64,000 bases of DNA from an uncultured Gemmatimonadota bacterium (GTDB lineage Bacteria; Gemmatimonadota; Gemmatimonadetes; Gemmatimonadales; Gemmatimonadaceae). The DNA lies in contig CAMLIT010000004.1 in NCBI GenBank assembly GCA_946480295.1, positions 12,090 through 76,089 on the forward strand. Direction: 5' to 3'. Every line of letters begins with the position of its first letter. The stretch's first letter is position 1. Below, piece by piece: positions 1 to 64,000 of this stretch. The notes beneath the pieces are model-generated. The model made no database searches, was not told the DNA's origin, and saw only the letters and a program-made list of their open reading frames with translations. Made by a program: the position numbers and the translations under genes.

Positions 1-1
1 C

Positions 2-874
2 GCCGCCATCGGCGCGGCGCTCTCGTTCGGCAACGCCGCGTCGGCCCAGGCGCCGGCGGAGATCCTTCTCTGGCCGTCGGGCGCCCCCGGCGCGCTCGGC
101 ACCGCGCCGGAAGACCAGCCGTCGATCACCCCCTTCCTCCCCCCGGCCGGGAAGGGCACCGGCGCCGCCGTCGTGGTCTTCCCCGGCGGCGGCTACCAGC
201 ACCTCGCCACGGAGAAGGAGGGTGTCACCGCCGCGCACTGGCTCAACGGCCTCGGCGTCGCCGCCTTCGTCGTGCGCTACCGCCTCGGCCCGCGCTACCA
301 CCATCCCGTCATGCTCGAGGACGCCCAGCGCGCCGTCCGCACCGTGCGCGCCCGCGCCGCCGAGTGGCACCTCGATCCGAACCGCATCGCCGTCCTCGGC
401 TTCTCCGCCGGCGGGCACATGGCGTCGACGATCGGCACGCACTTCGACGCCGGCGACTCGGCGAGCGCCGACCCGATCGAGCGCGTGAGCTCGCGCCCGG
501 ACCTCATGATCCTGCTCTACCCGGTGATCACGATGACCGACCCGTACGCCCACCGCGGCTCGCGCAGGAACCTGCTCGGCGAGAATCCCTCGCCGGAGCT
601 CGTCCGGCTCATGTCCAACGAATTGCAGGTCACGCCGCAGACCCCACCGACCTTCATCGCCGCGACCACCGACGACCGGACCGTGCCGATCGAGAACGCG
701 CTCATGTTCTACCAGGCGCTGCACGCGGCGAAGGTGCCCGTGGAGCTGCACATCTTCGAGCACGGGTCGCACGGCTTCGGCCTCGCGCCCGACGACCCGG
801 TGCTCTCGAGCTGGACCACGCTCTGCGAGCGCTGGCTCCGGCGCCACGGCTGGCTCGACGCCGCCGCGCAGTGA
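2..874 (+). CDS. Secreted alpha/beta-hydrolase esterase (5' end outside window)
   Basis: The frame is open from the first bases of the window, so the true start lies upstream; the visible N-terminus is the end of a signal peptide (AASAQA cleavage-like site near positions 35-50). The first internal GTG at 173 would cut into the fold and is not the start. The alpha/beta-hydrolase features are an oxyanion-type FPGGGY motif, the nucleophile elbow GFSAGG, an acid in TTDDRTVP and a C-terminal HGSHGFG histidine. Such periplasmic or secreted esterases usually remove acetyl or feruloyl groups from hemicellulose or pectin; with a pectinase 28 bp downstream, acetyl-pectin or acetylxylan esterase is the best guess. 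The exact substrate is inferred from context. Confidence 0.85.
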   Translation, partial: AAIGAALSFGNAASAQAPAEILLWPSGAPGALGTAPEDQPSITPFLPPAGKGTGAAVVVFPGGGYQHLATEKEGVTAAHWLNGLGVAAFVVRYRLGPRYHHPVMLEDAQRAVRTVRARAAEWHLDPNRIAVLGFSAGGHMASTIGTHFDAGDSASADPIERVSSRPDLMILLYPVITMTDPYAHRGSRRNLLGENPSPELVRLMSNELQVTPQTPPTFIAATTDDRTVPIENALMFYQALHAAKVPVELHIFEHGSHGFGLAPDDPVLSSWTTLCERWLRRHGWLDAAAQ

Positions 875-902
875 CGCGGCGGCGCTCGATATCACTCTCC
901 TG

Positions 903-3335
903 ATGACTCGCCTTTCCTCGACGCTCGCTCGCGCCGCGGCCCTCGCCTGCGCGGCGGCCTGCTTCGCCTCCGTCGCATCCGCCCAGGACACGCGGCACGT
1001 CACCGAGCCCACCGTTCCTCCCGCCTGCACCACCCTCGCGGCCCGGCTCGTGCCCGTCGGCGACAGCACCCTCGCCGATGCCGACGAGCGGCGCCCCGAC
1101 ACGCGCCGCGTCCAGGACGCGATCGATCGGTGCGCGCGCGGCCGAGCCGTGGTCCTCGCCGCCGACGGAGAGCGGCGCGCCTTCCTCACCGGCCCCCTCC
1201 AGCTCCGTCCCGGCGTCACCCTCGTCGTCGGCGGCGGCGCGATCCTCTTCGGTTCGCGCGACCCGCGCGATTACGACCTCGCGCCCGGAAGCTGCGGCAT
1301 CGTCAGCCCCAGGGGCCACGGCTGCAAGCCGCTCATCCTCGCCGAGCGGGCGCGCGGCTCCGGCGTCATGGGGCCCGGCACCATCGACGGACGCGGCTGG
1401 GCGAACCTCCTCGGCCGCGACATCTCCTGGTGGGGGCTCGCCGAGCAGGCGCGCGCCAGCTACAAGCTGAGCCAGAACTGCCCGCGGCTGCTCCAGGCGC
1501 TCCGCACCGACGACTTCACGCTCTACCGCATCACCCTGCGCAACTCGCCGAACTTCCACGTCGTGTTCGACCGCGGCAACGGCTTCACCGCCTGGGGCGT
1601 CGTCATCCACACGCCGAAGAACGCGCGCAACACCGATGGCATCGACCCGGCGAGCGCCAGCAACGTGACGATCACCCACAGCTTCATCTCGACGGGTGAC
1701 GACGATGTCGCGATCAAGGCGGGGAGCACCGGGCCGGCGACGCACATGACGATCTCGCACGATCACTTCTACGCCGGCCACGGCATGTCCATCGGCAGCG
1801 AGACGAACGGCGGAGCGAGCGACATCCTCGTGCAGGACCTCTCGATCGACGGCGCCGACAACGGCCTGCGCATTAAGTCCAACTCGGCGCGCGGGGGGCT
1901 CGTGCACGACGTGCGCTACGAGGACGTCTGCATCCGCCGCACGAAGAACCCGATCTTCATGGACACGCACTACTCGGCCTCCGCCCGGACCGAGGGGAGC
2001 CTCGTGCCCGTCTTTCGCGACATCGCCTTCAAGGACGTGCGTGTCCTCGACCGCGGGACCGTCACGCTCGACGGCTACGATGCGGCGCGCCCGCTGCGGC
2101 TGGCGATGGACAACGTCGTCTTCGACGAGCCGGCCTCCATCGCCGTGAAGGCGCGGCACGTGGACGTGCACGAGGGGCCCGGCCCGATGAACCTCCCGCT
2201 CGCGGGCGACGACGTCCACGTCACCGGGTCCACCACCGAGACGGCGGGCCAGCAGTGCGCGGACAAGTTCGTGCCCGATCCGCGGACCGTCGCGGCGGCC
2301 GCGGTGGATCCGGCGAAGTACGCCGCCGTCGTCGACGCGCGCTACACCGGCGTGGACGGCGCGATCGTGAACGGCGCGCCGACCTTCCGCACCCTCGGCG
2401 CGGCCATCTCGCACCTGCCGCAGGGCGGCGTCGGCCGCGCGGTGATCTTCCTGCGCAACGGCCGCTATCACGAGAAGCTCGACATCGACCGTCCGTACCT
2501 CACCCTGCGCGGCGAGAGTCGCGACAGCACGATCATCACCTACGACGCGGCGGCGGGGGAGCCGGCGCCCGGGGGCGGCACGTATGGCACGCGCGGCAGC
2601 TACACCCTCCGTATCGTCGCGCCTGACTTCCGCGCCGAGAATCTCACGATCGAGAACGCGTTCGACTACCCCGCCAACGCGGCGAAGCCCGACTCCGATC
2701 CCACCAGGCTGCGCGGCTCGCAGGGGGTCGCGCTGCTCCTGGACATGGCCAGCGACCGCGCGACGTTCGTGAACGTGAAGATCACCGGCTACCAGGACAC
2801 GCTCTTCCCCAACGTCGGCCGCGCGTACTTCTACAAGTGCGAGATCTGGGGGAACGTCGACTTCATCTTCGGCGCCGGTCGCGCCGTGTTCGACGACTGC
2901 GACATCGTCTCGCGCGATCGCGGCAGCCGCACCAACAACGGCTACATCACCGCGCCGAGCACGCCGGCGTCGCAGCCCTACGGCTTCGTCTTCGTCCACA
3001 GCCGGTTGAAGAAGGAGCACCCCGGGATGGCGCCGAACTCCGTCGCCCTCGGCCGGCCGTGGCACCCGTACGGCAACCCGAACGTCAGCTCCAGCGCGGT
3101 GTTCATCGACTGCTGGATGGACGATCACATCGGCGCGAAGGGGTGGGATCGCATGTCGTCGACCGACTCCACCGGCGCGCGCACCTGGAACCTGCCGGAG
3201 AACGCGCGCTTCTTCGAGTACGGCACCACCGGTCCGGGCGCCGTGGCGAGCCCGGCGCGCCGCGTCCTCACCGCGGATCAGGCGAAGCGCTACGCCCCCG
3301 CCGCCGTGCTCGACGGCTGGGTGCCCGCGCACTGA
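903..3335 (+). CDS. Secreted polygalacturonase (GH28) - pectin methylesterase (CE8) fusion
   Basis: An 810-residue two-enzyme protein. It begins with a signal peptide (hydrophobic stretch ending ASAQD around residue 28). Residues about 40-455 form a GH28 beta-helix with the family signatures in order: NTDGID (~243), GDDDVAIK (~265), GHGMSIGSE (~292) and RIKSN (~322). Residues about 470-800 form a CE8 pectin methylesterase with GYQDTLF (~630), VDFIFG (~652) and LGRPW (~715), which carry the catalytic Gln, Asp and Arg. CE8 removes methyl esters from homogalacturonan and GH28 cleaves the demethylated chain, so the fusion couples two consecutive steps. It follows the esterase by 28 bp and is probably co-transcribed, ending at a strong hairpin. 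All signature residues are present. Confidence 0.93.
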   Translation: MTRLSSTLARAAALACAAACFASVASAQDTRHVTEPTVPPACTTLAARLVPVGDSTLADADERRPDTRRVQDAIDRCARGRAVVLAADGERRAFLTGPLQLRPGVTLVVGGGAILFGSRDPRDYDLAPGSCGIVSPRGHGCKPLILAERARGSGVMGPGTIDGRGWANLLGRDISWWGLAEQARASYKLSQNCPRLLQALRTDDFTLYRITLRNSPNFHVVFDRGNGFTAWGVVIHTPKNARNTDGIDPASASNVTITHSFISTGDDDVAIKAGSTGPATHMTISHDHFYAGHGMSIGSETNGGASDILVQDLSIDGADNGLRIKSNSARGGLVHDVRYEDVCIRRTKNPIFMDTHYSASARTEGSLVPVFRDIAFKDVRVLDRGTVTLDGYDAARPLRLAMDNVVFDEPASIAVKARHVDVHEGPGPMNLPLAGDDVHVTGSTTETAGQQCADKFVPDPRTVAAAAVDPAKYAAVVDARYTGVDGAIVNGAPTFRTLGAAISHLPQGGVGRAVIFLRNGRYHEKLDIDRPYLTLRGESRDSTIITYDAAAGEPAPGGGTYGTRGSYTLRIVAPDFRAENLTIENAFDYPANAAKPDSDPTRLRGSQGVALLLDMASDRATFVNVKITGYQDTLFPNVGRAYFYKCEIWGNVDFIFGAGRAVFDDCDIVSRDRGSRTNNGYITAPSTPASQPYGFVFVHSRLKKEHPGMAPNSVALGRPWHPYGNPNVSSSAVFIDCWMDDHIGAKGWDRMSSTDSTGARTWNLPENARFFEYGTTGPGAVASPARRVLTADQAKRYAPAAVLDGWVPAH

Positions 3336-3367
3336 GCGCGCGCCGACGCGGGTCACAGGGGTAGAAG

Positions 3368-3407
3368 AAGCGAGCGGCCTGTCGTCGAATCGACAGGCCG
3401 CTCGCTT
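3368..3407 (+). terminator. Rho-independent terminator after pectinase gene
   Basis: A perfect 17-bp inverted repeat (arms 3368-3384 and 3391-3407, 6-nt loop) lies 32 bp after the pectinase stop. The stem itself ends in TT and is followed by TCC, so the U-tract is short. It closes the esterase-pectinase unit. Confidence 0.85.
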
Positions 3408-3526
3408 TCCGGCACGCAAACCGCATTATTCGTGGGCGCGCTCGTGAGTCGGTGTCCGCGGGGCCGCGGCAACGCCGGCGAGCCACGGCCCTCGGCCGTT
3501 CGGCGCTGGCTGGCGGAGGTTGAATC

Positions 3527-4033
3527 ATGGACATCGTTAGGCGAGTCACCCCGGGGCTGCTCCTGTGCGCGGCGGCGTGCGGCGGCGGACCGGCGCCCCG
3601 CACGGGGCCCGCGATCGCGGGCACCACGACCGACTCCGCGTTCGGCGAGGTGTGGAGCGTCGACACGACCAGCCCCGCGAGCGTCGGGGCGGCCGCCAAC
3701 GGGAGCCGCGTCATCCGCAACCGCGACTGGGCGGGCCAGGGCGCGACGCGCCTCGAGGACGTCCTCGTCGGCCGCGTCCCCGGCGTGCAGGTCCTCACGA
3801 CGCCCCGCGGCTTCGCCGTGCAGATCCGCGGCGCGACGTCGATCCTCGGCAGCAACCAGCCGCTGTACATCGTGGACGGGGTCCCGTTCGACGCCAGCCA
3901 GGACGGACTCGTCGCGATCCCACCGTCGGACGTCGCGCGGATCGAGGTGCTGAAGGACGCCGCGTCCACCGCGCAGTACGGGGTGCGCGGCGGCAACGGC
4001 GTGGTGATCATCACGACCAAGCGCGCGCCCTGA
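3527..4033 (+). CDS. Lipoprotein consisting of a stand-alone TonB-receptor plug domain
   Basis: A 168-residue protein with a short signal sequence and a lipobox-like AAAC (Cys near residue 19). The rest matches only the plug domain of SusC-type receptors: RLEDVLVGRVPGVQV, a VQIRGATS segment, PLYIVDGVPF, and the terminal IEVLKDAAS..YGVRGGNGVVIIT block that normally leads into the barrel. The protein stops right there, so no beta-barrel is encoded; the next 60 bases hold only a hairpin. It is therefore a complete small gene and not a receptor truncated by a frameshift. ATG at 3527 follows a GGCGGAGGTT ribosome site. Function is unknown; it could interact with TonB, SusD-like proteins or a barrel in trans. 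Confidence 0.8.
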   Translation: MDIVRRVTPGLLLCAAACGGGPAPRTGPAIAGTTTDSAFGEVWSVDTTSPASVGAAANGSRVIRNRDWAGQGATRLEDVLVGRVPGVQVLTTPRGFAVQIRGATSILGSNQPLYIVDGVPFDASQDGLVAIPPSDVARIEVLKDAASTAQYGVRGGNGVVIITTKRAP

Positions 4034-4058
4034 GCGCGCGAGCACGCTGAAACGAAGA

Positions 4059-4095
4059 CGGCCCACCGCGCCCCGACCACGGGCGCGGTGGGCCG
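4059..4095 (-). terminator. Terminator between plug lipoprotein and amt
   Basis: A perfect 15-bp inverted repeat (4059-4073 / 4081-4095, 7-nt loop) sits between convergent genes. Read on the minus strand it is followed by TCTTCGTTT, a T-rich tail, so it best serves the ammonium transporter gene that ends at 4103. It may also stop the plus-strand plug lipoprotein transcript. Confidence 0.8.
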
Positions 4096-4102
4096 CCTCG
4101 TA

Positions 4103-5425
4103 TCACGCCGCGTCGAAGATCGGCTGGTCGCTCGCCGGCGACGGCAGCAGCACCCCCTCGCCGATGCGTCGTCCTGTGCCGGCGACGCTCCAGCCGTCGC
4201 CGTCCTCGTACGCGTGCTCGCCGTGCTCGCTGAGGTCCACGCCCGCGATCTCGTCAGGCATCGGGATGCGCAGCGAGCCGACCGCGCGCAGCCGCGCGAG
4301 CACCAGCGCCGTGAGCGGCGCCGCGAGCGCGATCGTGCACGCCACCGCGAGCGCCTGCACCCCGAGCAGCCGCGGGTTGCCGTAGAGCAGGCCGTTCGCG
4401 CCCGCCGGGTTCACCGCCGTCGTCGCGAACACGCCGGTCAGGAGCGACCCGACGATCCCCGCCACGCCGTGGCAGGCGAAGACGTCGAGCGCGTCGTCGA
4501 TGCGCGTGCGATTGCGGAGCTGCATCGCCGCGTAGCTCGCGCCCGCGCCGAGCGCGCCGATGGCCAGCGCGGCCAGCGGCGTCACGTAGCCGGCGGCGGG
4601 AGTGATGGCCACGAGGCCGACGACGGCGCCGGTGGCCGCGCCGACCGCCGTCGCCTGTCCCGTCCGCGTGAGGTCGATGAGGATCCACGTCACCAGCGCG
4701 GCCGCCGCCGCGGCGTGTGACGTCATCAGCGCGTTCGCCGCCACCCCGTCCGCCGCCAGCGCCGATCCGGCGTTGAAGCCGAGCCACCCGACCCAGAGCA
4801 GCCCCGCCCCCGCGAGCGTGAACATCACGTTGTGCGGCCGCAGCGCCGTGCGGCCGAAGTCGTGCCGCCGGCCGAGCATGATCGCCGCGACGAGCGCCGC
4901 GGTCCCCGCGCTCACGTGCACGACGGTGCCGCCGGCGAAGTCGAGCGCGCCGAGCTGGTGCAGCCACCCGTCCGTCCCCCACACCCAGTGCGCGAGCGGA
5001 TCGTAGACGAGCGTCGTCCACAGCACCGCGAAGATCAGGTACGCATGGAACCGGATGCGCTCCACCATCGCGCCGGAGATGAGCGCGACGGTGATGCCGG
5101 CGAACATCGCCTGGAATCCGACGTAGGCGATGTGCGGGATCGTCGCCGCGTACGGCCCCGCGGCCGCGCCGACCCCGCTCAGCCCCAACCAGACGGGCTT
5201 GCCGATCAGCGTGCCCGGGCCGAACGAGAGCGTGTAGCCGGCCAGCACCCACTGGACGCCGACGATCGCCAGCGCCGCGATCGACATCATGAACGTGTTC
5301 AGCGCGGCTCGCGCCCGTACCAGCCCGCCGTAGAAGAGGGCGAGCCCCGGGACCATGAGGAGCACGAGCGCGGTGGAGATGAGCACCCAGGCGGTGTCGC
5401 CGGCGGAGATCTGCGGGGCGCTCAT
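4103..5425 (-). CDS. amt: Ammonium transporter (Amt family)
   Basis: A 440-residue inner-membrane ammonium channel with about 11 predicted membrane helices. The family signature DFAGGTVVH carries the ammonium-recruiting Asp162 and the first pore histidine (His170); the second pore histidine is His319 in FACHGVAG. Both twin-His residues are therefore intact. The cytoplasmic C-terminal tail (after about residue 405) is present and includes the GVDLSEHGE segment, which PII proteins act on in other Amt channels. The start codon overlaps the stop of the upstream PII gene by 4 bp (ATGA), so the two are translationally coupled, the usual glnK-amtB pairing for nitrogen-controlled ammonium uptake. Confidence 0.96.
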   Translation of the reverse strand: MSAPQISAGDTAWVLISTALVLLMVPGLALFYGGLVRARAALNTFMMSIAALAIVGVQWVLAGYTLSFGPGTLIGKPVWLGLSGVGAAAGPYAATIPHIAYVGFQAMFAGITVALISGAMVERIRFHAYLIFAVLWTTLVYDPLAHWVWGTDGWLHQLGALDFAGGTVVHVSAGTAALVAAIMLGRRHDFGRTALRPHNVMFTLAGAGLLWVGWLGFNAGSALAADGVAANALMTSHAAAAAALVTWILIDLTRTGQATAVGAATGAVVGLVAITPAAGYVTPLAALAIGALGAGASYAAMQLRNRTRIDDALDVFACHGVAGIVGSLLTGVFATTAVNPAGANGLLYGNPRLLGVQALAVACTIALAAPLTALVLARLRAVGSLRIPMPDEIAGVDLSEHGEHAYEDGDGWSVAGTGRRIGEGVLLPSPASDQPIFDAA

Positions 5426-5820
5426 GCCGCACTCTCCGTCTGCATCCGGGCGCGCGCCTGGACGTCGTCCGCCGTCACCGGCGTGAGGGCCGAGTTGTCC
5501 TCCTCGCCGGTGCGGATGCGGATCACCTGATCGAGCGGCTGGACGAAGATCTTGCCGTCGCCGACCTCGCCGGTCCGGGCGGACGAGAGGATCGCGTGGA
5601 TGGTGGGCTCGACGAAGGGTTCGGAGACGGCCATCTCGATCCGCACCTTGTCGCGGAACTCGAGGAGCACGGCAGTGCCGCGATAGTGCTCCACCACTTC
5701 GTGCTCACCGCCATGGCCGCTGACCCGGGAGATCGTCATCCCGGTCACGCCCACCCGGAAGAGCGCCTCCTTCACCGCCGTCAGCCGCTCTGGTCGCACC
5801 ACCGTCACGATCAGCTTCAT
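5422..5820 (-). CDS. PII-family nitrogen regulator with atypical T-loop
   Basis: A 132-residue PII (GlnB/GlnK) protein. The start chosen is the ATG at 5820, giving the canonical MKLIV N-terminus behind GGAGGA; an upstream in-frame extension is ignored because it lacks family similarity. The nucleotide-binding B-loop (TGEVGDGKIFV) and C-loop (RIRTGEED) are intact, so ATP/ADP binding is expected. The T-loop has normal length but unusual residues: by ungapped alignment to E. coli GlnB, Arg38 is Gly, Gln39 (2-oxoglutarate/Mg ligand) is Glu, Lys40 is His, and the uridylylated Tyr51 is Val; Tyr46 is kept. Classical GlnD uridylylation is therefore impossible at residue 51. It is coupled to amt, its likely target. 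Confidence 0.93.
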   Translation of the reverse strand: MKLIVTVVRPERLTAVKEALFRVGVTGMTISRVSGHGGEHEVVEHYRGTAVLLEFRDKVRIEMAVSEPFVEPTIHAILSSARTGEVGDGKIFVQPLDQVIRIRTGEEDNSALTPVTADDVQARARMQTESAA

Positions 5821-5863
5821 CGAGCCATCCTCCGCCTGCGGGTGTGGGGGTCCTCTGCCGCAG

Positions 5864-5894
5864 ACGATAGGCCAGGCTTGACCAAGTGTCAAGC
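5864..5894 (-). promoter_or_regulatory. Sigma70-type promoter of PII-amt with overlapping inverted repeat
   Basis: On the minus strand a consensus -35 TTGACA (5887-5892) is followed by a 17-bp spacer and a -10 TATCGT (5864-5869), giving a transcript start near 5857 and a 37-nt leader. An inverted repeat GCTTGA-N7-TCAAGC (5876-5894) covers the -35 and could be an operator. No sigma54 -24/-12 pattern was found. Confidence 0.65.
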
Positions 5895-6011
5895 GGAAAG
5901 TGCAAGATCAGCACGACTGCAGTGACATTCTCCAACTTTTGACCATCTGTTTATGAAAATGCGCCGCCAATCTTGCCGATTGTGCACTCAGTGCCCATGG
6001 ACCGTCGACGC

Positions 6012-6059
6012 AAAAAAATGCTCCGCCCGTGCGGAGGGGGGCCTCCCGCCGGGCGGAGC
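6012..6059 (-). terminator. Rho-independent terminator of araD
   Basis: On the minus strand a 10-bp stem (GCTCCGCCCG with CGGGCGGAGC, 6050-6059 and 6020-6029) with a smaller inner stem is followed directly by A and then seven T residues (6012-6018). This is the clearest intrinsic terminator in the window; it ends the araD transcript. Confidence 0.92.
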
Positions 6060-6112
6060 GATCCGCCGCGTTCGTCGAGGAGCCGGGCGCCCGCCGTCCG
6101 GGCGCCCGCCCC

Positions 6113-6841
6113 TCACTTCTGCCCGTAGTACGCCCCGGGCCCGTGCTTCCGGAAGAAGTGCTTGTTCAGCAGCCCGTCCGGGATCGGCGCCGCCGCCGCC
6201 TCCAGCACCAGCGTGTGGTAGGTCATCTTCGCCACTTCCTCGAGGATCGACGCGGTCTCCACCGCCGCCGACACCGACGGGCCCCAGCAGAAGCTCGCGT
6301 GCCCCCGCACCAGCGCCGCCGGCATCCGCAGCGGGTCCAGCCCCGCCATCCGCCGCACGATCGCCTCCCCGGTGTTCGCCTCGTAGCCGCTCTCGATCTC
6401 CCCCGGCGAGAGATGCTCGGTCAGCGGCACGGGGCCGTGGAAGTAGTCCGCGTGCGTCGTCCCCATGCACGGGATCTCGCGCCCGGCCTGCGCCCAGACG
6501 GTCGCGTAGTGCGAGTGCGTGTGCACCACGCCCCCGACCTGCGGGAAGGCACGGTACAGCACGAGGTGCGTCGGCAGGTCCGACGACGGCCGCAGCGCGC
6601 CCTCGACGATCCGTCCATCGAGGTCGGTGACGACGAGGTCCTGCTCCCGCATCTCCTCGTACGGCACGCCGCTCGGCTTGATGATGACGAGGCCGCGCTC
6701 GCGGTCCACCGCGCTCGCGTTGCCGAAGGTGAACAGCGCCAGCCCGCGGCGCGACAGCGCCACGTTGGCCGCCAGGACCTCGCGCCGGAGCGCGGCGAGG
6801 TTCGTCGAGGAGGACGTCGGGGAGGAAGTCTGGTGTGCCAT
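6113..6841 (-). CDS. araD: L-ribulose-5-phosphate 4-epimerase
   Basis: A 242-residue class II aldolase/epimerase (E. coli AraD has 231) that converts L-ribulose 5-phosphate to D-xylulose 5-phosphate, the last step of L-arabinose catabolism. Substrate and metal motifs are visible: GNAS, KPSGVPY, the zinc-binding HTHSHYAT pair and the third zinc histidine in RGHASFCWG. ATG at 6841 gives the expected N-terminus; there is no clear Shine-Dalgarno, and a TACATT -10-like box (6852-6857) lies just upstream, so the mRNA may be nearly leaderless. It is divergent from ribulokinase. No L-arabinose isomerase gene is in this window. Confidence 0.93.
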   Translation of the reverse strand: MAHQTSSPTSSSTNLAALRREVLAANVALSRRGLALFTFGNASAVDRERGLVIIKPSGVPYEEMREQDLVVTDLDGRIVEGALRPSSDLPTHLVLYRAFPQVGGVVHTHSHYATVWAQAGREIPCMGTTHADYFHGPVPLTEHLSPGEIESGYEANTGEAIVRRMAGLDPLRMPAALVRGHASFCWGPSVSAAVETASILEEVAKMTYHTLVLEAAAAPIPDGLLNKHFFRKHGPGAYYGQK

Positions 6842-6899
6842 GATGCGTCGCAATGTAAGCCGCTGCGCGCGCGTGGTGGAGCGACGTGCGCCGCGCGGC

Positions 6900-6929
6900 T
6901 TGCGTCGGCGCCGACCGCGCGTCGATACT
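6900..6929 (+). promoter_or_regulatory. Candidate promoter/operator of araB
   Basis: In the 121-bp araD-araB divergent spacer a TTGCGT (6900-6905) and GATACT (6924-6929) are separated by 18 bp. A 12-bp perfect palindrome GTCGGCGCCGAC (6904-6915) fills the space between them, where a repressor would block RNA polymerase. The promoter match is moderate. Confidence 0.45.
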
Positions 6930-6962
6930 TGGAACTCCCCCCTCGAGAGGCACGGCAGACCG

Positions 6963-8561
6963 ATGGCGATCGTCGCAGGAGTGGACTTCGGCACACAGAG
7001 CGTGCGCGTCTCGATCGTGCACAGTGAACGCGGACCGATCGGTGCCGGGGTGGCCGAGTATCCGGTCATCCGCGACCAGCACGACCCGGATTTCGCCACC
7101 CAGTCGCACCGCGCGCAGATGGATGCGCTCGTCTCGGCGACGCGCCTCGCCCTGAAGGACGCGGGGGTGAACGGCTCCGAGGTCCGCGCCATCGCCCTCG
7201 ACACCACCGGCTCGACGGTGATCCCCGTCGGCGAGGGGCTGACCCCGATCGGCGACTACTACCTGTGGTGCGACCACCGCGCGAAGGACGAGGCGGCGCT
7301 CATCACGGAGGTCGCGCGCGCCGAGGGGCTCCCCGCCATCGACTGGTGCGGCGGCGTCTACTCCTCCGAGTGGGGGTTCGCCAAGCTGCTCCACTGGCTG
7401 CGCCACAACCCGGATCAGCGCGAGCGCTTCGTCACGGCGCTCGAGCACTGCGACATGGTCGCGGCGGTGCTCTGCGGCATCACCGACCCCGCGGCCGTGC
7501 CGCGCAGCGTCTGCGCGATGGGCCACAAGTGGCTCTGGAACCCGCGCCTCGGCGGCCTCCCGCCCGAGGACTTCCTGCGGAAGGTGGACCCGCTGCTCGC
7601 CGGCGTCCGCGACAAGCTCGCCGGCACGTATCTCACGTCGAAGCACGTCGCCGGCCGCCTCGCCCCGGAGTGGGCCGAGCGCCTCGGCATTCCCGCGGGG
7701 ATCCCCGTGCCCGTCGGCGCCTTCGACGCGCACTGGGACGCGATCGGCGCCGGGATCACCGAGGGCGACGTCGTGAGCGTGATCGGCACCTCGACGTGCA
7801 TCATCGCCATGTCGAAGGAGACCGCGTGCATCCCCGGGCTCTGCGGCGTCGTCGAGGGCTCGGTCCACCCCGACTACACCGGCATCGAGGCGGGGCTCTC
7901 CGGCACCGGCTACATCTTCGAGGCGATCGCGTCGCGCGCCGGCTCGACCGTCGCCGAGCTCTCCACGCCCCTCGCCGACTATCGCGCCGGGCAGACGGGA
8001 CTCCTGCGCCTGACGTGGGACAACGGCGACCGGACGGTGCTCGTCAACGCGGCGCTCGGCGGCGTGACGCTCGGCTGGAACCTCAACCACACGGCGTCCG
8101 ACGAGCTGTTCGCGGCCATCGAGGGGACGGCGTTCCACACGCGCATCGTGCTGGAGCGCATGCAGGAGCACGGCGTGCCGATCGAGCGGCTCATCCACGG
8201 CGGCGGCATCCCGCAGAAGAACGACGTGCTCAATCGGGTCTATGCCAACGTGATGAACAAGCCGGTGCTCATCCCCGAGCGCCCGATCACGGGGCTCGGT
8301 TCGGCGCTGTTCGCCTTCCTCGCCGCCGGCGTGTTCGAGACGATCGAGGACGCGCAGCGCGCGCTCTGTCCGACGTACCGCGTCGTGGAGCCCGACGCCG
8401 AGGAGGCCGCGACCTACGAGCGCATCTACCCGCTCTTTCGCGAGCTGTACTTCGCGATGGGGAACCCGGACGCGGACGCCGTGCGCATCGGCCACGTGCT
8501 GCCGGAACTGCGGCGCGTGGCGGCGGAGGTGCGGCAGGGGGCGGCGGTTCCCGTCGCGTGA
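6963..8561 (+). CDS. araB: Ribulokinase
   Basis: A 532-residue FGGY-family carbohydrate kinase. It starts with the ATP-binding VDFGTQSVR strand, and the long N-terminal domain with YLWCDHRAKDEA and SSEWGFAKLLHWL is typical of AraB-type ribulokinases rather than xylulokinases. The C-terminal ATPase half has VIGTSTC and HGGGIPQKND. It phosphorylates L-ribulose to L-ribulose 5-phosphate for AraD, which is encoded divergently 121 bp away. ATG at 6963 places the DFGT motif at the very N-terminus as in the family, so longer upstream frames are rejected. It is slightly shorter than E. coli AraB (566). Confidence 0.93.
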   Translation: MAIVAGVDFGTQSVRVSIVHSERGPIGAGVAEYPVIRDQHDPDFATQSHRAQMDALVSATRLALKDAGVNGSEVRAIALDTTGSTVIPVGEGLTPIGDYYLWCDHRAKDEAALITEVARAEGLPAIDWCGGVYSSEWGFAKLLHWLRHNPDQRERFVTALEHCDMVAAVLCGITDPAAVPRSVCAMGHKWLWNPRLGGLPPEDFLRKVDPLLAGVRDKLAGTYLTSKHVAGRLAPEWAERLGIPAGIPVPVGAFDAHWDAIGAGITEGDVVSVIGTSTCIIAMSKETACIPGLCGVVEGSVHPDYTGIEAGLSGTGYIFEAIASRAGSTVAELSTPLADYRAGQTGLLRLTWDNGDRTVLVNAALGGVTLGWNLNHTASDELFAAIEGTAFHTRIVLERMQEHGVPIERLIHGGGIPQKNDVLNRVYANVMNKPVLIPERPITGLGSALFAFLAAGVFETIEDAQRALCPTYRVVEPDAEEAATYERIYPLFRELYFAMGNPDADAVRIGHVLPELRRVAAEVRQGAAVPVA

Positions 8562-8565
8562 CGCG

Positions 8566-8601
8566 GCGAAGCCCGGCCGCGGGTGCGCGGCCGGGCTTCG
8601 C
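8566..8601. terminator. Bidirectional hairpin between araB and CE12 gene
   Basis: A perfect 16-bp inverted repeat (8566-8581 / 8586-8601) with a 4-nt loop lies between convergent stop codons. No T-tract is visible on either side, but position and stem strength fit a shared terminator. Confidence 0.75.
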
Positions 8602-8607
8602 GCGGGG

Positions 8608-9354
8608 TCACTCCACGTTCACGACGTGCGTGGACAGCGGCAGCCCGAGCGCCTTCAGCCCTCGCGCCGCGAGCTTCGCCACCTCGCGCCCGCCGTTCAC
8701 CGACAGGTGCGTGTCGTCCTTCAGCCCCTGCGGGTACATCTCGTTCGTCCCCGGCTCGACCCACGCGTAGAGCGCCTTCGAGCCATTCGGCCCCGCCGCC
8801 GACACCAGCGCGCGCGTCGCCTTCTCCAGGTCGACGAAGGGGACGTGCAGCGAGTCCGCCACCGCGCGCGTCGCGATGAGATACGCGCCGTGGGTGTCCT
8901 CGAGCGTGCCGTCGGGCGCGAACTTCCGCCGGACGATGGACGTGAACAGGATCGGCGTCGCGCCCTGCGCGCGCGTCTCGTTCACGAAGCGGGCGAGGTT
9001 CTCGCGGAAGGTCGTCGCCGGATCGGTGTAGCGCGTCGAGTCCTGCTTCTTCTCGTCGTTGTGCCCGAACTGGATGATGACGTAGTCCCCCGGTCGGAGA
9101 TGGGCGCGCACCTTCTCCCAGCGCCCCTCGTCGATGAAGCTCTTCGTGCTCCGCCCGTTCACGGCGTAGTTCCGCACGACGACGCCGTCGTCGAGGAACT
9201 CGTGGAGCATCTGCCCCCAGCCGCGGTAGGGATTCTTCTCGGGGTGCGGCTTGTCGGCCATGGTCGAGTCCCCGATCATGAACACGGTCGGCTTCTCGAC
9301 GGGCCGCGCGGCCAGCAGGGTCGATAACAGCAGCAGGACGGTCAGTCGCTTCAT
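8608..9354 (-). CDS. Rhamnogalacturonan acetylesterase (SGNH hydrolase, CE12-like)
   Basis: A 248-residue secreted SGNH/GDSL esterase. A short signal peptide precedes block I GDSTMADK (nucleophile Ser), RGWGQML, block II AVNGRSTKSF, block III QFGHNDEK and the C-terminal block V DDTHLSVNGG with catalytic Asp and His. This exact order and wording is characteristic of CE12 enzymes that deacetylate the rhamnogalacturonan I backbone. It lies 23 bp downstream of xylulokinase on the same strand and probably shares its transcript. It completes the deacetylation needed for pectin hydrolases elsewhere in the cluster. Confidence 0.9.
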   Translation of the reverse strand: MKRLTVLLLLSTLLAARPVEKPTVFMIGDSTMADKPHPEKNPYRGWGQMLHEFLDDGVVVRNYAVNGRSTKSFIDEGRWEKVRAHLRPGDYVIIQFGHNDEKKQDSTRYTDPATTFRENLARFVNETRAQGATPILFTSIVRRKFAPDGTLEDTHGAYLIATRAVADSLHVPFVDLEKATRALVSAAGPNGSKALYAWVEPGTNEMYPQGLKDDTHLSVNGGREVAKLAARGLKALGLPLSTHVVNVE

Positions 9355-9377
9355 CGCGGTGGGGATGTCGGGAATCG

Positions 9378-10883
9378 TCAGGCGGTCGCGGTGCGCGCGG
9401 CGCGGAGCGCGGGGTAGAGCGCGCCGAAGCGGCGGTACGCCGCCTCGTACGCGTGATGCGTCGCCGCGTCGGGCTTCTCCACGGCGCCGCGCGCGATCGT
9501 CTTCCGGCACGCGGTGACGATGTCGGGGAAGGCGCCGGCGCCGACGGCGGCGAGCAGCGCCGCGCCGTACGCCGGCCCTTCCTCGCGCGTGGGCATCGTG
9601 ACGGGGACGCCGTAGACGTCCGCCTGCAGCTTTCGCAGGAACGGGCTGCGGCTGCCGCCGCCGGTGAGGAGCAGGGGAGCGAAGGGGAGCTCCAGCTCGG
9701 CGAGGATCGCCAGCGAGTCGCGCATGGCGAAGGCGATCCCCTCGAGCACGGCGCGCGTCATGTGCGCGCGTGTGTGCGCGAGGGTGAGGCCGACGAAGGC
9801 CCCGCGCGCCGCGGCATCGCGATGCGGCGTGCGCTCGCCCTGCAGGTACGGAAGGAAGGTGAGCCCCTCCGCGCCGGCGGGCACGGTCGCCGCCTCGGCG
9901 TCGAGCCGCCTGTCGGCGTCGGCCGCGCCGGCGAGGTCGCGCGCGACCTGGTCGCGGTACCACGCGAAGGCGCCGCCCGCCGAGAGTACGACGCCCATCA
10001 CGTACCAGGTGTTCGGCGCCGCGTGGCGGAAGGTGTGCGCGCGCATCCCGGGATCGACGAGCGGCGATGCCGCGGGCGCGAGCACCGTGCCCGACGTCCC
10101 CCAGCTCGCCACCGCATCGCCGGGCGCGACGACGCCCACGCCGATCGCGCCGCACGCGTTGTCGGCGCCGCCGCCGACCACCGGCGTCCCGTCGCGCAGC
10201 CCGAGATCGGACGCCACCGCCGCCGTCACCCGCCCGAGCACCTCGGCCGACCCGCCTAACGACGGGAGCAGGTCGGGGGAGAGGCCGAGCGCGGTGAGGA
10301 GGGGCAGGCTCCACTCGTCGCGCCGCACATCGTACATCAGCGTGCCGCTCGCGTCCGACGGCTCGGCCGCCATCGTGCCCGTGAGCCTGTAGCGGATGTA
10401 GTCCTTGGCGAGGAGCACCTTCGCCAGTCTCGCGAACGCGTCGGGCTCGTTGTTGCGGAGCCAGAGCACCTTCGGGAGCGTGAACCCCTCAAGCGCCGGG
10501 TTCGAGGTCCACTGATGGAGCTGCGCCTCGCCGACGCGGTCGGTGATCTCCGCGCACTCCGCCGTCGTGCGCGCGTCGCACCAGAGCAGCGCCGGCCGGA
10601 TCACCCTGCCCTCGCGATCGAGGAACACCGACGAGTGCATCTGGCCGGAGAGGCCGATCGCGGCGATCGCGGCGCCGCGCGCACGGCCGACGACTTCGCG
10701 GATGGAGGCACGCGACGCGGCCCACCACGCGTCCGGATCCTGCTCGGCCCACGCCGGGTGCGGCGTCTGGAGCGTGAGCGGCGTCGTCGCAGTTGCGAGG
10801 ACGTCGCCCGCCTCGCTCACCACCACGGCCTTGACGCCGCTCGTCCCGATGTCGACGCCGAGAAATGCGTTCGTTGCTGTCAT
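9378..10883 (-). CDS. xylB: Xylulokinase
   Basis: A 501-residue FGGY kinase (E. coli XylB 484) that phosphorylates D-xylulose to D-xylulose 5-phosphate. Motifs: LGVDIGTSGVKA at the N-terminus, GLSGQMHSSVFLD and LLWCDART (substrate site), GGGADNACGAIG and SWGTSGTV, and the C-terminal LTGGGSRSPF ATP-site segment. The ATG overlaps the stop codon of the decayed GH43 gene by 4 bp (ATGA), so its translation was originally coupled to that gene. D-xylulose 5-phosphate is also the AraD product, so both pentose routes converge on the pentose phosphate pathway. Confidence 0.93.
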   Translation of the reverse strand: MTATNAFLGVDIGTSGVKAVVVSEAGDVLATATTPLTLQTPHPAWAEQDPDAWWAASRASIREVVGRARGAAIAAIGLSGQMHSSVFLDREGRVIRPALLWCDARTTAECAEITDRVGEAQLHQWTSNPALEGFTLPKVLWLRNNEPDAFARLAKVLLAKDYIRYRLTGTMAAEPSDASGTLMYDVRRDEWSLPLLTALGLSPDLLPSLGGSAEVLGRVTAAVASDLGLRDGTPVVGGGADNACGAIGVGVVAPGDAVASWGTSGTVLAPAASPLVDPGMRAHTFRHAAPNTWYVMGVVLSAGGAFAWYRDQVARDLAGAADADRRLDAEAATVPAGAEGLTFLPYLQGERTPHRDAAARGAFVGLTLAHTRAHMTRAVLEGIAFAMRDSLAILAELELPFAPLLLTGGGSRSPFLRKLQADVYGVPVTMPTREEGPAYGAALLAAVGAGAFPDIVTACRKTIARGAVEKPDAATHHAYEAAYRRFGALYPALRAARTATA

Positions 10884-11555
10884 CTGGAGGAGATCCGGAA
10901 GAAGTCGAAGTCGGCGTACGCGCCCGCGGGAGCTCCCGCCGGCCGCATCGCGAACAGCCCCACCTTCGCGCCGACCCACCGTCCCTGGCGCGCCCGGAAG
11001 GGCGCGTCAACGTCGGTGAAGCTGGCGCCGTCGGTGCTCCAGGAGAAGCCGGCACACCGCGCCGTCGGCGACCTGACGCGCAGCCACACCGGGCCGTGCG
11101 CGACGGAGATCGCCGGCGCGCGCTCCTCCGGGCTGCCCTTGATCGCGTCGATGCTGCGCGCCTGCAAGAGCGCCAGCCCCCAGCCACGCTGCTCGTTCGC
11201 CTGCCACTGCCACTCGAGCCCGAGTCGAGGCGCGTCGAACTCGTCCGACGTCTGCCGCACCGCGGTGGGATGCCGCCCGCCGGCGCGAAGATGTAGTACC
11301 AGCCGTGCCGCTTGTAGAACTCCCGACGTACGCGTGGACGAGATAGCCATTGCCGTCGTCGTCCCACAGCGGGCAGGGATCCTCCCACCCGCGCGCCGGC
11401 TTCACGAGCGCCGGCTTCTCCCACGCGCCGCAAACGTCCCGCGTGCGCACCATGTAGATGCCGCGGTCCGGGTCGGGATGGTAGATGTGAACCAGCCGTC
11501 GTGGTAGCGAAGCGACGGCGCCCACACCCCGTTCCCGTGCTGCACGCTGCGGAAA
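10880..11555 (-). pseudogene. Decayed GH43 arabinofuranosidase/xylosidase gene
   Basis: Recognisable GH43 pieces occur in order but in different frames. The first (about 11487-11555) gives QHGNGVWAPSLRYHDGWF. One base out of frame comes HIYHPDPDRGIY..WEDPCPLWDDDGNGYL (to about 11326). Next is FYKRHGWYYIFAPAGG (about 11272-11325). Last is an intact-looking C-terminal beta-sandwich domain (about 10880-11275) ending FDFFRI. The N-terminal blade, some 40 residues between the second and third pieces and a large central part before the C-terminal domain are missing. At least one frameshift and two deletions are needed, so this is a relic of a gene that sat directly upstream of xylB. Assembly error is the alternative for the single-base shift but not for the deletions. 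Confidence 0.85.
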
Positions 11556-11561
11556 GGTAAG

Positions 11562-11591
11562 GCGGGGACGCCCCTGACGGAGCGCCCCCGC
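11562..11591 (-). terminator. Hairpin after susD
   Basis: An imperfect 10-bp inverted repeat (11562-11571 / 11582-11591) lies 26 bp beyond the susD stop; the minus strand continues CTTACCTTTCC, which is moderately T-rich. It separates the SusC/D transcript from the decayed GH43-xylB unit. Confidence 0.6.
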
Positions 11592-11617
11592 TGTCGTGCT
11601 ACCTGCCGCTCACCGCG

Positions 11618-13180
11618 TCACCAGCCGGGGTTCTGCGTGAGCTGCGGGTTGAGGTCGATCGCGCGCTGCGGGATCGGCATCAGCTTGTACTGGTCCGGGA
11701 TCGGACCGTTGCCGAACGGGTCGGCCTTCGGGTACTTGCTCGTCTTGAACTTCGTGGCCTGGCCGAGGAGCATGTCCGCCACGACGCGCTGCGACGCCCA
11801 GTCCCAGTTGCGCTGGCTGTCGAAGAAGCCGTTCGGCCCCTCCATCGCCAGCTCGAGCCGGCGCTCGTGGAACACCGAGTCCCGGAACGCCTCCTTCGAC
11901 AGCCCGGCGACGAGATCCCCGATCCCGGCGCGCTGGCGCACCTTGTCGATCGCCGCGTACGCCTCAGTCGTCGGCCCGGAGATCGCGTCGATCGCCTCGG
12001 CCTCCATGAGCAGGTTGTCGGCGTAGCGCAGGATGATGTAGTTCTTCGAGTCGTTGCCGGTGGACAGCGAGTCGAGGAACTTGCGCATGTACGGCGTGTC
12101 CGCGCCGTACGCCGTGTTCTTGTTCTGCGTCGAGTCCCACGTCACGACCTGGTCCGCCTTGTTGACGAAGGACAGCTGCCAGGTCGCGGCGCGCCGCACG
12201 TCGTTGAGCGCGAACTCCTGGAAGAACGGCATCTCCGCCGTGAACGAGCCGTTCTGCGACGACCCGTAGTTCGACTTCCGCGGCGCCACCTGGTTCGACA
12301 CGCGGCAACCCAGCCCGGGGGCGTTGATGCACTGGATGTCGAAGATGACCTCCGTGTTGTGCTCGTGCAGGCCGTCGAACAGGTCCTCGTAGTTCGCGAC
12401 GAGCGAGTAGCCCTCGGTCGCGTCGATGTCCTGGAGGAGCGTGAGCGCCGACTGGTAGTCCGCCGGCGTCCCGACGCCCGTCGCCGCGCGCTGCAGGTAG
12501 ACCTTGGCGAGCAGCGTCTTCGCCGCGCCGCGCGAGGCGCGGCCCTCGTCGGTGCTGCCGTAGTCCGTCCACTTCGGGAGGACCTTGATCGCGTCCTGCA
12601 GGTCCCGGATGATGAAGTCGTAGACGTCCTGCGCCGTCGCGCGCGGCTTGTTCAGGCTGTCGAGCGACGTCGTCTCGTGCACCTCCAGCGGTACGCCGCC
12701 GAAGAGTCGCACGAGGTTGAAGTACGCCAGCGCCCGCAGGAACTTCGCCTCGCCGACCACCCGCGCGCGCAGCACCGTGTCCATCCTGATCCCCGGGACG
12801 TGGTCGATCACGCTGTTCGCCCGGTTGACCATCAGGTACGAGTTGGCCCACGCCTGGTAGATGTAGTTGTGCGACGGCGTGTAGTTGTAGTTGTCCACGA
12901 GGCTGCGCTCGTTGCCGGCGCTGAGATACGGCGTCTGCATCTCCGTCGTGAACTCGACGAGCATCGGGAACAGGCCACCGTAGTAGTTCGTCCCGGTGGA
13001 GTTCTCCATCGTCGCGTACACGCCGTTCACCGCCGCGAGCGCGTCGCCCGCCGTCTTGTAGAAGTTCGACGGGCCGACGAAGTCGTACGGCGCCTCCGTG
13101 AGGAACTTGCTGTCGTTGCAGGCCGCCAGCGCCAGCGCCGCGGCGGCGGCGAGCACGAGGCCGATGAGGGGTCTCTTCAT
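11618..13180 (-). CDS. SusD/RagB-family glycan-binding lipoprotein
   Basis: A 520-residue surface lipoprotein of the RagB/SusD family. It has a signal sequence with lipobox ALAAC (Cys near 20), an N-terminal SusD-like helical (TPR) domain with RALAYFNLVRLFGGVPL and GAAKTLLAKVYLQR, and the C-terminal SusD block NYIILRYADNLLMEAEA, DKVRQRAG and HERRLELAMEG. It forms the lid on the SusC channel and captures oligosaccharides at the cell surface. It is 11 bp downstream of SusC in the same operon. Given neighbouring enzymes the ligand is probably a pectin- or arabinan-derived oligosaccharide; this is inference. Confidence 0.95.
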   Translation of the reverse strand: MKRPLIGLVLAAAAALALAACNDSKFLTEAPYDFVGPSNFYKTAGDALAAVNGVYATMENSTGTNYYGGLFPMLVEFTTEMQTPYLSAGNERSLVDNYNYTPSHNYIYQAWANSYLMVNRANSVIDHVPGIRMDTVLRARVVGEAKFLRALAYFNLVRLFGGVPLEVHETTSLDSLNKPRATAQDVYDFIIRDLQDAIKVLPKWTDYGSTDEGRASRGAAKTLLAKVYLQRAATGVGTPADYQSALTLLQDIDATEGYSLVANYEDLFDGLHEHNTEVIFDIQCINAPGLGCRVSNQVAPRKSNYGSSQNGSFTAEMPFFQEFALNDVRRAATWQLSFVNKADQVVTWDSTQNKNTAYGADTPYMRKFLDSLSTGNDSKNYIILRYADNLLMEAEAIDAISGPTTEAYAAIDKVRQRAGIGDLVAGLSKEAFRDSVFHERRLELAMEGPNGFFDSQRNWDWASQRVVADMLLGQATKFKTSKYPKADPFGNGPIPDQYKLMPIPQRAIDLNPQLTQNPGW

Positions 13181-13191
13181 GGTCGCCACCG

Positions 13192-16100
13192 TCAGTAGCT
13201 CAGGTTCAGGCCGAAGATCCAGGTGCGCGCCAGCGGATACGCGCCGATGTCCACGCCGCGGTTCGTGTTCCCCACCCCGAGGCTGCTGACGTCGGGGTTG
13301 AAGCCCTGGTACTTCGTCCAGGTGTAGAGGTTCTGCCCCGTGATGTAGAACCGCGCGCCGTTCAACAGGCCGTGGAACAACGTCGTCGGGAGGTCGCGCG
13401 ACAGGCTGAGGGTGCGCAGCCGCGTGAACGACCCGTCCTCCAGCAGCTGGTCCGTGAAGTCGCTCCCGAGGAAGCCGAGCCCCGACCCGACCTTCGGATA
13501 CTTGCCGTTGGGGTTCGTCGGCGACCACGCGTCGTAGAAGCGGCTCTTCAGGACGTTGGTGCTCGGGCTCGCCCCCTCGACGCGATAGAGGTTGAGGTTC
13601 ATGATCTGGCCGCCGTAGCTCCCGTCGACGAGCGCCATGAGCTGGAAGCCGTGCCAGGAGAAGGTGTTCTGCCAGCCGCCCGTCCACTTCGGGTTCGGGT
13701 TGCCGATGATCGTGCGGTCGTTGGCGTCGATGACGCTGTCGCCGTTGACGTCGACGAACCGCGTGCTCCCGAGGTCCGGCGCGCCGCCGCTCGACATGTG
13801 CGTCTTCGCTTCCCACGCGAGGAGCTCCGTCGAATCGCGGAAGATGCCGTCCGTCCGGTAGCCGTAGAACACGCCGATCGGCTGGCCGACCTGCACCAGC
13901 GAGCCGGATGCCTTGATGTCGCTGTTGATCGAGGTCGCGAACAGCCGGTCGATGCCGCCGAGGTCGAGCACCTTGTTGCGGTTGCGCGAGTAGGTCAGCG
14001 TGGTCGTCCAGCCGAACGAGCCGTCGGTCGCCGCGCGGAACGGCTGCAGTGTGAGCCCGAGCTCGATGCCCTTGTTCGAGATCGAGCCGGCGTTCACGTA
14101 CGCCGCCGAGAAGCCGGACTCCGTCGGCAGCGCCTTCGCCAGGAGCAGCTGGTCGGTGCGCTTGTCGTAGTAGTCGGCCGTCAGGTCGAGGAAGCTGTGC
14201 CACATCGTCAGGTCGAGCCCGTAGTCCGCCTGCTTCGTGCTCTCCCAGCCGAGGTTGGGATTGCCGAGCGTGGACGGCACGTACGCGTTCGCGATGTTGC
14301 CGCCGAACGAGTAGCCCTCCGACGTCAGGTGCGTCAGCGACTGGTACGGTTGGATGGACGGGTTGCCCGCCACGCCGTACGAGGCGCGCAGCTTCATCTG
14401 GTCGATCTGCGTGAAGCGCCGCATGAACGGCTCCTCCGAGATGCGCCAGCCGATCGCCGCCGACGGGAAGAAGCCCCAGCGATGGTCGGCGCCGAAGCGC
14501 GACGAGCCGTCCTCACGGCCGGTGACCGTGAACAGGTACCGGTCCAGCAGGGTGTAGTTGATGCGCCCGAGGTACGACGCGAGGGTCCAGCGCGTGCGGC
14601 TCGACCCGATCGTCGGGCCGCCCACCTGCGAGCCGGCGCCGATGTCGTTGTAGCCGTTGATGTCGCTGACGAACTGGCTGTTGTCCATCGTCTCGCGCAC
14701 GCCGTTGTTCGCCTGGCGCGTGTAGCCGGCGACCGCCTGGATGTAGTGCGCCGTGCCGAACGACTTGTTGTAGTTCAGCGTGTACTCGGTGAGCCAGCTC
14801 GAGTTCGACAGCGTGCCGCGGATCGCGCGCCCGTTCAGCGCCGCGCCCTGCAGCGTCGTGCGCGGATAGTAGGTGTCGCGCGTGCGGTCGGAGAGATCGG
14901 CGCCGACGTTGGTCTTGAACGTGAGCCCCGACATCAGCGTGTACTCGCCGGTGGCGTTGGCGAGGACGCGCGTGTCGCCGAGGTTGTCCTGGACGTCGAA
15001 CGCCGAGGCGACCGGGTTGGGGATGTTCCCGCCGGTGAGGCCGAGCGCGGCCAGCGCGTCCGGATAGTTGGCCGACATCAGCGAGTAGCTGCCGTCCGCC
15101 TGGCGGACCGGCATGATCGGGATGTACTCCAGCGCCGCCCCGACCGCGCCCGCGCCCGCGTTGAACGACCCGTCCGTCGGGACCTGGCTCGTGTTCACGC
15201 GGCTGACCAGCAGGTTGCTCGTGAGGTGGAGCTTCGAGCCGACCGCCTGGTCGATGTTGCCGCGCAGCGAGATGCGCTTGAAGTCGGAGTTCTGGACGAT
15301 GCCCTGCTGCTGGAGCACGCCGCCGGAGAGGGCGTACCGCGTCGCGTTGTCCCCCGAGGTGCCGCCGGTGAGCGACAGCTGCAGGCTGCTCATCGGCGCT
15401 CGGCGGAAGATGTCGTTCTGCCAGTCCGTGCCGAGCGCGGCGACGGAGTCGGGGTTGGTGAACGCCGTGTCCGGCGTCGTCTGGTTGAGCGCCCAGGCGT
15501 TCGAGAAGTCGACGAACTCGCGGGGCGTCAGCAGGTCGTAGCGCTTGGCGATCGCCTGCGTGCCGGTGTAGGTGTCGATCGCGAGGCGGGGCTTGCCCGC
15601 CGAGCCGCGCCTGGTGGTGATGATGATGACGCCGTTGGCGCCGCGGGCGCCGTAGATCGACGTGGCCGAGGCGTCCTTGAGGACCTCGATCGAGGCGATG
15701 TCGTCGGGGTTGAGCGACGAGAGCGGGTCCGACGGGACGGTGACGTTGGGATCGCGGCCGCCGCTCGTCGGGCTCGAGTTGTTCGGGTCGTTCTCGATCG
15801 GGAAGCCGTCGATGACGTACAGCGGCTCGTTGTTGCCGGTGATGGAGGAGCCGCCGCGGATGCGGATGGAGATGCCGCCGCCCGGGGCGCTCGACGCGGT
15901 CGTGACCTGCACGCCCGGCGCGGCCCCCTGGAGGGTCTGCTCGAGCGACGTGGTGGGTGTCTGGTCGACGTGCGGGGTGACGGAAGCGACCGAGCCGGTG
16001 AGGTCGGAGCGCTTCTGCGTGCCGTAGCCGACGACGACCATCTGGTCGAGGGTCACCGAGATCTGGTGCAGGCGGAAGTCGGCGGTGGCCGTCTGCCCGT

Positions 16101-16377
16101 CGGCGATGGTGACGGTGTCGCTGGTGGCGGCGAAGCCGATCCGGGCGGCGCGGACGACGTAGGTGCCCGGTGCGACGTTGGCGATGGTGTACTGCCCGTT
16201 CGGGCCGGATCGGGTGCCGAGGCGGGTGCCGACGACCTGGATGGTGACATCGGACACCGGCCGGCCGGTCTCACGCTCCGACACCGTGCCCGTGATGCGT
16301 CCGGCAGCCTGGGCTGCCGCGAGCTGGGCGACGATGGGGAGGGCGAGGAGAGCGGCGAGGACTGGCTTCCATCTCAT
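13192..16377 (-). CDS. SusC-type TonB-dependent outer-membrane transporter
   Basis: A 1061-residue TonB-linked receptor. After a signal peptide (to about residue 25) come a carboxypeptidase-like regulatory domain (GRITGTVSERETGRPVSD), the SusC signature MVVVGYGTQKRSDLTGSV, a plug domain (IRIRGGSSITGNNEPLYVID, IEVLKDASATSIYGARGANG) and a 22-strand barrel ending in the aromatic residue Tyr (FGLNLSY). ATG at 16377 follows AGGAG and gives the signal peptide; an in-frame upstream extension of about 60 residues is Pro/Arg-rich and rejected. It imports oligosaccharides captured by the adjacent SusD, energised by TonB. Palindromic sites lie 150-330 bp upstream. Confidence 0.95.
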   Translation of the reverse strand: MRWKPVLAALLALPIVAQLAAAQAAGRITGTVSERETGRPVSDVTIQVVGTRLGTRSGPNGQYTIANVAPGTYVVRAARIGFAATSDTVTIADGQTATADFRLHQISVTLDQMVVVGYGTQKRSDLTGSVASVTPHVDQTPTTSLEQTLQGAAPGVQVTTASSAPGGGISIRIRGGSSITGNNEPLYVIDGFPIENDPNNSSPTSGGRDPNVTVPSDPLSSLNPDDIASIEVLKDASATSIYGARGANGVIIITTRRGSAGKPRLAIDTYTGTQAIAKRYDLLTPREFVDFSNAWALNQTTPDTAFTNPDSVAALGTDWQNDIFRRAPMSSLQLSLTGGTSGDNATRYALSGGVLQQQGIVQNSDFKRISLRGNIDQAVGSKLHLTSNLLVSRVNTSQVPTDGSFNAGAGAVGAALEYIPIMPVRQADGSYSLMSANYPDALAALGLTGGNIPNPVASAFDVQDNLGDTRVLANATGEYTLMSGLTFKTNVGADLSDRTRDTYYPRTTLQGAALNGRAIRGTLSNSSWLTEYTLNYNKSFGTAHYIQAVAGYTRQANNGVRETMDNSQFVSDINGYNDIGAGSQVGGPTIGSSRTRWTLASYLGRINYTLLDRYLFTVTGREDGSSRFGADHRWGFFPSAAIGWRISEEPFMRRFTQIDQMKLRASYGVAGNPSIQPYQSLTHLTSEGYSFGGNIANAYVPSTLGNPNLGWESTKQADYGLDLTMWHSFLDLTADYYDKRTDQLLLAKALPTESGFSAAYVNAGSISNKGIELGLTLQPFRAATDGSFGWTTTLTYSRNRNKVLDLGGIDRLFATSINSDIKASGSLVQVGQPIGVFYGYRTDGIFRDSTELLAWEAKTHMSSGGAPDLGSTRFVDVNGDSVIDANDRTIIGNPNPKWTGGWQNTFSWHGFQLMALVDGSYGGQIMNLNLYRVEGASPSTNVLKSRFYDAWSPTNPNGKYPKVGSGLGFLGSDFTDQLLEDGSFTRLRTLSLSRDLPTTLFHGLLNGARFYITGQNLYTWTKYQGFNPDVSSLGVGNTNRGVDIGAYPLARTWIFGLNLSY

Positions 16378-16524
16378 CGAGCGGTCTCCTGAGAGAGCCA
16401 CGGCGCGAGGGCCGGGGGGAAGGAGGTGATGGGAGTGAGCGGGGGCAGGGCGGGGGCGCGGACGCTGAAGTGATCGGGGCGAAGTGGGCGCGCCGGGTGG
16501 GCGGGCGGGTGGCGGCGTCGCGTG

Positions 16525-16545
16525 TTTGTTCTCTTTACGAACAAA
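16525..16545. promoter_or_regulatory. Palindromic operator candidate 1 upstream of susC
   Basis: A perfect 7-bp inverted repeat TTTGTTC-N7-GAACAAA, 148 bp before the susC start. It is conspicuously AT-rich for this genome and a second copy of the same pattern lies 166 bp further upstream, which argues for a protein-binding site. Confidence 0.6.
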
Positions 16546-16690
16546 ATACCTCTCCGTTAGGACCACAGCACCTGCGGGACAGCGCGGAGCGTCAGGGTGC
16601 GTCGGTGGTGCGGCGCACTGGGTTAGGACACTCCGGCTCGATCCGGTCGGCGGCGCGCGAACGGCGGCGCCGCGACTGCCGACGCGCCAC

Positions 16691-16711
16691 TTTGTTCGCC
16701 ACAGGAACTAT
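16691..16711. promoter_or_regulatory. Palindromic operator candidate 2 upstream of susC
   Basis: TTTGTTC-N7-GAACTAT has the same left arm and same 7-bp spacing as the site at 16525; GTTC/GAAC are perfectly symmetric. The right arm runs into a TATAGT -10-like box on the minus strand. Confidence 0.5.
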
Positions 16712-16874
16712 ACGCGCCCGCTCTGCCCTCCGCTGGACGCGCCCGGACCGACCCACAAAATGACGGCGCGCCGGAGCCCTGTCCAGAGCCCGACCCGCCG
16801 TCCTCACCCCATGTCGCCTGTTCCCGGGCGAACCACCCGCGTACCCGACGCCGGAGTCGCCCGCCCCGACTCCG

Positions 16875-17480
16875 TCAGCCCCCGGCCGCCGCTCCGCCCG
16901 ATGCGCTCCGCACCCCCGCTTCGGCCGACCCTGTCGCCGCCAGCGGCCGCCGCACCCCGGCCACGATCATCGCCGTCAGCTCCTCCCGACCCGCCGCTTC
17001 GGCCCGACCCCGCTCGGCGAAGCCGTAGGCCAGCGCGATGTCGCGCAGCCGCGCCGTGTCCAGCGCGCGGAGCTCCTTCAGGAGCACGTCGTGTCCCTGC
17101 AGGTACGCCTCGAACGGGTCCAGCACCGGGTGCGGCTGCACCGGCCGCCGGTCCGCCACCACGAGGGACGGGCCCGGGCCCTCGAAATACGGGTGCAGCG
17201 GCCGCTCCCGCTCGATGTACACCGGCCCCGCGAGCGCCCGGCCAAGCGCCCCCTCGAGGAAGATCCGCGTCAGCCCGGTCGCCCAGTACATGAGATCCGT
17301 GCGATTCGGCTGCACGGTCTCCTTGCCCGTGCGGATCACCGTGGGGCTGTGATCCGCCGGAACGAACTCGATCCACCCCTCCCAGACGTGCCCCGCCTGG
17401 CGGCCGCACGCCCGCGGAACGAACCAGCGTCCGTCGGGGGCTCTCATCACCGTATCGAACTGCACCAGCACCTCTGCCAT
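16875..17480 (-). CDS. Unrecognised 201-residue protein
   Basis: I do not recognise the family. The start at 17480 (ATGGCAGAGG, GGAG upstream) gives MAEVLVQFDTVMRAPDGRWF, and the reading frame has the codon bias of a real gene. Visible features are an N-terminal beta-rich part with WEGWIEFVP and a central segment YWATGLTRIFLEGALGRAL. There is no signal peptide or membrane segment, so it is probably cytoplasmic. The C-terminal 40 residues are Ala/Gly-rich and less constrained. It stands alone between the susC upstream region and a repeat-rich spacer, giving no operon clue. A weakly conserved hypothetical protein is the safest label. Confidence 0.65.
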   Translation of the reverse strand: MAEVLVQFDTVMRAPDGRWFVPRACGRQAGHVWEGWIEFVPADHSPTVIRTGKETVQPNRTDLMYWATGLTRIFLEGALGRALAGPVYIERERPLHPYFEGPGPSLVVADRRPVQPHPVLDPFEAYLQGHDVLLKELRALDTARLRDIALAYGFAERGRAEAAGREELTAMIVAGVRRPLAATGSAEAGVRSASGGAAAGG

Positions 17481-17684
17481 CTGCGCTCCGGTAGGGGACT
17501 GGTGTTTGTAGTGCAATGAAGGAGCCATGAGGCGGGAGGCGGGAGGCGGGAGGCTCCCCGACCCGTCCGGCCTCCTCGCGCGGCCGCGCGTCCCTCTACC
17601 GGGCCGGCTTCGAACGAGGCGACACGGATTTCACGGAAGATGCGGATTCGGCAGTGCATTCGTGGACATTCGCGTCTCCCCACC

Positions 17685-17725
17685 GTGTTATGCCCGCTCG
17701 AGCGAGGATGGCTACGCACGGCGCG
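17685..17725 (+). repeat. Dispersed repeat core, copy A
   Basis: GTGTTATGC, 20 variable bases, then ACGCACGGCGCG. It differs from copy B by one base in the left box. The variable part contains a small inverted repeat (CGCTCGAGCG). Confidence 0.75.
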
Positions 17726-17938
17726 ATCGGACCTTCTCGCGCCACCGCTGCCCCCTTATCCGGCCAGCATCCAACGACCAGGCGCGAATTGAACAGACAC
17801 ATCGTGCGAACCGGCGCGAATGGGGGGAGCGGTGGGGTAGCCGGGAGCCGGACCCGCCGCTGGGTGCGAGGAGCTCTCGCGCCACGCGGCGCGATCCGCG
17901 CCGATCCGCTCCGCATCCGTCCAATCCGTGTCCCCTTC

Positions 17939-17979
17939 GTGTGATGCCGGCCCGGGGGAGGAGCCCCACGCACGGCGCG
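17939..17979 (+). repeat. Dispersed repeat core, copy B
   Basis: GTGTGATGC, 20 variable bases, then ACGCACGGCGCG; same orientation as copy A and 254 bp downstream of it. Confidence 0.75.
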
Positions 17980-18029
17980 CCGAAGCCAGGGTTGCACGCC
18001 TCCCGCCTCCCGCCTCCCGCCTCCCGCCC

Positions 18030-18863
18030 TCACCCCACCCCCAACCTCCTCTCCAACGCCTCCCTCCTCGACCGGCTCACCCGCAACCTCGCCCCGCTCC
18101 GCAGCACGACCTCGTAGTCGCCCCCGGGCGCCTTGAGCAGCGTGTCCACGAGATCCAGCCGCACGAGCGCGGAGCGGTGCACGCGGAAGAACTGGTTCGG
18201 GTCCAGCCGCTCCTCCAGCGACTGCATCGACTCGCGGATCACGTACCGGCGGTCGCCGACGTGGAGCTCGGCGTAGGGGCCGTCCGCCGTGATGTAGTCG
18301 ATGTCCGACACGGGGACGACGCGCACCTTGCCCTTCATCTCCACCGCGATGCGCTCGAGGTAGGGCGGCCGACCGCCCGCGCCGGCGTTCGCGGTCGGCG
18401 ACCCCTCGCCCGGGGGGGCGATCGGTGCACCGGCGCCGCCGCTCCCCGCCAGCACCGCCATGAGCTGTCGGCGCAGGTCGCCCATCTGCCGCAGCTCGAG
18501 CAGCCGGCGCGCGCGGGCGAACGCCTGCTCGAAGCGCTCGTCGTCGAACGGCTTCACGAGGTAGTCCACCGCGGCGAGGTCGAACGCCTTCAGCGCGTAC
18601 TGGTCGTACGCGGTGACGAAGATGGTGGCCGGCATCGCGTCCACGCCGACCGCGCGGACGACGTCGATCCCCGTCCGGCCGGGCATCTGCACGTCGAGGA
18701 AGACGAGGTCCGGGTGGAGGCGGCGGATGAGCTCCACCGCGGCATCCCCGTCTCCCGCGGTGCCGACCACCTCGACGTCGGGCTGCTCGCGCAGCAGGTC
18801 CTCGAGGCGCTGCCGCGCGAGAGGCTCGTCGTCGGCGACGAGGACGCGGATCGGGGTGGGCAT
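18030..18863 (-). CDS. LytTR-family response regulator
   Basis: A 277-residue two-domain regulator. Residues 5-120 are a receiver domain with the acidic pair DDE (11-13), phospho-acceptor Asp57 in FLDVQMPG and Lys104 in VKPF. A Gly/Pro-rich linker (about 138-165) leads to a LytTR DNA-binding domain (about 170-275) with VSDIDYITADGPYAELHV and the FFRVHRSALVR block. It is co-transcribed with the sensor kinase 11 bp upstream. The divergent spacer beyond the kinase gene carries a pair of LytTR-type direct repeats, so it probably controls the export operon starting at 20223 and possibly its own. Confidence 0.95.
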   Translation of the reverse strand: MPTPIRVLVADDEPLARQRLEDLLREQPDVEVVGTAGDGDAAVELIRRLHPDLVFLDVQMPGRTGIDVVRAVGVDAMPATIFVTAYDQYALKAFDLAAVDYLVKPFDDERFEQAFARARRLLELRQMGDLRRQLMAVLAGSGGAGAPIAPPGEGSPTANAGAGGRPPYLERIAVEMKGKVRVVPVSDIDYITADGPYAELHVGDRRYVIRESMQSLEERLDPNQFFRVHRSALVRLDLVDTLLKAPGGDYEVVLRSGARLRVSRSRREALERRLGVG

Positions 18864-18874
18864 CGGCGTCGTGC

Positions 18875-20035
18875 CTAACGAGCGGCCGCCGCCGCGGCGT
18901 GCAGGTCGGCGGCGGTGTGGTACGGGATCCGCACCTCCGCCAGCGCGCCGCCGTCGGTGCTCGCGTGCAGCGTGAACGCGGCCGCGTCGCCGTAGAGCTG
19001 CTCCAGCCGCGCGACGGTGTTGCGGATCCCGACCCCCGTGGACGGCGCGCCGGGCTCCGGCCCGCCCGGACCGTTGTCGCGCACCCGCAGCACGAGCGTG
19101 CTCCCCTCCACCGTCGCCTCGATCGCGACGCGTCCCACCCCCTCCACGCGGCTGCTCCCGTGCTTGATCGCGTTCTCCACGATCGGCTGCAGCACGAGGT
19201 TGGGCACGAGCGCGTCGCGGGCGCGCGCCTCGATGTCCGTCGCCACCTCGAGCCGTCCCTGGAAGCGGATCTGCATGATCTCCACGTAGCGGGCGAGGAG
19301 CTCCAGCTCGCGCTCGAGCGGGATCTCCTGCTCGGTCGCGCCCTCGATCGTGTGCCGCAGCAGCTCGCTCAACCGGGAGATCATCCGGCGTACGCCGCGC
19401 GGGTCCCGCTCGACGAGCGACGAGATCGCGTGCAGGGTGTTGAAGAGGAAGTGCGGGTCGAGCTGCCGGCGCAGCGCGTCGAGCCGCGCTTCCGCGAGCT
19501 GGGCCTCCAGCCGCGCCGTCTCGGCCGCCAGGCGCACCGATTCCTCCCGGCGCGCGCGATAGCGCAGCGAGAAGTCCCGCGCCAGGCCGGCGGCGAGCAC
19601 TCCCATGTAGATCACCAGCTCGTTGAGGAACCAGAGCCGGCGTGCCGCCGAGAGCAGCGTCATCGGCGGGAAGCGTCGCGGGCCAGGCGGCGGCGGGAGG
19701 AGCGCGACGCGCAGCGCGGCGATCGCGACGTCCACGCCAATCGCGATGACGATGCCCGCGCCGAGCAGGAGCGCGATGCGCGCCGCGCGGCTCCCCCGCT
19801 CGACGCTGTACCGGCTCGCCAACCAGAACACGAGCGGCGTGAGCAGCGCCCACGCGTACGCCTCGATGAACGCGAGCGCGACGAAGGCGGAGGACGCCGT
19901 GCTCCGCAGTCCACCGCCGCGCGGATCGAGCAGCCGGTTCGCCGACATGAGCATCGCCATGAACGTCCAGAACGCGACGATCAGGACGAGCTCGCGGCGG
20001 CTCAGCCGTACGGCAGTGGTGTTCGGGTCGGTCAC
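18875..20035 (-). CDS. LytS/YehU-type sensor histidine kinase
   Basis: A 386-residue inner-membrane kinase. It has about four membrane helices (around residues 15-35, 48-73, 85-110 and 135-152), a coiled-coil (155-190), the His_kinase motif QLDPHFLFNTL with phospho-acceptor His195, and a C-terminal HATPase domain (VENAIKHG N-box, DNGPG, GVGIRNTVARL G-box). It lacks an extracytoplasmic sensor domain, so the signal is probably sensed in the membrane. The start is GTG at 20035 behind GGTGAG. It phosphorylates the LytTR regulator encoded 11 bp downstream. Confidence 0.93.
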   Translation of the reverse strand: MTDPNTTAVRLSRRELVLIVAFWTFMAMLMSANRLLDPRGGGLRSTASSAFVALAFIEAYAWALLTPLVFWLASRYSVERGSRAARIALLLGAGIVIAIGVDVAIAALRVALLPPPPGPRRFPPMTLLSAARRLWFLNELVIYMGVLAAGLARDFSLRYRARREESVRLAAETARLEAQLAEARLDALRRQLDPHFLFNTLHAISSLVERDPRGVRRMISRLSELLRHTIEGATEQEIPLERELELLARYVEIMQIRFQGRLEVATDIEARARDALVPNLVLQPIVENAIKHGSSRVEGVGRVAIEATVEGSTLVLRVRDNGPGGPEPGAPSTGVGIRNTVARLEQLYGDAAAFTLHASTDGGALAEVRIPYHTAADLHAAAAAAR

Positions 20036-20099
20036 GGTCTCACCCCGCGTGCGACGGTCGTGCCAGCCAGCCCCGTCTGGATTACGCGCCGAGCCCGCC

Positions 20100-20132
20100 T
20101 GCCGTTCGTGACGGCTGCGTGCCGTTCATGAC
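20100..20132 (+). promoter_or_regulatory. LytTR-type direct-repeat binding site
   Basis: Two 13-bp copies TGCCGTTCGTGAC (20100-20112) and TGCCGTTCATGAC (20120-20132) differ at one base and are spaced 20 bp apart, two helical turns. The inner 9-mers GCCGTTCGT and GCCGTTCAT fit the LytTR consensus [TA][AC][CA]GTTN[AG][TG] at all but the first position. They lie in the spacer between the kinase gene and the MacA-type gene, 91 bp before its start. Confidence 0.7.
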
Positions 20133-20222
20133 ATGCACGTGCAAGTGGCCCTGCGCGCGCCGTTTGGCGGCGTCGAACGCGATACAGTGGGAGAGCGAAG
20201 AACGACATCTCGAGGGAATCAC

Positions 20223-21524
20223 ATGAAGAACATTCGCATCACAGCGACCGCCGCAATCCTCGTGATCGGCGCGGGGACCGCCTGGTTCTACCATCGTGCC
20301 GAAGCGCACGAGGCGCCGGCGTACCGGACGGCGGTCGTCCAGCACGGCAACCTGCAGTCGAGCGTGTCGGCGACCGGCACCTTGAGCGCGGACACGACGG
20401 TCCAGGTCGGGACCCAGGTGTCGGGGCAGGTCAGCGCCATCTACGTGGACTTCAACGCCCACGTGAAGAAGGGGCAGCTCCTCGCGCGCATCGACCCCAC
20501 GCTGCAGGAGCAGGCGGTGCAGGACGCGCAGGCCGGGCTCGACAAGGTGCGCGCGCAGCTCCAGCAGGCGCAGAGCGAGTACGGGCGCGAGAAGCAGCTC
20601 TACGACGCGAAGGTCGTCACGGCGAGCGAGTTCAGCGCGGCGCAGTCGACGTATCTCGCCGCGCAGGCCGAGATGAAGTCGGCGGACGTGGCGCTCCAGC
20701 GCGCGCAGAAGAACCTCGGCTACACCTACATCCACGCGCCGATCGACGGCGTGGTCGTCGAGCGCAACGTGGACGTCGGCCAGACGGTGGCCGCGAGCCT
20801 CTCCGCGCCGCAGCTCTTCCTGATCGCCAACGACCTTGGCCGGATGCAGATCCTCGCGTCGGTGGACGAGAGCGACATCGGGCAGATCCAGCTCGGGCAG
20901 CCGGTGAGCTTCACCGTGCAGTCGTACCCGAACGAGACGTTCTCGGGCACCGTGAAGCAGGTGCGCCTGCAATCGAAGACGCAGGACAACGTCGTGAACT
21001 ACACCGTGGTCGTCGACGTGCGGAACACGAAGAACAAGCTGCTTCCGGGCATGACCGCCACGGTGCAGTTCCAGACGGGCGAGGCGAACGACGTGCTGAT
21101 CGTGCCCAACGCGGCGCTGCGCTTCCGGCCGACGCCGGAGATGCTGGCGGCGGCGGGGATCACGCCGGGCGCGACGCGCGGCGGCCGTGATTCCACGGCG
21201 CGCGGCGGCGGCGCCACCGGCGGCAGCGGCGCGGCGCGATGGAGCGGCATGGGCGGCGGCGCGTCCGCGCGCGGCGGCCAGGGCACGGGGTCGAGCGGCA
21301 ATCACGCCATGCTCTGGGTCATGAAGAACGGCAAGCCGACGCCGGTGCGCGTGCAGACGGGGCTCACCGACGGCCAGAACACGGTCGTCAGCGGCAACGG
21401 GCTCACGGCGGGGACGCCGGTGATCATCGGCATCACGGGCGGTGCCACCAGCACCGCGACGGCGAATCCGCTGCAGCCGCAGGGCGGGATGCGCCGTGGC
21501 CCCGGCGGGCCGGGAGGCTTCTGA
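20223..21524 (+). CDS. MacA-type periplasmic adaptor protein
   Basis: A 433-residue membrane-fusion adaptor with a single N-terminal membrane anchor. A biotinyl-lipoyl half motif (VQVGTQVSGQVSAIYVDFN), a long coiled-coil hairpin (about residues 95-155) and the second half motif IHAPIDGVVVERNVDVGQTV follow, then beta-barrel and membrane-proximal domains. A low-complexity Gly/Ser/Ala/Arg insert (about residues 315-360) and a Gly-rich tail are unusual. ATG at 20223 follows GAGGGA. Its stop overlaps the start of the ATPase gene (TGATG). It should link the MacB-type ABC exporter to an outer-membrane channel; no TolC gene is in this operon. Confidence 0.92.
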   Translation: MKNIRITATAAILVIGAGTAWFYHRAEAHEAPAYRTAVVQHGNLQSSVSATGTLSADTTVQVGTQVSGQVSAIYVDFNAHVKKGQLLARIDPTLQEQAVQDAQAGLDKVRAQLQQAQSEYGREKQLYDAKVVTASEFSAAQSTYLAAQAEMKSADVALQRAQKNLGYTYIHAPIDGVVVERNVDVGQTVAASLSAPQLFLIANDLGRMQILASVDESDIGQIQLGQPVSFTVQSYPNETFSGTVKQVRLQSKTQDNVVNYTVVVDVRNTKNKLLPGMTATVQFQTGEANDVLIVPNAALRFRPTPEMLAAAGITPGATRGGRDSTARGGGATGGSGAARWSGMGGGASARGGQGTGSSGNHAMLWVMKNGKPTPVRVQTGLTDGQNTVVSGNGLTAGTPVIIGITGGATSTATANPLQPQGGMRRGPGGPGGF

Positions 21525-22366
21525 TGAAGACGGAGGAGAACGTGACGGACAGGCCCGTCATCCGGATCGCGAACGTGAAGAAGGTCTACCGCATGGGCGA
21601 GAACGAGGTGTTCGCACTGCGTGGGGTGGACCTGACGGTCCGCGCCGGCGAGATGATCGCGGTGATGGGCTCCTCCGGCTCCGGCAAGTCCACGCTGATG
21701 AACATCCTCGGCTGCCTCGACGTGCCGAGCGAGGGCGAGTACTGGCTCGACGGCACGCGGGTGGACAACATGACGAAGAACCAGCTCGCCGACATCCGCA
21801 ACGCGAAGCTCGGCTTCGTGTTCCAGGGGTTCAACCTCCTGGCGCGGACGAGCGCGATCGACAACGTCGAGCTGCCGCTGCTCTACGACCGCAGCGGCCG
21901 GAAGCGCGACACGAAGGCCCTCGCCACCGACGCGCTGCGGCGCGTCGGTCTCGGCGATCGGCTCGACCACCAGCCGAGCGAGCTCTCGGGGGGACAGCAG
22001 CAGCGCGTGGCGATCGCCCGCGCGCTCGTGACCTCGCCGACGCTCCTCCTGGCCGACGAGCCCACCGGTAACCTCGACAGCCGCATGACGATCGAGGTGA
22101 TGGCGCTCTTCCAGGAGCTCAACGACCAGGGGATCACGATCGTGCTCGTGACGCACGAGCCGGACGTGGCACGGTACGCGAAGCGGATCGTGGAGGTGAA
22201 GGACGGCCGGATCCTGCGCGACCACCCGGTCGCCACCCGCCGGCGCGCCGCCGACGACCTGCTGGAGCTCGTGAACCACACGGGTGTTGACGCGGCGCCG
22301 AGCGAGTTGCGGGAGGAAACGCTTCCCGCTTCCCACGTCCCGCGTCCCGCGAAGGAGGCCGCATGA
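21524..22366 (+). CDS. MacB/LolD-type ABC exporter ATPase
   Basis: A 280-residue ATP-binding subunit with Walker [11 protein letters not shown]-loop FVFQGFNLL, signature LSGGQQQR, Walker [13 protein letters not shown] and switch His in VTHEP. It energises the FtsX-like permease encoded immediately downstream (ATGA overlap). In E. coli MacB these two parts are one polypeptide; here they are split. The last 40 residues extend beyond the usual ABC end and include [12 protein letters not shown], which is encoded by a run of C-rich heptamers, so the tail looks like a repeat that has been absorbed into the gene. Confidence 0.94.
22321..22348 (+). repeat. G3N4 heptamer array inside the 3' end of the ATPase gene
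   Basis: Four consecutive 7-mers GCTTCCC, GCTTCCC, ACGTCCC, GCGTCCC (on the complement GGG-N4 units). They are in coding sequence, just before the ribosome site of the permease gene. Confidence 0.65.
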
Positions 22367-23580
22367 AGCAGTCGACGCTCTTCAAGGTCGCGACGCAGAG
22401 CATCCGCAAGAACAAGATGCGCACGCTGCTCACGATGCTCGGCATCGTCATCGGCGTGGGCGCCGTGATCGTCATGGTGGCGGTCGGCCAGGGGGCGCAG
22501 TCGCGCATCGCGGACCAGATCAACAACCTCGGGACGAACCTGATCATGGTCACCCCGGGCGCGGTCACGCAGGGCGGCGTCAACCAGGGCGCGGGCGCCC
22601 TCAACAAGCTCACCCCGGCCGACGCCGAGAAGCTGAAGCGCGAGGCCACCACGCTCACGGGCGTGTCGCCGGTGATCATGACGCACGCGCAGGTGATCGC
22701 GAACCAGAACAACTGGCGGACGACGGTGAACGGCGTCTCCGGGGACTATCCGATCATCCGCGACTGGAACGTCTCGTCCGGCGCCTACTTCACCGACCAG
22801 GACGTGCGCTCGGCGCGGAAGGTGGCGGTGATCGGCGCGACGGTGGCGAACAACCTCTTCCCGGGGATGGACCCCGTGGGCTCGGAGATCCAGATCGGCC
22901 ACGCGCCCTTCACCGTGATCGGCGTGCTCGCCGCGAAGGGGCAGACGTCGAGCGGGCAGGACATGGACGACGTGATCCTCATGCCGTACACGACGGCGCA
23001 GGAGCGGTTGAGCGGCTTCATGCGGCTCGGCGCGATCCTCGCCAGCACCTCGTCGCCGGACGAGATCCCGGCGGCGCAGAACGAGATCGAGCAGATCATG
23101 CGCGAGTCGCACCGGCTGGCCGACGGCGTGGATGACGACTTCACCGTCCGCAACCAGACGGAGCTGGCGCAGGCGGCCGAGGGCGCGACGGCGGTCATGA
23201 CCTATCTGCTCGCCGCGATCGCGTCGGTGTCGCTCCTCGTCGGCGGCATCGGGATCATGAACATCATGCTCGTCTCGGTGACGGAGCGGACGCGCGAGAT
23301 CGGCGTCCGCATGGCGATCGGCGCGCGCGGCTCGGACGTGCTCACGCAGTTCCTCGTCGAGAGCGTCGTCATGAGCACGCTCGGTGGACTGATCGGCCTC
23401 GGCACCGGCTTCGCCGGCGCGGCGCTGCTCGGCCACCTGACCGGCTGGGCGACGTCCACTCCGCCCGGCGCCGCGCTGATCGCCGTCGGCTTCTCGGCGC
23501 TGGTCGGCGTGTTCTTCGGCTTCTATCCCGCGCGCAAGGCGGCGGCGCTGAATCCGATACAGGCCTTGAGGTATGAGTGA
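22363..23580 (+). CDS. MacB/FtsX-type ABC permease
   Basis: A 405-residue inner-membrane permease. It has one N-terminal helix with the MacB wording [22 protein letters not shown], a large periplasmic MacB_PCD domain (about residues 50-265) and three C-terminal helices (FtsX domain, about 285-400) with [20 protein letters not shown] and the ending [17 protein letters not shown]. This is the transmembrane partner of the upstream ATPase. AAGGAGG precedes its ATG at 22363. With the MacA-type adaptor it should expel or export a substrate such as a peptide, macrolide or lipid from the periplasm. Confidence 0.95.
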
Positions 23581-23829
23581 ACCGCTGAACGAGAGGGTCG
23601 GGGGTCGAGGGTCGAGAAGGACACCAGATAGGTGATAGGAACGAGCAACTAGTGACGCCGTGATCAGTTCCTGATTCCTATGCCACTAACGCACTGCTCT
23701 CGACCGAAGCTCGGCTGAGCGCGACCGGCCACGGGCGCCGGCGGCGGCAGCATTGGCGCGCTGGGATGCGTATCTTGAGACGGGGCCCGGGATGACCGGC
23801 CCCGTTCCCACCTCAGGAGGCCAACGCTC
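23581..23829 (+). other. Spacer before heme receptor gene
   Basis: The 249 bp are AT-richer than the surroundings. There are three GGGTCGN heptamers (23595-23615) 14 bp after the permease stop. A 7-bp inverted repeat ATAGGAA/TTCCTAT has arms at 23635-23641 and 23675-23681. Near the receptor gene ACGGGGCC/GGCCCCGT can form a hairpin just before an AGGAGG ribosome site. I looked for a cobalamin riboswitch box and did not find one. Confidence 0.45.
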
Positions 23830-26097
23830 GTGGAGTCCCGCCAGCCATCCCGTTCGTCCCGCGGCGCCTTCGCGTCCATCGCGCTCGTCGTGCTGCTCGG
23901 CGTCGTGCTCGCCATCCCCTCGTCCGTGCTCGCCCAGGCCACGGGGACCATCACCGGTACGGTGACGGAGACGCCGGCGCTCCCCCTCGCGGGCGCGCGG
24001 GTGACCGTGGTGGGGGTGCAGCGCGCGGCGGTGACCGACGAGCGGGGGCGGTACCGGCTCGATGGCCTCGCCGCCGGATCTTACGAGGTCACCGCCACGT
24101 CCATCGGTCACGAGCCGGCGCATCGCACGGTGCGGGTGACGGTCGGCTCCACGACCACCGCCGATTTCGCGCTGCGGCGCGGCTCGGTGCTCCTGTCGCA
24201 GATGGTCGTCAGTGCGACGCGAACCGCGCAGCCGGCGAACGAGGTCGCGGCCACCGTGAACGTGCTCTCGCCGGAGCAGGTGCGGAGCGCGCCGGCCCGG
24301 ACCACGGACGATCTCCTTCGCGAGATGCCGGGCGTCGAGCTGCCGCGCACGTCGAGCACCGTCTCGGGGCCGGAGGAGATCGTCTCCATCCGCGGCGCCG
24401 ACGAGGGGCGGACGCTCGTGCTCCTCGACGGCGTGCCGCTCAACGATCCGTGGGGCGAGTGGATCCAGTGGAACCGCGCTCCGCGTTTCCAGCTCGACCA
24501 CGTCGAAGTGCTCGAGGGGGGCGGCTCGAGCCTCTACGGCAATTACGCGATGGGTGGCGTCGTGTCGATCACGAGCCGGCCGATCGTGCAGCACGGGTAC
24601 GAGGTCACGGCGAGCGGCGGGAGCCGCGGCGCCGCGGACGTCTCGCTCTACGGCAGCGGCGTGACGCGCGCCCTCGGCTACTCGCTCGGCGCCGACTACG
24701 GCACCGGCGGCGGCTACAACACCCTGCGGCCGGACCAGCGCGGCCCCGTGGACCAGGCGAGCCAGACGACGCGCCGGAACGTCACCGGCCGCGCGGAGTA
24801 CGCGCTCGGCGCCGGTCGCACGGTGTTCGCGTCCGCCAACTGGTTCGACGACGACCGCAGCCTCGGCACCCCGCTCACGGAGCCGAACCGCCGGCGCATC
24901 GCCAGCGGCGCCCTCGGCGGCAACTTCGGTTCCGTCCTCGGCGGCACCGTGCAGTTGCGCGCCTACGGCCAGCACCAGCAGTACGACAGCCGCTCGTCGA
25001 TCGTCAACGCGCAGCGCACCAGCGAGTCGCCGAACGTGGCGCAGTCCATCCCCAGCCACGACCTCGGCGGCTCGGTGCAGTGGTCGCGCGCCGCCGGAAT
25101 GTTCGAGTCGATCGCCGCGGGAGCGGACTACCGCTACATGGTCGGCGAGATGGACGAGACGGTGTATCCCGCGGGGGGCGCCACGCGCGATGCGGGTGGG
25201 CGGCAGCAGGTCGGCGGCGTGTTCGTGCAGGGCGTGCTCGCGCCGGTCGAGCCGCTCCGCATCGAGGCGAGCGCGCGCGTCGACGACTGGAAGAGCTACG
25301 CCGGCTCGACCACGAACACCGCCGGCGCCACGACGCACTACGACGCGAAGGCCAACTCCGCCTTCGCGCCGCGCATCGGGGTGCGGTACGCGCTCCTGCC
25401 CGGGCTCACGCTGCGCGGCTCGTACTACCAGGCGTTCCGTGCGCCGACGCTCTCCGAGGAGTACCGGACGTTCTACGCGGGGCCGAACACCTTTATGGGG
25501 AATCCGGAGCTGACCCCCGAGCACCTCACCGGGTGGGACGCGGGATTCGACTGGGAGCCGGCGACGAGCGTGGAGCTGCGCGCGACGGTGTTCGGCAACC
25601 GCTATCGCGACCTCGACGACTTCACCTTCGTGCGCCCGGATCCGGCCACCGGCGGCGTCGTGCTCCAGCGGCAGAACCTCGGCCGCGCGCGCGCAAACGG
25701 CGCGGAGGCGGAGGTCGGCGTGCGCGTGCTGCCGCAGCTCATGCTCTCCGCGAGCTACAACTACGACGACGCACGCGTGGTGAGCACGGGCAAGCCGGTG
25801 AACCGCGTGCCCCTCCAGCGCGGCTCGGCGCGCGTGACGTGGAGCGCGCCGTCCATCGCGACGGTGAACGCGATCTGGCGCTACGAAGGGCCGAACCACG
25901 CGCTCGGCGGCGCGCGGATGGCGCCGTACGCGCTCGTCGACCTCGACGCGCGGCGCGCGATCCGGCGCGACGTGGACCTCTTCGTGAGCGTCGAGAATCT
26001 CTTCGACCGACAGTACACTGCGAACTGGGCCGGCCCGCTCGAGTACCTGGGGCTCCCCCGCACCCTGCGCGCCGGACTCTCCGTCGGCAGCTTCTGA
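23830..26097 (+). CDS. TonB-dependent receptor of the heme uptake operon
   Basis: A 755-residue outer-membrane receptor. It has a signal peptide ending SVLAQA, a carboxypeptidase-like regulatory domain (GTITGTVTETPALPLAGARV), a plug (IRGADEGRTLVLLDGVPLN) and a 22-strand barrel ending GLSVGSF with a terminal Phe. FRAP (~residue 535) and NPEL (~557) are the boxes typical of heme receptors, but no histidine lies between them. The GTG start at 23830 is fixed by AGGAGG nine bases upstream; no ATG fits. The next three genes are a heme-type ABC importer, so heme or a related chelate is the likely cargo. Confidence 0.88.
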   Translation: MESRQPSRSSRGAFASIALVVLLGVVLAIPSSVLAQATGTITGTVTETPALPLAGARVTVVGVQRAAVTDERGRYRLDGLAAGSYEVTATSIGHEPAHRTVRVTVGSTTTADFALRRGSVLLSQMVVSATRTAQPANEVAATVNVLSPEQVRSAPARTTDDLLREMPGVELPRTSSTVSGPEEIVSIRGADEGRTLVLLDGVPLNDPWGEWIQWNRAPRFQLDHVEVLEGGGSSLYGNYAMGGVVSITSRPIVQHGYEVTASGGSRGAADVSLYGSGVTRALGYSLGADYGTGGGYNTLRPDQRGPVDQASQTTRRNVTGRAEYALGAGRTVFASANWFDDDRSLGTPLTEPNRRRIASGALGGNFGSVLGGTVQLRAYGQHQQYDSRSSIVNAQRTSESPNVAQSIPSHDLGGSVQWSRAAGMFESIAAGADYRYMVGEMDETVYPAGGATRDAGGRQQVGGVFVQGVLAPVEPLRIEASARVDDWKSYAGSTTNTAGATTHYDAKANSAFAPRIGVRYALLPGLTLRGSYYQAFRAPTLSEEYRTFYAGPNTFMGNPELTPEHLTGWDAGFDWEPATSVELRATVFGNRYRDLDDFTFVRPDPATGGVVLQRQNLGRARANGAEAEVGVRVLPQLMLSASYNYDDARVVSTGKPVNRVPLQRGSARVTWSAPSIATVNAIWRYEGPNHALGGARMAPYALVDLDARRAIRRDVDLFVSVENLFDRQYTANWAGPLEYLGLPRTLRAGLSVGSF

Positions 26098-26104
26098 TCC
26101 CGCC

Positions 26105-26974
26105 TTGCGATACCTGAAATTCCTCGTCGCCGCGCTGGCGCTCACCGCCTGCCAGCGCGGCGCGGCCACGTCCACCGGCCAGCGCGTGGTCTGCGTCTCG
26201 AAGCAGATCAACGAGTACCTCTTCGACATCCACGCCGAGAGCGTCCTCGTCGCCCGCGACCTGACCTCGGTCTATCCGCCGCAGATCAAGCGCCTGCCGT
26301 CGGTCGGCTATCACCGCGCGCTGAGCGCGGAGGGGATCATCTCCATGCGGCCGACCATGTTCCTCACCGACGGCAACGTCGGGCCGCAGAGCGTGCTCGA
26401 TCAGCTCCGCAAGGTCGGCATCCCCGTGGTCGTCATGGATCCCGGCTCGACGCCGGACAGCGCCGAGCAGCTCATGGCGCGCCTCGGCCGGACCTTCCAC
26501 CACGAGCACGACGCCGACAGCGTACTGGCGGCGTGGCGGCGCGGGATGGCCGAGGCGCTGGCCGACACCCTGCGCTGGCGCGGCCAGCGGAAGCCGCGCG
26601 TCCTCGTCATGCACTTCGGCCAGCTCGTGAACGACTACCTCGCCGTGAACCGCGGCAGTGCGGCCGACCAGATGATCCGCTGGGCAGGCGGTGTGAACGC
26701 GGTGGATTCGGTGGGCGGCATGACGCGGCTCACGCCGGAGTTGATCGCGAAGGCGGCGCCCGACGTGATCGTGGCGACCGACCTCGGCTTCGATCGCCTG
26801 GGCGGCGTCGCGCAGTTCGCCGCGCTGCCCGGCGTGGCGCTCACGCCCGCGGGGCGCGCGAAGCGCATCTACCGCGTGGACGAGACCGAGGTGATGTACC
26901 ACGGTCCGCGCACGCCGGCCACCGTCCGCAAGCTCGCGCAATGGTTCCACCCGGATTCCATCGCGCGACGGTGA
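26105..26974 (+). CDS. hmuT: Hemin ABC transporter substrate-binding lipoprotein (HmuT-like)
   Basis: A 289-residue periplasmic-binding protein of the FecB/BtuF fold with an N-terminal lipobox ALTAC. HmuT-type wording is present: LTSVYPPQIKRLPSVGY followed by RALSAEGIISMRPTMFL, and a later MTRLTPELIAKAAPDVI. This order is characteristic of heme-binding HmuT rather than vitamin B12 BtuF. The start is TTG at 26105, 7 bp after the receptor stop, with no strong Shine-Dalgarno, so translation is probably coupled. It passes heme received from the receptor to the HmuUV permease. Confidence 0.85.
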   Translation: MRYLKFLVAALALTACQRGAATSTGQRVVCVSKQINEYLFDIHAESVLVARDLTSVYPPQIKRLPSVGYHRALSAEGIISMRPTMFLTDGNVGPQSVLDQLRKVGIPVVVMDPGSTPDSAEQLMARLGRTFHHEHDADSVLAAWRRGMAEALADTLRWRGQRKPRVLVMHFGQLVNDYLAVNRGSAADQMIRWAGGVNAVDSVGGMTRLTPELIAKAAPDVIVATDLGFDRLGGVAQFAALPGVALTPAGRAKRIYRVDETEVMYHGPRTPATVRKLAQWFHPDSIARR

Positions 26975-26996
26975 TCGCCACGGGCGCCGGCGGACG

Positions 26997-28061
26997 ATGC
27001 TGAGGCGCTGGCCGTTCGGCCGCATCCACCTGCTCCTGGCGGTCCTCCTCGTCGCGGCGCTGTTCGCGTCGGCGGGGATCGGCGCCTTCACCTTCACCCC
27101 GGCGCAGATCGTCGAGTATCTCGGCCGCGCGGCGGGGCTCGTGCACGCGCCGTCGTCGAGCGCGCTCGGCGAGAACGTCTTCCTCCGGCTGCGCCTCCCG
27201 CGCGTGCTGCTCGCCGCGCTCACCGGCGCGGTGCTCGGGGTGTCGGGGACGCTGATGCAGGGGCTCTTTCGCAACCCGATCGTCGAGCCGGGGCTCGCCG
27301 GTACCTCGGCCGGCGCGGCGCTCGGGGCCGCGCTCGTCTTCGTCTTCGGCGGCGCGAGCACGTTCGCCTTCACCGCGCCCCTCGGCTCCCTCGCCGTGCC
27401 GCTGCTCGCCTTCGCCGGCGCCTTCGGCGCGACGATGCTCGTCTATCGGCTCTCCAGCTCGTTCGGCAAGGTGAACGTGTTCACCCTGCTTCTCGCGGGG
27501 ATCGCCGTGAACGCGGTGTGCAGCGCCGGCACCGGCTTCCTCTCCTACGTCGCCCGCGACCCGCAGGCGCGCAACATCACCTTCTGGAACCTCGGCACGT
27601 TCACGACCGCGGACTGGCGCGGCGTGGCGCTCGTCGCGCTCTGCTTCGCCGCCTGCTTCGCGTGGGCGCTGCGCTACGGGAAGTCGCTGAACGCGCTCAT
27701 GCTCGGCGAGGACGAGGCCGCGCTGCTCGGCGTGGACCCGCGGCGGCTCATCCTCCAGCTCCTCATCGTCAACACGATCATGGTGGCGGTCGCCACGGCC
27801 ATGGTCGGGGTGATCGCCTTCGTCGGCCTGGTGGTGCCGCACGTCCTGCGCATCCTGCGGTCGTCCGACTACACCTTCCTGCTTCCCGCGTCCGCGCTGC
27901 TCGGCGCCGTGCTGATGGAGCTCGTCGACATCGTCGCGCGCGTGATCATCCCGCCGGCGGAGCTGCCGATCGGCATCATCACCGCCGTCATCGGCGCGCC
28001 GATCTTCCTCTGGATCCTGCTGCGCGAGGAACGGCGCGGCGGAGCGGGGTTCTATGGTTGA
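26997..28061 (+). CDS. hmuU: Heme ABC transporter permease (FecCD family)
   Basis: A 354-residue inner-membrane permease with about ten helices. FecCD signatures are LRLPRVLLAALTGAVLGVSGTLMQGLFRNPIVEPGLAG in sequence (written here as LRLPRVLLA and GLFRNPIVEPGLAG), NITFWNLGTF, and the C-terminal VGVIAFVGLVVPH followed by ELPIGIITAVIGAPIFLWIL. It forms the channel for the substrate delivered by HmuT. It starts 22 bp after hmuT and its stop overlaps the ATPase gene by 8 bp. Confidence 0.92.
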   Translation: MLRRWPFGRIHLLLAVLLVAALFASAGIGAFTFTPAQIVEYLGRAAGLVHAPSSSALGENVFLRLRLPRVLLAALTGAVLGVSGTLMQGLFRNPIVEPGLAGTSAGAALGAALVFVFGGASTFAFTAPLGSLAVPLLAFAGAFGATMLVYRLSSSFGKVNVFTLLLAGIAVNAVCSAGTGFLSYVARDPQARNITFWNLGTFTTADWRGVALVALCFAACFAWALRYGKSLNALMLGEDEAALLGVDPRRLILQLLIVNTIMVAVATAMVGVIAFVGLVVPHVLRILRSSDYTFLLPASALLGAVLMELVDIVARVIIPPAELPIGIITAVIGAPIFLWILLREERRGGAGFYG

Positions 28062-28839
28062 GGTGCAGGGCGTGGGCTACCGCGCGGGGGACACGATCAT
28101 CCTCGACGACGTGAGCGTGCGCTTCCGTCCCGGGCGCTTCAACGTCGTGCTGGGACCGAACGGCGCCGGCAAGTCCACGCTGCTGAAGATCGCCACGGGG
28201 CTCGTGCGCCCGACGAGCGGCCGCGTGCTGTACGACGGCGTGGACGTCGCGCGCATCCCCGGCGAATCCCTCGCGCGCCGGCGCGCCGTGCTCTCGCAGC
28301 ACGTGGACCTCGCCTTCCCGCTCCCGGTGCACGACGTGGTGCTCATGGGGCGCTACCCGCACTACGGCCGCGCCCCGTCCCGCCACGACCGCGCGATCGT
28401 CGAGCGCGCGCTCGAGATGGTGGGCATGGTGGAGAAGCGCGCGCAGGAGTACCCGACGCTCTCCGGCGGCGAGCAGCAGAAGGTGCAGCTCGCGCGGGTG
28501 CTGGCGCAGATCTGGAACTACGACGAGCCGCGCGAGCCGACGTGCCTCTTCCTCGACGAGCCGACGAGCAGCCTCGACGTGCACTACCAGATCCACCTGC
28601 TCGACGTCGCGCGCGGGCTGCTGGCCAACGACTGCACCGTCGTCGCCATCCTGCACGATCTCAACGTCGCGTTCCACTACGGCGACAGCTTCTTCCTGCT
28701 CGAGCGCGGGCGGCTGGTGCACGAGACGGACGATGCCGAGTCGATTCCGGCGCCCCTCCTCGAGCGCGTGTTCCAGGTGCGCGCGCGCCGCCTCATCGAT
28801 CCCGAGACCGGCGAGGGCTTCTGGCGGTTCGCGCTGTGA
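28054..28839 (+). CDS. hmuV: Heme ABC transporter ATP-binding protein
   Basis: A 261-residue ABC ATPase with Walker A GPNGAGKST, Q-loop VLSQHVDLAFPLPV (HmuV-type wording), MGRYPHYGR, signature LSGGEQQKVQLAR, Walker B CLFLDEPTSSLD and switch His in ILHDLN. The QH..LAFP and GRYPH segments distinguish HmuV from BtuD and FecE. It overlaps hmuU by 8 bp and is the last gene of the operon; its stop codon is built into a terminator stem. Confidence 0.93.
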   Translation: MVEVQGVGYRAGDTIILDDVSVRFRPGRFNVVLGPNGAGKSTLLKIATGLVRPTSGRVLYDGVDVARIPGESLARRRAVLSQHVDLAFPLPVHDVVLMGRYPHYGRAPSRHDRAIVERALEMVGMVEKRAQEYPTLSGGEQQKVQLARVLAQIWNYDEPREPTCLFLDEPTSSLDVHYQIHLLDVARGLLANDCTVVAILHDLNVAFHYGDSFFLLERGRLVHETDDAESIPAPLLERVFQVRARRLIDPETGEGFWRFAL

Positions 28840-28863
28840 CCGGCGAGAGCGGGACGCCGGTCA
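28837..28863. terminator. Bidirectional hairpin containing both flanking stop codons
   Basis: A 9-bp perfect stem TGACCGGCG (28837-28845) / CGCCGGTCA (28855-28863). The TGA of hmuV (plus strand) and the TGA of the DedA gene (minus strand) are the two ends of the stem, so the palindrome serves convergent genes with minimal space. No T-tract follows. Confidence 0.6.
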
Positions 28864-29466
28864 GCGCGCCCGCTGCCGCCGTCGACGGAGCAGCCACACC
28901 GCCGCCCACACGAGGAGCGCGCCGAGGATGATCCACGACGCCGGCGCCACGTACCTGTCCACCCTGGCGTAGTTGACGCCGAGCAGGTGGCCCAGCCAGG
29001 CGAGCACCGCGCACCAGACGAGCGTGCCCGCGAAGTTCGCGATCGCGAACACGACGACGTTCATGCGCGCGAAGCCGGCCGGGATCGCGATGAGCCCGCG
29101 CAGCCCTGGCAGGAGCTGACTCAGGAAGACCGCGAGCCTGCCCCGTCGCTGGAAGCGGTCGTTCGCCTTCTCCATGTCGGCGCGCCGCAGCAGAAGCCAG
29201 CGGCCGTGGCGATCGACGAAATCCGTGAGCCGCTCCTCGCCGAGCCCGCGCGCCGCCGCGTACACCGGCAGCGCGCCCAGCACCGAGCCGATGCTGCCGG
29301 CGACGATGACCCCGACCAGGCTCATCGCGCCCTCCGCGGACTCGAAGCCGGCGAGCGGCATGATCAGCTCGGATGGCAGGGGGAGGACGACGTTCTCGAT
29401 CGCCATGAGCAGCGCCACGCCCGCGTAGCCAAACGAGCCGACGAGATGAGCGATCCACTGGATCAT
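28861..29466 (-). CDS. DedA/SNARE-associated family membrane protein
   Basis: A 201-residue inner-membrane protein of the DedA (VTT/SNARE_assoc) family. Seen are ENVVLPLPSELIMPLAGF near the N-terminus, Gly-rich VIVAGSIGSVLGALPVYAAARG, and the family motif FLSQLLPGLRGLIAIPAGFARM followed by NFAGTLVWC. The C-terminus is Trp-rich and ends in a run of arginines. DedA proteins are proton-dependent lipid flippases or undecaprenyl-phosphate/polyprenyl recycling factors; the exact substrate cannot be told from the sequence. Confidence 0.92.
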   Translation of the reverse strand: MIQWIAHLVGSFGYAGVALLMAIENVVLPLPSELIMPLAGFESAEGAMSLVGVIVAGSIGSVLGALPVYAAARGLGEERLTDFVDRHGRWLLLRRADMEKANDRFQRRGRLAVFLSQLLPGLRGLIAIPAGFARMNVVVFAIANFAGTLVWCAVLAWLGHLLGVNYARVDRYVAPASWIILGALLVWAAVWLLRRRRQRAR

Positions 29467-29611
29467 CCGCGCCGGCGGTGCAAGGCTGCGGCCATCGGCT
29501 CAGGACGCCTCCCGGGACCAACCTCGGCCTGGCCCGCATTTCGCCTTATTGCTGGGTCGGGGGCGCGGTCGCCGCAACCGCGCCGTGGATGAACGAGGAG
29601 CGAAGGACCCG

Positions 29612-31354
29612 ATGATGGATCACCGATCGAACGCGAAGCACCTGCACACGCTGGCCACCTGGCTGCTCATCCCGCTGCTCCTGCTCGGCTCGGCATGCAG
29701 GAGCCGGAATGAATCGAGGGGAGACGTCGCCCTGAACTGGGTGCCCCGGCCGGGCAACGCCATCCAGGCCGTGCCCCTCGACCAGGTGAAGCACGCGATC
29801 GACGTGCGCCTCGACGGATCGCCGCCGGCGAACGTCAGCGCCGATCGCTGGCATCATGTTCACACCTTGTACAAGACCTTCGCCGGGTCGCCGCTCTGGC
29901 TGCGCGAGAACGGCACCGACCCGCAGCGCGCGCCGGCGCTCATCGACGCGCTGAACGACGCGACGAACGACGCGCTCGACTTCCAGGACATCCCGCTGGC
30001 CGATCTCCAGCGCGCGCTCGCCGCCCTCAAGCAGGCGAAGCAGCCCACCGCCGAGCAGCTCGCCGACGCCGACGTGCTCCTCACGTCCGCGTACGTGACG
30101 CTCGGCGAGGACCTGCTCACCGGCGAGATCGATCCGCGGAAGATGTCGCAGGGCTGGCACATCAATCCGCAGGAAGAGCACGTGGACAGCGCGCTCGTAC
30201 GCTCGCTGCGGAACGATTCGCTCGCCGCGTCGATCGCGGCGATGCGGCCGGAGGACCCCGGCTACGACGGCCTGCGCAAGGCGCTCGCGACCTATCGCGG
30301 CCTCGTCGCGCGCGGCGGCTGGCCGAGTGTGCCGGCTGGCCGTGCGCTGAAGCCGGGGGACACGGATTCGCCCGCGCGGCTCCAGGCCTTGCGCGCGCGT
30401 CTCGCCGCGGAGGGCTACACCGCCGGCGCCGGCGCGCCGCCCGCGCCGGCGGGAGCCAGCGCCGCCGGCGGCCGTGCCGTCTACGACCGGCAGCTCGCCG
30501 GGGCGCTCGCCGAGTTCCAGGCGCGGCACGCCATCGGCGTCGACTCGATCCTCGGCAGCGAGACGGTGGACGCGCTCAACAAGCCGGCCGACTACCGCCT
30601 CGGCCAGATCGCGGCGAACCTCGAACGCTTCCGCTGGATGCCGCGGACCCTCGGCTCGCGGTACATCCTCGTGAACGTGCCCGCCTTCCGGCTCGAGGCG
30701 TACGACAGCGGCCAGAAGGCGCTGGAGATGAAGGTGATCGTCGGCGCGGAGTACGAGGACCGGCGCACGCCGGTGTTCAGCGACTACATGCAGTACGTGG
30801 TCTTCCGGCCGTACTGGCTGGTGACCGACAGCATCGCCGCGAGGGAAATCTGGCCGAAGGCCGAGGCGGACCCGTCGTACCTCGAGCGGAACAACTACGA
30901 GGTGTACGACGACCACGGCACCCGCCGCATCCGCCAGCTCCCGGGAGCGAAGAACTCGCTCGGCCTCGTGAAGTTCATGTTCCCGAACGACTTCAACATC
31001 TACCTCCACGACACGCCGGAGGATCAGCTCTTCGAGAAGGACGTGCGCGCGTTCAGCCACGGGTGCATCCGCCTGGAGAAGCCGGCGCAGCTCGCGTCGT
31101 GGGTGCTGGGTTGGCCGATGGACCGCGTCCAGCGGCAGATGCACGACGGTCCGGACAACCACCAGGTGGACCTGCCGCACCGGATCCCGGTGTACATCGC
31201 CTACTTCACGGCGTACATGCGCGACGGGCAGCTCTACTTCGGGAACGACCTGTACGACCGCGACGACACGATGGTGCAGGCGGTGGCGGCGGGCGCGTCG
31301 CCGAGCGCGGCGACGCTGCAGACGCTCCAGGCGCTGAAGCAGCTCGTGAGCTGA
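29612..31354 (+). CDS. L,D-transpeptidase lipoprotein (YcbB/LdtD type)
   Basis: A 580-residue periplasmic lipoprotein (lipobox LLGSAC). A YcbB-type scaffold domain occupies about residues 45-300, a peptidoglycan-binding helical domain about 290-330 (LAEFQARHAIGVDSILGSETVDALN) and a YkuD catalytic domain about 345-545 with IYLHDTP and the nucleophile motif FSHGCIRL (Cys near 484). It makes 3-3 cross-links between meso-diaminopimelate residues in peptidoglycan, or attaches envelope proteins. An Ala/Gly/Pro-rich linker splits the scaffold (about 270-290). ATG at 29612 (ATGATG pair) follows GAGGAGCGAAGGA. Confidence 0.92.
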   Translation: MMDHRSNAKHLHTLATWLLIPLLLLGSACRSRNESRGDVALNWVPRPGNAIQAVPLDQVKHAIDVRLDGSPPANVSADRWHHVHTLYKTFAGSPLWLRENGTDPQRAPALIDALNDATNDALDFQDIPLADLQRALAALKQAKQPTAEQLADADVLLTSAYVTLGEDLLTGEIDPRKMSQGWHINPQEEHVDSALVRSLRNDSLAASIAAMRPEDPGYDGLRKALATYRGLVARGGWPSVPAGRALKPGDTDSPARLQALRARLAAEGYTAGAGAPPAPAGASAAGGRAVYDRQLAGALAEFQARHAIGVDSILGSETVDALNKPADYRLGQIAANLERFRWMPRTLGSRYILVNVPAFRLEAYDSGQKALEMKVIVGAEYEDRRTPVFSDYMQYVVFRPYWLVTDSIAAREIWPKAEADPSYLERNNYEVYDDHGTRRIRQLPGAKNSLGLVKFMFPNDFNIYLHDTPEDQLFEKDVRAFSHGCIRLEKPAQLASWVLGWPMDRVQRQMHDGPDNHQVDLPHRIPVYIAYFTAYMRDGQLYFGNDLYDRDDTMVQAVAAGASPSAATLQTLQALKQLVS

Positions 31355-31381
31355 GCGGGGGCGGCAGGCGGCCGGGCAGGG

Positions 31382-31407
31382 GAGAGGGCGCCGGGAGGCG
31401 CCCTCTC
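31382..31407 (+). terminator. Hairpin after L,D-transpeptidase gene
   Basis: An 11-bp perfect stem GAGAGGGCGCC/GGCGCCCTCTC with a GGGA tetraloop, 27 bp past the stop. There is no T-tract, so it may be a weak or Rho-assisted terminator. Confidence 0.6.
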
Positions 31408-31437
31408 TCGTGGCCGGAGAATAAGTCAAAGTGTTCA

Positions 31438-31466
31438 TTGACATATTCACCGGCCGGCCTTAGCAT
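31438..31466 (+). promoter_or_regulatory. Sigma70-type promoter of DUF4142 gene
   Basis: Consensus TTGACA (31438-31443), 17-bp spacer and TAGCAT (31461-31466), 51 bp before the ATG. The spacer holds the palindrome CCGGCCGG. The region stands out as AT-rich. Confidence 0.6.
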
Positions 31467-31517
31467 CGCTTCGCGGCAGCAGTCCTCGCGGTTCACGTCC
31501 AGATCTCGGAGGCTCAC

Positions 31518-32093
31518 ATGCGGCACTTCTCGATGCGGTCCGTCGTCCTCTCGCTCGGCGTCCTCGGCGCCGTCGGCACCCTCTCGCTCCTCCCGGCCGC
31601 GGCGCGCGCGCAGGGACCGGCGGCCGCCGCGGCACCCGCGGCCACCCTGAACGACCCGACCATCGTCGCCATCTTCGACGCGGCGAACAGCTGGGACATG
31701 GAGACCGGCGCCCTCGGCGCGCGGAAGGCGACGACCAGGGCGCTGCGCGACTTCGCCGCGCAGCTCGTCCGCGACCACCGCGCCGTGCGGCAGCAGGGGC
31801 GCGACCTGGCGACGAAGCTGGGGGTGACCCCGACGCCTCCGCGCGACTTCGCCATGGCGAAGGACCACGCGACGGCGATGCGCGAGCTCGAGGAGGCGCA
31901 CGGCAAGGCGTTCGACCGCGCCTTCCTCGAGCACGAGGTGCGCTTCCACAAGGCAGTGATCGATGCCGTCAACCAGACCCTCCTTCCGTCGCTGCACAAC
32001 GAGCAGGTGAAGGACCTCGTCAAGAAGGTCGCGCCGGCGTTCCAGGCGCACATGGAGATGGCGCAGCACCTGCTCGACCAGCTCGGCAACTGA
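31518..32093 (+). CDS. Secreted DUF4142 protein
   Basis: A 191-residue exported protein with a cleavable signal (ending AARAQG) and no lipobox, followed by an all-helical DUF4142 domain of ferritin-like organisation. Hallmarks are a first helix of the type IFDAANSWDMETGALGARKA, RDFAAQLVRDHRAVRQQGRDLA, and a later AFDRAFLEHEVRFHKAVID helix with histidines. Function of DUF4142 proteins is not established; they are periplasmic or surface proteins common in soil bacteria. Two lipoprotein paralogues lie at 47831 and 50597. The gene has its own promoter and stands alone. Confidence 0.88.
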   Translation: MRHFSMRSVVLSLGVLGAVGTLSLLPAAARAQGPAAAAAPAATLNDPTIVAIFDAANSWDMETGALGARKATTRALRDFAAQLVRDHRAVRQQGRDLATKLGVTPTPPRDFAMAKDHATAMRELEEAHGKAFDRAFLEHEVRFHKAVIDAVNQTLLPSLHNEQVKDLVKKVAPAFQAHMEMAQHLLDQLGN

Positions 32094-32225
32094 CGGCAGC
32101 CCGACGTGGAACCAGGCCGGCCGTGGCGTGATTCGCCCACGGCCGGCCGGTACGTCCGCGGCATCCCGCCGCGCACCCGTCCCGCCGCGGCACGAACGAG
32201 GTCGCGTTCCAGAGGAGGCATCATC

Positions 32226-32621
32226 ATGCGTCGCTCCACGCTGCTCGTGCGCACGCTCGCCGTCGCCCAGCTCTCGGTCCTGCTCGCGCTCGCGGGCTGC
32301 GGCGGGAGCGGCTCGCCGACCGGCACGAACACCGGCGGCAACAACGGTGGAGGTGGTGGCGGTGGATCGACGAGCAACGCGATCTCGGTCCGCGACAACT
32401 CGTTCAGCCCGAACGCCACCACCGTCGCGCCGGGCACCACGGTGACGTGGACGTGGAGCGGCTCCAACCCGCACAACGTCACCTTCGACGACGGCAGCAA
32501 CGTCGCGTCGGACACGCAGTCGAGCGGCACCTTCAGCCGCACCTTCCAGAACGCGGGCACCTACAACTACCACTGCACCGTGCACGGCGCGGCGATGTCT
32601 GGCACGATCACGGTGCGGTGA
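32226..32621 (+). CDS. Cupredoxin-like copper lipoprotein
   Basis: A 131-residue lipoprotein (lipobox ALAGC, Cys25) with a Gly-rich tether (residues 26-50) and a plastocyanin-like domain. Type-1 copper ligands are all visible: His83 in NPHNV, Cys117 and His120 in YHCTVH, and Met124 in GAAMSG. It should be a membrane-tethered periplasmic or surface electron carrier. ATG at 32226 follows AGAGGAGG. The stop overlaps the start of a Rieske protein gene (TGATG), so the two redox proteins are made together and probably exchange electrons or form one pathway. Confidence 0.9.
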   Translation: MRRSTLLVRTLAVAQLSVLLALAGCGGSGSPTGTNTGGNNGGGGGGGSTSNAISVRDNSFSPNATTVAPGTTVTWTWSGSNPHNVTFDDGSNVASDTQSSGTFSRTFQNAGTYNYHCTVHGAAMSGTITVR

Positions 32622-33079
32622 TGCGGGCGTGCGGTCGCGACTGTCACTGCAGCCGCCGCGTGTTCCTCGGGGACGCGGCGGCCGGGGCTGCCGCGGTGCT
32701 CGGCATCCTCGCCTCGCTCGGGTCGAGCGGCGCGAGCGGCGAGCGACGCTACGCCATTCCCTCCGCGGACGGCGTCACGATCGACGCCGGCGAATCGGTG
32801 ATCATCGCCCGGGTGGACGGCGCGGTGTACGCGTTCTCGCTGGCGTGCCCGCACCAGAACACCGCGCTCCGCTGGGACGCCGATCGACGCGGCTTCCACT
32901 GTCCCAAGCACCACTCGCTCTTTCGCGGCGACGGCACGTTGATCGAGGGACGCGCGAAGCGATCCATGGACCGCTTCGCGATCCGCCGCGACGCCGTCGA
33001 CGTGCTCGTGGATCTCGATCGACTCTACCAGCAGGACACCGATCCCGGGCCGTGGGCCGCGGCGGTGGTGCGGCTCTGA
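32621..33079 (+). CDS. Tat-exported Rieske [2Fe-2S] protein
   Basis: A 152-residue protein with a twin-arginine signal SRRVFLG followed by an Ala-rich hydrophobic stretch, then a Rieske domain with both cluster boxes: C76-P-H78 and C94-PK-H97. Tat export implies that the cluster is inserted before crossing the membrane. The domain is shorter than in cytochrome bc1 Rieske subunits and resembles small stand-alone or ferredoxin-type Rieske proteins. Three extra cysteines (4, 8, 10) precede the Tat motif. It overlaps the cupredoxin gene by 1 bp, suggesting a cupredoxin-Rieske redox pair; the oxidoreductase they serve is not in the window. Confidence 0.9.
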   Translation: MRACGRDCHCSRRVFLGDAAAGAAAVLGILASLGSSGASGERRYAIPSADGVTIDAGESVIIARVDGAVYAFSLACPHQNTALRWDADRRGFHCPKHHSLFRGDGTLIEGRAKRSMDRFAIRRDAVDVLVDLDRLYQQDTDPGPWAAAVVRL

Positions 33080-33085
33080 CGTCGA

Positions 33086-33865
33086 TCAGCGCGCCTCGCG
33101 GCCGACGTCGGCGGCGTCCGCGGGCTCGATGCCGCTCGCGTCGAGGAGGGCCTCGAGGCCGTCGCCGAGCAGGCGGCGCTGGCGCGAGGTGAGCAGCTCG
33201 AGGCCGGCGAGGAGGCGCCGATAGCCGCGGGGATCCGGATCGCCGCCGGCCGGGCGTTCCGTCGCGCGCTCGAGACGAACGCTGGCACGCAGGAGCTGCG
33301 CGAGGGCACCGGCCGTGCGGGCCAGGTGCTCGTCTTCCGTCACGCTCGGCCCCAGCTCCGCGGCCCGCCCCTGCATCTCCTCGACTTCCACCCGGAAGAG
33401 GTGCGCGGAAAGCAGTCGCGTGCCGTCGCCCGCGGTGAGCAGCCGGTTGCCCGGCCGCCGCTGCTGCACGTACGCCTGGATGACGGTCGCGCGCCCGGCC
33501 GCGGTGGTCACCGGGAGGGCGCGGCCGCTCACGACCACGGATCGCCAGCGGTGGAAGGTCTCGATGTCGGTGATCGTGAGGCAGACCTTCGGGTGCCGCT
33601 CGATCGCGCGCAGCTTCCGCCCCTCGCCCGTGGCGAAGTAGAGCGTGTCGTCGAGATAGGCGTAGCCCACCGGCACGGCATACGGCCGCGTCGTCGCCGC
33701 GCCGGTGATGTCGACCGCGGCGAGCGTGCACCAGCCCACCTCGCGCAGCAGCTCGCGAACGGCGGCCGCGTCGAGCACGCGCGCGTTGCTGGCGTTGGCG
33801 ATGTTGGCCAGCGCCGCGCCGAGCACGTCGAGCGTGCGGAGGCTGGCCTTGTCCGGTCCCGCCAT
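33086..33865 (-). CDS. FMN split-barrel (pyridoxamine 5'-phosphate oxidase-like) protein
   Basis: A 259-residue cytoplasmic protein. Residues about 35-185 form a flavin-binding split barrel of the PNPOx/NimA type (REVGWCTLAAVD, YAVPVGYAYLDDTLYFATG, KVCLTITD, WRSVVVSGRA). A C-terminal helical, Arg-rich extension of about 70 residues is not part of the usual domain. It may bind FMN, F420 or heme; the reaction is unknown. It starts 8 bp after the upstream membrane-protein gene and so shares its operon. It ends 6 bp from the convergent Rieske gene. Confidence 0.8.
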   Translation of the reverse strand: MAGPDKASLRTLDVLGAALANIANASNARVLDAAAVRELLREVGWCTLAAVDITGAATTRPYAVPVGYAYLDDTLYFATGEGRKLRAIERHPKVCLTITDIETFHRWRSVVVSGRALPVTTAAGRATVIQAYVQQRRPGNRLLTAGDGTRLLSAHLFRVEVEEMQGRAAELGPSVTEDEHLARTAGALAQLLRASVRLERATERPAGGDPDPRGYRRLLAGLELLTSRQRRLLGDGLEALLDASGIEPADAADVGREAR

Positions 33866-33873
33866 GGCGGTGC

Positions 33874-34506
33874 TCAGGCGGCCTGGCGGCTCGATGCCGT
33901 GGCTCCGAGCAGGCGCGCGTCCGGGCCGGCCGAGCGCGAGCGGACCACGACCATGAGCGCCCACGCCCCGAGCGCGAAGGCGACGCCGAGCAGCAGCCCG
34001 CCGGGCGCGGGCCAGGATGCGGCGCGGAAGTTCAGGATCTGCTTCACCCCGATCATCGGCGGCTGGTACACCATCCCGGGCACCTTGATGATGGCGTGCT
34101 CGGTGTCGAGGTGGTGGCCGAAGTCGTACGTCCACCGCCAGAAGTCGGCGAGCCCCGCCCCACCGCTCACGGCGAGGGCGGCGATCCAGGCGTAGAGCGG
34201 TCCGCGCCGACCGACGAGCGCGACGAGGAGCCCGAGGACGACGAGCGCGCCGACGATCCACGGCATGTAGTGCAGCTCCGGCATCGCCGACGGGTCGATC
34301 GTCTTCATCCCGATGTAGTGATTCAGCTCGTTGATGTTCGCGAGATCCTGCTGCCGGATGCCCTCGACGGTGTTCAGCCGGATCTGCATCCCGAGCCCCT
34401 CGGGGTACTGCGGGGCGATGAGGCTGATGCGCCAGATGGGAAGCGCGAGGGTGGCGGCGAGGAGCAGGGCGGCCATGAGCGTGAGCGTTCTGGCGAGCTT
34501 CGGCAT
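33874..34506 (-). CDS. Integral membrane protein, function unknown
   Basis: A 210-residue inner-membrane protein with four likely helices (about residues 5-25, 92-112, 118-138 and 178-200). A distinctive extracytoplasmic segment is present: LIAPQYPEGLGMQIRL and then NELNHYIGMKTI. Proteins with this APQYPEGL...LNHYIGM pattern are, to my knowledge, often found near nosL/nosZ or copper-handling genes in Bacteroidota and relatives, but none are adjacent here apart from the cupredoxin-Rieske pair. The start ATG at 34506 follows GGAAGGA. It is co-transcribed with the FMN split-barrel gene. Confidence 0.75.
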   Translation of the reverse strand: MPKLARTLTLMAALLLAATLALPIWRISLIAPQYPEGLGMQIRLNTVEGIRQQDLANINELNHYIGMKTIDPSAMPELHYMPWIVGALVVLGLLVALVGRRGPLYAWIAALAVSGGAGLADFWRWTYDFGHHLDTEHAIIKVPGMVYQPPMIGVKQILNFRAASWPAPGGLLLGVAFALGAWALMVVVRSRSAGPDARLLGATASSRQAA

Positions 34507-34691
34507 GGAGATCGTCCTTCCGCGGCAGGGAGAGGTGGGAAAAGCGGAGCGGCCTGCTCGGGAATGTCGCTTTGGTGCCGAAGCGGTTCCGTCGGGAGGA
34601 AGGGGGAAGATGTGAGAGGGATCCGCGAGGCGTGGGGTCAGGGAATGGCCGACAGGGTGGGGATGCGGTGCGTCCCGCTCGTCGGGCTCGT

Positions 34692-34733
34692 CGCGCCGTG
34701 CGTTGCGCTCCGCGCGCCGCGACGGCATCACAC
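34692..34733 (-). repeat. Dispersed repeat core, copy C
   Basis: On the minus strand GTGTGATGC (34725-34733), 21 variable bases, ACGCACGGCGCG (34692-34703). The preceding 41 bases on that strand align without gaps to those before copy A, and sequence near 34855-34895 matches that before copy B (GCGAATTGA, GGCGCGAA). Confidence 0.75.
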
Positions 34734-34952
34734 GCAGGTGAGTCGCGGATGATCACGAATGAACTGCCGAATCCGTGCGAATCGCTCCGGGTATGGCGAC
34801 GCCTCCCCTCGCCGCGGCCGGCCCGGGACCCGTCGACCTCACCCCTGTCCCCATGTTCGCGCCGATCCGCACGAGCTCCGATCAATTCGCGTCGGCTCTT
34901 TGGAAACCGCCCTGATAGAGTGGCCCACGGCACGACGCGGGGCCGGAACGCA

Positions 34953-35027
34953 ACGAGGGACGAGGCCTCGTCCCTCGTCCCTCGTCCCCACCGCCTCCCG
35001 CCTCCCGCCTCCCGCCTCCCGCCTCCC
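34953..35027 (-). repeat. Heptamer arrays (GGGACGA)n and (GGGAGGC)n after RND pump gene
   Basis: On the minus strand, starting 4 bp after the pump stop codon: five GGGAGGC units (34993-35027), then three GGGACGA units (34968-34988). The latter run into a perfect 26-bp palindrome made of two head-to-head ACGAGGGACGAGG arms (34953-34978). Confidence 0.8.
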
Positions 35028-35031
35028 GCGA

Positions 35032-38000
35032 TCAGTCCGCCGCGCTGTCCTGCTTCAGCGCCAGCTCCAGCTCCGGATGCTGCGCGTGGCGCTTGCGGCC
35101 GCTCAGCCGCTCCATCACGCGCCCGAGGCGCTGGCTCACCGTCTCCATGTACGTGTAGACGACCGGCGTCACGTACAGCGTGATGAACTGCGAGAACGCG
35201 AGCCCGCCGACCACCGCGACGCCGAGCGGGCGGCGCGACTCGGCGCCGGCGCCCACGGACAGCGCGATCGGCAGCGTGCCCATGAGCGCCGCCATCGTCG
35301 TCATCATGATCGGGCGGAAGCGGATCAGCGACGCGTGGATGATCGCCTCGTCGGCCGGCAGCCCCTGGGTGCGCTCCGCCTCGACGGCGAAGTCCACCAT
35401 CATGATCGCGTTCTTCTTCACCAGGCCCACGAGCAGGATGATGCCGACGAAGGCATACACGCTCAGGTCGATGTGGAAGATGAGGAGCGTGAGCAGCGCG
35501 CCGAACGCGGCGAAGGGAAGGCCCGAGAGGATCGTCAGCGGGTGGATGAAGCTCTCGTACAGCACCCCGAGCACGACGTAGATGACGAAGATGGCGATGA
35601 CGAGGAGCGCGAGGAGTCCCGCCTGCGCCTCCTGGAACGCCTGCGCCGTCCCCGAGAACGCGGTGTTCACCGACCCGGGAAGCACCTGGTCGGCGATGTG
35701 CTGCACCGCCGTGACCGCGTCGCCGAGCGAGACGCCCGGGCGCAGGTTGAACGACATCGTCACCGACGGGAGCTGGCCGGAGTGGTTGACCGTCACCGCG
35801 CCCGCGCTCTGCGAGATCGAGGAGACGGCGCTGAGCGGCACGAGGGTCCCGTTCTGCGAGCGCACGTAGAGCAGCGACAGCGCCGAGAGGTCGGCCTGGT
35901 ACTGGGGGAGGAGCTCCATGATCACCCAGTACTCGTTGTTCGGCGTGTAGATCGTCGACACCTGGCGCGAGCCGTAGGCGTCGTACAGCGCCTGCTCGAT
36001 CGCCGCCGGGCTCACGCCGAGCGAGGCGGCGCGCTCGCGGTCGATCTGGATGCTCGCCTGCGGGTTCCCGAGCTGGAGGTCGCTCGTCACGTCCTGCACG
36101 AGCGACGACCGGCGCGCCTCGTCCACCAGCTTCTGCGCGGCGGGATAGAGCGAGGCGATGTCGGAGCTCTGCATCGTGAACTGGTACAGGCTCTTCGACA
36201 CGCGGCCGCCCACCTGGATCGCCGGCGGGTTCTGCATGTAGACGACGATGCCGGGGACGCGCGCGAACTTGGGGCGCAGCTCCTGGATGATGTCGTCGAC
36301 GCTCTGGCGCTCGTTGCGCGGCTTGAGGGTGATGAACAGGCGCCCCTGGTTGCCCGCGGAGGTCGGGCCGCCGCCCCCGATCGCCGACATGAAGCCGGCG
36401 ACGTTCGGGTCGTGCTGCACGATGTCCGCGATCCGCCGCTGGTGCGCCATCATGTCGTCGAACGAGATCCCCTGCGCCGCCTCGGTGGTGATGTAGAGCT
36501 GGCCCGTGTCCTCGCTCGGGATGAACCCCTTCGGCACGAACACGAACAGCACCGCGGTGGCGACGAGGATGCCGAACGAGAAGATCATCGTCGCGCGCCG
36601 GTGGCGCATCACCCAGTGGAGGCTCCGGTCGTAGCGCCCGATCAGCGCCTGCCAGACGCGCTCCGTGGCCTCGTAGAACCGCCCGTGCTCCTGGTCGTGC
36701 TCCGGCCGCAGGAAGCGGCTCGAGAGCATCGGCGTCAGCGTGAGCGACACGAAGCCCGAGACGAGGATCGCCACGGCGATGGTGACGGCGAACTCGTGGA
36801 ACAGCCGGCCGACGACCCCGCCGAGGAAGAGGATGGGGATGAACACCGCGACGAGCGAGATGGTCATCGAGAGGATCGTGAACCCCACCTCCGCCGCGCC
36901 GTCCATCGCCGCGCGCATCGGCTCCTTCCCCAGCTCCATGTGCCGGACGATGTTCTCCAGCATCACGACCGCGTCGTCGACGACGAAGCCGACGGCGAGC
37001 GTCAGCGCCATCAGCGACAGGTTGTCCAGGCTGTAGCCGAGCAGGTACATCACCGCGAAGGTGCCGATCACGGAGATCGGCAGCGCGAGGCTCGGGATGA
37101 TCGTCGCCGACGCGTTCCGCAGGAACAGGAAGATGACGGCGATGACGAGGCACAGCGTCAGCACGAGCGTGAACTTCACGTCGTGCACCGACTCCTGGAT
37201 CGACTGCGTGCGGTCGAACAGCGGGTGGATCTCGACGCTCGGCGGGATCTGCGGGCGCAGCTTCTCGAGCAGCTGCTTCACGCCGCTGGCCACGGCGACG
37301 GTGTTCGTCCCCGGCTGGCGCTGCACGGCGAGCACGATCGAGCGCTGGTCCACGTACCAGCTCGCGACCTTGTTGTTCTGCACGCCGTCGAGGACCTGGC
37401 CGAGATCCCCGAGGTGCACCGGCGCGCCGTTGCGGTAGGCGACGACGAGCTTGCGGAACCCCGCCGCGTCGGTGAGCTGCCCGTTGGCCTGCACGGTGAA
37501 GGCACGCTTCGGCCCCCAGAGCACGCCCGTCGGCAGGTTCACGTTCTGCTGCGCGATCGCGCTCGCCACCTCGTCGATGCCGATCTTCTGGTAGGCGAGC
37601 TTGGTCGGGTCGAGCTGGGCGCGCACCGCGTACTTCTGCGACCCGTACACGGCGACCTGCGCGACCCCCGGCACCATGGACATGCGCTGCGCGAGCACCG
37701 TCTCGGCGTAGTCGTCGAGATCGGACAGCTTCATCAGCGACGTCGTCAGCGCGTAGTACAGGATCGCCTGCTGCGCCGGGTTCACCTTCTGGTACGACGG
37801 CGGGATGATCCCCGGCGGCAGGTCGCGCAGCGTCTTGGCGATCATCGCCTGCACGTCCTGCGCGGCGGCGTCGATGTCGCGGTCGAGCGAGAACTGCAGG
37901 GTGATGCTCGTCGAGCCGAGGCTCGACGTCGACGTCATGTTGTCGATGCCGGCGATCGTCGAGAACTGCTTCTCGAGCGGCGTCGCCACCGCGGCGGCCA

Positions 38001-38175
38001 TGGTCTCCGGGCTCGCGCCGGGGAGGCTCGCGCTCACCGAGATGGTGGGGAAGTCGACCGTGGGCAGGTCGCTCACCGGCAGCCGGTTGTACGCCTCGAT
38101 GCCGAAGACGACGATGCCGACCATCACGAGGATGGTCGTGACCGGCCGCCGGATGAAGAGCGCGGAGATGTTCAT
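35032..38175 (-). CDS. RND efflux pump, inner-membrane permease (AcrB/MdtC type)
   Basis: A 1047-residue proton-driven multidrug pump of the HAE1 class. It opens with the typical MNISALFIRRPVTTILVMVG helix and has 12 membrane helices with two large periplasmic loops. Helix 4 carries the proton-relay Asp pair in AVGFVVDDAVVMLENI. Wording such as RLPVSDLPTVDFPTI and PLGVAVVGGL is MdtB/MdtC-like. Its ATG overlaps the stop of the upstream adaptor gene by 4 bp. It is the last of four tightly overlapping genes (adaptor, TolC, adaptor, pump) and would export hydrophobic toxins through TolC. Confidence 0.95.
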   Translation of the reverse strand: MNISALFIRRPVTTILVMVGIVVFGIEAYNRLPVSDLPTVDFPTISVSASLPGASPETMAAAVATPLEKQFSTIAGIDNMTSTSSLGSTSITLQFSLDRDIDAAAQDVQAMIAKTLRDLPPGIIPPSYQKVNPAQQAILYYALTTSLMKLSDLDDYAETVLAQRMSMVPGVAQVAVYGSQKYAVRAQLDPTKLAYQKIGIDEVASAIAQQNVNLPTGVLWGPKRAFTVQANGQLTDAAGFRKLVVAYRNGAPVHLGDLGQVLDGVQNNKVASWYVDQRSIVLAVQRQPGTNTVAVASGVKQLLEKLRPQIPPSVEIHPLFDRTQSIQESVHDVKFTLVLTLCLVIAVIFLFLRNASATIIPSLALPISVIGTFAVMYLLGYSLDNLSLMALTLAVGFVVDDAVVMLENIVRHMELGKEPMRAAMDGAAEVGFTILSMTISLVAVFIPILFLGGVVGRLFHEFAVTIAVAILVSGFVSLTLTPMLSSRFLRPEHDQEHGRFYEATERVWQALIGRYDRSLHWVMRHRRATMIFSFGILVATAVLFVFVPKGFIPSEDTGQLYITTEAAQGISFDDMMAHQRRIADIVQHDPNVAGFMSAIGGGGPTSAGNQGRLFITLKPRNERQSVDDIIQELRPKFARVPGIVVYMQNPPAIQVGGRVSKSLYQFTMQSSDIASLYPAAQKLVDEARRSSLVQDVTSDLQLGNPQASIQIDRERAASLGVSPAAIEQALYDAYGSRQVSTIYTPNNEYWVIMELLPQYQADLSALSLLYVRSQNGTLVPLSAVSSISQSAGAVTVNHSGQLPSVTMSFNLRPGVSLGDAVTAVQHIADQVLPGSVNTAFSGTAQAFQEAQAGLLALLVIAIFVIYVVLGVLYESFIHPLTILSGLPFAAFGALLTLLIFHIDLSVYAFVGIILLVGLVKKNAIMMVDFAVEAERTQGLPADEAIIHASLIRFRPIMMTTMAALMGTLPIALSVGAGAESRRPLGVAVVGGLAFSQFITLYVTPVVYTYMETVSQRLGRVMERLSGRKRHAQHPELELALKQDSAAD

Positions 38176-39308
38176 GTCCCGGTCCTCGCGGCGGGAGCCG
38201 CCGCCTTGATCTCGACCTTCGCGCCCGGTACGAGCCGCGACTGGCCGTCGATCACCACCACCTCACCGGCCACGAGCCCCTTGTCGATGACCGTCTGATC
38301 GCCGACGGCACGGCCGGCGGTCACCGGCCGGACGCGCGCGCTCTTCGACTGGTCCACGACGAATACGTAGTTCCCGTCCGGACCGTTCAGCACCGCCTCG
38401 CTCGGCACCACGAGGACGTTCGGCTGCACGTCGAGCTCGACGCTGACGCCGACGTACTCGCCCGGCCAGAGCTGGCGCCCGCCGTTCACGAACCGGGCCT
38501 TGGCCGTCACGGTTCCCGTGAGCGAGTCCACGGCGTTGTCGATGAACGAGAGCTGTCCGGCCTCGGCGATCGGCGTGCTGTCGGCCGCGATCACGCGCAC
38601 GGGCACCGGGCCGCGCGACGCCCGCCGCTGCAGCGCGGCGAAGTCGCGCTGCGGCACGGGGAAGCGCACGAGGATCGGCTGGAGCTGGTTGATGACGACG
38701 AGCGGCGTCGAGTTGGCCGTGACGAGGTTCCCCTGCCTGACGAGGAGGCTCCCCGTCCGGCCGGTGATCGGCGCGCGGATCGTCGTGTAGCCCAGGTTGA
38801 GCTTCGCGTTCTCCACGGCCGCGCGATCGGCCTCGAGGGTCGAGGCGAGCGCCGTCGCATTCGCCTCCGCCTGGTCGGCCTGCGACTTGGTGACGTAGTC
38901 CTTCGCCACGAGCGCGCGATAGCGCTCGGCGTCGCGCTTCGCGTTCTCGGCCTGCGCCGCGTCGCGGGCGAGCGTGGCCTCCGCCTGCCGCAGCGCCGCC
39001 TGGAAGGAGCGCGGGTCGATCTGGAAGAGGACCTGCCCCGCCGAGACCTCGTCGCCCTCGTGGAAGTTCACCCGGGTGAGGGTGCCGCCGACCTGGGCAC
39101 GCACCTGCACGGTCTGCAGCGGCTCGACCACGCCGTTCGCGGTGACGACGACGGGCGCCGAGACGCGCACCACCGGCGCCACCTCGACGGGGACGGTCGG
39201 CTGGCGCGCCGGCGCCTTGCTGCCGCACGCGGCGACGAGCGTGAGCACCGGCAGCAGCGAGAGCGCGAACGCGGACCGGCGGGAGTGGGGGAGGAAGGAC
39301 GGATTCAT
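38172..39308 (-). CDS. RND periplasmic adaptor lipoprotein
   Basis: A 378-residue membrane-fusion protein with lipobox TLVAAC. Lipoyl halves (VQVRAQVGGTLTRVNFHEGD and TTIRAPITGRTGSLLVRQGN) flank a coiled-coil hairpin (about residues 95-165). A beta-barrel domain and VFVVDQSKSARVRPV membrane-proximal domain follow. It matches AcrA/MdtA-type partners of HAE1 pumps and is coupled to the pump gene (ATGA overlap). It is coupled on its 5' side to TolC by a 4-bp overlap. Confidence 0.95.
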   Translation of the reverse strand: MNPSFLPHSRRSAFALSLLPVLTLVAACGSKAPARQPTVPVEVAPVVRVSAPVVVTANGVVEPLQTVQVRAQVGGTLTRVNFHEGDEVSAGQVLFQIDPRSFQAALRQAEATLARDAAQAENAKRDAERYRALVAKDYVTKSQADQAEANATALASTLEADRAAVENAKLNLGYTTIRAPITGRTGSLLVRQGNLVTANSTPLVVINQLQPILVRFPVPQRDFAALQRRASRGPVPVRVIAADSTPIAEAGQLSFIDNAVDSLTGTVTAKARFVNGGRQLWPGEYVGVSVELDVQPNVLVVPSEAVLNGPDGNYVFVVDQSKSARVRPVTAGRAVGDQTVIDKGLVAGEVVVIDGQSRLVPGAKVEIKAAAPAARTGT

Positions 39309-40753
39309 CGTTTCGTGTGCAGGGAATCGGTGCCGATCGGCGCGAGCGGCTCGCCCCGGACACCGAGGACGCCGACATCGTGCGCGAGCTGCGCGAGCGC
39401 CATGCGCCATTGCCAGCGCGTCTGGACCGCCTGGGCCCGCGCGTTCGCCAGGGCGCTCTGCGCGAGCAGGAGGTCGACGATGCTGCCGACGCCCTCGCGG
39501 TAGCGTCCGAGCGCGACCTGCTCGTTCTGCTGCGCGCTGGCGAGCAGATCCGCCGCGGTCGTCACGTGCTGCGTCGCCGTCTGCAGTCCATAGTAAGCGG
39601 TGAGCACCTGCAGCACGACCTGCTGCCGGATGGTCGCCGCGCGGGCGTCCGCCGCCTCGAGCTGCGCCTGGGCGGCGGCCACGTCGTACTCCTGGGAGCC
39701 GCCGCTGAACACGGGGAGCTGCAGGCTCAGGCCGAGCGAGTAGGTGGGCCCGCGGAAGGTGGGATTCGTGAGGCTCGTGTAGCCGGCGGCGGAGCTGAAG
39801 CCGAGGCTCGGGTACTCGGCGGAGCGGGCGACCCGGATCTGGGCCGACGCCGCCTGGGCCTGCGCCTCCGCCGCCGCCACGTCGGGGCGCTCCCGCACGG
39901 CGACGGCGATCAGCGAGTCCACCGAGACGGACACCTGGAAGACCGAATCCGTCGCCGGGACGGTCGGGACCTGGAAGTTCGTGTTCGCGGGGAGACCCAT
40001 CGACGAGGCGAGGGCGCCGAGCGCGATGTGCAGCGCGCCCTCCTGAGTCTCCAGGTCGAGCTGCGCCTGCGACAGCGCCGTGCGCGCCTGGAGCACGTCG
40101 GCGATCGTGGCGAGGCCCACCCGGTGCCGCTCCTCGGCGGCGGCGACGTTCGCCTGCGCCTCCTGCACGGTGGCCTGGGCGGCGTCGCGCAGGGCGCGCG
40201 TCCCCATGTAGCCGAACAGCGCCGCCTCGGTCTGCAGGACCGTGTTCTCCACCGTCACGTTGTGCGTGAAGCCGGCGGCGACCGCGGTCTGGCGCGCCAC
40301 GTCGATGCTGCCGGCGCGGCCGCCGAAGTCGAGCACGAGCCAGGAGAGGTTCACGCCCGGCGCCATCTGCGTGCGGTCGAGCGCGGGGCGGCCGGGGATG
40401 GCCGCGGCGCGCGACCGTGCGGCGTTCGCCGTGGCGCTGACGTTCGGGGCGAGCAGCCGGCCGCGCGTGGAGCCGAAGACGTCGGCGGCGGCGCGGGCCT
40501 GGGCCCAGGACAGCCGCGTCGCGGGGTTGTTCGTGAGGGCGAGGTCGATGATGTCGGGAATCGTCAGGTGCTGCAGCGCGACCGTCGAGACTGACGGGGC
40601 GACGGGGCGGGACTCCCTGGGGACCGCGTTGCGCGGGGGCACCCACTCGACGCTCGGGCGAGGCGCGGCGCCGGCGACCCCTTCGATCTTCGGCGGCCCG
40701 CTGATGCAGGCCGCGAGCAGGACGAGCGCGGCGTATGGAGCGTGGCGGGTCAC
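39305..40753 (-). CDS. TolC-family outer-membrane efflux lipoprotein
   Basis: A 482-residue OEP-type channel (OprM/NodT class) with lipobox LVLLAAC and two repeated OEP domains. Recognisable parts are LTIPDIIDLALTNNP, QAALFGYMGTRAL-like helices and YSLGLSLQLPVFSGGSQEYDV. The start is GTG at 40753, fixed by the GTGA overlap with the preceding adaptor stop and by the lipoprotein signal directly after it. It provides the exit duct for the pump encoded by this operon. Start position is slightly less certain than the identity. Confidence 0.92.
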   Translation of the reverse strand: MTRHAPYAALVLLAACISGPPKIEGVAGAAPRPSVEWVPPRNAVPRESRPVAPSVSTVALQHLTIPDIIDLALTNNPATRLSWAQARAAADVFGSTRGRLLAPNVSATANAARSRAAAIPGRPALDRTQMAPGVNLSWLVLDFGGRAGSIDVARQTAVAAGFTHNVTVENTVLQTEAALFGYMGTRALRDAAQATVQEAQANVAAAEERHRVGLATIADVLQARTALSQAQLDLETQEGALHIALGALASSMGLPANTNFQVPTVPATDSVFQVSVSVDSLIAVAVRERPDVAAAEAQAQAASAQIRVARSAEYPSLGFSSAAGYTSLTNPTFRGPTYSLGLSLQLPVFSGGSQEYDVAAAQAQLEAADARAATIRQQVVLQVLTAYYGLQTATQHVTTAADLLASAQQNEQVALGRYREGVGSIVDLLLAQSALANARAQAVQTRWQWRMALAQLAHDVGVLGVRGEPLAPIGTDSLHTKR

Positions 40754-41982
40754 TTCCTCGGTGCCCCCGCCGGCTCCGCGACGAAACCGGGCTTGCGAAT
40801 CGCCGCCGCGAGGCGCAGCACCGGCGGCTGGGCGGGGCGCTGGAGCGCCGCTTCGCTGATCGGGACGACGCGCTCGCCGGCCGCGAGGCCGCTCTTCACC
40901 TCGTACCACTGCAGGTCCGTGACGCCGAGCTCGATGCTCCGCAGCTCGTAGCTGCTGTCCGGACGCGCGACGACGACGAAATGGCCGCCGGTGCTGCCGG
41001 AGGTGGGGTCCGGGATCAGCTCCGGGCGGAGCTGGAGGTTGAGCGAATCGGCCTTGATGCCGAACAGCCGGGCGACGGAAGAGAGCTCGCTCGCGCCGCG
41101 GACGGCATCCGCGGGCACGGCGAGGACGTTGGAGCGCCTGTCGGCGAGGATGGTGACCTCGCCGTCCATGCCGGGCATGAGCAGGCGCTCATGGTTGTCT
41201 ATGCTGACCATGATGGGGAAGAAGGTGACTCCCTGATCGACGATGGCCTGTGGCTCGATCTTCTCCACGACCCCGTTGAAGGAGCGGTCCGGGAAGGCAT
41301 CGACGACGATGGAGGCCTTCTCGCCGATGCGCACGTTGCCCATGTCCGCCTCCGCGATGTTGACCTTCATGCGGACCCGGCCGAGATCGGCGACGGTCAT
41401 GAGCGTGGCGCCGCCACCGTACACGCCGATGGCGGACTGGATGAGCTGTCCTTGCTGGACCGTCTTCGAGATGATGGTACCCGCGATCGGCGAGACGATC
41501 GTCGCCTCCTCGAGGTGCTGGCGCGCGACGTCGAGGTCCGCCCGCTTGCCGACGGCGTTGGCGTGCGCGCTGGCGAACGAGGCCGTGCTGCTGTCGTGCG
41601 CCGCGACGGTGATGACGCGCTTGGCGTACATCGAGTCGTAGCGCGTCCGCGAGAGGCGGGCGTTGCCGAGCGCGGCGAACGCGGTGACGTCGTCGGCGAG
41701 CGCCTCCTCGTACTGGTTGCGCACGTCGCGGTCGTCGACCTGCACGAGCAGCGCGCCGCGGCCGACGTTCATGCCGACGTCCACCGGGACGCGCCGCACG
41801 ATGCCCGTCGTCTTGGAGCGGATGTCGACGGGATCGATGGGCTCGAGGGCGCCGGTGGCCTGGACGCGGACCTCGACGTCGCGCGCCGCGGCTGGCACGG
41901 AGACCAGCAGCGTCGGCGCGCGCCGCGCGTCATGGCAGGCGAGTGCCATGGCCGCGGCAAGCGGCAGGATCACTCTACGCAT
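40750..41982 (-). CDS. Second adaptor (HlyD/MacA-like) heading the RND operon
   Basis: A 410-residue lipoprotein adaptor (MALAC lipobox). It has lipoyl halves (VDIRSKTTGIVRRVPVDVGM; IVSPIAGTIISKTVQQGQLI), a coiled-coil hairpin with ANAVGKRADLDVARQHLEEA, and a MacA-like barrel with MKVNIAEADMGNVRIGEKA and FPIMVSIDN. Its wording is closer to adaptors of MacB-type ABC exporters than to AcrA, yet no ABC permease is next to it. ATG at 41982 follows GAGGA; a slightly longer start at 42009 has weaker support. It is the first gene of the operon, and its stop overlaps the TolC start. Confidence 0.88.
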   Translation of the reverse strand: MRRVILPLAAAMALACHDARRAPTLLVSVPAAARDVEVRVQATGALEPIDPVDIRSKTTGIVRRVPVDVGMNVGRGALLVQVDDRDVRNQYEEALADDVTAFAALGNARLSRTRYDSMYAKRVITVAAHDSSTASFASAHANAVGKRADLDVARQHLEEATIVSPIAGTIISKTVQQGQLIQSAIGVYGGGATLMTVADLGRVRMKVNIAEADMGNVRIGEKASIVVDAFPDRSFNGVVEKIEPQAIVDQGVTFFPIMVSIDNHERLLMPGMDGEVTILADRRSNVLAVPADAVRGASELSSVARLFGIKADSLNLQLRPELIPDPTSGSTGGHFVVVARPDSSYELRSIELGVTDLQWYEVKSGLAAGERVVPISEAALQRPAQPPVLRLAAAIRKPGFVAEPAGAPRK

Positions 41983-42247
41983 CGATGCTATCCTCGAGGT
42001 GGTCGGCACCCGGCGACGGGCGCGGTCCGGTGAGACGTCTCCCCGGGAGGAGGGCGGTCCGGCCGCTCGCCTGGGGAGTGGTGCCCGACGGGCACCCGTA
42101 AATCTACGGACGAGACGCCTCGGACGTTTGAATCAAGGAATCTTTGCGCGCGCATGGCGGCGTCGCGCCGACGCATGTGTCCCGCACCGCTGGCGTCGAA
42201 GGCGTGAAGGAGGGAGTATTCGGGGACACGCGCCAGCCGAAGGGGGC
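41983..42247. promoter_or_regulatory. Divergent spacer between two efflux operons
   Basis: 265 bp with no gene. A 7-bp inverted repeat GGTGCCC-GAC-GGGCACC (42080-42096) lies near the middle and is a candidate operator for coordinated control of both operons. An AT-richer stretch around 42125-42155 (GTTTGAATCAAGGAATC) may contain the plus-strand promoter; I cannot assign boxes with confidence. Confidence 0.4.
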
Positions 42248-43453
42248 ATGCGCCTACTTCTGACGATCGCCGCCGGCGCCTGTGGCCTCTGGGCCGCGGG
42301 CGCCGGCGCACAAACGCCCATCACCCGGTCGGATGCCGTGGCCGCCGCGCTCGCGCGGGGTCCGCGGCTCGCCCTCGCGCGCGCCGATCCCACGGCGGCG
42401 CGCGCCGCGCTCCTCGCCGCGCGCGCGCTGCCCAACCCCGTGCTCGCGACGAGCTACTCGAAGTCGGTGCCGCAGCTCCACGCGACGGTGGAGCTCCCGA
42501 TCGACTATCCCTGGCTGCGCCGCGACCGCATCGCGTCGGCGCGCTCGGCGCGCGAGGCCTCGGGGTACCGGCTCGACTTCGAGAGGGCGGCGGTGGCGGT
42601 GGATGCCGACACGACCTACACTCGCGCCCTCGCCGCGGCGGCGCACGCGCGTCTCTCGGCGCGCAACGCCGTGGCCGCCGACAGCCTGCGCCGCATGGCC
42701 GTGCTGCGGCGCGACGCCGGCGACGCGAGCGATCTCGACGTGGAGCTGGCGACGGTCTTCGCCGGCCAGCAGCGGAACCTCGCGACCGCGGACTCGCTGA
42801 CCCTCGTCTCGACGCTCCTCGATCTCCAGACGGTCATGGGACTGGCGAGCGACGGCGTGGCGGTGCAGCCGGTGGACAGCCTCGCCCTGCCGCCGGACAC
42901 GGGGCTCGCGGCGATGGCGGGGACGCCCCTCCAGGTCGCGGCGGCGCGCGCGGCCCTGACCGCGTCGGAGCTGGCGCTCCGCGTGCAGCGGCGGAGCCTC
43001 TTCAACCTTCCGATTATCACGGCGGGGGTGGAGGGGCGCGACCCGACGGGGAGCGAGCCGGGCCTGCTCCCCACGGTGGGCGTGTCGATCCCCCTGCCGC
43101 TGCTCGACCGGAACCGGGGACCGATCGCGCAGGCGGCGGCCGAGCGGCAGCGCGCGTCGGCGGAGCTCCAGCTGGCGATGGTCGAGAACCGCGCAGAGGT
43201 GGCGCGGTCCCGGCGCGAACGTGACCTCGCGGTGGCGCGTGCGGTCCGCGATCGGGCGCTCGTGGCCAGCGCGGATCGGGTAGCGGCCATGTCGCTCCGC
43301 GCGTATCAGGAGGGCGCCTCCTCGCTGCCCAACGTCCTCGAGGCGCAGCGCACGGCGCGCGAGATCCTCGGGCAGTACATCGACGACCTGACCGACGCCT
43401 GGATCGCCACCGACGTGCTCCGGCTCAACACCCTGACGGCATCCGCTCCATGA
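42248..43453 (+). CDS. TolC-family outer-membrane channel (CusC/CzcC-like)
   Basis: A 401-residue OEP protein with a short signal peptide (ending GAGAQT) and no lipobox. Features are ITRSDAVAAAL, ALPNPVLATSYS, RLDFERAAVAVDADTTY, VGVSIPLPLLDRNRG (the family's IPLP.FDRN signature) and AYQEGASSLPNVLEAQR near the end. These are characteristic of CzcC/CusC-type channels of metal-type RND systems. It overlaps the adaptor gene by 4 bp. Confidence 0.9.
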   Translation: MRLLLTIAAGACGLWAAGAGAQTPITRSDAVAAALARGPRLALARADPTAARAALLAARALPNPVLATSYSKSVPQLHATVELPIDYPWLRRDRIASARSAREASGYRLDFERAAVAVDADTTYTRALAAAAHARLSARNAVAADSLRRMAVLRRDAGDASDLDVELATVFAGQQRNLATADSLTLVSTLLDLQTVMGLASDGVAVQPVDSLALPPDTGLAAMAGTPLQVAAARAALTASELALRVQRRSLFNLPIITAGVEGRDPTGSEPGLLPTVGVSIPLPLLDRNRGPIAQAAAERQRASAELQLAMVENRAEVARSRRERDLAVARAVRDRALVASADRVAAMSLRAYQEGASSLPNVLEAQRTAREILGQYIDDLTDAWIATDVLRLNTLTASAP

Positions 43454-44580
43454 CGACCCCCTTCGCTCAGCCCCTCGCCTTCGCGGGCGCCCGCCTGCGG
43501 CGCGGCGCGGCGGCCGGCGTCCTGCTCGCCGCCGCGGTCGTCGGGTGCGGCCATCACGGGGGCGGCGACGACGAGGGCGACCAGGCGAGCGTGCCCGCCG
43601 TCGTCGGCGCGCGGCTCGCCGTCGCGGCGCGGCAGCCCTTCACCGAGACCGTCGGCGCGATCGGCACCGTGCAGCCGCGCGCCGGCCACGTCGCCTCGCT
43701 CGGCGCCCCCGCGCCGACGCGCATCGCCCGGGTCTACGTGACCACCGGCCAGCACGTCACGAAGGGCGAGCCGCTCGTCGAGCTGGAGCAGGCCGGCTTC
43801 CAGGCGAGCGCACAGAGCGCCGAGGCTGCGGTGACCGCGGCGCGCCAGAACTACGAGCGCGAGCAGCGGCTGTCGCGCGAGGGCATCGTCCCGCGCAAGG
43901 ACGTGGAGCAGGCCGCGGCCGATCTCGCGCGCGCGCAGGCGGATCTCGTGACCGCGCGCCGCGCCAGCGAGCTCTCCGTGCTGCGCGCCCCGATCAGCGG
44001 CGTGGTGACGCGGATGTCCGCGGTGCTCGGCGCGTCCGTGGACGCGAACCAGCCGCTCGTCGACATCGCCGATCCGAGCGCGGTGGACATCGTCCTCGGC
44101 GTCACGCCGACCGAGGCGGCGCGCGTACACCCGGGGGCCAAGGTCACGTTGAGCGCGGGGGCGAACGCGGCCGGCGAGCCGCTGGGGATCGGCACCGTGG
44201 TGGACGTCTCGGGGACGGTGGACACCGTGACGCGGTCGGTGGCGGTGCGCGTCCAGGCGCCGGCGACGCGCCGGCCGCTCCGCATCGGCGAGACGGTGTT
44301 CGGCCGGATCGCCGTCGCCATGCACCCGAACGCCATCACCGTGCCGATCGAGGCGCTCGTGCCGGAGGGCGAGGGGTTCAAGGTCTTCGTGGTGGACGCG
44401 GCGGGCACGGCGCACGCGCGCCCGGTGACCGTGGGCGCGCGGACGGACAGCCTCGCCGAGATCACGAGCGGGCTGCGCGGGGGGGAGCGCGTCGTCGCCT
44501 ACGGCGCCTACGGCGTGGAGGACAGCGCGAAGGTGGTGCCGCTCGGGCAGGACGCGCCCGCGCCGACGGCGAAGCGATGA
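43450..44580 (+). CDS. RND adaptor lipoprotein with metal-ligand-rich N-terminus
   Basis: A 376-residue membrane-fusion lipoprotein. Right after lipobox VVGC comes GHHGGGDDEGDQ, a His/Asp/Glu-rich tether that could bind divalent metals. Lipoyl halves (HVASLGAPAPTRIARVYVTTG, abbreviated ends; SVLRAPISGVVTRMSAVLG) surround a short coiled coil (about 125-170), followed by barrel and C-terminal domains (VPEGEGFKVFVVD). The arrangement channel-adaptor-pump with ATGA overlaps on both sides is that of Cus/Czc-type operons. Confidence 0.92.
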   Translation: MTTPFAQPLAFAGARLRRGAAAGVLLAAAVVGCGHHGGGDDEGDQASVPAVVGARLAVAARQPFTETVGAIGTVQPRAGHVASLGAPAPTRIARVYVTTGQHVTKGEPLVELEQAGFQASAQSAEAAVTAARQNYEREQRLSREGIVPRKDVEQAAADLARAQADLVTARRASELSVLRAPISGVVTRMSAVLGASVDANQPLVDIADPSAVDIVLGVTPTEAARVHPGAKVTLSAGANAAGEPLGIGTVVDVSGTVDTVTRSVAVRVQAPATRRPLRIGETVFGRIAVAMHPNAITVPIEALVPEGEGFKVFVVDAAGTAHARPVTVGARTDSLAEITSGLRGGERVVAYGAYGVEDSAKVVPLGQDAPAPTAKR

Positions 44581-47500
44581 CGACGCCGACCCACCGCCCG
44601 ACGGTGAGCGGCCCGGCGATGATCCCGGCGTCGCGGGCGCGCGGGCTGTTCGGCGTCCTCGCCGAGCAGCGGCGCTTCGTCTACATGGCCGTCGCCCTGC
44701 TCAGCGCGGCCGGGATCTGGGCGGCGTTCCGCCTGGCGTCGGCGATCTACCCGGAGCTCGACTTCTCGCGCATAACGATCGTGACGCAGGGCTCCGCGCT
44801 CGGCGCCCGCCAGGTGCTGTTCTCCATCACGCGCCCGATCGAGGAGGCGGTGAGCGTGGTGCCCGGGGTGACGCGGGTGCAGTCGCGCTCCATCCGCGGC
44901 GCGAGCGAGATCAACGTCACCTTCGCGCCGAACGCCGACATGCAGTACGCCCTGCAGCAGGTGCAGGCGCGGGTGAACCAGGCGCAGACCGACCTGCCGC
45001 CGGGGCTGGACATCGAGGTCGAGCGCCTCACGCCGTCACTCTTCCCCATCGTCTCGTACAACCTGGAGGGGGGCGATCCGGCGACGCTCTACGACATCGC
45101 CCGCTACCAGATCCGGCCGCTGCTCTCGCGCGTCCCCGGCGTCGGGCGGGTGGACGTGATGGGGAGCGACGTGCGCGAGATCGAGGTCGTCGCCGATCCG
45201 ACGCGGCTGGCGGCGCAGGGGATGACCTACGACGACCTCGCGGCCGCGATCCGGCAGTCGACGACCGTGCAGGCGGTGGGACGGCTCCCCGAGAACTACA
45301 AGCAGTACCTCATCGTCACGACCTCGGAGGCGCGCACGCCCGACGACGTCGCCAACATCGTCGTCGCGCACGGGCTGCGGGTGCGCGACCTCGCGACCGT
45401 GGCGCCGGGGACGGAGGATCACGTCCGGATCATCTCCGGCGACGGGCGGCCCGCGGCGCTGCTCAACATCACGCGCCAGATCGGCGGCAACACCCTGAGC
45501 ATCGCCGACTCCGTCGCCTCCCTCGTGCGCACGATCGGGCGGACGCTGCCGCCCGGCGTGCACCTCAAGGCCGTCTACGACCAGGCCGCGCTCGTGCGCG
45601 ACGCGGTGAAGTCGGTGCGCGACGCGATGATCATCGGCGCCGTGCTCGCCGTGCTCGTCCTCCTCCTCTTCCTGCGCCACGCGCGCATCACGGCGATCAG
45701 CGCCTCGTCCATCCCGCTGACGATGACGATCACCGTCTTCGTGATGTCGCTCGTCGGCCAGACCTTCAACCTGATGACGCTCGGCGCGATGGCGATCGCC
45801 ATCGGCCTCGTCATCGACGACGCGGTCGTCGTCACGGAGAACATCGTCAGGCACCTGCACCTGCACCCGGATCGCGACGTCGCGGTGCGCCTCGCCGTGC
45901 AGGAGCTGATCTGGCCGGTGACGACCTCCACGCTGACGACGGTGGTCGTCTTCCTCCCCCTCGGGCTGCTCACCGGGGTGGAGGGCCAGTTCTTCCACGC
46001 GCTGTCGATCACGCTGACGATCGCGGTGCTGGTGTCGCTCCTCCTCGCCCTCACCATCATCCCGCTGCTGTCGGAGCAGTATCTCACGGTGGCCGACGCG
46101 GAGTATGCCGGCGAGGACGGCGCCGCGCCGCGGCGGCGGCGGGGGGCGGCGGCCTGGCTCGAGCGCGTCGGCGCGGCGGTGGACGCGCTCTCCGTGCGCT
46201 ACGAGCGCGCGCTCGGCGCGACGCTCCACCACGGCCGTCGCATGGCGATCGCCGCGGCGGTGCTCGTCGTCGCCGGCATCGCGGCGTACCACTTCGTCGG
46301 GACGGGGTTCCTGCCGGAGATGGACGAGGGAGCGTTCGTGCTCGACTACGTGAGCCCCGGCGGGACGGCGCTCGCCGAGACCGACCGCCAGCTCCACATC
46401 GTGGAGCACATCCTCGCCACGGAACCCGAGATCACCGGCACCTCGCGGCGGACGGGCGCGGAGATGGGGCTGTTCGCGACGGAGCAGAACAGCGGCGACA
46501 TCGTCGCGCGGCTCGCGCCGCAGTCGGAGCGCGACCGCTCGGTGTTCGAGGTGATGGACGAGGTGCGTGACCGGGTGAACGCCGCCGTGCCGCGGCTGCG
46601 CATCGAGTTCGTGCAGATCCTGTCCGACGTCATCAACGACCTCGCCGGCGCCGCGCGCCCCGTCGAGATCAAGCTGTACGGGCCGGACCTCGTGGCGCTC
46701 GAGAGCTACGCGAAGCGCGTGGCGCCGCAGCTCGCGAAGGTCGACGGGATCGAGGACCTGTACGACGGCGTGAGCGAGCCGAGCGCGGAGCTGGCGATGA
46801 GCGTGGACGGTGCGGAGGCGAACCGCATCGGCCTCACCCCCGACCAGGTGGGCGCGGAGGTCAGCGGTGCGCTGCTCGGCGTCGAGGCGGGGGAGGTGCG
46901 GCTCGAGGACCGCTCCGTGGGCATCCGCGTGCGCGCGCCCGACTCCGTCCGCTTCAATCCCCTGCTGCTCGGCGCGCTGCCCGTGCTCTCGCCGGAGACG
47001 CACGCCACGGCGCCCCTCGCCACCCTCGCCACCTTCCAGCCCACGGAGACGCGGGCCGAGCTGCTGCGCGAGAACCAGCAGCAGATGATCGACATGACCG
47101 CCGACATCAGCGGGCGCTCGCTCGGCGCGATCATGAAGGACGTGAAGAAGGTGCTCGCCGCCGAGCCGCCGCCGCCGGGGATCCGCCTCGAGCTGGCCGG
47201 CCAGTACGCGAGCCAGCAGGCCGCCTTCCGCGCGCTGCTCCTCGTGCTCGCGCTGGCCGCGGTGAGCGTGATCGCGGTGATGGTGATCCAGTTCCAGTCG
47301 TTCGTCGAGCCATTCGTCGTGCTGCTCGCCGCGCCGCTCTCCTTCGTCGGCGCCATGGTGCTGCTCCTCGCCACGGCCACGGCGCTCAACGTCTCGAGCT
47401 TCATGGGACTGATCCTGCTCGTCGGGCTCATCGTGAAGAACGGGATCATCCTGCTCGACTTCACGCGGCGCCGCATGGTGGAGTCCGGCGTCGCGCTCGA

Positions 47501-47741
47501 GCCGGCGATCCGCGAGGCGGCGCGCATCCGGCTCCGGCCGATCCTGATGACGACGCTCTGCACGCTCTTCGGGCTGCTGCCCCTCGCCCTCGGGCTCGGC
47601 GCCGGCAGCGAGCTGCAGAAGCCACTCGCGCTCGCCGTGATCGGCGGCCTCGCGCTCTCCACGCCGATCACGCTCTTCGTCGTGCCGACGCTGCTCGTGG
47701 CGATCCGCGGCCGCGACTACACGCTGCCGATCGGCGACTGA
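44577..47741 (+). CDS. RND efflux permease
   Basis: A 1054-residue RND pump with 12 helices. The N-terminus has an extra 30-residue tail before the first helix (RRFVYMAVALLSAAGIWAAF). Helix 4 reads AMAIAIGLVIDDAVVVTENI, with the double Asp of drug-type (HAE) pumps, not the single-Asp pattern I associate with heavy-metal CzcA/CusA. The MQYALQQVQARVNQAQTDLPPG segment and SSFMGLILLVGLIVKNGIIL are typical. It ends an operon whose channel and adaptor look metal-type, so the substrate class is uncertain. Confidence 0.93.
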   Translation: MTTPTHRPTVSGPAMIPASRARGLFGVLAEQRRFVYMAVALLSAAGIWAAFRLASAIYPELDFSRITIVTQGSALGARQVLFSITRPIEEAVSVVPGVTRVQSRSIRGASEINVTFAPNADMQYALQQVQARVNQAQTDLPPGLDIEVERLTPSLFPIVSYNLEGGDPATLYDIARYQIRPLLSRVPGVGRVDVMGSDVREIEVVADPTRLAAQGMTYDDLAAAIRQSTTVQAVGRLPENYKQYLIVTTSEARTPDDVANIVVAHGLRVRDLATVAPGTEDHVRIISGDGRPAALLNITRQIGGNTLSIADSVASLVRTIGRTLPPGVHLKAVYDQAALVRDAVKSVRDAMIIGAVLAVLVLLLFLRHARITAISASSIPLTMTITVFVMSLVGQTFNLMTLGAMAIAIGLVIDDAVVVTENIVRHLHLHPDRDVAVRLAVQELIWPVTTSTLTTVVVFLPLGLLTGVEGQFFHALSITLTIAVLVSLLLALTIIPLLSEQYLTVADAEYAGEDGAAPRRRRGAAAWLERVGAAVDALSVRYERALGATLHHGRRMAIAAAVLVVAGIAAYHFVGTGFLPEMDEGAFVLDYVSPGGTALAETDRQLHIVEHILATEPEITGTSRRTGAEMGLFATEQNSGDIVARLAPQSERDRSVFEVMDEVRDRVNAAVPRLRIEFVQILSDVINDLAGAARPVEIKLYGPDLVALESYAKRVAPQLAKVDGIEDLYDGVSEPSAELAMSVDGAEANRIGLTPDQVGAEVSGALLGVEAGEVRLEDRSVGIRVRAPDSVRFNPLLLGALPVLSPETHATAPLATLATFQPTETRAELLRENQQQMIDMTADISGRSLGAIMKDVKKVLAAEPPPPGIRLELAGQYASQQAAFRALLLVLALAAVSVIAVMVIQFQSFVEPFVVLLAAPLSFVGAMVLLLATATALNVSSFMGLILLVGLIVKNGIILLDFTRRRMVESGVALEPAIREAARIRLRPILMTTLCTLFGLLPLALGLGAGSELQKPLALAVIGGLALSTPITLFVVPTLLVAIRGRDYTLPIGD

Positions 47742-47830
47742 CCGGTCGAGGCGGGCGATCGACGCGGCTGCGGCCGTCGGGCACGGGCTCTGCGCCTCGG
47801 GCGCTTTCCACGTCCAACGAGGAGCACGAG

Positions 47831-48541
47831 ATGCGAACCGGCATGCGCAGGAGAGCGATCTCGCTCGGCACCGCCGTCCTGATCCCCATGGTCGTTCTCG
47901 CCGGCTGCAGCGGCAGCTCGAACGACGACGCGAGCTACAACCACCAGGGATCGGCGGATACGGCGGCGACGGCATCCACCGCCGGCGCGAGCACGTCGGC
48001 CACCACGACGACCTCGGCTGGCGAGGTCGCGGCCAGCCCGCAGATCGCGAACTGGAACGACGACAACATCGTCGCCAAGCTCGCCATGTCCGACCGGGGA
48101 GAGGTGCAGCTCGGAAAGCTCGCCGAATCGAAGGCGACCAGTCCGGCCGTGAAGAGCTTCGCGAAGATGCTCGTGACGGATCACGGCAAGGGGGAGGGCG
48201 AGGTCCACTCGCTGGAGCGGAAGGCGAAGCTCCCGGCCAGGACTCCGCCGGACGATTCAACGGCGAAGGAGAACGCCGACCTGATGAGGAAGTTCTCGTC
48301 GATGTCGAAGGGAGCGGCGTGGGACTCCGCCTTCGTCCAGCACGAGATCGAGGACCATCAGCACGACATCGCCGACGCGAAGGCGATGCAGAACCAGGCG
48401 AAGGACGCGCAGCTCAAGCAGCTCATCGGGAAGGAGCTGCCGCAGCTGCAGAAGCATCTCGATGCGGCGCAGCAGACCATGGGACAGATCGGCGGCAGCG
48501 CGGCGGCGACGAGCGGGGATTCCGCGAAGCGCAGCTACTGA
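47831..48541 (+). CDS. DUF4142 lipoprotein
   Basis: A 236-residue lipoprotein (lipobox VLAGC) with a Ser/Thr/Ala-rich linker (residues 30-65), then a DUF4142 helical domain. Helices include DDNIVAKLAMSDRGEVQLGKLAESKA, VKSFAKMLVTDHGKGE and WDSAFVQHEIEDHQHDI, with the conserved DH and HE..DH-type His/Asp/Glu positions of the family. A Ser/Ala-rich tail follows. ATG at 47831 is preceded by GAGGAG. It lies 89 bp after the RND pump, but an independent hairpin ends it. Biochemical role unknown. Confidence 0.88.
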   Translation: MRTGMRRRAISLGTAVLIPMVVLAGCSGSSNDDASYNHQGSADTAATASTAGASTSATTTTSAGEVAASPQIANWNDDNIVAKLAMSDRGEVQLGKLAESKATSPAVKSFAKMLVTDHGKGEGEVHSLERKAKLPARTPPDDSTAKENADLMRKFSSMSKGAAWDSAFVQHEIEDHQHDIADAKAMQNQAKDAQLKQLIGKELPQLQKHLDAAQQTMGQIGGSAAATSGDSAKRSY

Positions 48542-48556
48542 GCGCCGCATTCACGG

Positions 48557-49246
48557 TCATCGCCGGTGCCACACGGCACCGGCGATGGACGCGGCGAGCA
48601 GGAGGATGGGCAGGAGCAGCGACGTGGCGTCATTCCACGACGCCCACGTGACGGTGAGGATCGCGCCGCCGAGATAGACGAGCCAGACGATCGCCAGCAG
48701 CGTCGTGCTGTGGGTCGGGGCTTCGGGGGTCGGCCGGTCGTAGCCGAGGCGTTTCCGCGCCTCTCCGGCGACGAGGCTCGTCAACGTGCCGGTGATGTAG
48801 GTCGAGACGATGCCCGGGATGCGCAGCCGCCGCACGGCGGCGCTCTGGACGCCCATGGCGACGGCGAGCAGGACGAGCATGAACTGCTGGCCGACCAGCG
48901 TGGGCACCAGCCCGACCAGCCAGGTCACCGCGGCGACCACGAGCACGGCCAGCTCGAGGCCGAGCGCGCTGGTGACGGAATGCGGCCAGGGTTCGGTGCT
49001 CTGATCCCGCTCCACGATGGCCGCGCCGATCGCCACGCCGATCACGAACCCGACGAGCGCACTGCCGGTGCGCACGATGTCGCCCCCATTCCCGCGTCCC
49101 AGCGCGACGCCGAAATGAATCGTGTTGCCGGTCATGTTGGCCGTGAAGACGTGGCCGATGGTGTAGTAGCTGACCGCATCGACGGAGCCGGCGGCGCAGG
49201 TCAGGAGGAGCACGATCACGCGGAGCACGACCCGTCGCCGCTGCAA
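48557..49246 (-). CDS. DUF1275 (YoaK-type) membrane protein
   Basis: A 229-residue inner-membrane protein with about six helices. Family features are AAGSVDAVSYYTIGHVFTANMTGNT near the N-terminus and AVAMGVQSAAVRRL followed by VSTYITGTLTSL. Function is not established; the family is widespread as predicted small-molecule transporters. The TTG start at 49246 is tentative because no Shine-Dalgarno is clear; a GTG three codons further in would also preserve the first helix. The gene stands alone between convergent and same-strand neighbours. Confidence 0.85.
   Translation of the reverse strand: MQRRRVVLRVIVLLLTCAAGSVDAVSYYTIGHVFTANMTGNTIHFGVALGRGNGGDIVRTGSALVGFVIGVAIGAAIVERDQSTEPWPHSVTSALGLELAVLVVAAVTWLVGLVPTLVGQQFMLVLLAVAMGVQSAAVRRLRIPGIVSTYITGTLTSLVAGEARKRLGYDRPTPEAPTHSTTLLAIVWLVYLGGAILTVTWASWNDATSLLLPILLLAASIAGAVWHRR
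48559..48586 (+). terminator. Terminator of DUF4142 lipoprotein gene
   Basis: A perfect 12-bp stem (48559-48570 / 48575-48586) with an ACAC loop, 17 bp after the stop. It overlaps the final codons of the convergent DUF1275 gene, so it may serve both. Confidence 0.75.
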
Positions 49247-49287
49247 CGGCCGGACCGGGCGGGCTCACGAGCGCTCGCCGCGGGAGT

Positions 49288-49320
49288 CCCGGCGCGCGCC
49301 GTCGTCAGGCGCGCGCCGGG
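49288..49320 (-). terminator. Terminator of DUF1906 gene
   Basis: A perfect 13-bp GC stem (49288-49300 / 49308-49320) with a 7-nt loop, 10 bp beyond the stop of the minus-strand DUF1906 gene. No T-tract. Confidence 0.7.
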
Positions 49321-49330
49321 CGTCGCCTCC

Positions 49331-50350
49331 TCAGTCCACGTTCGCGGTCGCGACCTGCGGCGGCGTCTGCGACGGCGAGCGCACCGCCGAGATGTTCTTG
49401 TCGATCTTCAGCTTCACGCCGTTGCGCGTCTCGACGACGTCGAGGATCCCCTGCCACACGGCGGCGAACTGATGCCCGACCGCGGTCGGCTGCTTCTCCG
49501 GCGTGAAGTCGCCCGCGCCGGCGATCCAGAAGGGCGGCTCGTCCTTGCTGCCGTTGATCACGTACTCGGCCTTCACGTCGCCGTAGATCAGGTTCGCGTT
49601 CGCCGAGTGGGCGTAGATGCCCGGGCGATAGCGGCCGTCCTGGAGCACCCGCGCGACCCACGCCTTGTAGTACTGGCGCATGGCGGGCGGGACGACGTCC
49701 ATGTGCTCGATGTCCAGGAAGATGACCGTGCCCTTCGGGAAGCCCTCGGCCTCGGCGCGGGCGATCGCGTCGTCGGCCTCGATGGTGCCGCGGGCGGCGG
49801 TCACGAGGTGCGGGGAGCAGGACTGGCCGGGGAGGACGCGCGGCGCGATGACCGTGCGGATCGGCACCGTCTTCGTCACGTAGTGCGTGACGCGATGGCC
49901 ATGGTGGCGCCGCGTGACCTTCACGCGCCGCTTCACGTAGCGCGTGACGACGCGCGGGGCACCCGGGGTCTGTCCCCACGTCTGCTGGCCGACGTAGACC
50001 ACCGCCATCCCCCAACCCATGCTGGCGAGCGTCTCGCGCTTGCCCGCCCAGGAGTCGTCCTTGTGGCAGGGCGCCGGGAGATAGTAGCCGACCCACTCGT
50101 ACGGCGAGTCGCCCTCGCGCCAGGCCTTCATGGCGTCGTCGCCGGGGTACTCGCTCGTATCGAAACCGAGGTGGGAGCCCCGCGAACTGTGGGAGGCGAC
50201 GTTCTGGACGTTCTGCACCACGCGCCTGGAGGCATTGGCGATCTCGTCCGTGACCCCTGCGACAGGGTCAGGGACGCTCGAAGTCGTTCCGAGGGAGGCA
50301 ACGACGGCAGCGGCCGCCAGAGTACACCAGAGCGCGCGATGCTTGTTCAT
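49331..50350 (-). CDS. Secreted DUF1906 (Rv2525c-like) glycoside-hydrolase-fold protein
   Basis: A 339-residue exported protein. After a signal peptide (to about residue 25) the DUF1906 TIM-barrel-like domain begins with GSHLGFDTSEYPG (~58-70) and includes VGYYLPAP, MGWGMAVVYVGQQ, TVIFLDIEHMD (acidic pair at the catalytic-like position) and FWIAGAGD. DUF1906 proteins resemble GH25 lysozymes and are thought to act at the cell wall. Unusual here is a basic, Val/Thr/Tyr-rich insert at residues 131-172 between two conserved strands. The ATG at 50350 follows AGGGAGA. Confidence 0.85.
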   Translation of the reverse strand: MNKHRALWCTLAAAAVVASLGTTSSVPDPVAGVTDEIANASRRVVQNVQNVASHSSRGSHLGFDTSEYPGDDAMKAWREGDSPYEWVGYYLPAPCHKDDSWAGKRETLASMGWGMAVVYVGQQTWGQTPGAPRVVTRYVKRRVKVTRRHHGHRVTHYVTKTVPIRTVIAPRVLPGQSCSPHLVTAARGTIEADDAIARAEAEGFPKGTVIFLDIEHMDVVPPAMRQYYKAWVARVLQDGRYRPGIYAHSANANLIYGDVKAEYVINGSKDEPPFWIAGAGDFTPEKQPTAVGHQFAAVWQGILDVVETRNGVKLKIDKNISAVRSPSQTPPQVATANVD

Positions 50351-50596
50351 CAAGACGATGGTTCTCCCTGGTTCGAGGACGCGTTAAACACCGCACTACC
50401 CGGTAGGCCGGGGAAGTGGCCTGGGTCACAGCGGACTGGACGGGGGAGACCGCCTGGGCGGTCGTGGTACACCATGTCAGACGGCCCCCAGGCGCCGGCG
50501 TTAGCGTGCTGTAGGGCACCTATCTCGATGCTCGTACGGAACTTGCGAGCCCAGCGGGGCGATCGCGCAGTGCACTTCAAATGATCGGGAGGCGTT

Positions 50597-51241
50597 ATGC
50601 AGCGAGCGGTTGGCTGGACGGTGATGGCCGGTGCCCTTGCACTCGCCGTCGCCTGCTCGAAGGGTGAGAATCAGGCCGCGGAGTCGACGGGGGCGGCGGG
50701 GAACACGACCGCGGCGGTTGCAGCCGGCACGTCGACCGCGGCGGCCCCGCAGCTCAATGATGCCAACATCGCCGCGCTGCTCGACGAGGCGAACGCGGGG
50801 GACAGCGCGGCGGGCTCCGTGGCCGAGAAGAAGGGGACCAACGCGCAGGTGAAGGAGTTCGGGCGGACGATGGTTCGCGACCACCACATGCTCCGCAAGC
50901 AGGGGCAGGACCTCGCGAAGAAGCTGAACCTCACGCCGCAGCCGCCGGCGAACGACACGCTGCCGAACTCGGCCAAGGCGTGGGGGGACAGCCTGAACGC
51001 GATGCCGAAGGGCGCGTCGTGGGACAAGGCGTACATCGACCACGAGGTCGCGGCGCACCAGGCGGTGCTGCAGCTGCTGCAGACCGCGTCGGGCGCGGCG
51101 CAGAACGCGCAGCTCAAGGACCTGATCCAGAAGGCGACGCCGACGATCCAGGGCCATCTCGCCAAGGCCAAGGACATCCAGCAGAAGCTCGGTGGCGCGG
51201 CGAACGACTCGACGGCGGCCGGCGGCGCGAAGAAGAAATAG
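50597..51241 (+). CDS. DUF4142 lipoprotein
   Basis: A 214-residue lipoprotein (lipobox LAVAC) with an Ala/Thr-rich linker followed by the DUF4142 domain: LNDANIAALLDEANAGDSAAG, VKEFGRTMVRDHHMLRKQG, and WDKAYIDHEVAAHQAVLQLL. It is closely similar in layout to the protein at 31518 (same RDH..LRKQGQDLA-type helix) and more distantly to the one at 47831, making three paralogues in 20 kb. A short Lys-rich C-terminus ends it. GGGAGG precedes the ATG. A hairpin terminator follows. Confidence 0.88.
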   Translation: MQRAVGWTVMAGALALAVACSKGENQAAESTGAAGNTTAAVAAGTSTAAAPQLNDANIAALLDEANAGDSAAGSVAEKKGTNAQVKEFGRTMVRDHHMLRKQGQDLAKKLNLTPQPPANDTLPNSAKAWGDSLNAMPKGASWDKAYIDHEVAAHQAVLQLLQTASGAAQNAQLKDLIQKATPTIQGHLAKAKDIQQKLGGAANDSTAAGGAKKK

Positions 51242-51304
51242 GAGTCGCCACCCGACCGGCGGCCGGCGAGCGCGAGATCGCGCGACGGCGCGCTACTTGT
51301 ACAG

Positions 51305-51331
51305 GACGCCCGGGTGAAGAGCCCGGGCGTC
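51305..51331 (+). terminator. Terminator after DUF4142 gene
   Basis: A perfect 10-bp stem GACGCCCGGG/CCCGGGCGTC with a 7-nt loop, followed by GTCATTC. It separates this gene from the small lipoprotein operon. Confidence 0.7.
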
Positions 51332-51363
51332 GTCATTCGCGCCCACTCACCAACGGAGGACGT

Positions 51364-51612
51364 ATGCGAGCACGGAGCGCACGTGTCGCCGGCGTGATCG
51401 CGGGCGCCGTGGTGTGCCTGGCCGCCGCGGCGTGTGGCGGCGGCAGGGCGGAGCACCAGCAGGTCCAGGCGGCCGCGGATTCCATGGCCATGCAGCACGA
51501 CAGCTCGGTCCACCAGATGGATTCGGGGCGGGCCGCCGGCCAGGTGGACACGACCAAGCTGGGCGCGGCCAAGACGGAGAGCATCCTCACCGCCCAGCGC
51601 AAGAAGCCGTGA
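51364..51612 (+). CDS. Small lipoprotein, function unknown
   Basis: An 82-residue lipoprotein with lipobox AAAAC (Cys near 24). The mature part is polar (His, Gln, Met, Asp rich: AEHQQVQAAADSMAMQHD, SSVHQMDSG) and ends QRKKP. I know no family for it. CGGAGGACGT gives a good ribosome site before ATG 51364. It heads an operon: its TGA overlaps the GTG start of a nuclease-domain gene (GTGA). The His/Met content could mean metal binding, but this is only a guess. Confidence 0.75.
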   Translation: MRARSARVAGVIAGAVVCLAAAACGGGRAEHQQVQAAADSMAMQHDSSVHQMDSGRAAGQVDTTKLGAAKTESILTAQRKKP

Positions 51613-52025
51613 CCACTGGCGAGTCGCAGGTCGTGATCGTCGACGGGTCGAACGTCGCCTTCTCCACGGAGGGCGACCAGCCGAAGCTCGCCAACATCCT
51701 GGCCGTGCGCGACAAGCTGCGCGAGGAAGGGTTGGAGCCGGTGATCGTCGCCGACGCCGCGCTGCGCCACACGATCGACGACAAGCCCGCCTACGAGAAG
51801 CTCGTGGACGAGGGAGTGGTGCGGCAGGCGCCGGCGGGCACGGACGCGGACTGGTTCATCCTGTCGTTCGCGCGCGAGCTCGACGCGCGGATCGTCTCGA
51901 ACGACCGCTTCCGCGACCGCGTGAAGGAGTTTCGCGAGGCGCAGGATCGCGTGATCCGGTACATGATCGTGGACGGACAGGTCGTCTTCGAGCGGCGCGC
52001 GCATCCCAAGGAGCGCGAATCGTGA
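51609..52025 (+). CDS. NYN/PIN-like (Zc3h12a-type) ribonuclease domain protein
   Basis: A 138-residue cytoplasmic protein that is essentially one PIN/NYN fold. It has strand 1 VVIVDGSNVAF with the first catalytic Asp12, GLEPVIVADAALRH, the acidic GTDADWFI helix start, and ARIVSNDRFRDRVKEF with further acidic residues. This pattern fits the Zc3h12a-like NYN ribonucleases that cleave RNA with Mg2+. The GTG start at 51609 is in a GTGA overlap with the lipoprotein stop, and its own stop overlaps the next GTG start, so the three genes are translationally coupled. Confidence 0.85.
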   Translation: MTTGESQVVIVDGSNVAFSTEGDQPKLANILAVRDKLREEGLEPVIVADAALRHTIDDKPAYEKLVDEGVVRQAPAGTDADWFILSFARELDARIVSNDRFRDRVKEFREAQDRVIRYMIVDGQVVFERRAHPKERES

Positions 52026-52702
52026 AGGGCGTGCTCCTCGACGCGGACGGGACGTTGATCGACAGCAACGATGCGCACGCGCGATCGTGGGTGCAGGCGT
52101 TCCGGGAGTTCGGCTACGACATCCCGTTCGACGAGGTGCGCCCGCTGATCGGGATGGGCGGGGACAAGCTCCTGCCCAGGCTGACGGGACTCGATCACGA
52201 GAGTGCGCCGGCTCGACGGCTGAGCGAACGGCGGGCGGAGCTGTTCCGGGAGGTGTATCTCCCCGGGCTGCACGCCTTCCCCGGCGCCGGCGAGCTGGTG
52301 GACCGCATGCGCGCCGACGGGCTCCGGGTCGTGGTCGCCACCTCCGCGCGGGAGGAGGAGCTGAACGCGCTGCTCCGCCACGTCGGGCTCGAGTCGCTCA
52401 TCCGGAAGAGCACGTCGTCCGACGACGCGGACCGGTCGAAGCCGGATCCGGACATCGTGCAGGCCGCCCTGGACGAGGGAGGGCTCGAGCCGGGGGAGGC
52501 GGCGATGATCGGGGACACGCCATACGACATGGAGGCGGCGCAGCGCGCGGGCGTGCTCCCGATCGCCGTACGATGCGGCGGGTGGGACGATCGCGCGCTG
52601 TCACAGGCGGCGGCGATCTACGACGATCCGGCCGACCTGCTTCGCCGTTACGAGACCTCACCGCTGCGCCGAAGCAGCGGCCTCATCGGCGCGCCACGGT
52701 AG
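52022..52702 (+). CDS. HAD-superfamily phosphatase
   Basis: A 226-residue HAD hydrolase of subfamily IA (phosphoglycolate phosphatase/beta-phosphoglucomutase-like). Motif I is LLDADGTLID (Asp7 nucleophile, Asp9), motif II VVATSARE, motif III Lys in RSKPDPD, motif IV MIGDTPYDM. A four-helix cap lies at about residues 15-85. Motif I is DADGT rather than DxDGT with Phe/Leu, a normal variant. The GTG start overlaps the nuclease stop (GTGA). Substrate cannot be predicted; being coupled to a ribonuclease it might act on a nucleotide product. Confidence 0.92.
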   Translation: MKGVLLDADGTLIDSNDAHARSWVQAFREFGYDIPFDEVRPLIGMGGDKLLPRLTGLDHESAPARRLSERRAELFREVYLPGLHAFPGAGELVDRMRADGLRVVVATSAREEELNALLRHVGLESLIRKSTSSDDADRSKPDPDIVQAALDEGGLEPGEAAMIGDTPYDMEAAQRAGVLPIAVRCGGWDDRALSQAAAIYDDPADLLRRYETSPLRRSSGLIGAPR

Positions 52703-52776
52703 AGTTCTTGCTTTGGCGCGGATGGGCTTCAGATGCACCGATGGCATCCAGTCACCCCTTCTCGAGGACATCCACA

Positions 52777-53076
52777 ATGAAGAAGACCTCACGCATCCTC
52801 ATCGGCAGCGCCATGCTGTTCAGCACCGCCGCGTTCCTCGGCGCGTGCAAGAGCAACGCGAACAACGCCGATACGACGTCGGCCGGCGGGTCGCTGGGCG
52901 CGAGCACGGGCGCGATGGCCCCGGCTCCGGCTCCGGCGCCGGCCCCGGCGACGGGCGCCAGCACGGGCGCGATGCCTGGTATGGGCGCGAGCACGGGCGC
53001 CGCGGGCGCCAGCACGGGCGCGGCCATGCCGGATACGGCCAAGAAGAAGACCACGCACAAGACGAGAAAGCACTAG
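52777..53076 (+). CDS. Low-complexity lipoprotein with GASTGA repeats and basic tail
   Basis: A 99-residue lipoprotein (lipobox FLGAC, Cys24). The mature chain consists of repeats: six GASTGA-like units interrupted by an (AP)n block (PAPAPAPAPA), and it ends KKKTTHKTRKH, a strongly basic tail. It looks like a flexible tether that reaches from a membrane to an anionic partner such as peptidoglycan, lipopolysaccharide or nucleic acid, though function is unknown. The DNA repeats are near-identical, so repeat number may vary between strains. A hairpin terminator follows. Confidence 0.78.
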   Translation: MKKTSRILIGSAMLFSTAAFLGACKSNANNADTTSAGGSLGASTGAMAPAPAPAPAPATGASTGAMPGMGASTGAAGASTGAAMPDTAKKKTTHKTRKH

Positions 53077-53102
53077 GCCCGAGCTCGTCAACTGCCTCGA
53101 GC

Positions 53103-53130
53103 ACGCCCCCGGCCAGTCGGCCGGGGGCGT
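53103..53130 (+). terminator. Terminator after low-complexity lipoprotein gene
   Basis: A perfect 12-bp stem ACGCCCCCGGCC/GGCCGGGGGCGT with an AGTC loop, followed by TCGCGTTCC. Strong stem, weak T-tract. Confidence 0.75.
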
Positions 53131-53210
53131 TCGCGTTCCGGCGGCTCCCTCGTAACCTTCCGTCCAGCCATTCGTTATACCGGGAGACCCCACCCACCTC
53201 TCGAGGGAGC

Positions 53211-55994
53211 ATGTCCCCGTCTCATCTCCGCCGACCCTGGCGCGCGCTGGGCGCCGCCGGCATCATCGCCGGCGCGCCGCTGCTCGCCGTGCCCGCCGTC
53301 GCCCAGCGCCCCGCCGCCGCCCCCGTCCGCGGCGCGTCCGTCGAGGGGATCACGCAGTACACGCTCGCCAACGGCCTGCGCGTGCTCCTCTTTCCCGACA
53401 AGTCGAAGTCGCAGACGACGGTGAACGTGACCTATCTCGTCGGCTCGCGAAACGAGGGCTATGGCGAGACGGGGATGGCGCACCTGCTCGAGCACATGAT
53501 GTTCAAGGGGGCGGCGCACCACGCCAACCCCTCCGCCGAGATCACGAACCACGGCGCGCAGTTCAACGCGAGCACGGAGTTCGACCGCACGAACTACTTC
53601 GAGACCTTCGCCGCGGCCGACTCGAACCTGGCGTGGGCGCTCGATCTCGAGGCCGATCGGATGGTGAACAGCTTCATCGCGAAGAAGGACCTCGAGTCCG
53701 AGTTCTCCGTGGTGCGGAGCGAGTTCGAGATCGGCGAGAACAACCCGCTCCAGGTCACGCTGAAGCGCGTGCTCGGGAGCGCGTATCTCTTCCACGCCTA
53801 CGGCCACATGCCCATCGGCTCGCGCTCGGACATCGAGCACGTGCCGATCGACAAGCTCCAGGCGTTCTACCACAGGTACTACCAGCCGGACAACGCGGTC
53901 CTCACGATCGCCGGCAACTTCGACGAGCAGCGGGCGCTCGCGCTGGTGCAGCAGAAGTTCGGCGCCATTCCCCGCCCGACGCGGGTGCTCGACTCGACGT
54001 ACACGGTCGAGCCGACGCAGGACGGCGAGCGCGAAGCGATCGTGCGCCGCACGGGCGACGTGCAGCTCATGATCGCGTACTACCACGTGCCGGGCGGCGC
54101 GCACCCCGACTTCGCCGCGATCGACGTCCTCACGCGCATCCTCGGCGACTCGCCCAACGGGCGGCTCTACCAGGCGCTGGTCGCCACGAAGCTGGCGGCG
54201 GCGGTGGGCGCGCAGAACCTGCAGCAGCACGATCCGGGCGGCCTCTTCACGATCGTCCAGCTCCGGAAGGAGCAGTCGCTCGACAGCGCGAAGGCGGCGA
54301 TGCTCACGGCGATCCACGAGATCGCGACGACGAAGCCGCCCACGCCCGAGGAGGTCGAGCGGGCGAAGACGGCGGTCGTGAAGGACTTCGACATGGCGCT
54401 GAACCGGCCGAACACGCTCGGCCTCCAGCTCAGCGAGTGGATGAAGATCGGCGACTGGCGGCTCTTCTTCGTCCACCGCGACCGCGTGAAGGCGGTCACG
54501 CCGGCCGACGTGCAGCGCGTCGCGGCGGCGTATCTCAAGCCGTCGAACCGCACCATCGGCGAGTTCATCCCGACGGACAAGCCGGATCGCGCGGAGATCC
54601 CGCCCAACCCGAACGTGGACTCGATCGTCGCGCACTACAAGGGCAACGCGGCGGTGGCGGCGGGCGAGGCGTTCGATCCCTCGCCGGCGAACATCGAGTC
54701 GCGCCTGACGCGACACACGCTGGCGTCCGGCATGAAGCTCGCCCTGCTGCCGAAGAAGAATCGCGGCGAGGCGGTGAACGCGGTCGTCACGCTGCGCTTC
54801 GGGACCGAGCAGTCGCTGACGAACCGGGCGACGCTGGCCAACTACGCCGCGCTGATGCTCATGCGCGGCACGAAGGAGCACACCCGCCAGCAGATCCAGG
54901 ACGAGCTCGACCGGCTGCAGGCGCGCATGACCGTGACGCCGTCGATCGGGGCGGTGCGCGTCTCGATCGAGACGACGCGGCCGAACCTGCCGGCGGTGCT
55001 CGAGCTCGCCGCCGAGGTGCTGCGCGACCCGGTGTTCGACCAGAAGGAGCTGGAGCAGCTCCAGGGGCAGCAGATCGCGGCCGCCGAGGCGAACCGCGGC
55101 GAGCCGGTGATGCTCGCCCAGATCGCCCTGCAGCAGACGCTGAACGATTATCCGCTCGGCCACCCGCGCCACGTGAACTCGATCGACGAGTCCATCGCGG
55201 CGGCGAAGGCGGTGACCGCCGCCGAGCTGCGGCGCTTCCACGACGAGTTCTACGGCGCGAACGCGGGCGAGATGGTCGTCGTCGGCGACTTCGACGCCGC
55301 CGAGATCTCGAAGCTGGGCGCGGAGCTGTTCGGGTCGTGGAAGAGCCGGCAGCGCGTGGCGCCGGTGCCCGAGCGCCTGGCGACGACGACGGGGACGACG
55401 AGAGTCATCGAAACCCCGGACAAGGCGAACGCCGTCTTCTTCGCCGGTGAGAACTTCAGGATGCAGGACACCGATCCCGACTATCCGGCGTTCGTCGTCG
55501 CGGACTACCTCATGGGCGGCAGCCCGCTGGAGAGCCGCCTCGCCGTGCGCCTGCGGCAGAAGGAGGGGCTGAGCTACCAGGTGCAGGCGATGGCGATCGC
55601 GGGATCGACGGAGCCGGTCGCCCACTGGCTCGCCGTCGCGGTGTCGAACCCGGTGAACGCGGACAAGGTGCAGGCCGGCTTCTCCGACGAGGTGTCGAAG
55701 GCGCTGACCGACGGCTTCACCGCCGACGAGGTGCAGAAGGCGAAGACCGCGATCCTCCAGGCGCGCCGGGTCCAGCGGGCGAACGATGGGCTCCTCGCCG
55801 GCATGATCGACAACGAGCTGCACCTCGGCCGCACGATGCAGTTCGACGCGGCGCTCGAGGCGAAGATCGCCGCCCTGACGCCGGAGGAGGTGACCGCCGC
55901 GTTCCGGAAGGCGATCGACCCGGCGAAGCTCGTCATGGTGAAGGCGGGGGACTTCGCGAAGGCCAGGCAGGCGGGCGCGGCGACGAAGCCCTGA
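53211..55994 (+). CDS. Secreted M16-family zinc metallopeptidase (two fused halves)
   Basis: A 927-residue exported peptidase with a signal peptide ending AVAQR. The first M16 half (about 45-470) has the inverted zinc motif HLLEH (His91, Glu94, His95) and the third ligand Glu171 in VVRSEFE. The second half (about 490-910) keeps the fold (LRFGTEQSL, RLRQKEGLSYQVQAMA) but no zinc site, as in pitrilysin-type enzymes made of an active and an inactive half. It degrades peptides in the periplasm. ATG at 53211 follows GAGGGAG. It is a single-gene unit. Confidence 0.94.
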   Translation: MSPSHLRRPWRALGAAGIIAGAPLLAVPAVAQRPAAAPVRGASVEGITQYTLANGLRVLLFPDKSKSQTTVNVTYLVGSRNEGYGETGMAHLLEHMMFKGAAHHANPSAEITNHGAQFNASTEFDRTNYFETFAAADSNLAWALDLEADRMVNSFIAKKDLESEFSVVRSEFEIGENNPLQVTLKRVLGSAYLFHAYGHMPIGSRSDIEHVPIDKLQAFYHRYYQPDNAVLTIAGNFDEQRALALVQQKFGAIPRPTRVLDSTYTVEPTQDGEREAIVRRTGDVQLMIAYYHVPGGAHPDFAAIDVLTRILGDSPNGRLYQALVATKLAAAVGAQNLQQHDPGGLFTIVQLRKEQSLDSAKAAMLTAIHEIATTKPPTPEEVERAKTAVVKDFDMALNRPNTLGLQLSEWMKIGDWRLFFVHRDRVKAVTPADVQRVAAAYLKPSNRTIGEFIPTDKPDRAEIPPNPNVDSIVAHYKGNAAVAAGEAFDPSPANIESRLTRHTLASGMKLALLPKKNRGEAVNAVVTLRFGTEQSLTNRATLANYAALMLMRGTKEHTRQQIQDELDRLQARMTVTPSIGAVRVSIETTRPNLPAVLELAAEVLRDPVFDQKELEQLQGQQIAAAEANRGEPVMLAQIALQQTLNDYPLGHPRHVNSIDESIAAAKAVTAAELRRFHDEFYGANAGEMVVVGDFDAAEISKLGAELFGSWKSRQRVAPVPERLATTTGTTRVIETPDKANAVFFAGENFRMQDTDPDYPAFVVADYLMGGSPLESRLAVRLRQKEGLSYQVQAMAIAGSTEPVAHWLAVAVSNPVNADKVQAGFSDEVSKALTDGFTADEVQKAKTAILQARRVQRANDGLLAGMIDNELHLGRTMQFDAALEAKIAALTPEEVTAAFRKAIDPAKLVMVKAGDFAKARQAGAATKP

Positions 55995-56351
55995 CGGACG
56001 CCCGGCGCACCGAACGGCGGGCGTGGCGCCACGAGACACGCCCGCCCCTCGCCGGCTAGCGGCATGCGAAGGCGGCGGCCCGGTGCCCCCCGCGCCGTTC
56101 GCGTCTTCGCTGCTGGACGCGCCGTCGCGCGTGTCCGCCTGCCGACGCCCGCGACCCGACGGCCTCAGGCACTGACGTCGGATCGACTCACCGAACCGAG
56201 GGTGGGGAGATCTGGCATCTGGAACGGCGAGCCGTTTCCCTCAAATTGTACTCGATCATCGGGCGTCTGCTGACTGACCAGCGAGCGGCGCCGAGGCCAC
56301 CTTGCCCGATGCGAGCCGGTCACCGGCCGCGTGCACGCGGCGGGAGGGAGC
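55995..56351 (+). other. Spacer between peptidase and aldehyde dehydrogenase genes
   Basis: 357 bp without a credible gene. A 10-bp perfect hairpin (56016-56025 / 56037-56046) lies 22 bp after the peptidase stop and is the likely terminator. An AT-richer patch around 56225-56265 (CTCAAATTGTACTCG) probably holds the promoter of the downstream pair; I cannot assign boxes. A GGGAGGGAG ribosome site precedes 56352. Confidence 0.5.
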
Positions 56352-57971
56352 ATGGGCACGGACGCACGCTCGTTCACCGAGACTCGTTATGACGCTCCCG
56401 CCGCGCGCAGCATGAGCACGGGGCGCGTGACGTCGGCGCTGCTCGACCGCCTGGGTCGACGGGTCGTGCTCGCCCCCGGGGAGCACGCAAGCCTCGAGGT
56501 GCGGATCCCGGCGACGGGGCAGGTGCTGGGGAGCATCCCGCGCGGTACGCCCACGGACGTGGACGCGGCGATCGCGCGAGCGCGGGCGGCGCAGCCGCTC
56601 TGGCGCGCGCTCAGCTTCGGCGAGCGCGCGCGCATCATGCTCCGCTTCCACGACCTGGTGTTGTCGCGGCAGGAGGAGATCCTCGACCTCATCCAGCTCG
56701 AGAGCGGCAAGGCGCGCTCGCACGCGTTCGAGGAGGTTGGGGACGTGGCGAACGTCGCCCGCTACTACGCGCTGCATGCCGAACGATTCCTCCACCCGCG
56801 GCGGCGCCGCGGCGCGCTGCCGGCGCTGACGATGACGTGGGAGCTGCGCCATCCGATCGGGGTCTGCGGCTTCATCGTGCCGTGGAACTACCCGCTGAAC
56901 CTCGCGGTGACCGACGCCATCCCCGCGCTGATGGCGGGGAACGCGGCGCTGATCAAGCCGGACCACCAGACGTCGTTCACCGCGCTCTGGGCGGCCGACC
57001 TGCTGTACGAGGCGGGGCTCCCGCCCGACGTGATGCCGGTCGTCACGGGGGTGGGGCCCGAGCTCGGACCGGCGATCGTCGGCGGCGTGGACTTCGTGAT
57101 GTTCACCGGGAGCACGCGCACGGGGAAGACGATCGCCTCGCTCGCCGCGCCGCGACTCATCGGCAGCTCCCTCGAGCTCGGCGGGAAGAACGCGATGCTC
57201 GTGCTCGACGATGCCGACGTGGAGCGAGCCGTGGACGGCGCGGTGCGCGGATGCTTCGTCGGCGCGGGGCAGGTGTGCGTCTCCATCGAGCGGATCTTCG
57301 TGCAGTCGCACGTGTGGAACCGGTTCGTGAGCCGGTTCGCCGAGGCGGCGAAGCAGCTGAAGCTGTCGCCCGCGCTCGACTACTCGGGGGAGATGGGATC
57401 GCTGACGAGCGAGCGGCAGATGACCACGGTGCGGGAGCACCTCGCGGACGCGCTGGCGAAGGGCGCGACGCTGCTGGCGGGGGGCAAGGCGCGCCCGGAC
57501 GTCGGCCCGCTCTTCTTCGAGCCGACGATCCTCACGGGCGTGACGCCCGACATGCGCTGCTTCGCCGAGGAGACGTTCGGGCCGGTCGTCGCGCTCTACC
57601 GCTTCGAGGACGTCGAGGACGCGCTGCACATCGCCAACGCGACGGCGTATGGCCTGAGCGGCAGCGTCTGGACGCGCGACGTGCGGAAGGGGATGGCGGT
57701 CGCGGCGCGGCTCCAGGTCGGCTCGGTGAACGTGAACGAGGCGTACGCGGCGACGTGGGGCTCGGTGGACGCGCCGATCGGCGGCTTCAAGGAATCGGGG
57801 CTGATGCGGCGCCACGGCCGCGACGGGATCCTGAAGTACACGGAGGCGCAGACGATCGCCGTGCAGCGGCTGCTGCCGATGGCCGCACCCACGGGGATCA
57901 GCGCCAGGACATACAGTCGCGTCATGACCCGGGCGCTGCGGCTGCTGCGACGCGTACCGGGCCTGCGCTAG
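56352..57971 (+). CDS. Aldehyde dehydrogenase (succinate-semialdehyde type)
   Basis: A 539-residue NAD(P)-dependent aldehyde dehydrogenase. It has NAD-site PWNYPLNL and FTGSTRTGK, general base Glu275 in LELGGKN, nucleophile Cys309 in GQVCVSIER, and the ending GGFKESGLMRRHG. The wording resembles actinobacterial GabD2-type succinate-semialdehyde or long-chain aldehyde dehydrogenases that carry C-terminal extensions; here about 45 residues (GISARTYSRVMTRALRLLRR) form an amphipathic, basic tail that could bind membranes. The ATG at 56352 is chosen for its ribosome site over an in-frame GTG at 56331. The reductase gene starts 9 bp after its stop. Confidence 0.9.
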   Translation: MGTDARSFTETRYDAPAARSMSTGRVTSALLDRLGRRVVLAPGEHASLEVRIPATGQVLGSIPRGTPTDVDAAIARARAAQPLWRALSFGERARIMLRFHDLVLSRQEEILDLIQLESGKARSHAFEEVGDVANVARYYALHAERFLHPRRRRGALPALTMTWELRHPIGVCGFIVPWNYPLNLAVTDAIPALMAGNAALIKPDHQTSFTALWAADLLYEAGLPPDVMPVVTGVGPELGPAIVGGVDFVMFTGSTRTGKTIASLAAPRLIGSSLELGGKNAMLVLDDADVERAVDGAVRGCFVGAGQVCVSIERIFVQSHVWNRFVSRFAEAAKQLKLSPALDYSGEMGSLTSERQMTTVREHLADALAKGATLLAGGKARPDVGPLFFEPTILTGVTPDMRCFAEETFGPVVALYRFEDVEDALHIANATAYGLSGSVWTRDVRKGMAVAARLQVGSVNVNEAYAATWGSVDAPIGGFKESGLMRRHGRDGILKYTEAQTIAVQRLLPMAAPTGISARTYSRVMTRALRLLRRVPGLR

Positions 57972-57980
57972 GAGCGCTCG

Positions 57981-59069
57981 ATGTCGACCATTCTCTTCAC
58001 CGGCTTTCCCGGGTTCCTCGGCTCGGAGCTCGTCGCCCGCGTACTCCGGCGCGGCGGGACCGACGTCGTCGCCTGCCTCGTGCAGCACAAGTTCCTCGAG
58101 CTGGCGCGTGCGCGCGCCGCGGAGATCGTCGCGAAGGAGGGCATCGCGCCGGAGCGGCTGCGCCTCGTCGAGGGGGACATCACGCTGCCGGACCTCGGGC
58201 TCACGGACGCGGCCGCGCTCCAGGCGGAGGTGGTCGAGATCTTCCACCTCGCGGCGGTCTACGACCTGGAGGTGCGCCGCGACGTGGCGATGCGCGTGAA
58301 CGTGGAGGGGACGCGCAACGTGCTCGACTTCGCCGAGCGCTGCCCGCGGCTGCGGCGACTGCAGTACGTGAGCACCTGCTACGTGAGCGGCCGCTACGAG
58401 GGCGAGTTCCGGGAGGAGGACCTCGAGAAGGGGCAGGCGTTCAACAACTACTACGAGGAGACGAAGCACCTCGCGGAGCTGGAGGTACGCGCCCGGATGG
58501 CGAAGGGGCTTCCGGCCACCATCTACCGTCCGGCGATCGTGGTGGGGGACAGCACGACGGGCGCGACGCAGAAGTACGACGGGCCGTACTTCGTGATGCA
58601 GTGGCTCCTGCGGCAGCCGAAGCTGGCGGTGCTGCCGGTGGTGGGGCGGACGCGGGAGATGGAGCTGAACCTGGTGCCGCGCGACTTCGTGGTGAACGCC
58701 ATCGACTACCTGAGCACGCGGCCGGAATCGTCAGGCAGGACGTACCAGCTCGCGGATCCGGCGCCGCCGACGATCCACGACCTGATCGGGATCCTCGGCG
58801 CGGCGACGGAGCGCCGGATCGTGCGGGTGCCGCTCCCGCTCGGCGTGGCCAAGGGCGCGCTGGCGCACGGCCCGGGGGTGTATCGCCTGATGAAGATCCC
58901 GCCGAGCGCGATCGACTACTTCGTGCATCCGACGCGGTACGACACGCATAACGCGGACGCGGACCTGGCGCCGAGCGGGATCCGGGTGCCGGCGTTCGCG
59001 AGCTACGCGGGGAGCCTCGTGCGGTACATGCGCGCGCATCCGGAGGTGGGGGCGGGGGCGATGGTGTAG
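57981..59069 (+). CDS. Extended SDR / fatty-acyl reductase-like NAD(P)-binding protein
   Basis: A 362-residue extended short-chain dehydrogenase of the NAD_binding_4/thioester-reductase type. It has nucleotide motif TGFPGFLG at residues 7-14, VEGDIT, HLAAVYDLEV, active-site YEETK, and RPAIVVGDSTTG. Such domains reduce acyl-thioesters to aldehydes, or act as epimerases. Being 9 bp downstream of an aldehyde dehydrogenase with a basic amphipathic tail, a lipid acyl/aldehyde conversion is a reasonable hypothesis. An array of heptamer repeats begins one base after its stop codon. Confidence 0.85.
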   Translation: MSTILFTGFPGFLGSELVARVLRRGGTDVVACLVQHKFLELARARAAEIVAKEGIAPERLRLVEGDITLPDLGLTDAAALQAEVVEIFHLAAVYDLEVRRDVAMRVNVEGTRNVLDFAERCPRLRRLQYVSTCYVSGRYEGEFREEDLEKGQAFNNYYEETKHLAELEVRARMAKGLPATIYRPAIVVGDSTTGATQKYDGPYFVMQWLLRQPKLAVLPVVGRTREMELNLVPRDFVVNAIDYLSTRPESSGRTYQLADPAPPTIHDLIGILGAATERRIVRVPLPLGVAKGALAHGPGVYRLMKIPPSAIDYFVHPTRYDTHNADADLAPSGIRVPAFASYAGSLVRYMRAHPEVGAGAMV

Positions 59070-59070
59070 C

Positions 59071-59136
59071 GGGAGGCGGGAGGCGGGAGGCGGGAGGCGG
59101 GAGGCGGGAGGCGTAGGGACGAGGGACGAGGGACGT
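59071..59136 (+). repeat. Heptamer arrays (GGGAGGC)6 and (GGGACGA)3
   Basis: Six perfect GGGAGGC units (59071-59112) start one base after the SDR stop, then three GGGACGA/T units (59116-59136). Same two units in the same order as at 35.0 kb. Confidence 0.85.
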
Positions 59137-59306
59137 GTCCGGGCTGGCTACTCTCGCCGTGCGCTTCGTCCTCGCGGATGGGGCGCGCGCCACGGGACGC
59201 GTGACCATCGAAGGTCATCCGCGGTTGGGCGGGAGGGGCTGTCGCGCCGCGGGGAGCGATCCACGTTCATCCGTGACGTTCGTCCGTGGCATCCGTGTTC
59301 CGCATC

Positions 59307-59346
59307 GTGTGATGCGTCCCCGCCGCGGAACGCGGCGCACGGCGCG
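59307..59346 (+). repeat. Dispersed repeat core, copy D
   Basis: GTGTGATGC, 19 variable bases, then GCGCACGGCGCG (one change from the other copies). It lies downstream of the heptamer arrays in the same orientation as at the other loci. The variable part is an inverted repeat (CCGCGGAACGCGG). Confidence 0.7.
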
Positions 59347-59374
59347 AGGGGCTGATGATCGCGCAGGTCCCCCG

Positions 59375-59417
59375 AAGCAAGTACCTGCTTGCTTTCCCCG
59401 CCGGGCCTCGCTAGGCT
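59375..59417 (+). promoter_or_regulatory. TetR operator and overlapping promoter
   Basis: A perfect 7-bp inverted repeat AAGCAAG-TACCTG-CTTGCTT (59375-59394). Its right arm doubles as a possible -35 (TTGCTT, 59389-59394); 17 bp later is TAGGCT (59412-59417), only 9 bp before the ATG, so the message may be leaderless. This layout suits autorepression. Confidence 0.6.
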
Positions 59418-59426
59418 TCCCCGTCC

Positions 59427-60035
59427 ATGGACATCCGCCAGCGCATCCTCGCCGCCGCCGCGCGCGTCTACGCCCAGCACGGCTTCCGCGGCGCCACCAC
59501 GCGCCTCATCGCCATCGAGGCCGGCGTCAACGAGGTCACGCTCTTCCGCACCTTCGGGTCGAAGGCCGCCCTCTTCGACGAGCTCACGCGCGGCTTCGCC
59601 GCCGCGCCCACGGTCGGCACGCTCCCCGACGTTCCCGTCGACCCCGAGCACGAGCTCACCGAATGGGCGACGGCGACGCTGGCGCACCTGCGCGCGTCGC
59701 GCGCCCTGCTCCGGAAGTCGTTCGCCGACATCGAGGAGCGCCCCGATGCCGCGCGCAACGCGTGCCGCGGGCCGAGCCACGCCAGCCAGGCGCTCACGGC
59801 GTACGTGGCGCGGCTCCAGAAGCACGGGCTCGCCGATCGGGACGCGGACGTCCCGACGGCGGTGGCGATGCTGCTCAGCGTGTTCTTCGGCGACGCGATG
59901 CGGCGCGACGTGATGCCGCACGCCTTTCCGGAACCGGTGGGCGGCGCGCCCCGTAGGTACGTGCGTGCCTTCCTGCGCGCCCTCGGCGCGCGGGTGGAGC
60001 GCAAGCGGGCGACGACGCCGCGCGCGCTCCACTGA
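59427..60035 (+). CDS. TetR-family transcriptional regulator
   Basis: A 202-residue regulator with an N-terminal helix-turn-helix (ILAAAARVYAQHGFRGATTRLIAIEAGVNEVTLFRTFGSK, positions about 6-46, abbreviated here as ILAAAARVYAQHGF and GVNEVTLFRTFGSK) and a variable ligand-binding C-terminal domain. It lies 43 bp upstream of a TolC-adaptor-RND operon on the same strand and has a palindromic operator in front, so it most likely represses itself and the pump until a toxic ligand binds. The last 15 residues are basic. Confidence 0.93.
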   Translation: MDIRQRILAAAARVYAQHGFRGATTRLIAIEAGVNEVTLFRTFGSKAALFDELTRGFAAAPTVGTLPDVPVDPEHELTEWATATLAHLRASRALLRKSFADIEERPDAARNACRGPSHASQALTAYVARLQKHGLADRDADVPTAVAMLLSVFFGDAMRRDVMPHAFPEPVGGAPRRYVRAFLRALGARVERKRATTPRALH

Positions 60036-60078
60036 GCCCCGACGGGCTTCCGCAAATCAGCTTCAGGATCCACGACTC

Positions 60079-61758
60079 ATGAGCACATTCCGCATCCCGG
60101 AGATGCGTCTCCGCGCGGTGCTTCTCCTCCTCGTCGCCTCCGTCCCGCTCGCCGCGCAGCAGCCGGCGGCGACGCGCCGGCTCTCGCTCGCCGACGCCCT
60201 GCGCCTCGCCGCGCAGCAGAGCGAGGCGGTCCAGATCGCCCGCGCCGGCGTGACGCGCGCCACCGGCGCGCACTACCAGGCGCGGAGCCAGTACCTGCCG
60301 CAGCTCAGCGCGACGGGCGCGTACACGCGCACCCTGCGGTCGCAGTTCTCCGGCGTGAGCCTCGGGAGCGCGAGCACGGACACGACGAACCCGCCGCCGC
60401 CGGCGCTCTGCGCGCCGCGCATCCCGCCCGACGCGACACCGGCGCAGCGCCAGGCCGCGCTGGACGCGGCGGTCACGTGCCCGTCGTCCTCGGGCGGCTT
60501 CAACTTCAGCAAGGTCGGCTTCGGCGCGCCGAACCAGTGGGCGCTCGGGCTCAACTTCTCGCAGAGCATCTTCAGCGGGGGCCGCGTCTCGGGCCAGAAC
60601 CAGGCGGCCTCGGCGAACCTCGCCTCGGCGCGCGTCGAGCTCACGGCGCAGCGCGCCCAGGCGGTGCTCGACGTCACGCAGGCCTACTACGACGCGGCGC
60701 TCGCCGACCAGCTCGTGGCGATCGCCGAGTCGACGCTCGTGCAGACCGAGGACGTCCTGCGCCAGACGCGACTCGCTCGGCAGGTGGGGAACACCTCCGA
60801 GTTCGACCTCCTCCGCGCGCAGGTGACGCACGACAACCAGCTGCCGGTCGTCATCCAGCAGCGCAGCAGCCGCGAGGTCGCGTACCTGCGGCTGAAGCAG
60901 CTCCTCAACATCCCGCTCGACGACAGCCTGGACCTGACGACGCCGCTCGACAGCGCGACGTCGCCGACGATCCCGGTGGCGCTGGCGACGCCCGGCGCGG
61001 CGGCGGCCGGAGCCGCGCCCGACACGACCGTCGCCGACCGCGCGCCGGTGCGCGAGGCGGAATCGGCGGTGCGGGCGCAGGAGGGGCTCCTCCGCGTCGC
61101 GCGCGCCGAGCGGCTGCCGTCGATCAGCATCGTCTCCGGCTACCAGCGGCTGTTCTTCCCGACGTCGGTCTTCCCGCAGCTCAGCGACTACCGCGAGAAC
61201 TGGACGGTCGGCGCGTCGCTGGCGCTGCCGCTGTTCACGGGAGGGCGCATCCGCGGCGACGAGCTCGTGGCCGAGGGGAACCTGCAGGAGGCGCGCGCGC
61301 GGCTGCAGCAGACGCAGCAGCTCGCGGCGCTCGACACGCGCGAGGCGATGAACGCGCTGTCGCAGGCGGAAGCGGCCTATCGCGCGAGCCAGGGGACCGC
61401 GGAGCAGGCGGCGCGCGCGTACAGCATCGACCAGATCCGCTACCGCGAGGGGATCTCGACGCAGACGGACCTCGCGCAGTCGCGGCTCCTCGTCGAGCAG
61501 GCGCGGGCGAACCACGCGCAGGCGGCGCGCGACCTCGCGGTGGCGCGCATCCGTCTCGCGCTGCTGCGCGACCTGCCGCTGCAGACGGCGGGCGCGTCGA
61601 GCGCCGCGAGCGCGGCCGCGCGGCAATCGCAGCAGCAGCAGACCGCGCCCGCGCCGTCGGCGGCGCCATCCACCACCACCAACGCCAGCACTTCCTCGGG
61701 AGCTCAGACCGGCGCCGCGCCGGCGGGCACGGGCGGCACGGGGAGCTCCAATCCATGA
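60079..61758 (+). CDS. TolC-family outer-membrane channel
   Basis: A 559-residue OEP protein with a signal peptide (ending PLAAQQ) and two OEP repeats. Recognisable parts are LSLADALRLAAQQS, YLPQLSATGAYTRTL, LNFSQSIFSGGRV and GASLALPLFTGGRI. An insert with two cysteines (about residues 110-135, ALCAPRIP..AVTCPSS) and a Gln/Ala/Ser/Thr-rich tail of about 60 residues are unusual. ATG at 60079 has AGGA; an internal ATG at 60103 would give a tighter signal peptide. Its stop overlaps the adaptor start (ATGA). Confidence 0.92.
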   Translation: MSTFRIPEMRLRAVLLLLVASVPLAAQQPAATRRLSLADALRLAAQQSEAVQIARAGVTRATGAHYQARSQYLPQLSATGAYTRTLRSQFSGVSLGSASTDTTNPPPPALCAPRIPPDATPAQRQAALDAAVTCPSSSGGFNFSKVGFGAPNQWALGLNFSQSIFSGGRVSGQNQAASANLASARVELTAQRAQAVLDVTQAYYDAALADQLVAIAESTLVQTEDVLRQTRLARQVGNTSEFDLLRAQVTHDNQLPVVIQQRSSREVAYLRLKQLLNIPLDDSLDLTTPLDSATSPTIPVALATPGAAAAGAAPDTTVADRAPVREAESAVRAQEGLLRVARAERLPSISIVSGYQRLFFPTSVFPQLSDYRENWTVGASLALPLFTGGRIRGDELVAEGNLQEARARLQQTQQLAALDTREAMNALSQAEAAYRASQGTAEQAARAYSIDQIRYREGISTQTDLAQSRLLVEQARANHAQAARDLAVARIRLALLRDLPLQTAGASSAASAAARQSQQQQTAPAPSAAPSTTTNASTSSGAQTGAAPAGTGGTGSSNP

Positions 61759-62903
61759 TCACGAGATCCAGCATGCACCATAGCCTTCGCGGCGCCGTCG
61801 CGGCGTCGCTCGTCCTGCTCGCCGCCGTCGGCTGCCGCGAGCGGTCCGCCGAGAGCGCGCAGGTGGCGACCCAGAACGCGGTCGTCGTCGGCCCGGAGAA
61901 CGTGGCCGTCGTGCGCCAGGAGGAGATCACGAACGGGCCGGCGATCTCCGGCTCGCTGCAGCCCGCGCTCGAGGCGACGCTGCGCGCGCAGGTCAGCGGG
62001 GCCGTGCTCGAGGCCTACGTGGACGTCGGACAGCACGTGACGAAGGGGCAGCCGCTGATGCGCCTCGACGACACGGCGATCCGCGAGCAGGTGCTCTCCG
62101 CGCGCTCCGCCGTCACGACGGCGCAGAACAACCTCGACCTCGCGGAGCACAACCTGCAGCGCTCGCGCACCCTGCTGCAGGCGGGCGCGATCGCGCAGCG
62201 CGACCTCGAGACGAGCGAGAACGCGGCCGTGTCGGCGCGCGCGCAGCTCGAGAACGCGCGGGCGATGCTCGCCAACGCGGAGAAGCAGCTCTCGTACACG
62301 CGGATCGACGCGCCCTTCACCGGCGCGATCAGCCAGCGCCAGGCGAACCCCGGGGACGTCGTGTCCCCCGGGACGGCGCTGATCACGGTCGTCGACCCGG
62401 GGAGCATGCGGCTCGAGGCGAGCGTGCCGTCCGACCAGCTCGCGGCGGTGCGGCTGGGCATGCCGGTGGACTTCGTCGTCCGCGGCTATCCCACGCGCAC
62501 GTTCACGGGCCGTGTCACGCGCATCAGCCCCGCCGCCGACCCGGCGACGCGGCAGGTGCCGATCGTCGTCACGATCCCGAACGCGGGCAACGCGCTCGTC
62601 GCCGGCCTGTACGCCGACGGGCGCGTGCAGAGCGAGCACCACGTGGCCAACGTCGTGCCGGTGAGCGCGATCGACGAGCGCGGGGTGCGGCCGACGGTCA
62701 TGCGCCTGCGCGGCGGGCGCACGGAGCGCGTCCAGGTGACGCTCGGCATCCGCGACCAGGCGACGGAGCGCGTCGCCGTGACGAGCGGGCTCACCGCGGG
62801 CGACACCGTGCTCACCGGGAGCGCGCTCGGGATCACCGTCGGCACGCCGGTGCGGATCAGCGCGCCGCCGAGCGACGTGAACGGCACGGCGCTGTCGCGC
62901 TGA
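61755..62903 (+). CDS. RND periplasmic adaptor lipoprotein
   Basis: A 382-residue membrane-fusion lipoprotein (lipobox LAAVGC). Lipoyl halves (ATLRAQVSGAVLEAYVDVGQ; YTRIDAPFTGAISQRQANPG) flank a coiled-coil hairpin (about 115-170); beta-barrel (RLEASVPSDQLAAVRLGM) and C-terminal domains follow. It is the adaptor between the TolC-type channel upstream and the RND pump starting 16 bp downstream. Confidence 0.94.
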   Translation: MITRSSMHHSLRGAVAASLVLLAAVGCRERSAESAQVATQNAVVVGPENVAVVRQEEITNGPAISGSLQPALEATLRAQVSGAVLEAYVDVGQHVTKGQPLMRLDDTAIREQVLSARSAVTTAQNNLDLAEHNLQRSRTLLQAGAIAQRDLETSENAAVSARAQLENARAMLANAEKQLSYTRIDAPFTGAISQRQANPGDVVSPGTALITVVDPGSMRLEASVPSDQLAAVRLGMPVDFVVRGYPTRTFTGRVTRISPAADPATRQVPIVVTIPNAGNALVAGLYADGRVQSEHHVANVVPVSAIDERGVRPTVMRLRGGRTERVQVTLGIRDQATERVAVTSGLTAGDTVLTGSALGITVGTPVRISAPPSDVNGTALSR

Positions 62904-62918
62904 CCAGGGAGAGGGCTC

Positions 62919-64000
62919 ATGTTCATCTCGGATTTCGCGATCAAGCGCCCGATCATCACCATCGTGACGATGGTGGCGCTCGTCGTGTTCGGCATCTTCG
63001 CGCTCGTCAAGCTCGACGTCGACGAGCTGCCGGAGATCGACATGCCGGTGGTGTTCGTCGGCATCCCGTACCCGGGCGCGTCACCGGAGCAGGTCGAGCG
63101 CGAGGTCGTGGACCGCGTCGAGGAGCAGGTGAACGCGATCACCGGCCTCGATCAGGTCACGTCGTCGTCGGTGGACGGCTTCGCGCAGATCATCGTCCAG
63201 TTCCAGTTCGGCAAGGATCCCGACCAGGCGGCGCAGGACGTGCGCGACGCCATCTCCAGCATCCGCGGCGACCTGCCGCCGGAGATGAAGGATCCGATCA
63301 TCAAGAAGTTCGACCCGAACGACCAGCCGATCGTCTCGCTCACGCTGTCGTCGCCCTCGCTCTCGCCGGGCGACCTGACGCGCCTCGCGGATCCGGGGAT
63401 CACGAAGGAGCTGCGCGGGATCAACGGCGTGGCGCAGGTGACCGTCGTCGGCGGGGTGGATCCGGAGATCGCCGTCAACGTGCGGCCGGCCGACCTCGAG
63501 GCGACGGGGGTGACGGTCGCGCAGGTGGTGCAGGCGCTGCAGGCGCAGAACCTCGCCGTACCGGTGGGGCGCATCAACGGTCCGCTCCAGGAGCGCACGA
63601 TCCGCCTCAAGGGGCGCATCGAGCGGCCGGAGGACTTCCTGCAGGTCCCGGTGGCGCAGCACGACGGCCGCATCATCCGGCTGGGCGAGGTCGCGGACGT
63701 GCGCGCGCAGCCCGCCGAGCAGCGCACGATGGGGTTGTTCAACGGGAAGGAGGCGATCGGCCTCGACATCACGAAGACGCGCGAGGTGAGCACGACGCGC
63801 GTCGCCGACGACATCAAGGCGAAGGTCCGCGAGATCCAGAAGGAGCTGCCGCCGGGCGTGCACCTCGACGTCGTGCGCGACGCGGGCGAGCGCGTGCGCA
63901 ACTCGGTGCACAACGTCGAGGAGGCGCTGTTCGAGGGGGCCATCCTCACCGTGCTCGTCGTCTTCCTCTTCCTCAACTCCTGGCGCTCGACGGTGATCAC
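62919..64000 (+). CDS. RND efflux permease (3' end outside window)
   Basis: The frame is open from ATG 62919 (GGGAGAGGG ribosome site) to the window end: 360 codons of an expected ~1050. It begins FISDFAIKRPIITIVTMVAL, the first helix of HAE1 pumps, followed by the PN1/PN2 periplasmic region (LPEIDMPVV, PYPGASPEQVEREV, DPDQAAQDVRDAISSIRGDLP) and reaches helix 2 (GAILTVLVVFLFLNSWRST). It is the pump of the TetR-controlled operon. No truncation is implied; the remainder is simply beyond the window. Confidence 0.93.
   Translation, partial: MFISDFAIKRPIITIVTMVALVVFGIFALVKLDVDELPEIDMPVVFVGIPYPGASPEQVEREVVDRVEEQVNAITGLDQVTSSSVDGFAQIIVQFQFGKDPDQAAQDVRDAISSIRGDLPPEMKDPIIKKFDPNDQPIVSLTLSSPSLSPGDLTRLADPGITKELRGINGVAQVTVVGGVDPEIAVNVRPADLEATGVTVAQVVQALQAQNLAVPVGRINGPLQERTIRLKGRIERPEDFLQVPVAQHDGRIIRLGEVADVRAQPAEQRTMGLFNGKEAIGLDITKTREVSTTRVADDIKAKVREIQKELPPGVHLDVVRDAGERVRNSVHNVEEALFEGAILTVLVVFLFLNSWRSTVI

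Follow-up and report, generated by a model that had tools for sequence, protein, structure and literature searches.

The window, the whole stretch of 64,000 nucleotides from an uncultured Gemmatimonadota bacterium that was analysed here, contains three intergenic regions (17481-18029, 34507-35031 and 59070-59426) that house four copies, A to D, of a two-box core. A scan with the pattern GTGTKATGC-N17..23-RCGCACGGCGCG yielded exactly four matches, at the coordinates and on the strands given by a previous sequence-only reading of this DNA. All four are intergenic, as that reading had also stated, according to a purpose-written gene caller that uses base composition by codon position. Chance similarity, a concern raised at the time, does not account for them: the pattern occurred 0 times in 100 dinucleotide shuffles of the window. 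The cores and the features around them are as follows.

17529..17554, plus strand: heptamer array GAGGCGG x3.7, outside copy E (tandem-repeat listing)
17572..17647, minus strand: fifth, degenerate copy E, back to back with A (nhmmer with the four-copy model, E 2e-5)
17658..17674, plus strand: ATYCGYG unit pair inside A (from the sequence)
17685..17725, plus strand: core copy A (two-box pattern match)
17757..17983, plus strand: longer unit around B, homologous to the C unit (blastn, 234 columns, 70.5%, E 8e-22)
17939..17979, plus strand: core copy B (two-box pattern match)
17997..18028, minus strand: heptamer array x4.6, outside copy B, adjoining the stop codon of the LytTR gene (gene end 18030)
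34688..34917, minus strand: longer unit around C, homologous to the B unit (same B-C blastn alignment)
34692..34733, minus strand: core copy C (two-box pattern match)
34744..34760, minus strand: ATYCGYG unit pair inside C (from the sequence)
34966..34988, minus strand: second heptamer array x3.3, CCTCGTC on the plus strand
34991..35029, minus strand: heptamer array x5.6, adjoining the stop codon of the RND gene (gene end 35032)
59069..59113, plus strand: heptamer array GCGGGAG x6.4, beginning at the stop codon's last base
59115..59135, plus strand: second heptamer array AGGGACG x3
59219..59346, plus strand: longer unit around D, homologous to B (blastn, 129 columns, 73%, E 9e-15)
59263..59300, plus strand: ATCCGTG-type units inside D, partly degenerate (from the sequence; 59263-59288 is a 13-bp tandem repeat)
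59307..59346, plus strand: core copy D (two-box pattern match)

The pairwise alignments B-C, B-D and A-C bear out the earlier view that the repeated unit exceeds the core. The 41 bp preceding the core, noted before as alignable between A and C, fall within an 85-column alignment at 79%, and the segment common to B and C is part of the 234-column alignment listed above. Both boxes are invariant across the four copies except at one position each, and the rest of the unit is 70-79% identical. ATYCGYG-type units precede the core in the window copies. On the side of copy E, a pairwise search showed 17529-17646 to be an inverse match of 17910-18023 (E 4e-13). Left-right symmetry goes beyond shuffles for C and D, with as good a match in 15 and 7 of 1000 shuffled versions, and does not for A/E and B/F (250 and 578 of 1000). 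The window copies are decayed, and their left-right symmetry is weak.

Every copy has heptamer arrays in its vicinity, at distances of 18 bp for B up to about 230 bp for C, and these consist, as is typical of heptamer tandem repeats, of tandem 7-bp units in intergenic DNA. A 14-mer of two GCGGGAG units, with at most one mismatch allowed, is confined in the window to the three copy-bearing intergenic regions. Three of the arrays reach, or come very close to, stop codons; the genes concerned encode a LytTR regulator, an RND transporter and an NAD-binding reductase-like protein.

The spacer between the boxes had been described as tending to be self-complementary, with covarying stems as the expected sign of a structured element. 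This part of the sequence-only reading finds no support, as the 60-62 nt stretches of A to D fold no better than shuffles (z-scores of 0.20, -1.55, -0.28 and -0.05, none below -1.6). The window gave 0 matches to Rfam families above the gathering score, and a promoter search found no sigma-70 promoters. No T-run terminator is present at the cores; the sole terminator-like site, 17488-17502, is outside the copies. The translation of copy C, compared with proteins, gave 2 candidates, neither reaching E 0.01.

Matches outside the window

The exact two-box pattern was found in 39 stretches of the species-genome collection, one match in each and in many phyla, and 4 times in viral contigs, one of these being identical to a genome match. 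The 39 genome matches have spacers of 15 to 26 nt and no unit array within 45 bases upstream, and some of them are one site, coding or other, that recurs in related genomes. We judged the 39 genome and 4 viral matches to be chance or unrelated sites, so that the exact subfamily is so far known from this window alone.

The RND gene of the window is 71.8% identical over 97% to a gene on plasmid 2 of Gemmatirosa kalamazoonensis (Gemmatimonadaceae), its top plasmid match. A profile search in related Gemmatimonadota, proposed together with the sequence-only reading, turned out negative on this plasmid, where the four-copy model gave nothing significant (best E 0.34). It was through the unit arrays, and not through the four-copy model, that window and Gemmatirosa became connected: three-unit arrays with 9-bp spacing gave 14 and 8 matches in the two Gemmatirosa plasmids and were found in 0 of 11 other genomes, while those with 10-bp spacing occurred in 2 of the 11 other genomes and in neither Gemmatirosa plasmid.

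Inverted arrays and small genes in Gemmatirosa

We scanned 1,106,233 bases of Gemmatirosa plasmid 1 and the first 1,040,000 of plasmid 2. Divergent palindromes of ATCCGCGTG units are present in these plasmids, and in many of their half-elements the last unit is followed, on its outer side, by a GGAG box and further out by GGCGCG. This order parallels that of the window copies (box 1, a spacer that is partly GAGGA-like, box 2), although box 1 is not the same in the two. Of the 18 halves used for the offset count (two of 20 were skipped), 6 have GGCGCG at 45-55 nt from the last unit, while 43 other bins of equal width hold 0.5 on average and 3 at most. In the window GGCGCG is 50-53 nt from the last unit, matching the Gemmatirosa distance.

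Inverted periodic arrays number 138 in the two plasmids, as counted by a finder that is incomplete (the arrays beside GxxExxY_993 were missed), whereas a single block-shuffled copy of plasmid 2 contained 1. Of the 138, 123 belong to seven families with units of 7 to 11 bp; the other 15 were excluded from the context count because their unit falls outside the seven named families or they lack two flanking genes. Of the 54 halves in the 11-bp family, 48 contain an outer 8-mer, CGTACGTG, and a conserved outer box is therefore not peculiar to the window. Such a box, which marks the GxxExxY-linked class of arrays described below, is carried by the window copies and in Gemmatirosa is represented by GGCGCG. 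Conserved boxes within an otherwise diverged unit might also be read as a sign of immobile DNA sites that are inherited vertically and serve a nucleoid, recombination or segregation protein. We regard this as highly improbable: outside the window the exact pattern has only those matches that were judged chance or unrelated, and several unit families coexist in Gemmatirosa.

The arrays tend to be located at gene 3' ends. Intergenic cases make up 106 of the 123, of which 36 are convergent, 62 tandem and 8 divergent; on the basis of intergenic regions of at least 60 bp, one would expect 14.8, 64.7 and 26.6, respectively (chi-square p 3e-10). An array lies within 60 bp for 111 of 134 gene 3' ends vs 29 of 78 5' ends. 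This preference for gene 3' ends bears on the 3'-UTR element that had been suggested for the window copies, and one explanation is that the palindromes are bidirectional 3'-end elements, now immobile, that are kept as transcription terminators or protectors of mRNA 3' ends. The three window heptamer arrays at or near stop codons agree with it as well. Yet the cores have no T-run terminator of their own, they fold no better than shuffled sequence, 17 of the 123 classified arrays are inside called genes, and the association with GxxExxY and S23 genes is left unexplained; we consider this explanation unlikely.

One of the intragenic arrays corresponds to a stretch of a synthetase adenylation domain that is absent from the solved relatives compared (linear gramicidin synthetase chains). 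Five intragenic arrays are apparently located at one loop of adenylation-like sequence, a position checked for one of the five. In-frame arrays within synthetase domains suggest that the elements can alter proteins too.

Target-site duplications of at least 5 bp were sought, at equal offsets on both sides, in two other Gemmatirosa unit families. None was evident, since at any offset no more than 1 of the 19 elements of one family and 1 of the 22 of the other agreed. This speaks against ordinary cut-and-paste transposition and is compatible with single-strand, copy-repair or RNA-based routes.

Models of GxxExxY and S23, each built from 30 Planctomycetota proteins and applied at E 0.01, revealed three GxxExxY loci (four fragments, one locus being in two frames) and one S23 gene on Gemmatirosa plasmid 1; neither family was detected at this threshold on plasmid 2 or in the window. 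The NCBIfam check covered two of the three GxxExxY proteins (TIGR04256) and the S23 protein. GxxExxY we take to be a PD-(D/E)XK-type nuclease. All three GxxExxY loci adjoin inverted arrays, and a distinct unit family is found at each. At GxxExxY_437 there is an ATCCGCG palindrome about 20 bp past the gene end, the array being on one side only, while CTCTGCG palindromes flank GxxExxY_993 and palindromes of 11-bp units flank GxxExxY_1092 on both sides. Beyond the right-hand palindrome of GxxExxY_1092 is GCACGGCGCGA, a near-match to box 2 of the window. Strict array counts of the three adjoining unit families are 6, 32 and 28, numbers that include the gene-adjoining arrays and miss some others. 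The S23 gene sits between GGGCAGGA arrays. The RAYT/Y1 transposase (PF01797) was found in 0 of the 2 Gemmatirosa plasmids.

Array-gene association in other phyla and a proposed mechanism

For other phyla, whose names follow the record titles of the loci, we used a flank test in which the left and right flanks of a gene are compared in inverse and no unit is presumed, with ParE as the control family. Among 119 Planctomycetota genomes, 54 carry GxxExxY, 57 S23 and 53 ParE, and one best match in each of 30 genomes was taken per family. The inverse flank match exceeded the ParE maximum (13.5) at 28 of 30 GxxExxY and 24 of 30 S23 loci, and at 0 of 30 for ParE itself. With the stricter 99% threshold from between-locus comparisons, the counts were 21, 20 and 0 of 30, respectively. 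In 27 of the 28 GxxExxY loci the matched arms have their best period at 8-11 bp, and in 18 of the 24 S23 loci at 7 bp. Triplets of TYYGYG pointing outward occur on at least one side of 23 of 30 GxxExxY loci (S23 1/30, ParE 1/30) and on both sides of 13 of 30 (S23 1/30, ParE 0/30).

Triplets of ATYYGTG with 10-bp spacing are present in 21 of the 119 Planctomycetota genomes, 92 times in one of them, and the reversed pattern has 1 match in all 119. Their presence is weakly associated with that of GxxExxY (13 of 21 genomes vs 41 of 98; one-sided p 0.076). In Desulfobacterota, all 20 listed GxxExxY loci were used except one with short flanks; 15 of 19 exceeded the Planctomycetota ParE maximum and 5 of 19 the stricter threshold. 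In Bacteroidota, where one S23 locus was taken in each of 30 of 45 genomes and two were dropped for short flanks, 18 of 28 exceeded the Planctomycetota ParE maximum and 14 of 28 the stricter threshold. Similar units in different loci raise the stricter threshold, and the control used for these two phyla is that of Planctomycetota. The array-gene association is shown in Gemmatirosa and Planctomycetota, and more weakly in Desulfobacterota and Bacteroidota. The heptamer arrays of the window look like members of a second class, which elsewhere is linked to genes of the S23/four-helix-bundle family.

At many Planctomycetota loci a single left arm and a single right arm enclose the gene. Such an arrangement is what one would expect from homing, the palindromes arising and spreading by other means and the GxxExxY and S23 genes being parasites that insert into or beside them; it would also fit that Gemmatirosa has far more arrays than GxxExxY and S23 genes. 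At two of the three Gemmatirosa GxxExxY loci, however, there is a palindrome on each side and not one split palindrome, and the unit family differs from locus to locus, which makes homing, to our mind, quite unlikely.

On balance we lean, if only slightly, towards reading A to D as decayed, gene-less copies of a family of foldback (inverted-array) elements linked to GxxExxY. The two-box core is probably the outer end of such a gene-less element, with the ATYCGYG units inside. From the centre outward, a half-element would run from ATYCGYG units through box 1 and a short spacer to box 2, whose end is GGCGCG; two such halves back to back would make up the intact relatives, and gene-bearing relatives would have a small GxxExxY gene between or beside the arrays. 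Most likely the GxxExxY protein recognises its own family's arrays or terminal boxes and spreads gene-less copies in trans, as has been proposed for RAYT and REP/REPIN, with new copies presumably settling chiefly just downstream of genes. We infer this action of GxxExxY on its own palindromes from the resemblance to REP/RAYT, namely a small gene beside arrays and numerous gene-less relatives. Of the two alternatives that the sequence-only reading had offered, the small non-autonomous mobile element gains support because the array elements link to gene-bearing relatives, its mobility being presumed, and the spacer stem with covariation is not supported.

More tentatively, and as a possibility that we would not yet call probable, the data could reflect a selfish foldback class that crosses phyla, in which GxxExxY is associated with units of 8-11 bp and S23 mostly with 7-bp units. 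Each protein would act in trans to spread the gene-less palindromes belonging to its family, without obvious target duplication and favouring gene 3' ends and protein loops, and the window would hold remnants of both kinds next to each other. If right, this suggests a role for GxxExxY and S23/four-helix bundle, two common families without known function, and for the short repeat arrays around their genes. It also predicts a gene-bearing copy in the genome for each array family, with each protein acting on its own arrays.

Relation to known repeat systems

Small palindromic interspersed repeats are a known kind of element, and behind the present copies there is a possible new class. Among open-licence papers, seen mostly at listing level, there was no literature match to the unit strings of the present arrays; open-licence papers on GxxExxY included, by title, none about repeat arrays, and those on palindromic or tandem intergenic repeats of Gemmatimonas likewise gave no match. 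Rickettsia palindromic elements are palindromic repeats of which some lie in frame inside genes; their palindromy and in-frame cases resemble what we describe, whereas array structure and linked genes differ. As regards the hallmarks of MITEs, inverted repeat ends stand out from shuffles in C and D and not in A/E or B/F, and the two Gemmatirosa families examined gave no evident target-site duplication. The STRR heptamers of cyanobacteria are tandem 7-bp units and mostly intergenic. TAACTGA repeats are, in the portion available of their description, tandem 7-bp direct repeats, mostly intergenic, with one inverted case (PMC4679880). As portrayed there, the TAACTGA sets are direct repeats, in contrast to the present arrays, which are inverted pairs tied to a gene family.

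The intervening sequences of 23S rRNA are relevant to the heptamer class, with which they have the S23 ORF in common. The available parts of two papers describe them as a small element, termed selfish, that combines a long stem with an S23/four-helix ORF (PMC4990558, PMC11270868). They sit in rRNA genes, whereas the present arrays are tandem heptamers located in intergenic DNA and in some protein genes.

The closest parallel we draw is with REP/REPIN, which, in what is available of four papers, are short, mostly intergenic, many-copy and family-specific palindromes that one small gene (RAYT) is thought to mobilise (PMC3733652, PMC8049555, PMC3686654, PMC8266576). The present elements share with them short palindromes, a mostly intergenic position, many copies, family specificity and one associated small gene. 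They differ in that their palindromes are built as inverted arrays, with units of 7-11 bp and outer boxes, in that the four-copy alignment has no invariant GTAG or CGTC, and in that the linked gene is GxxExxY and not a Y1 transposase. If our reading is right, they would constitute a second palindrome-plus-gene system beside REP/RAYT, one that uses a different protein.

Heptamer arrays within adenylation-like domains

Five inverted heptamer arrays lie in frame on plasmid 2 of Gemmatirosa kalamazoonensis (NZ_CP007130.1):
596515-596583, inverted heptamer array, in frame
608707-608782, inverted heptamer array, in frame
621891-621962, inverted heptamer array, in frame
625124-625198, inverted heptamer array, in frame
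638149-638223, inverted heptamer array, in frame
All five appear to occupy one common loop of adenylation-like domains. In the one copy of the five that was checked, the array contributes extra residues that are absent in the solved relatives shown.

Motifs near decamer loci and genes beside repeats

Tandem CAGACAGA-like and CGAATTT-like motifs occur close to the decamer loci (stretches L121-L123) of genome G001, and perhaps represent additional array families. The window genes 16875-17480 and 33874-34506, both adjoining the window's repeats, gave no Pfam matches at E 0.001.

GxxExxY and S23 genes

On plasmid 1 (NZ_CP007129.1), a GxxExxY gene (993723-994168) is split over two frames, with a CTCTGCG palindrome on either side. 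The S23 protein (1007580-1007942) weakly matches, under that model's cut-off, the model of Avd, a diversity-generating-retroelement protein.
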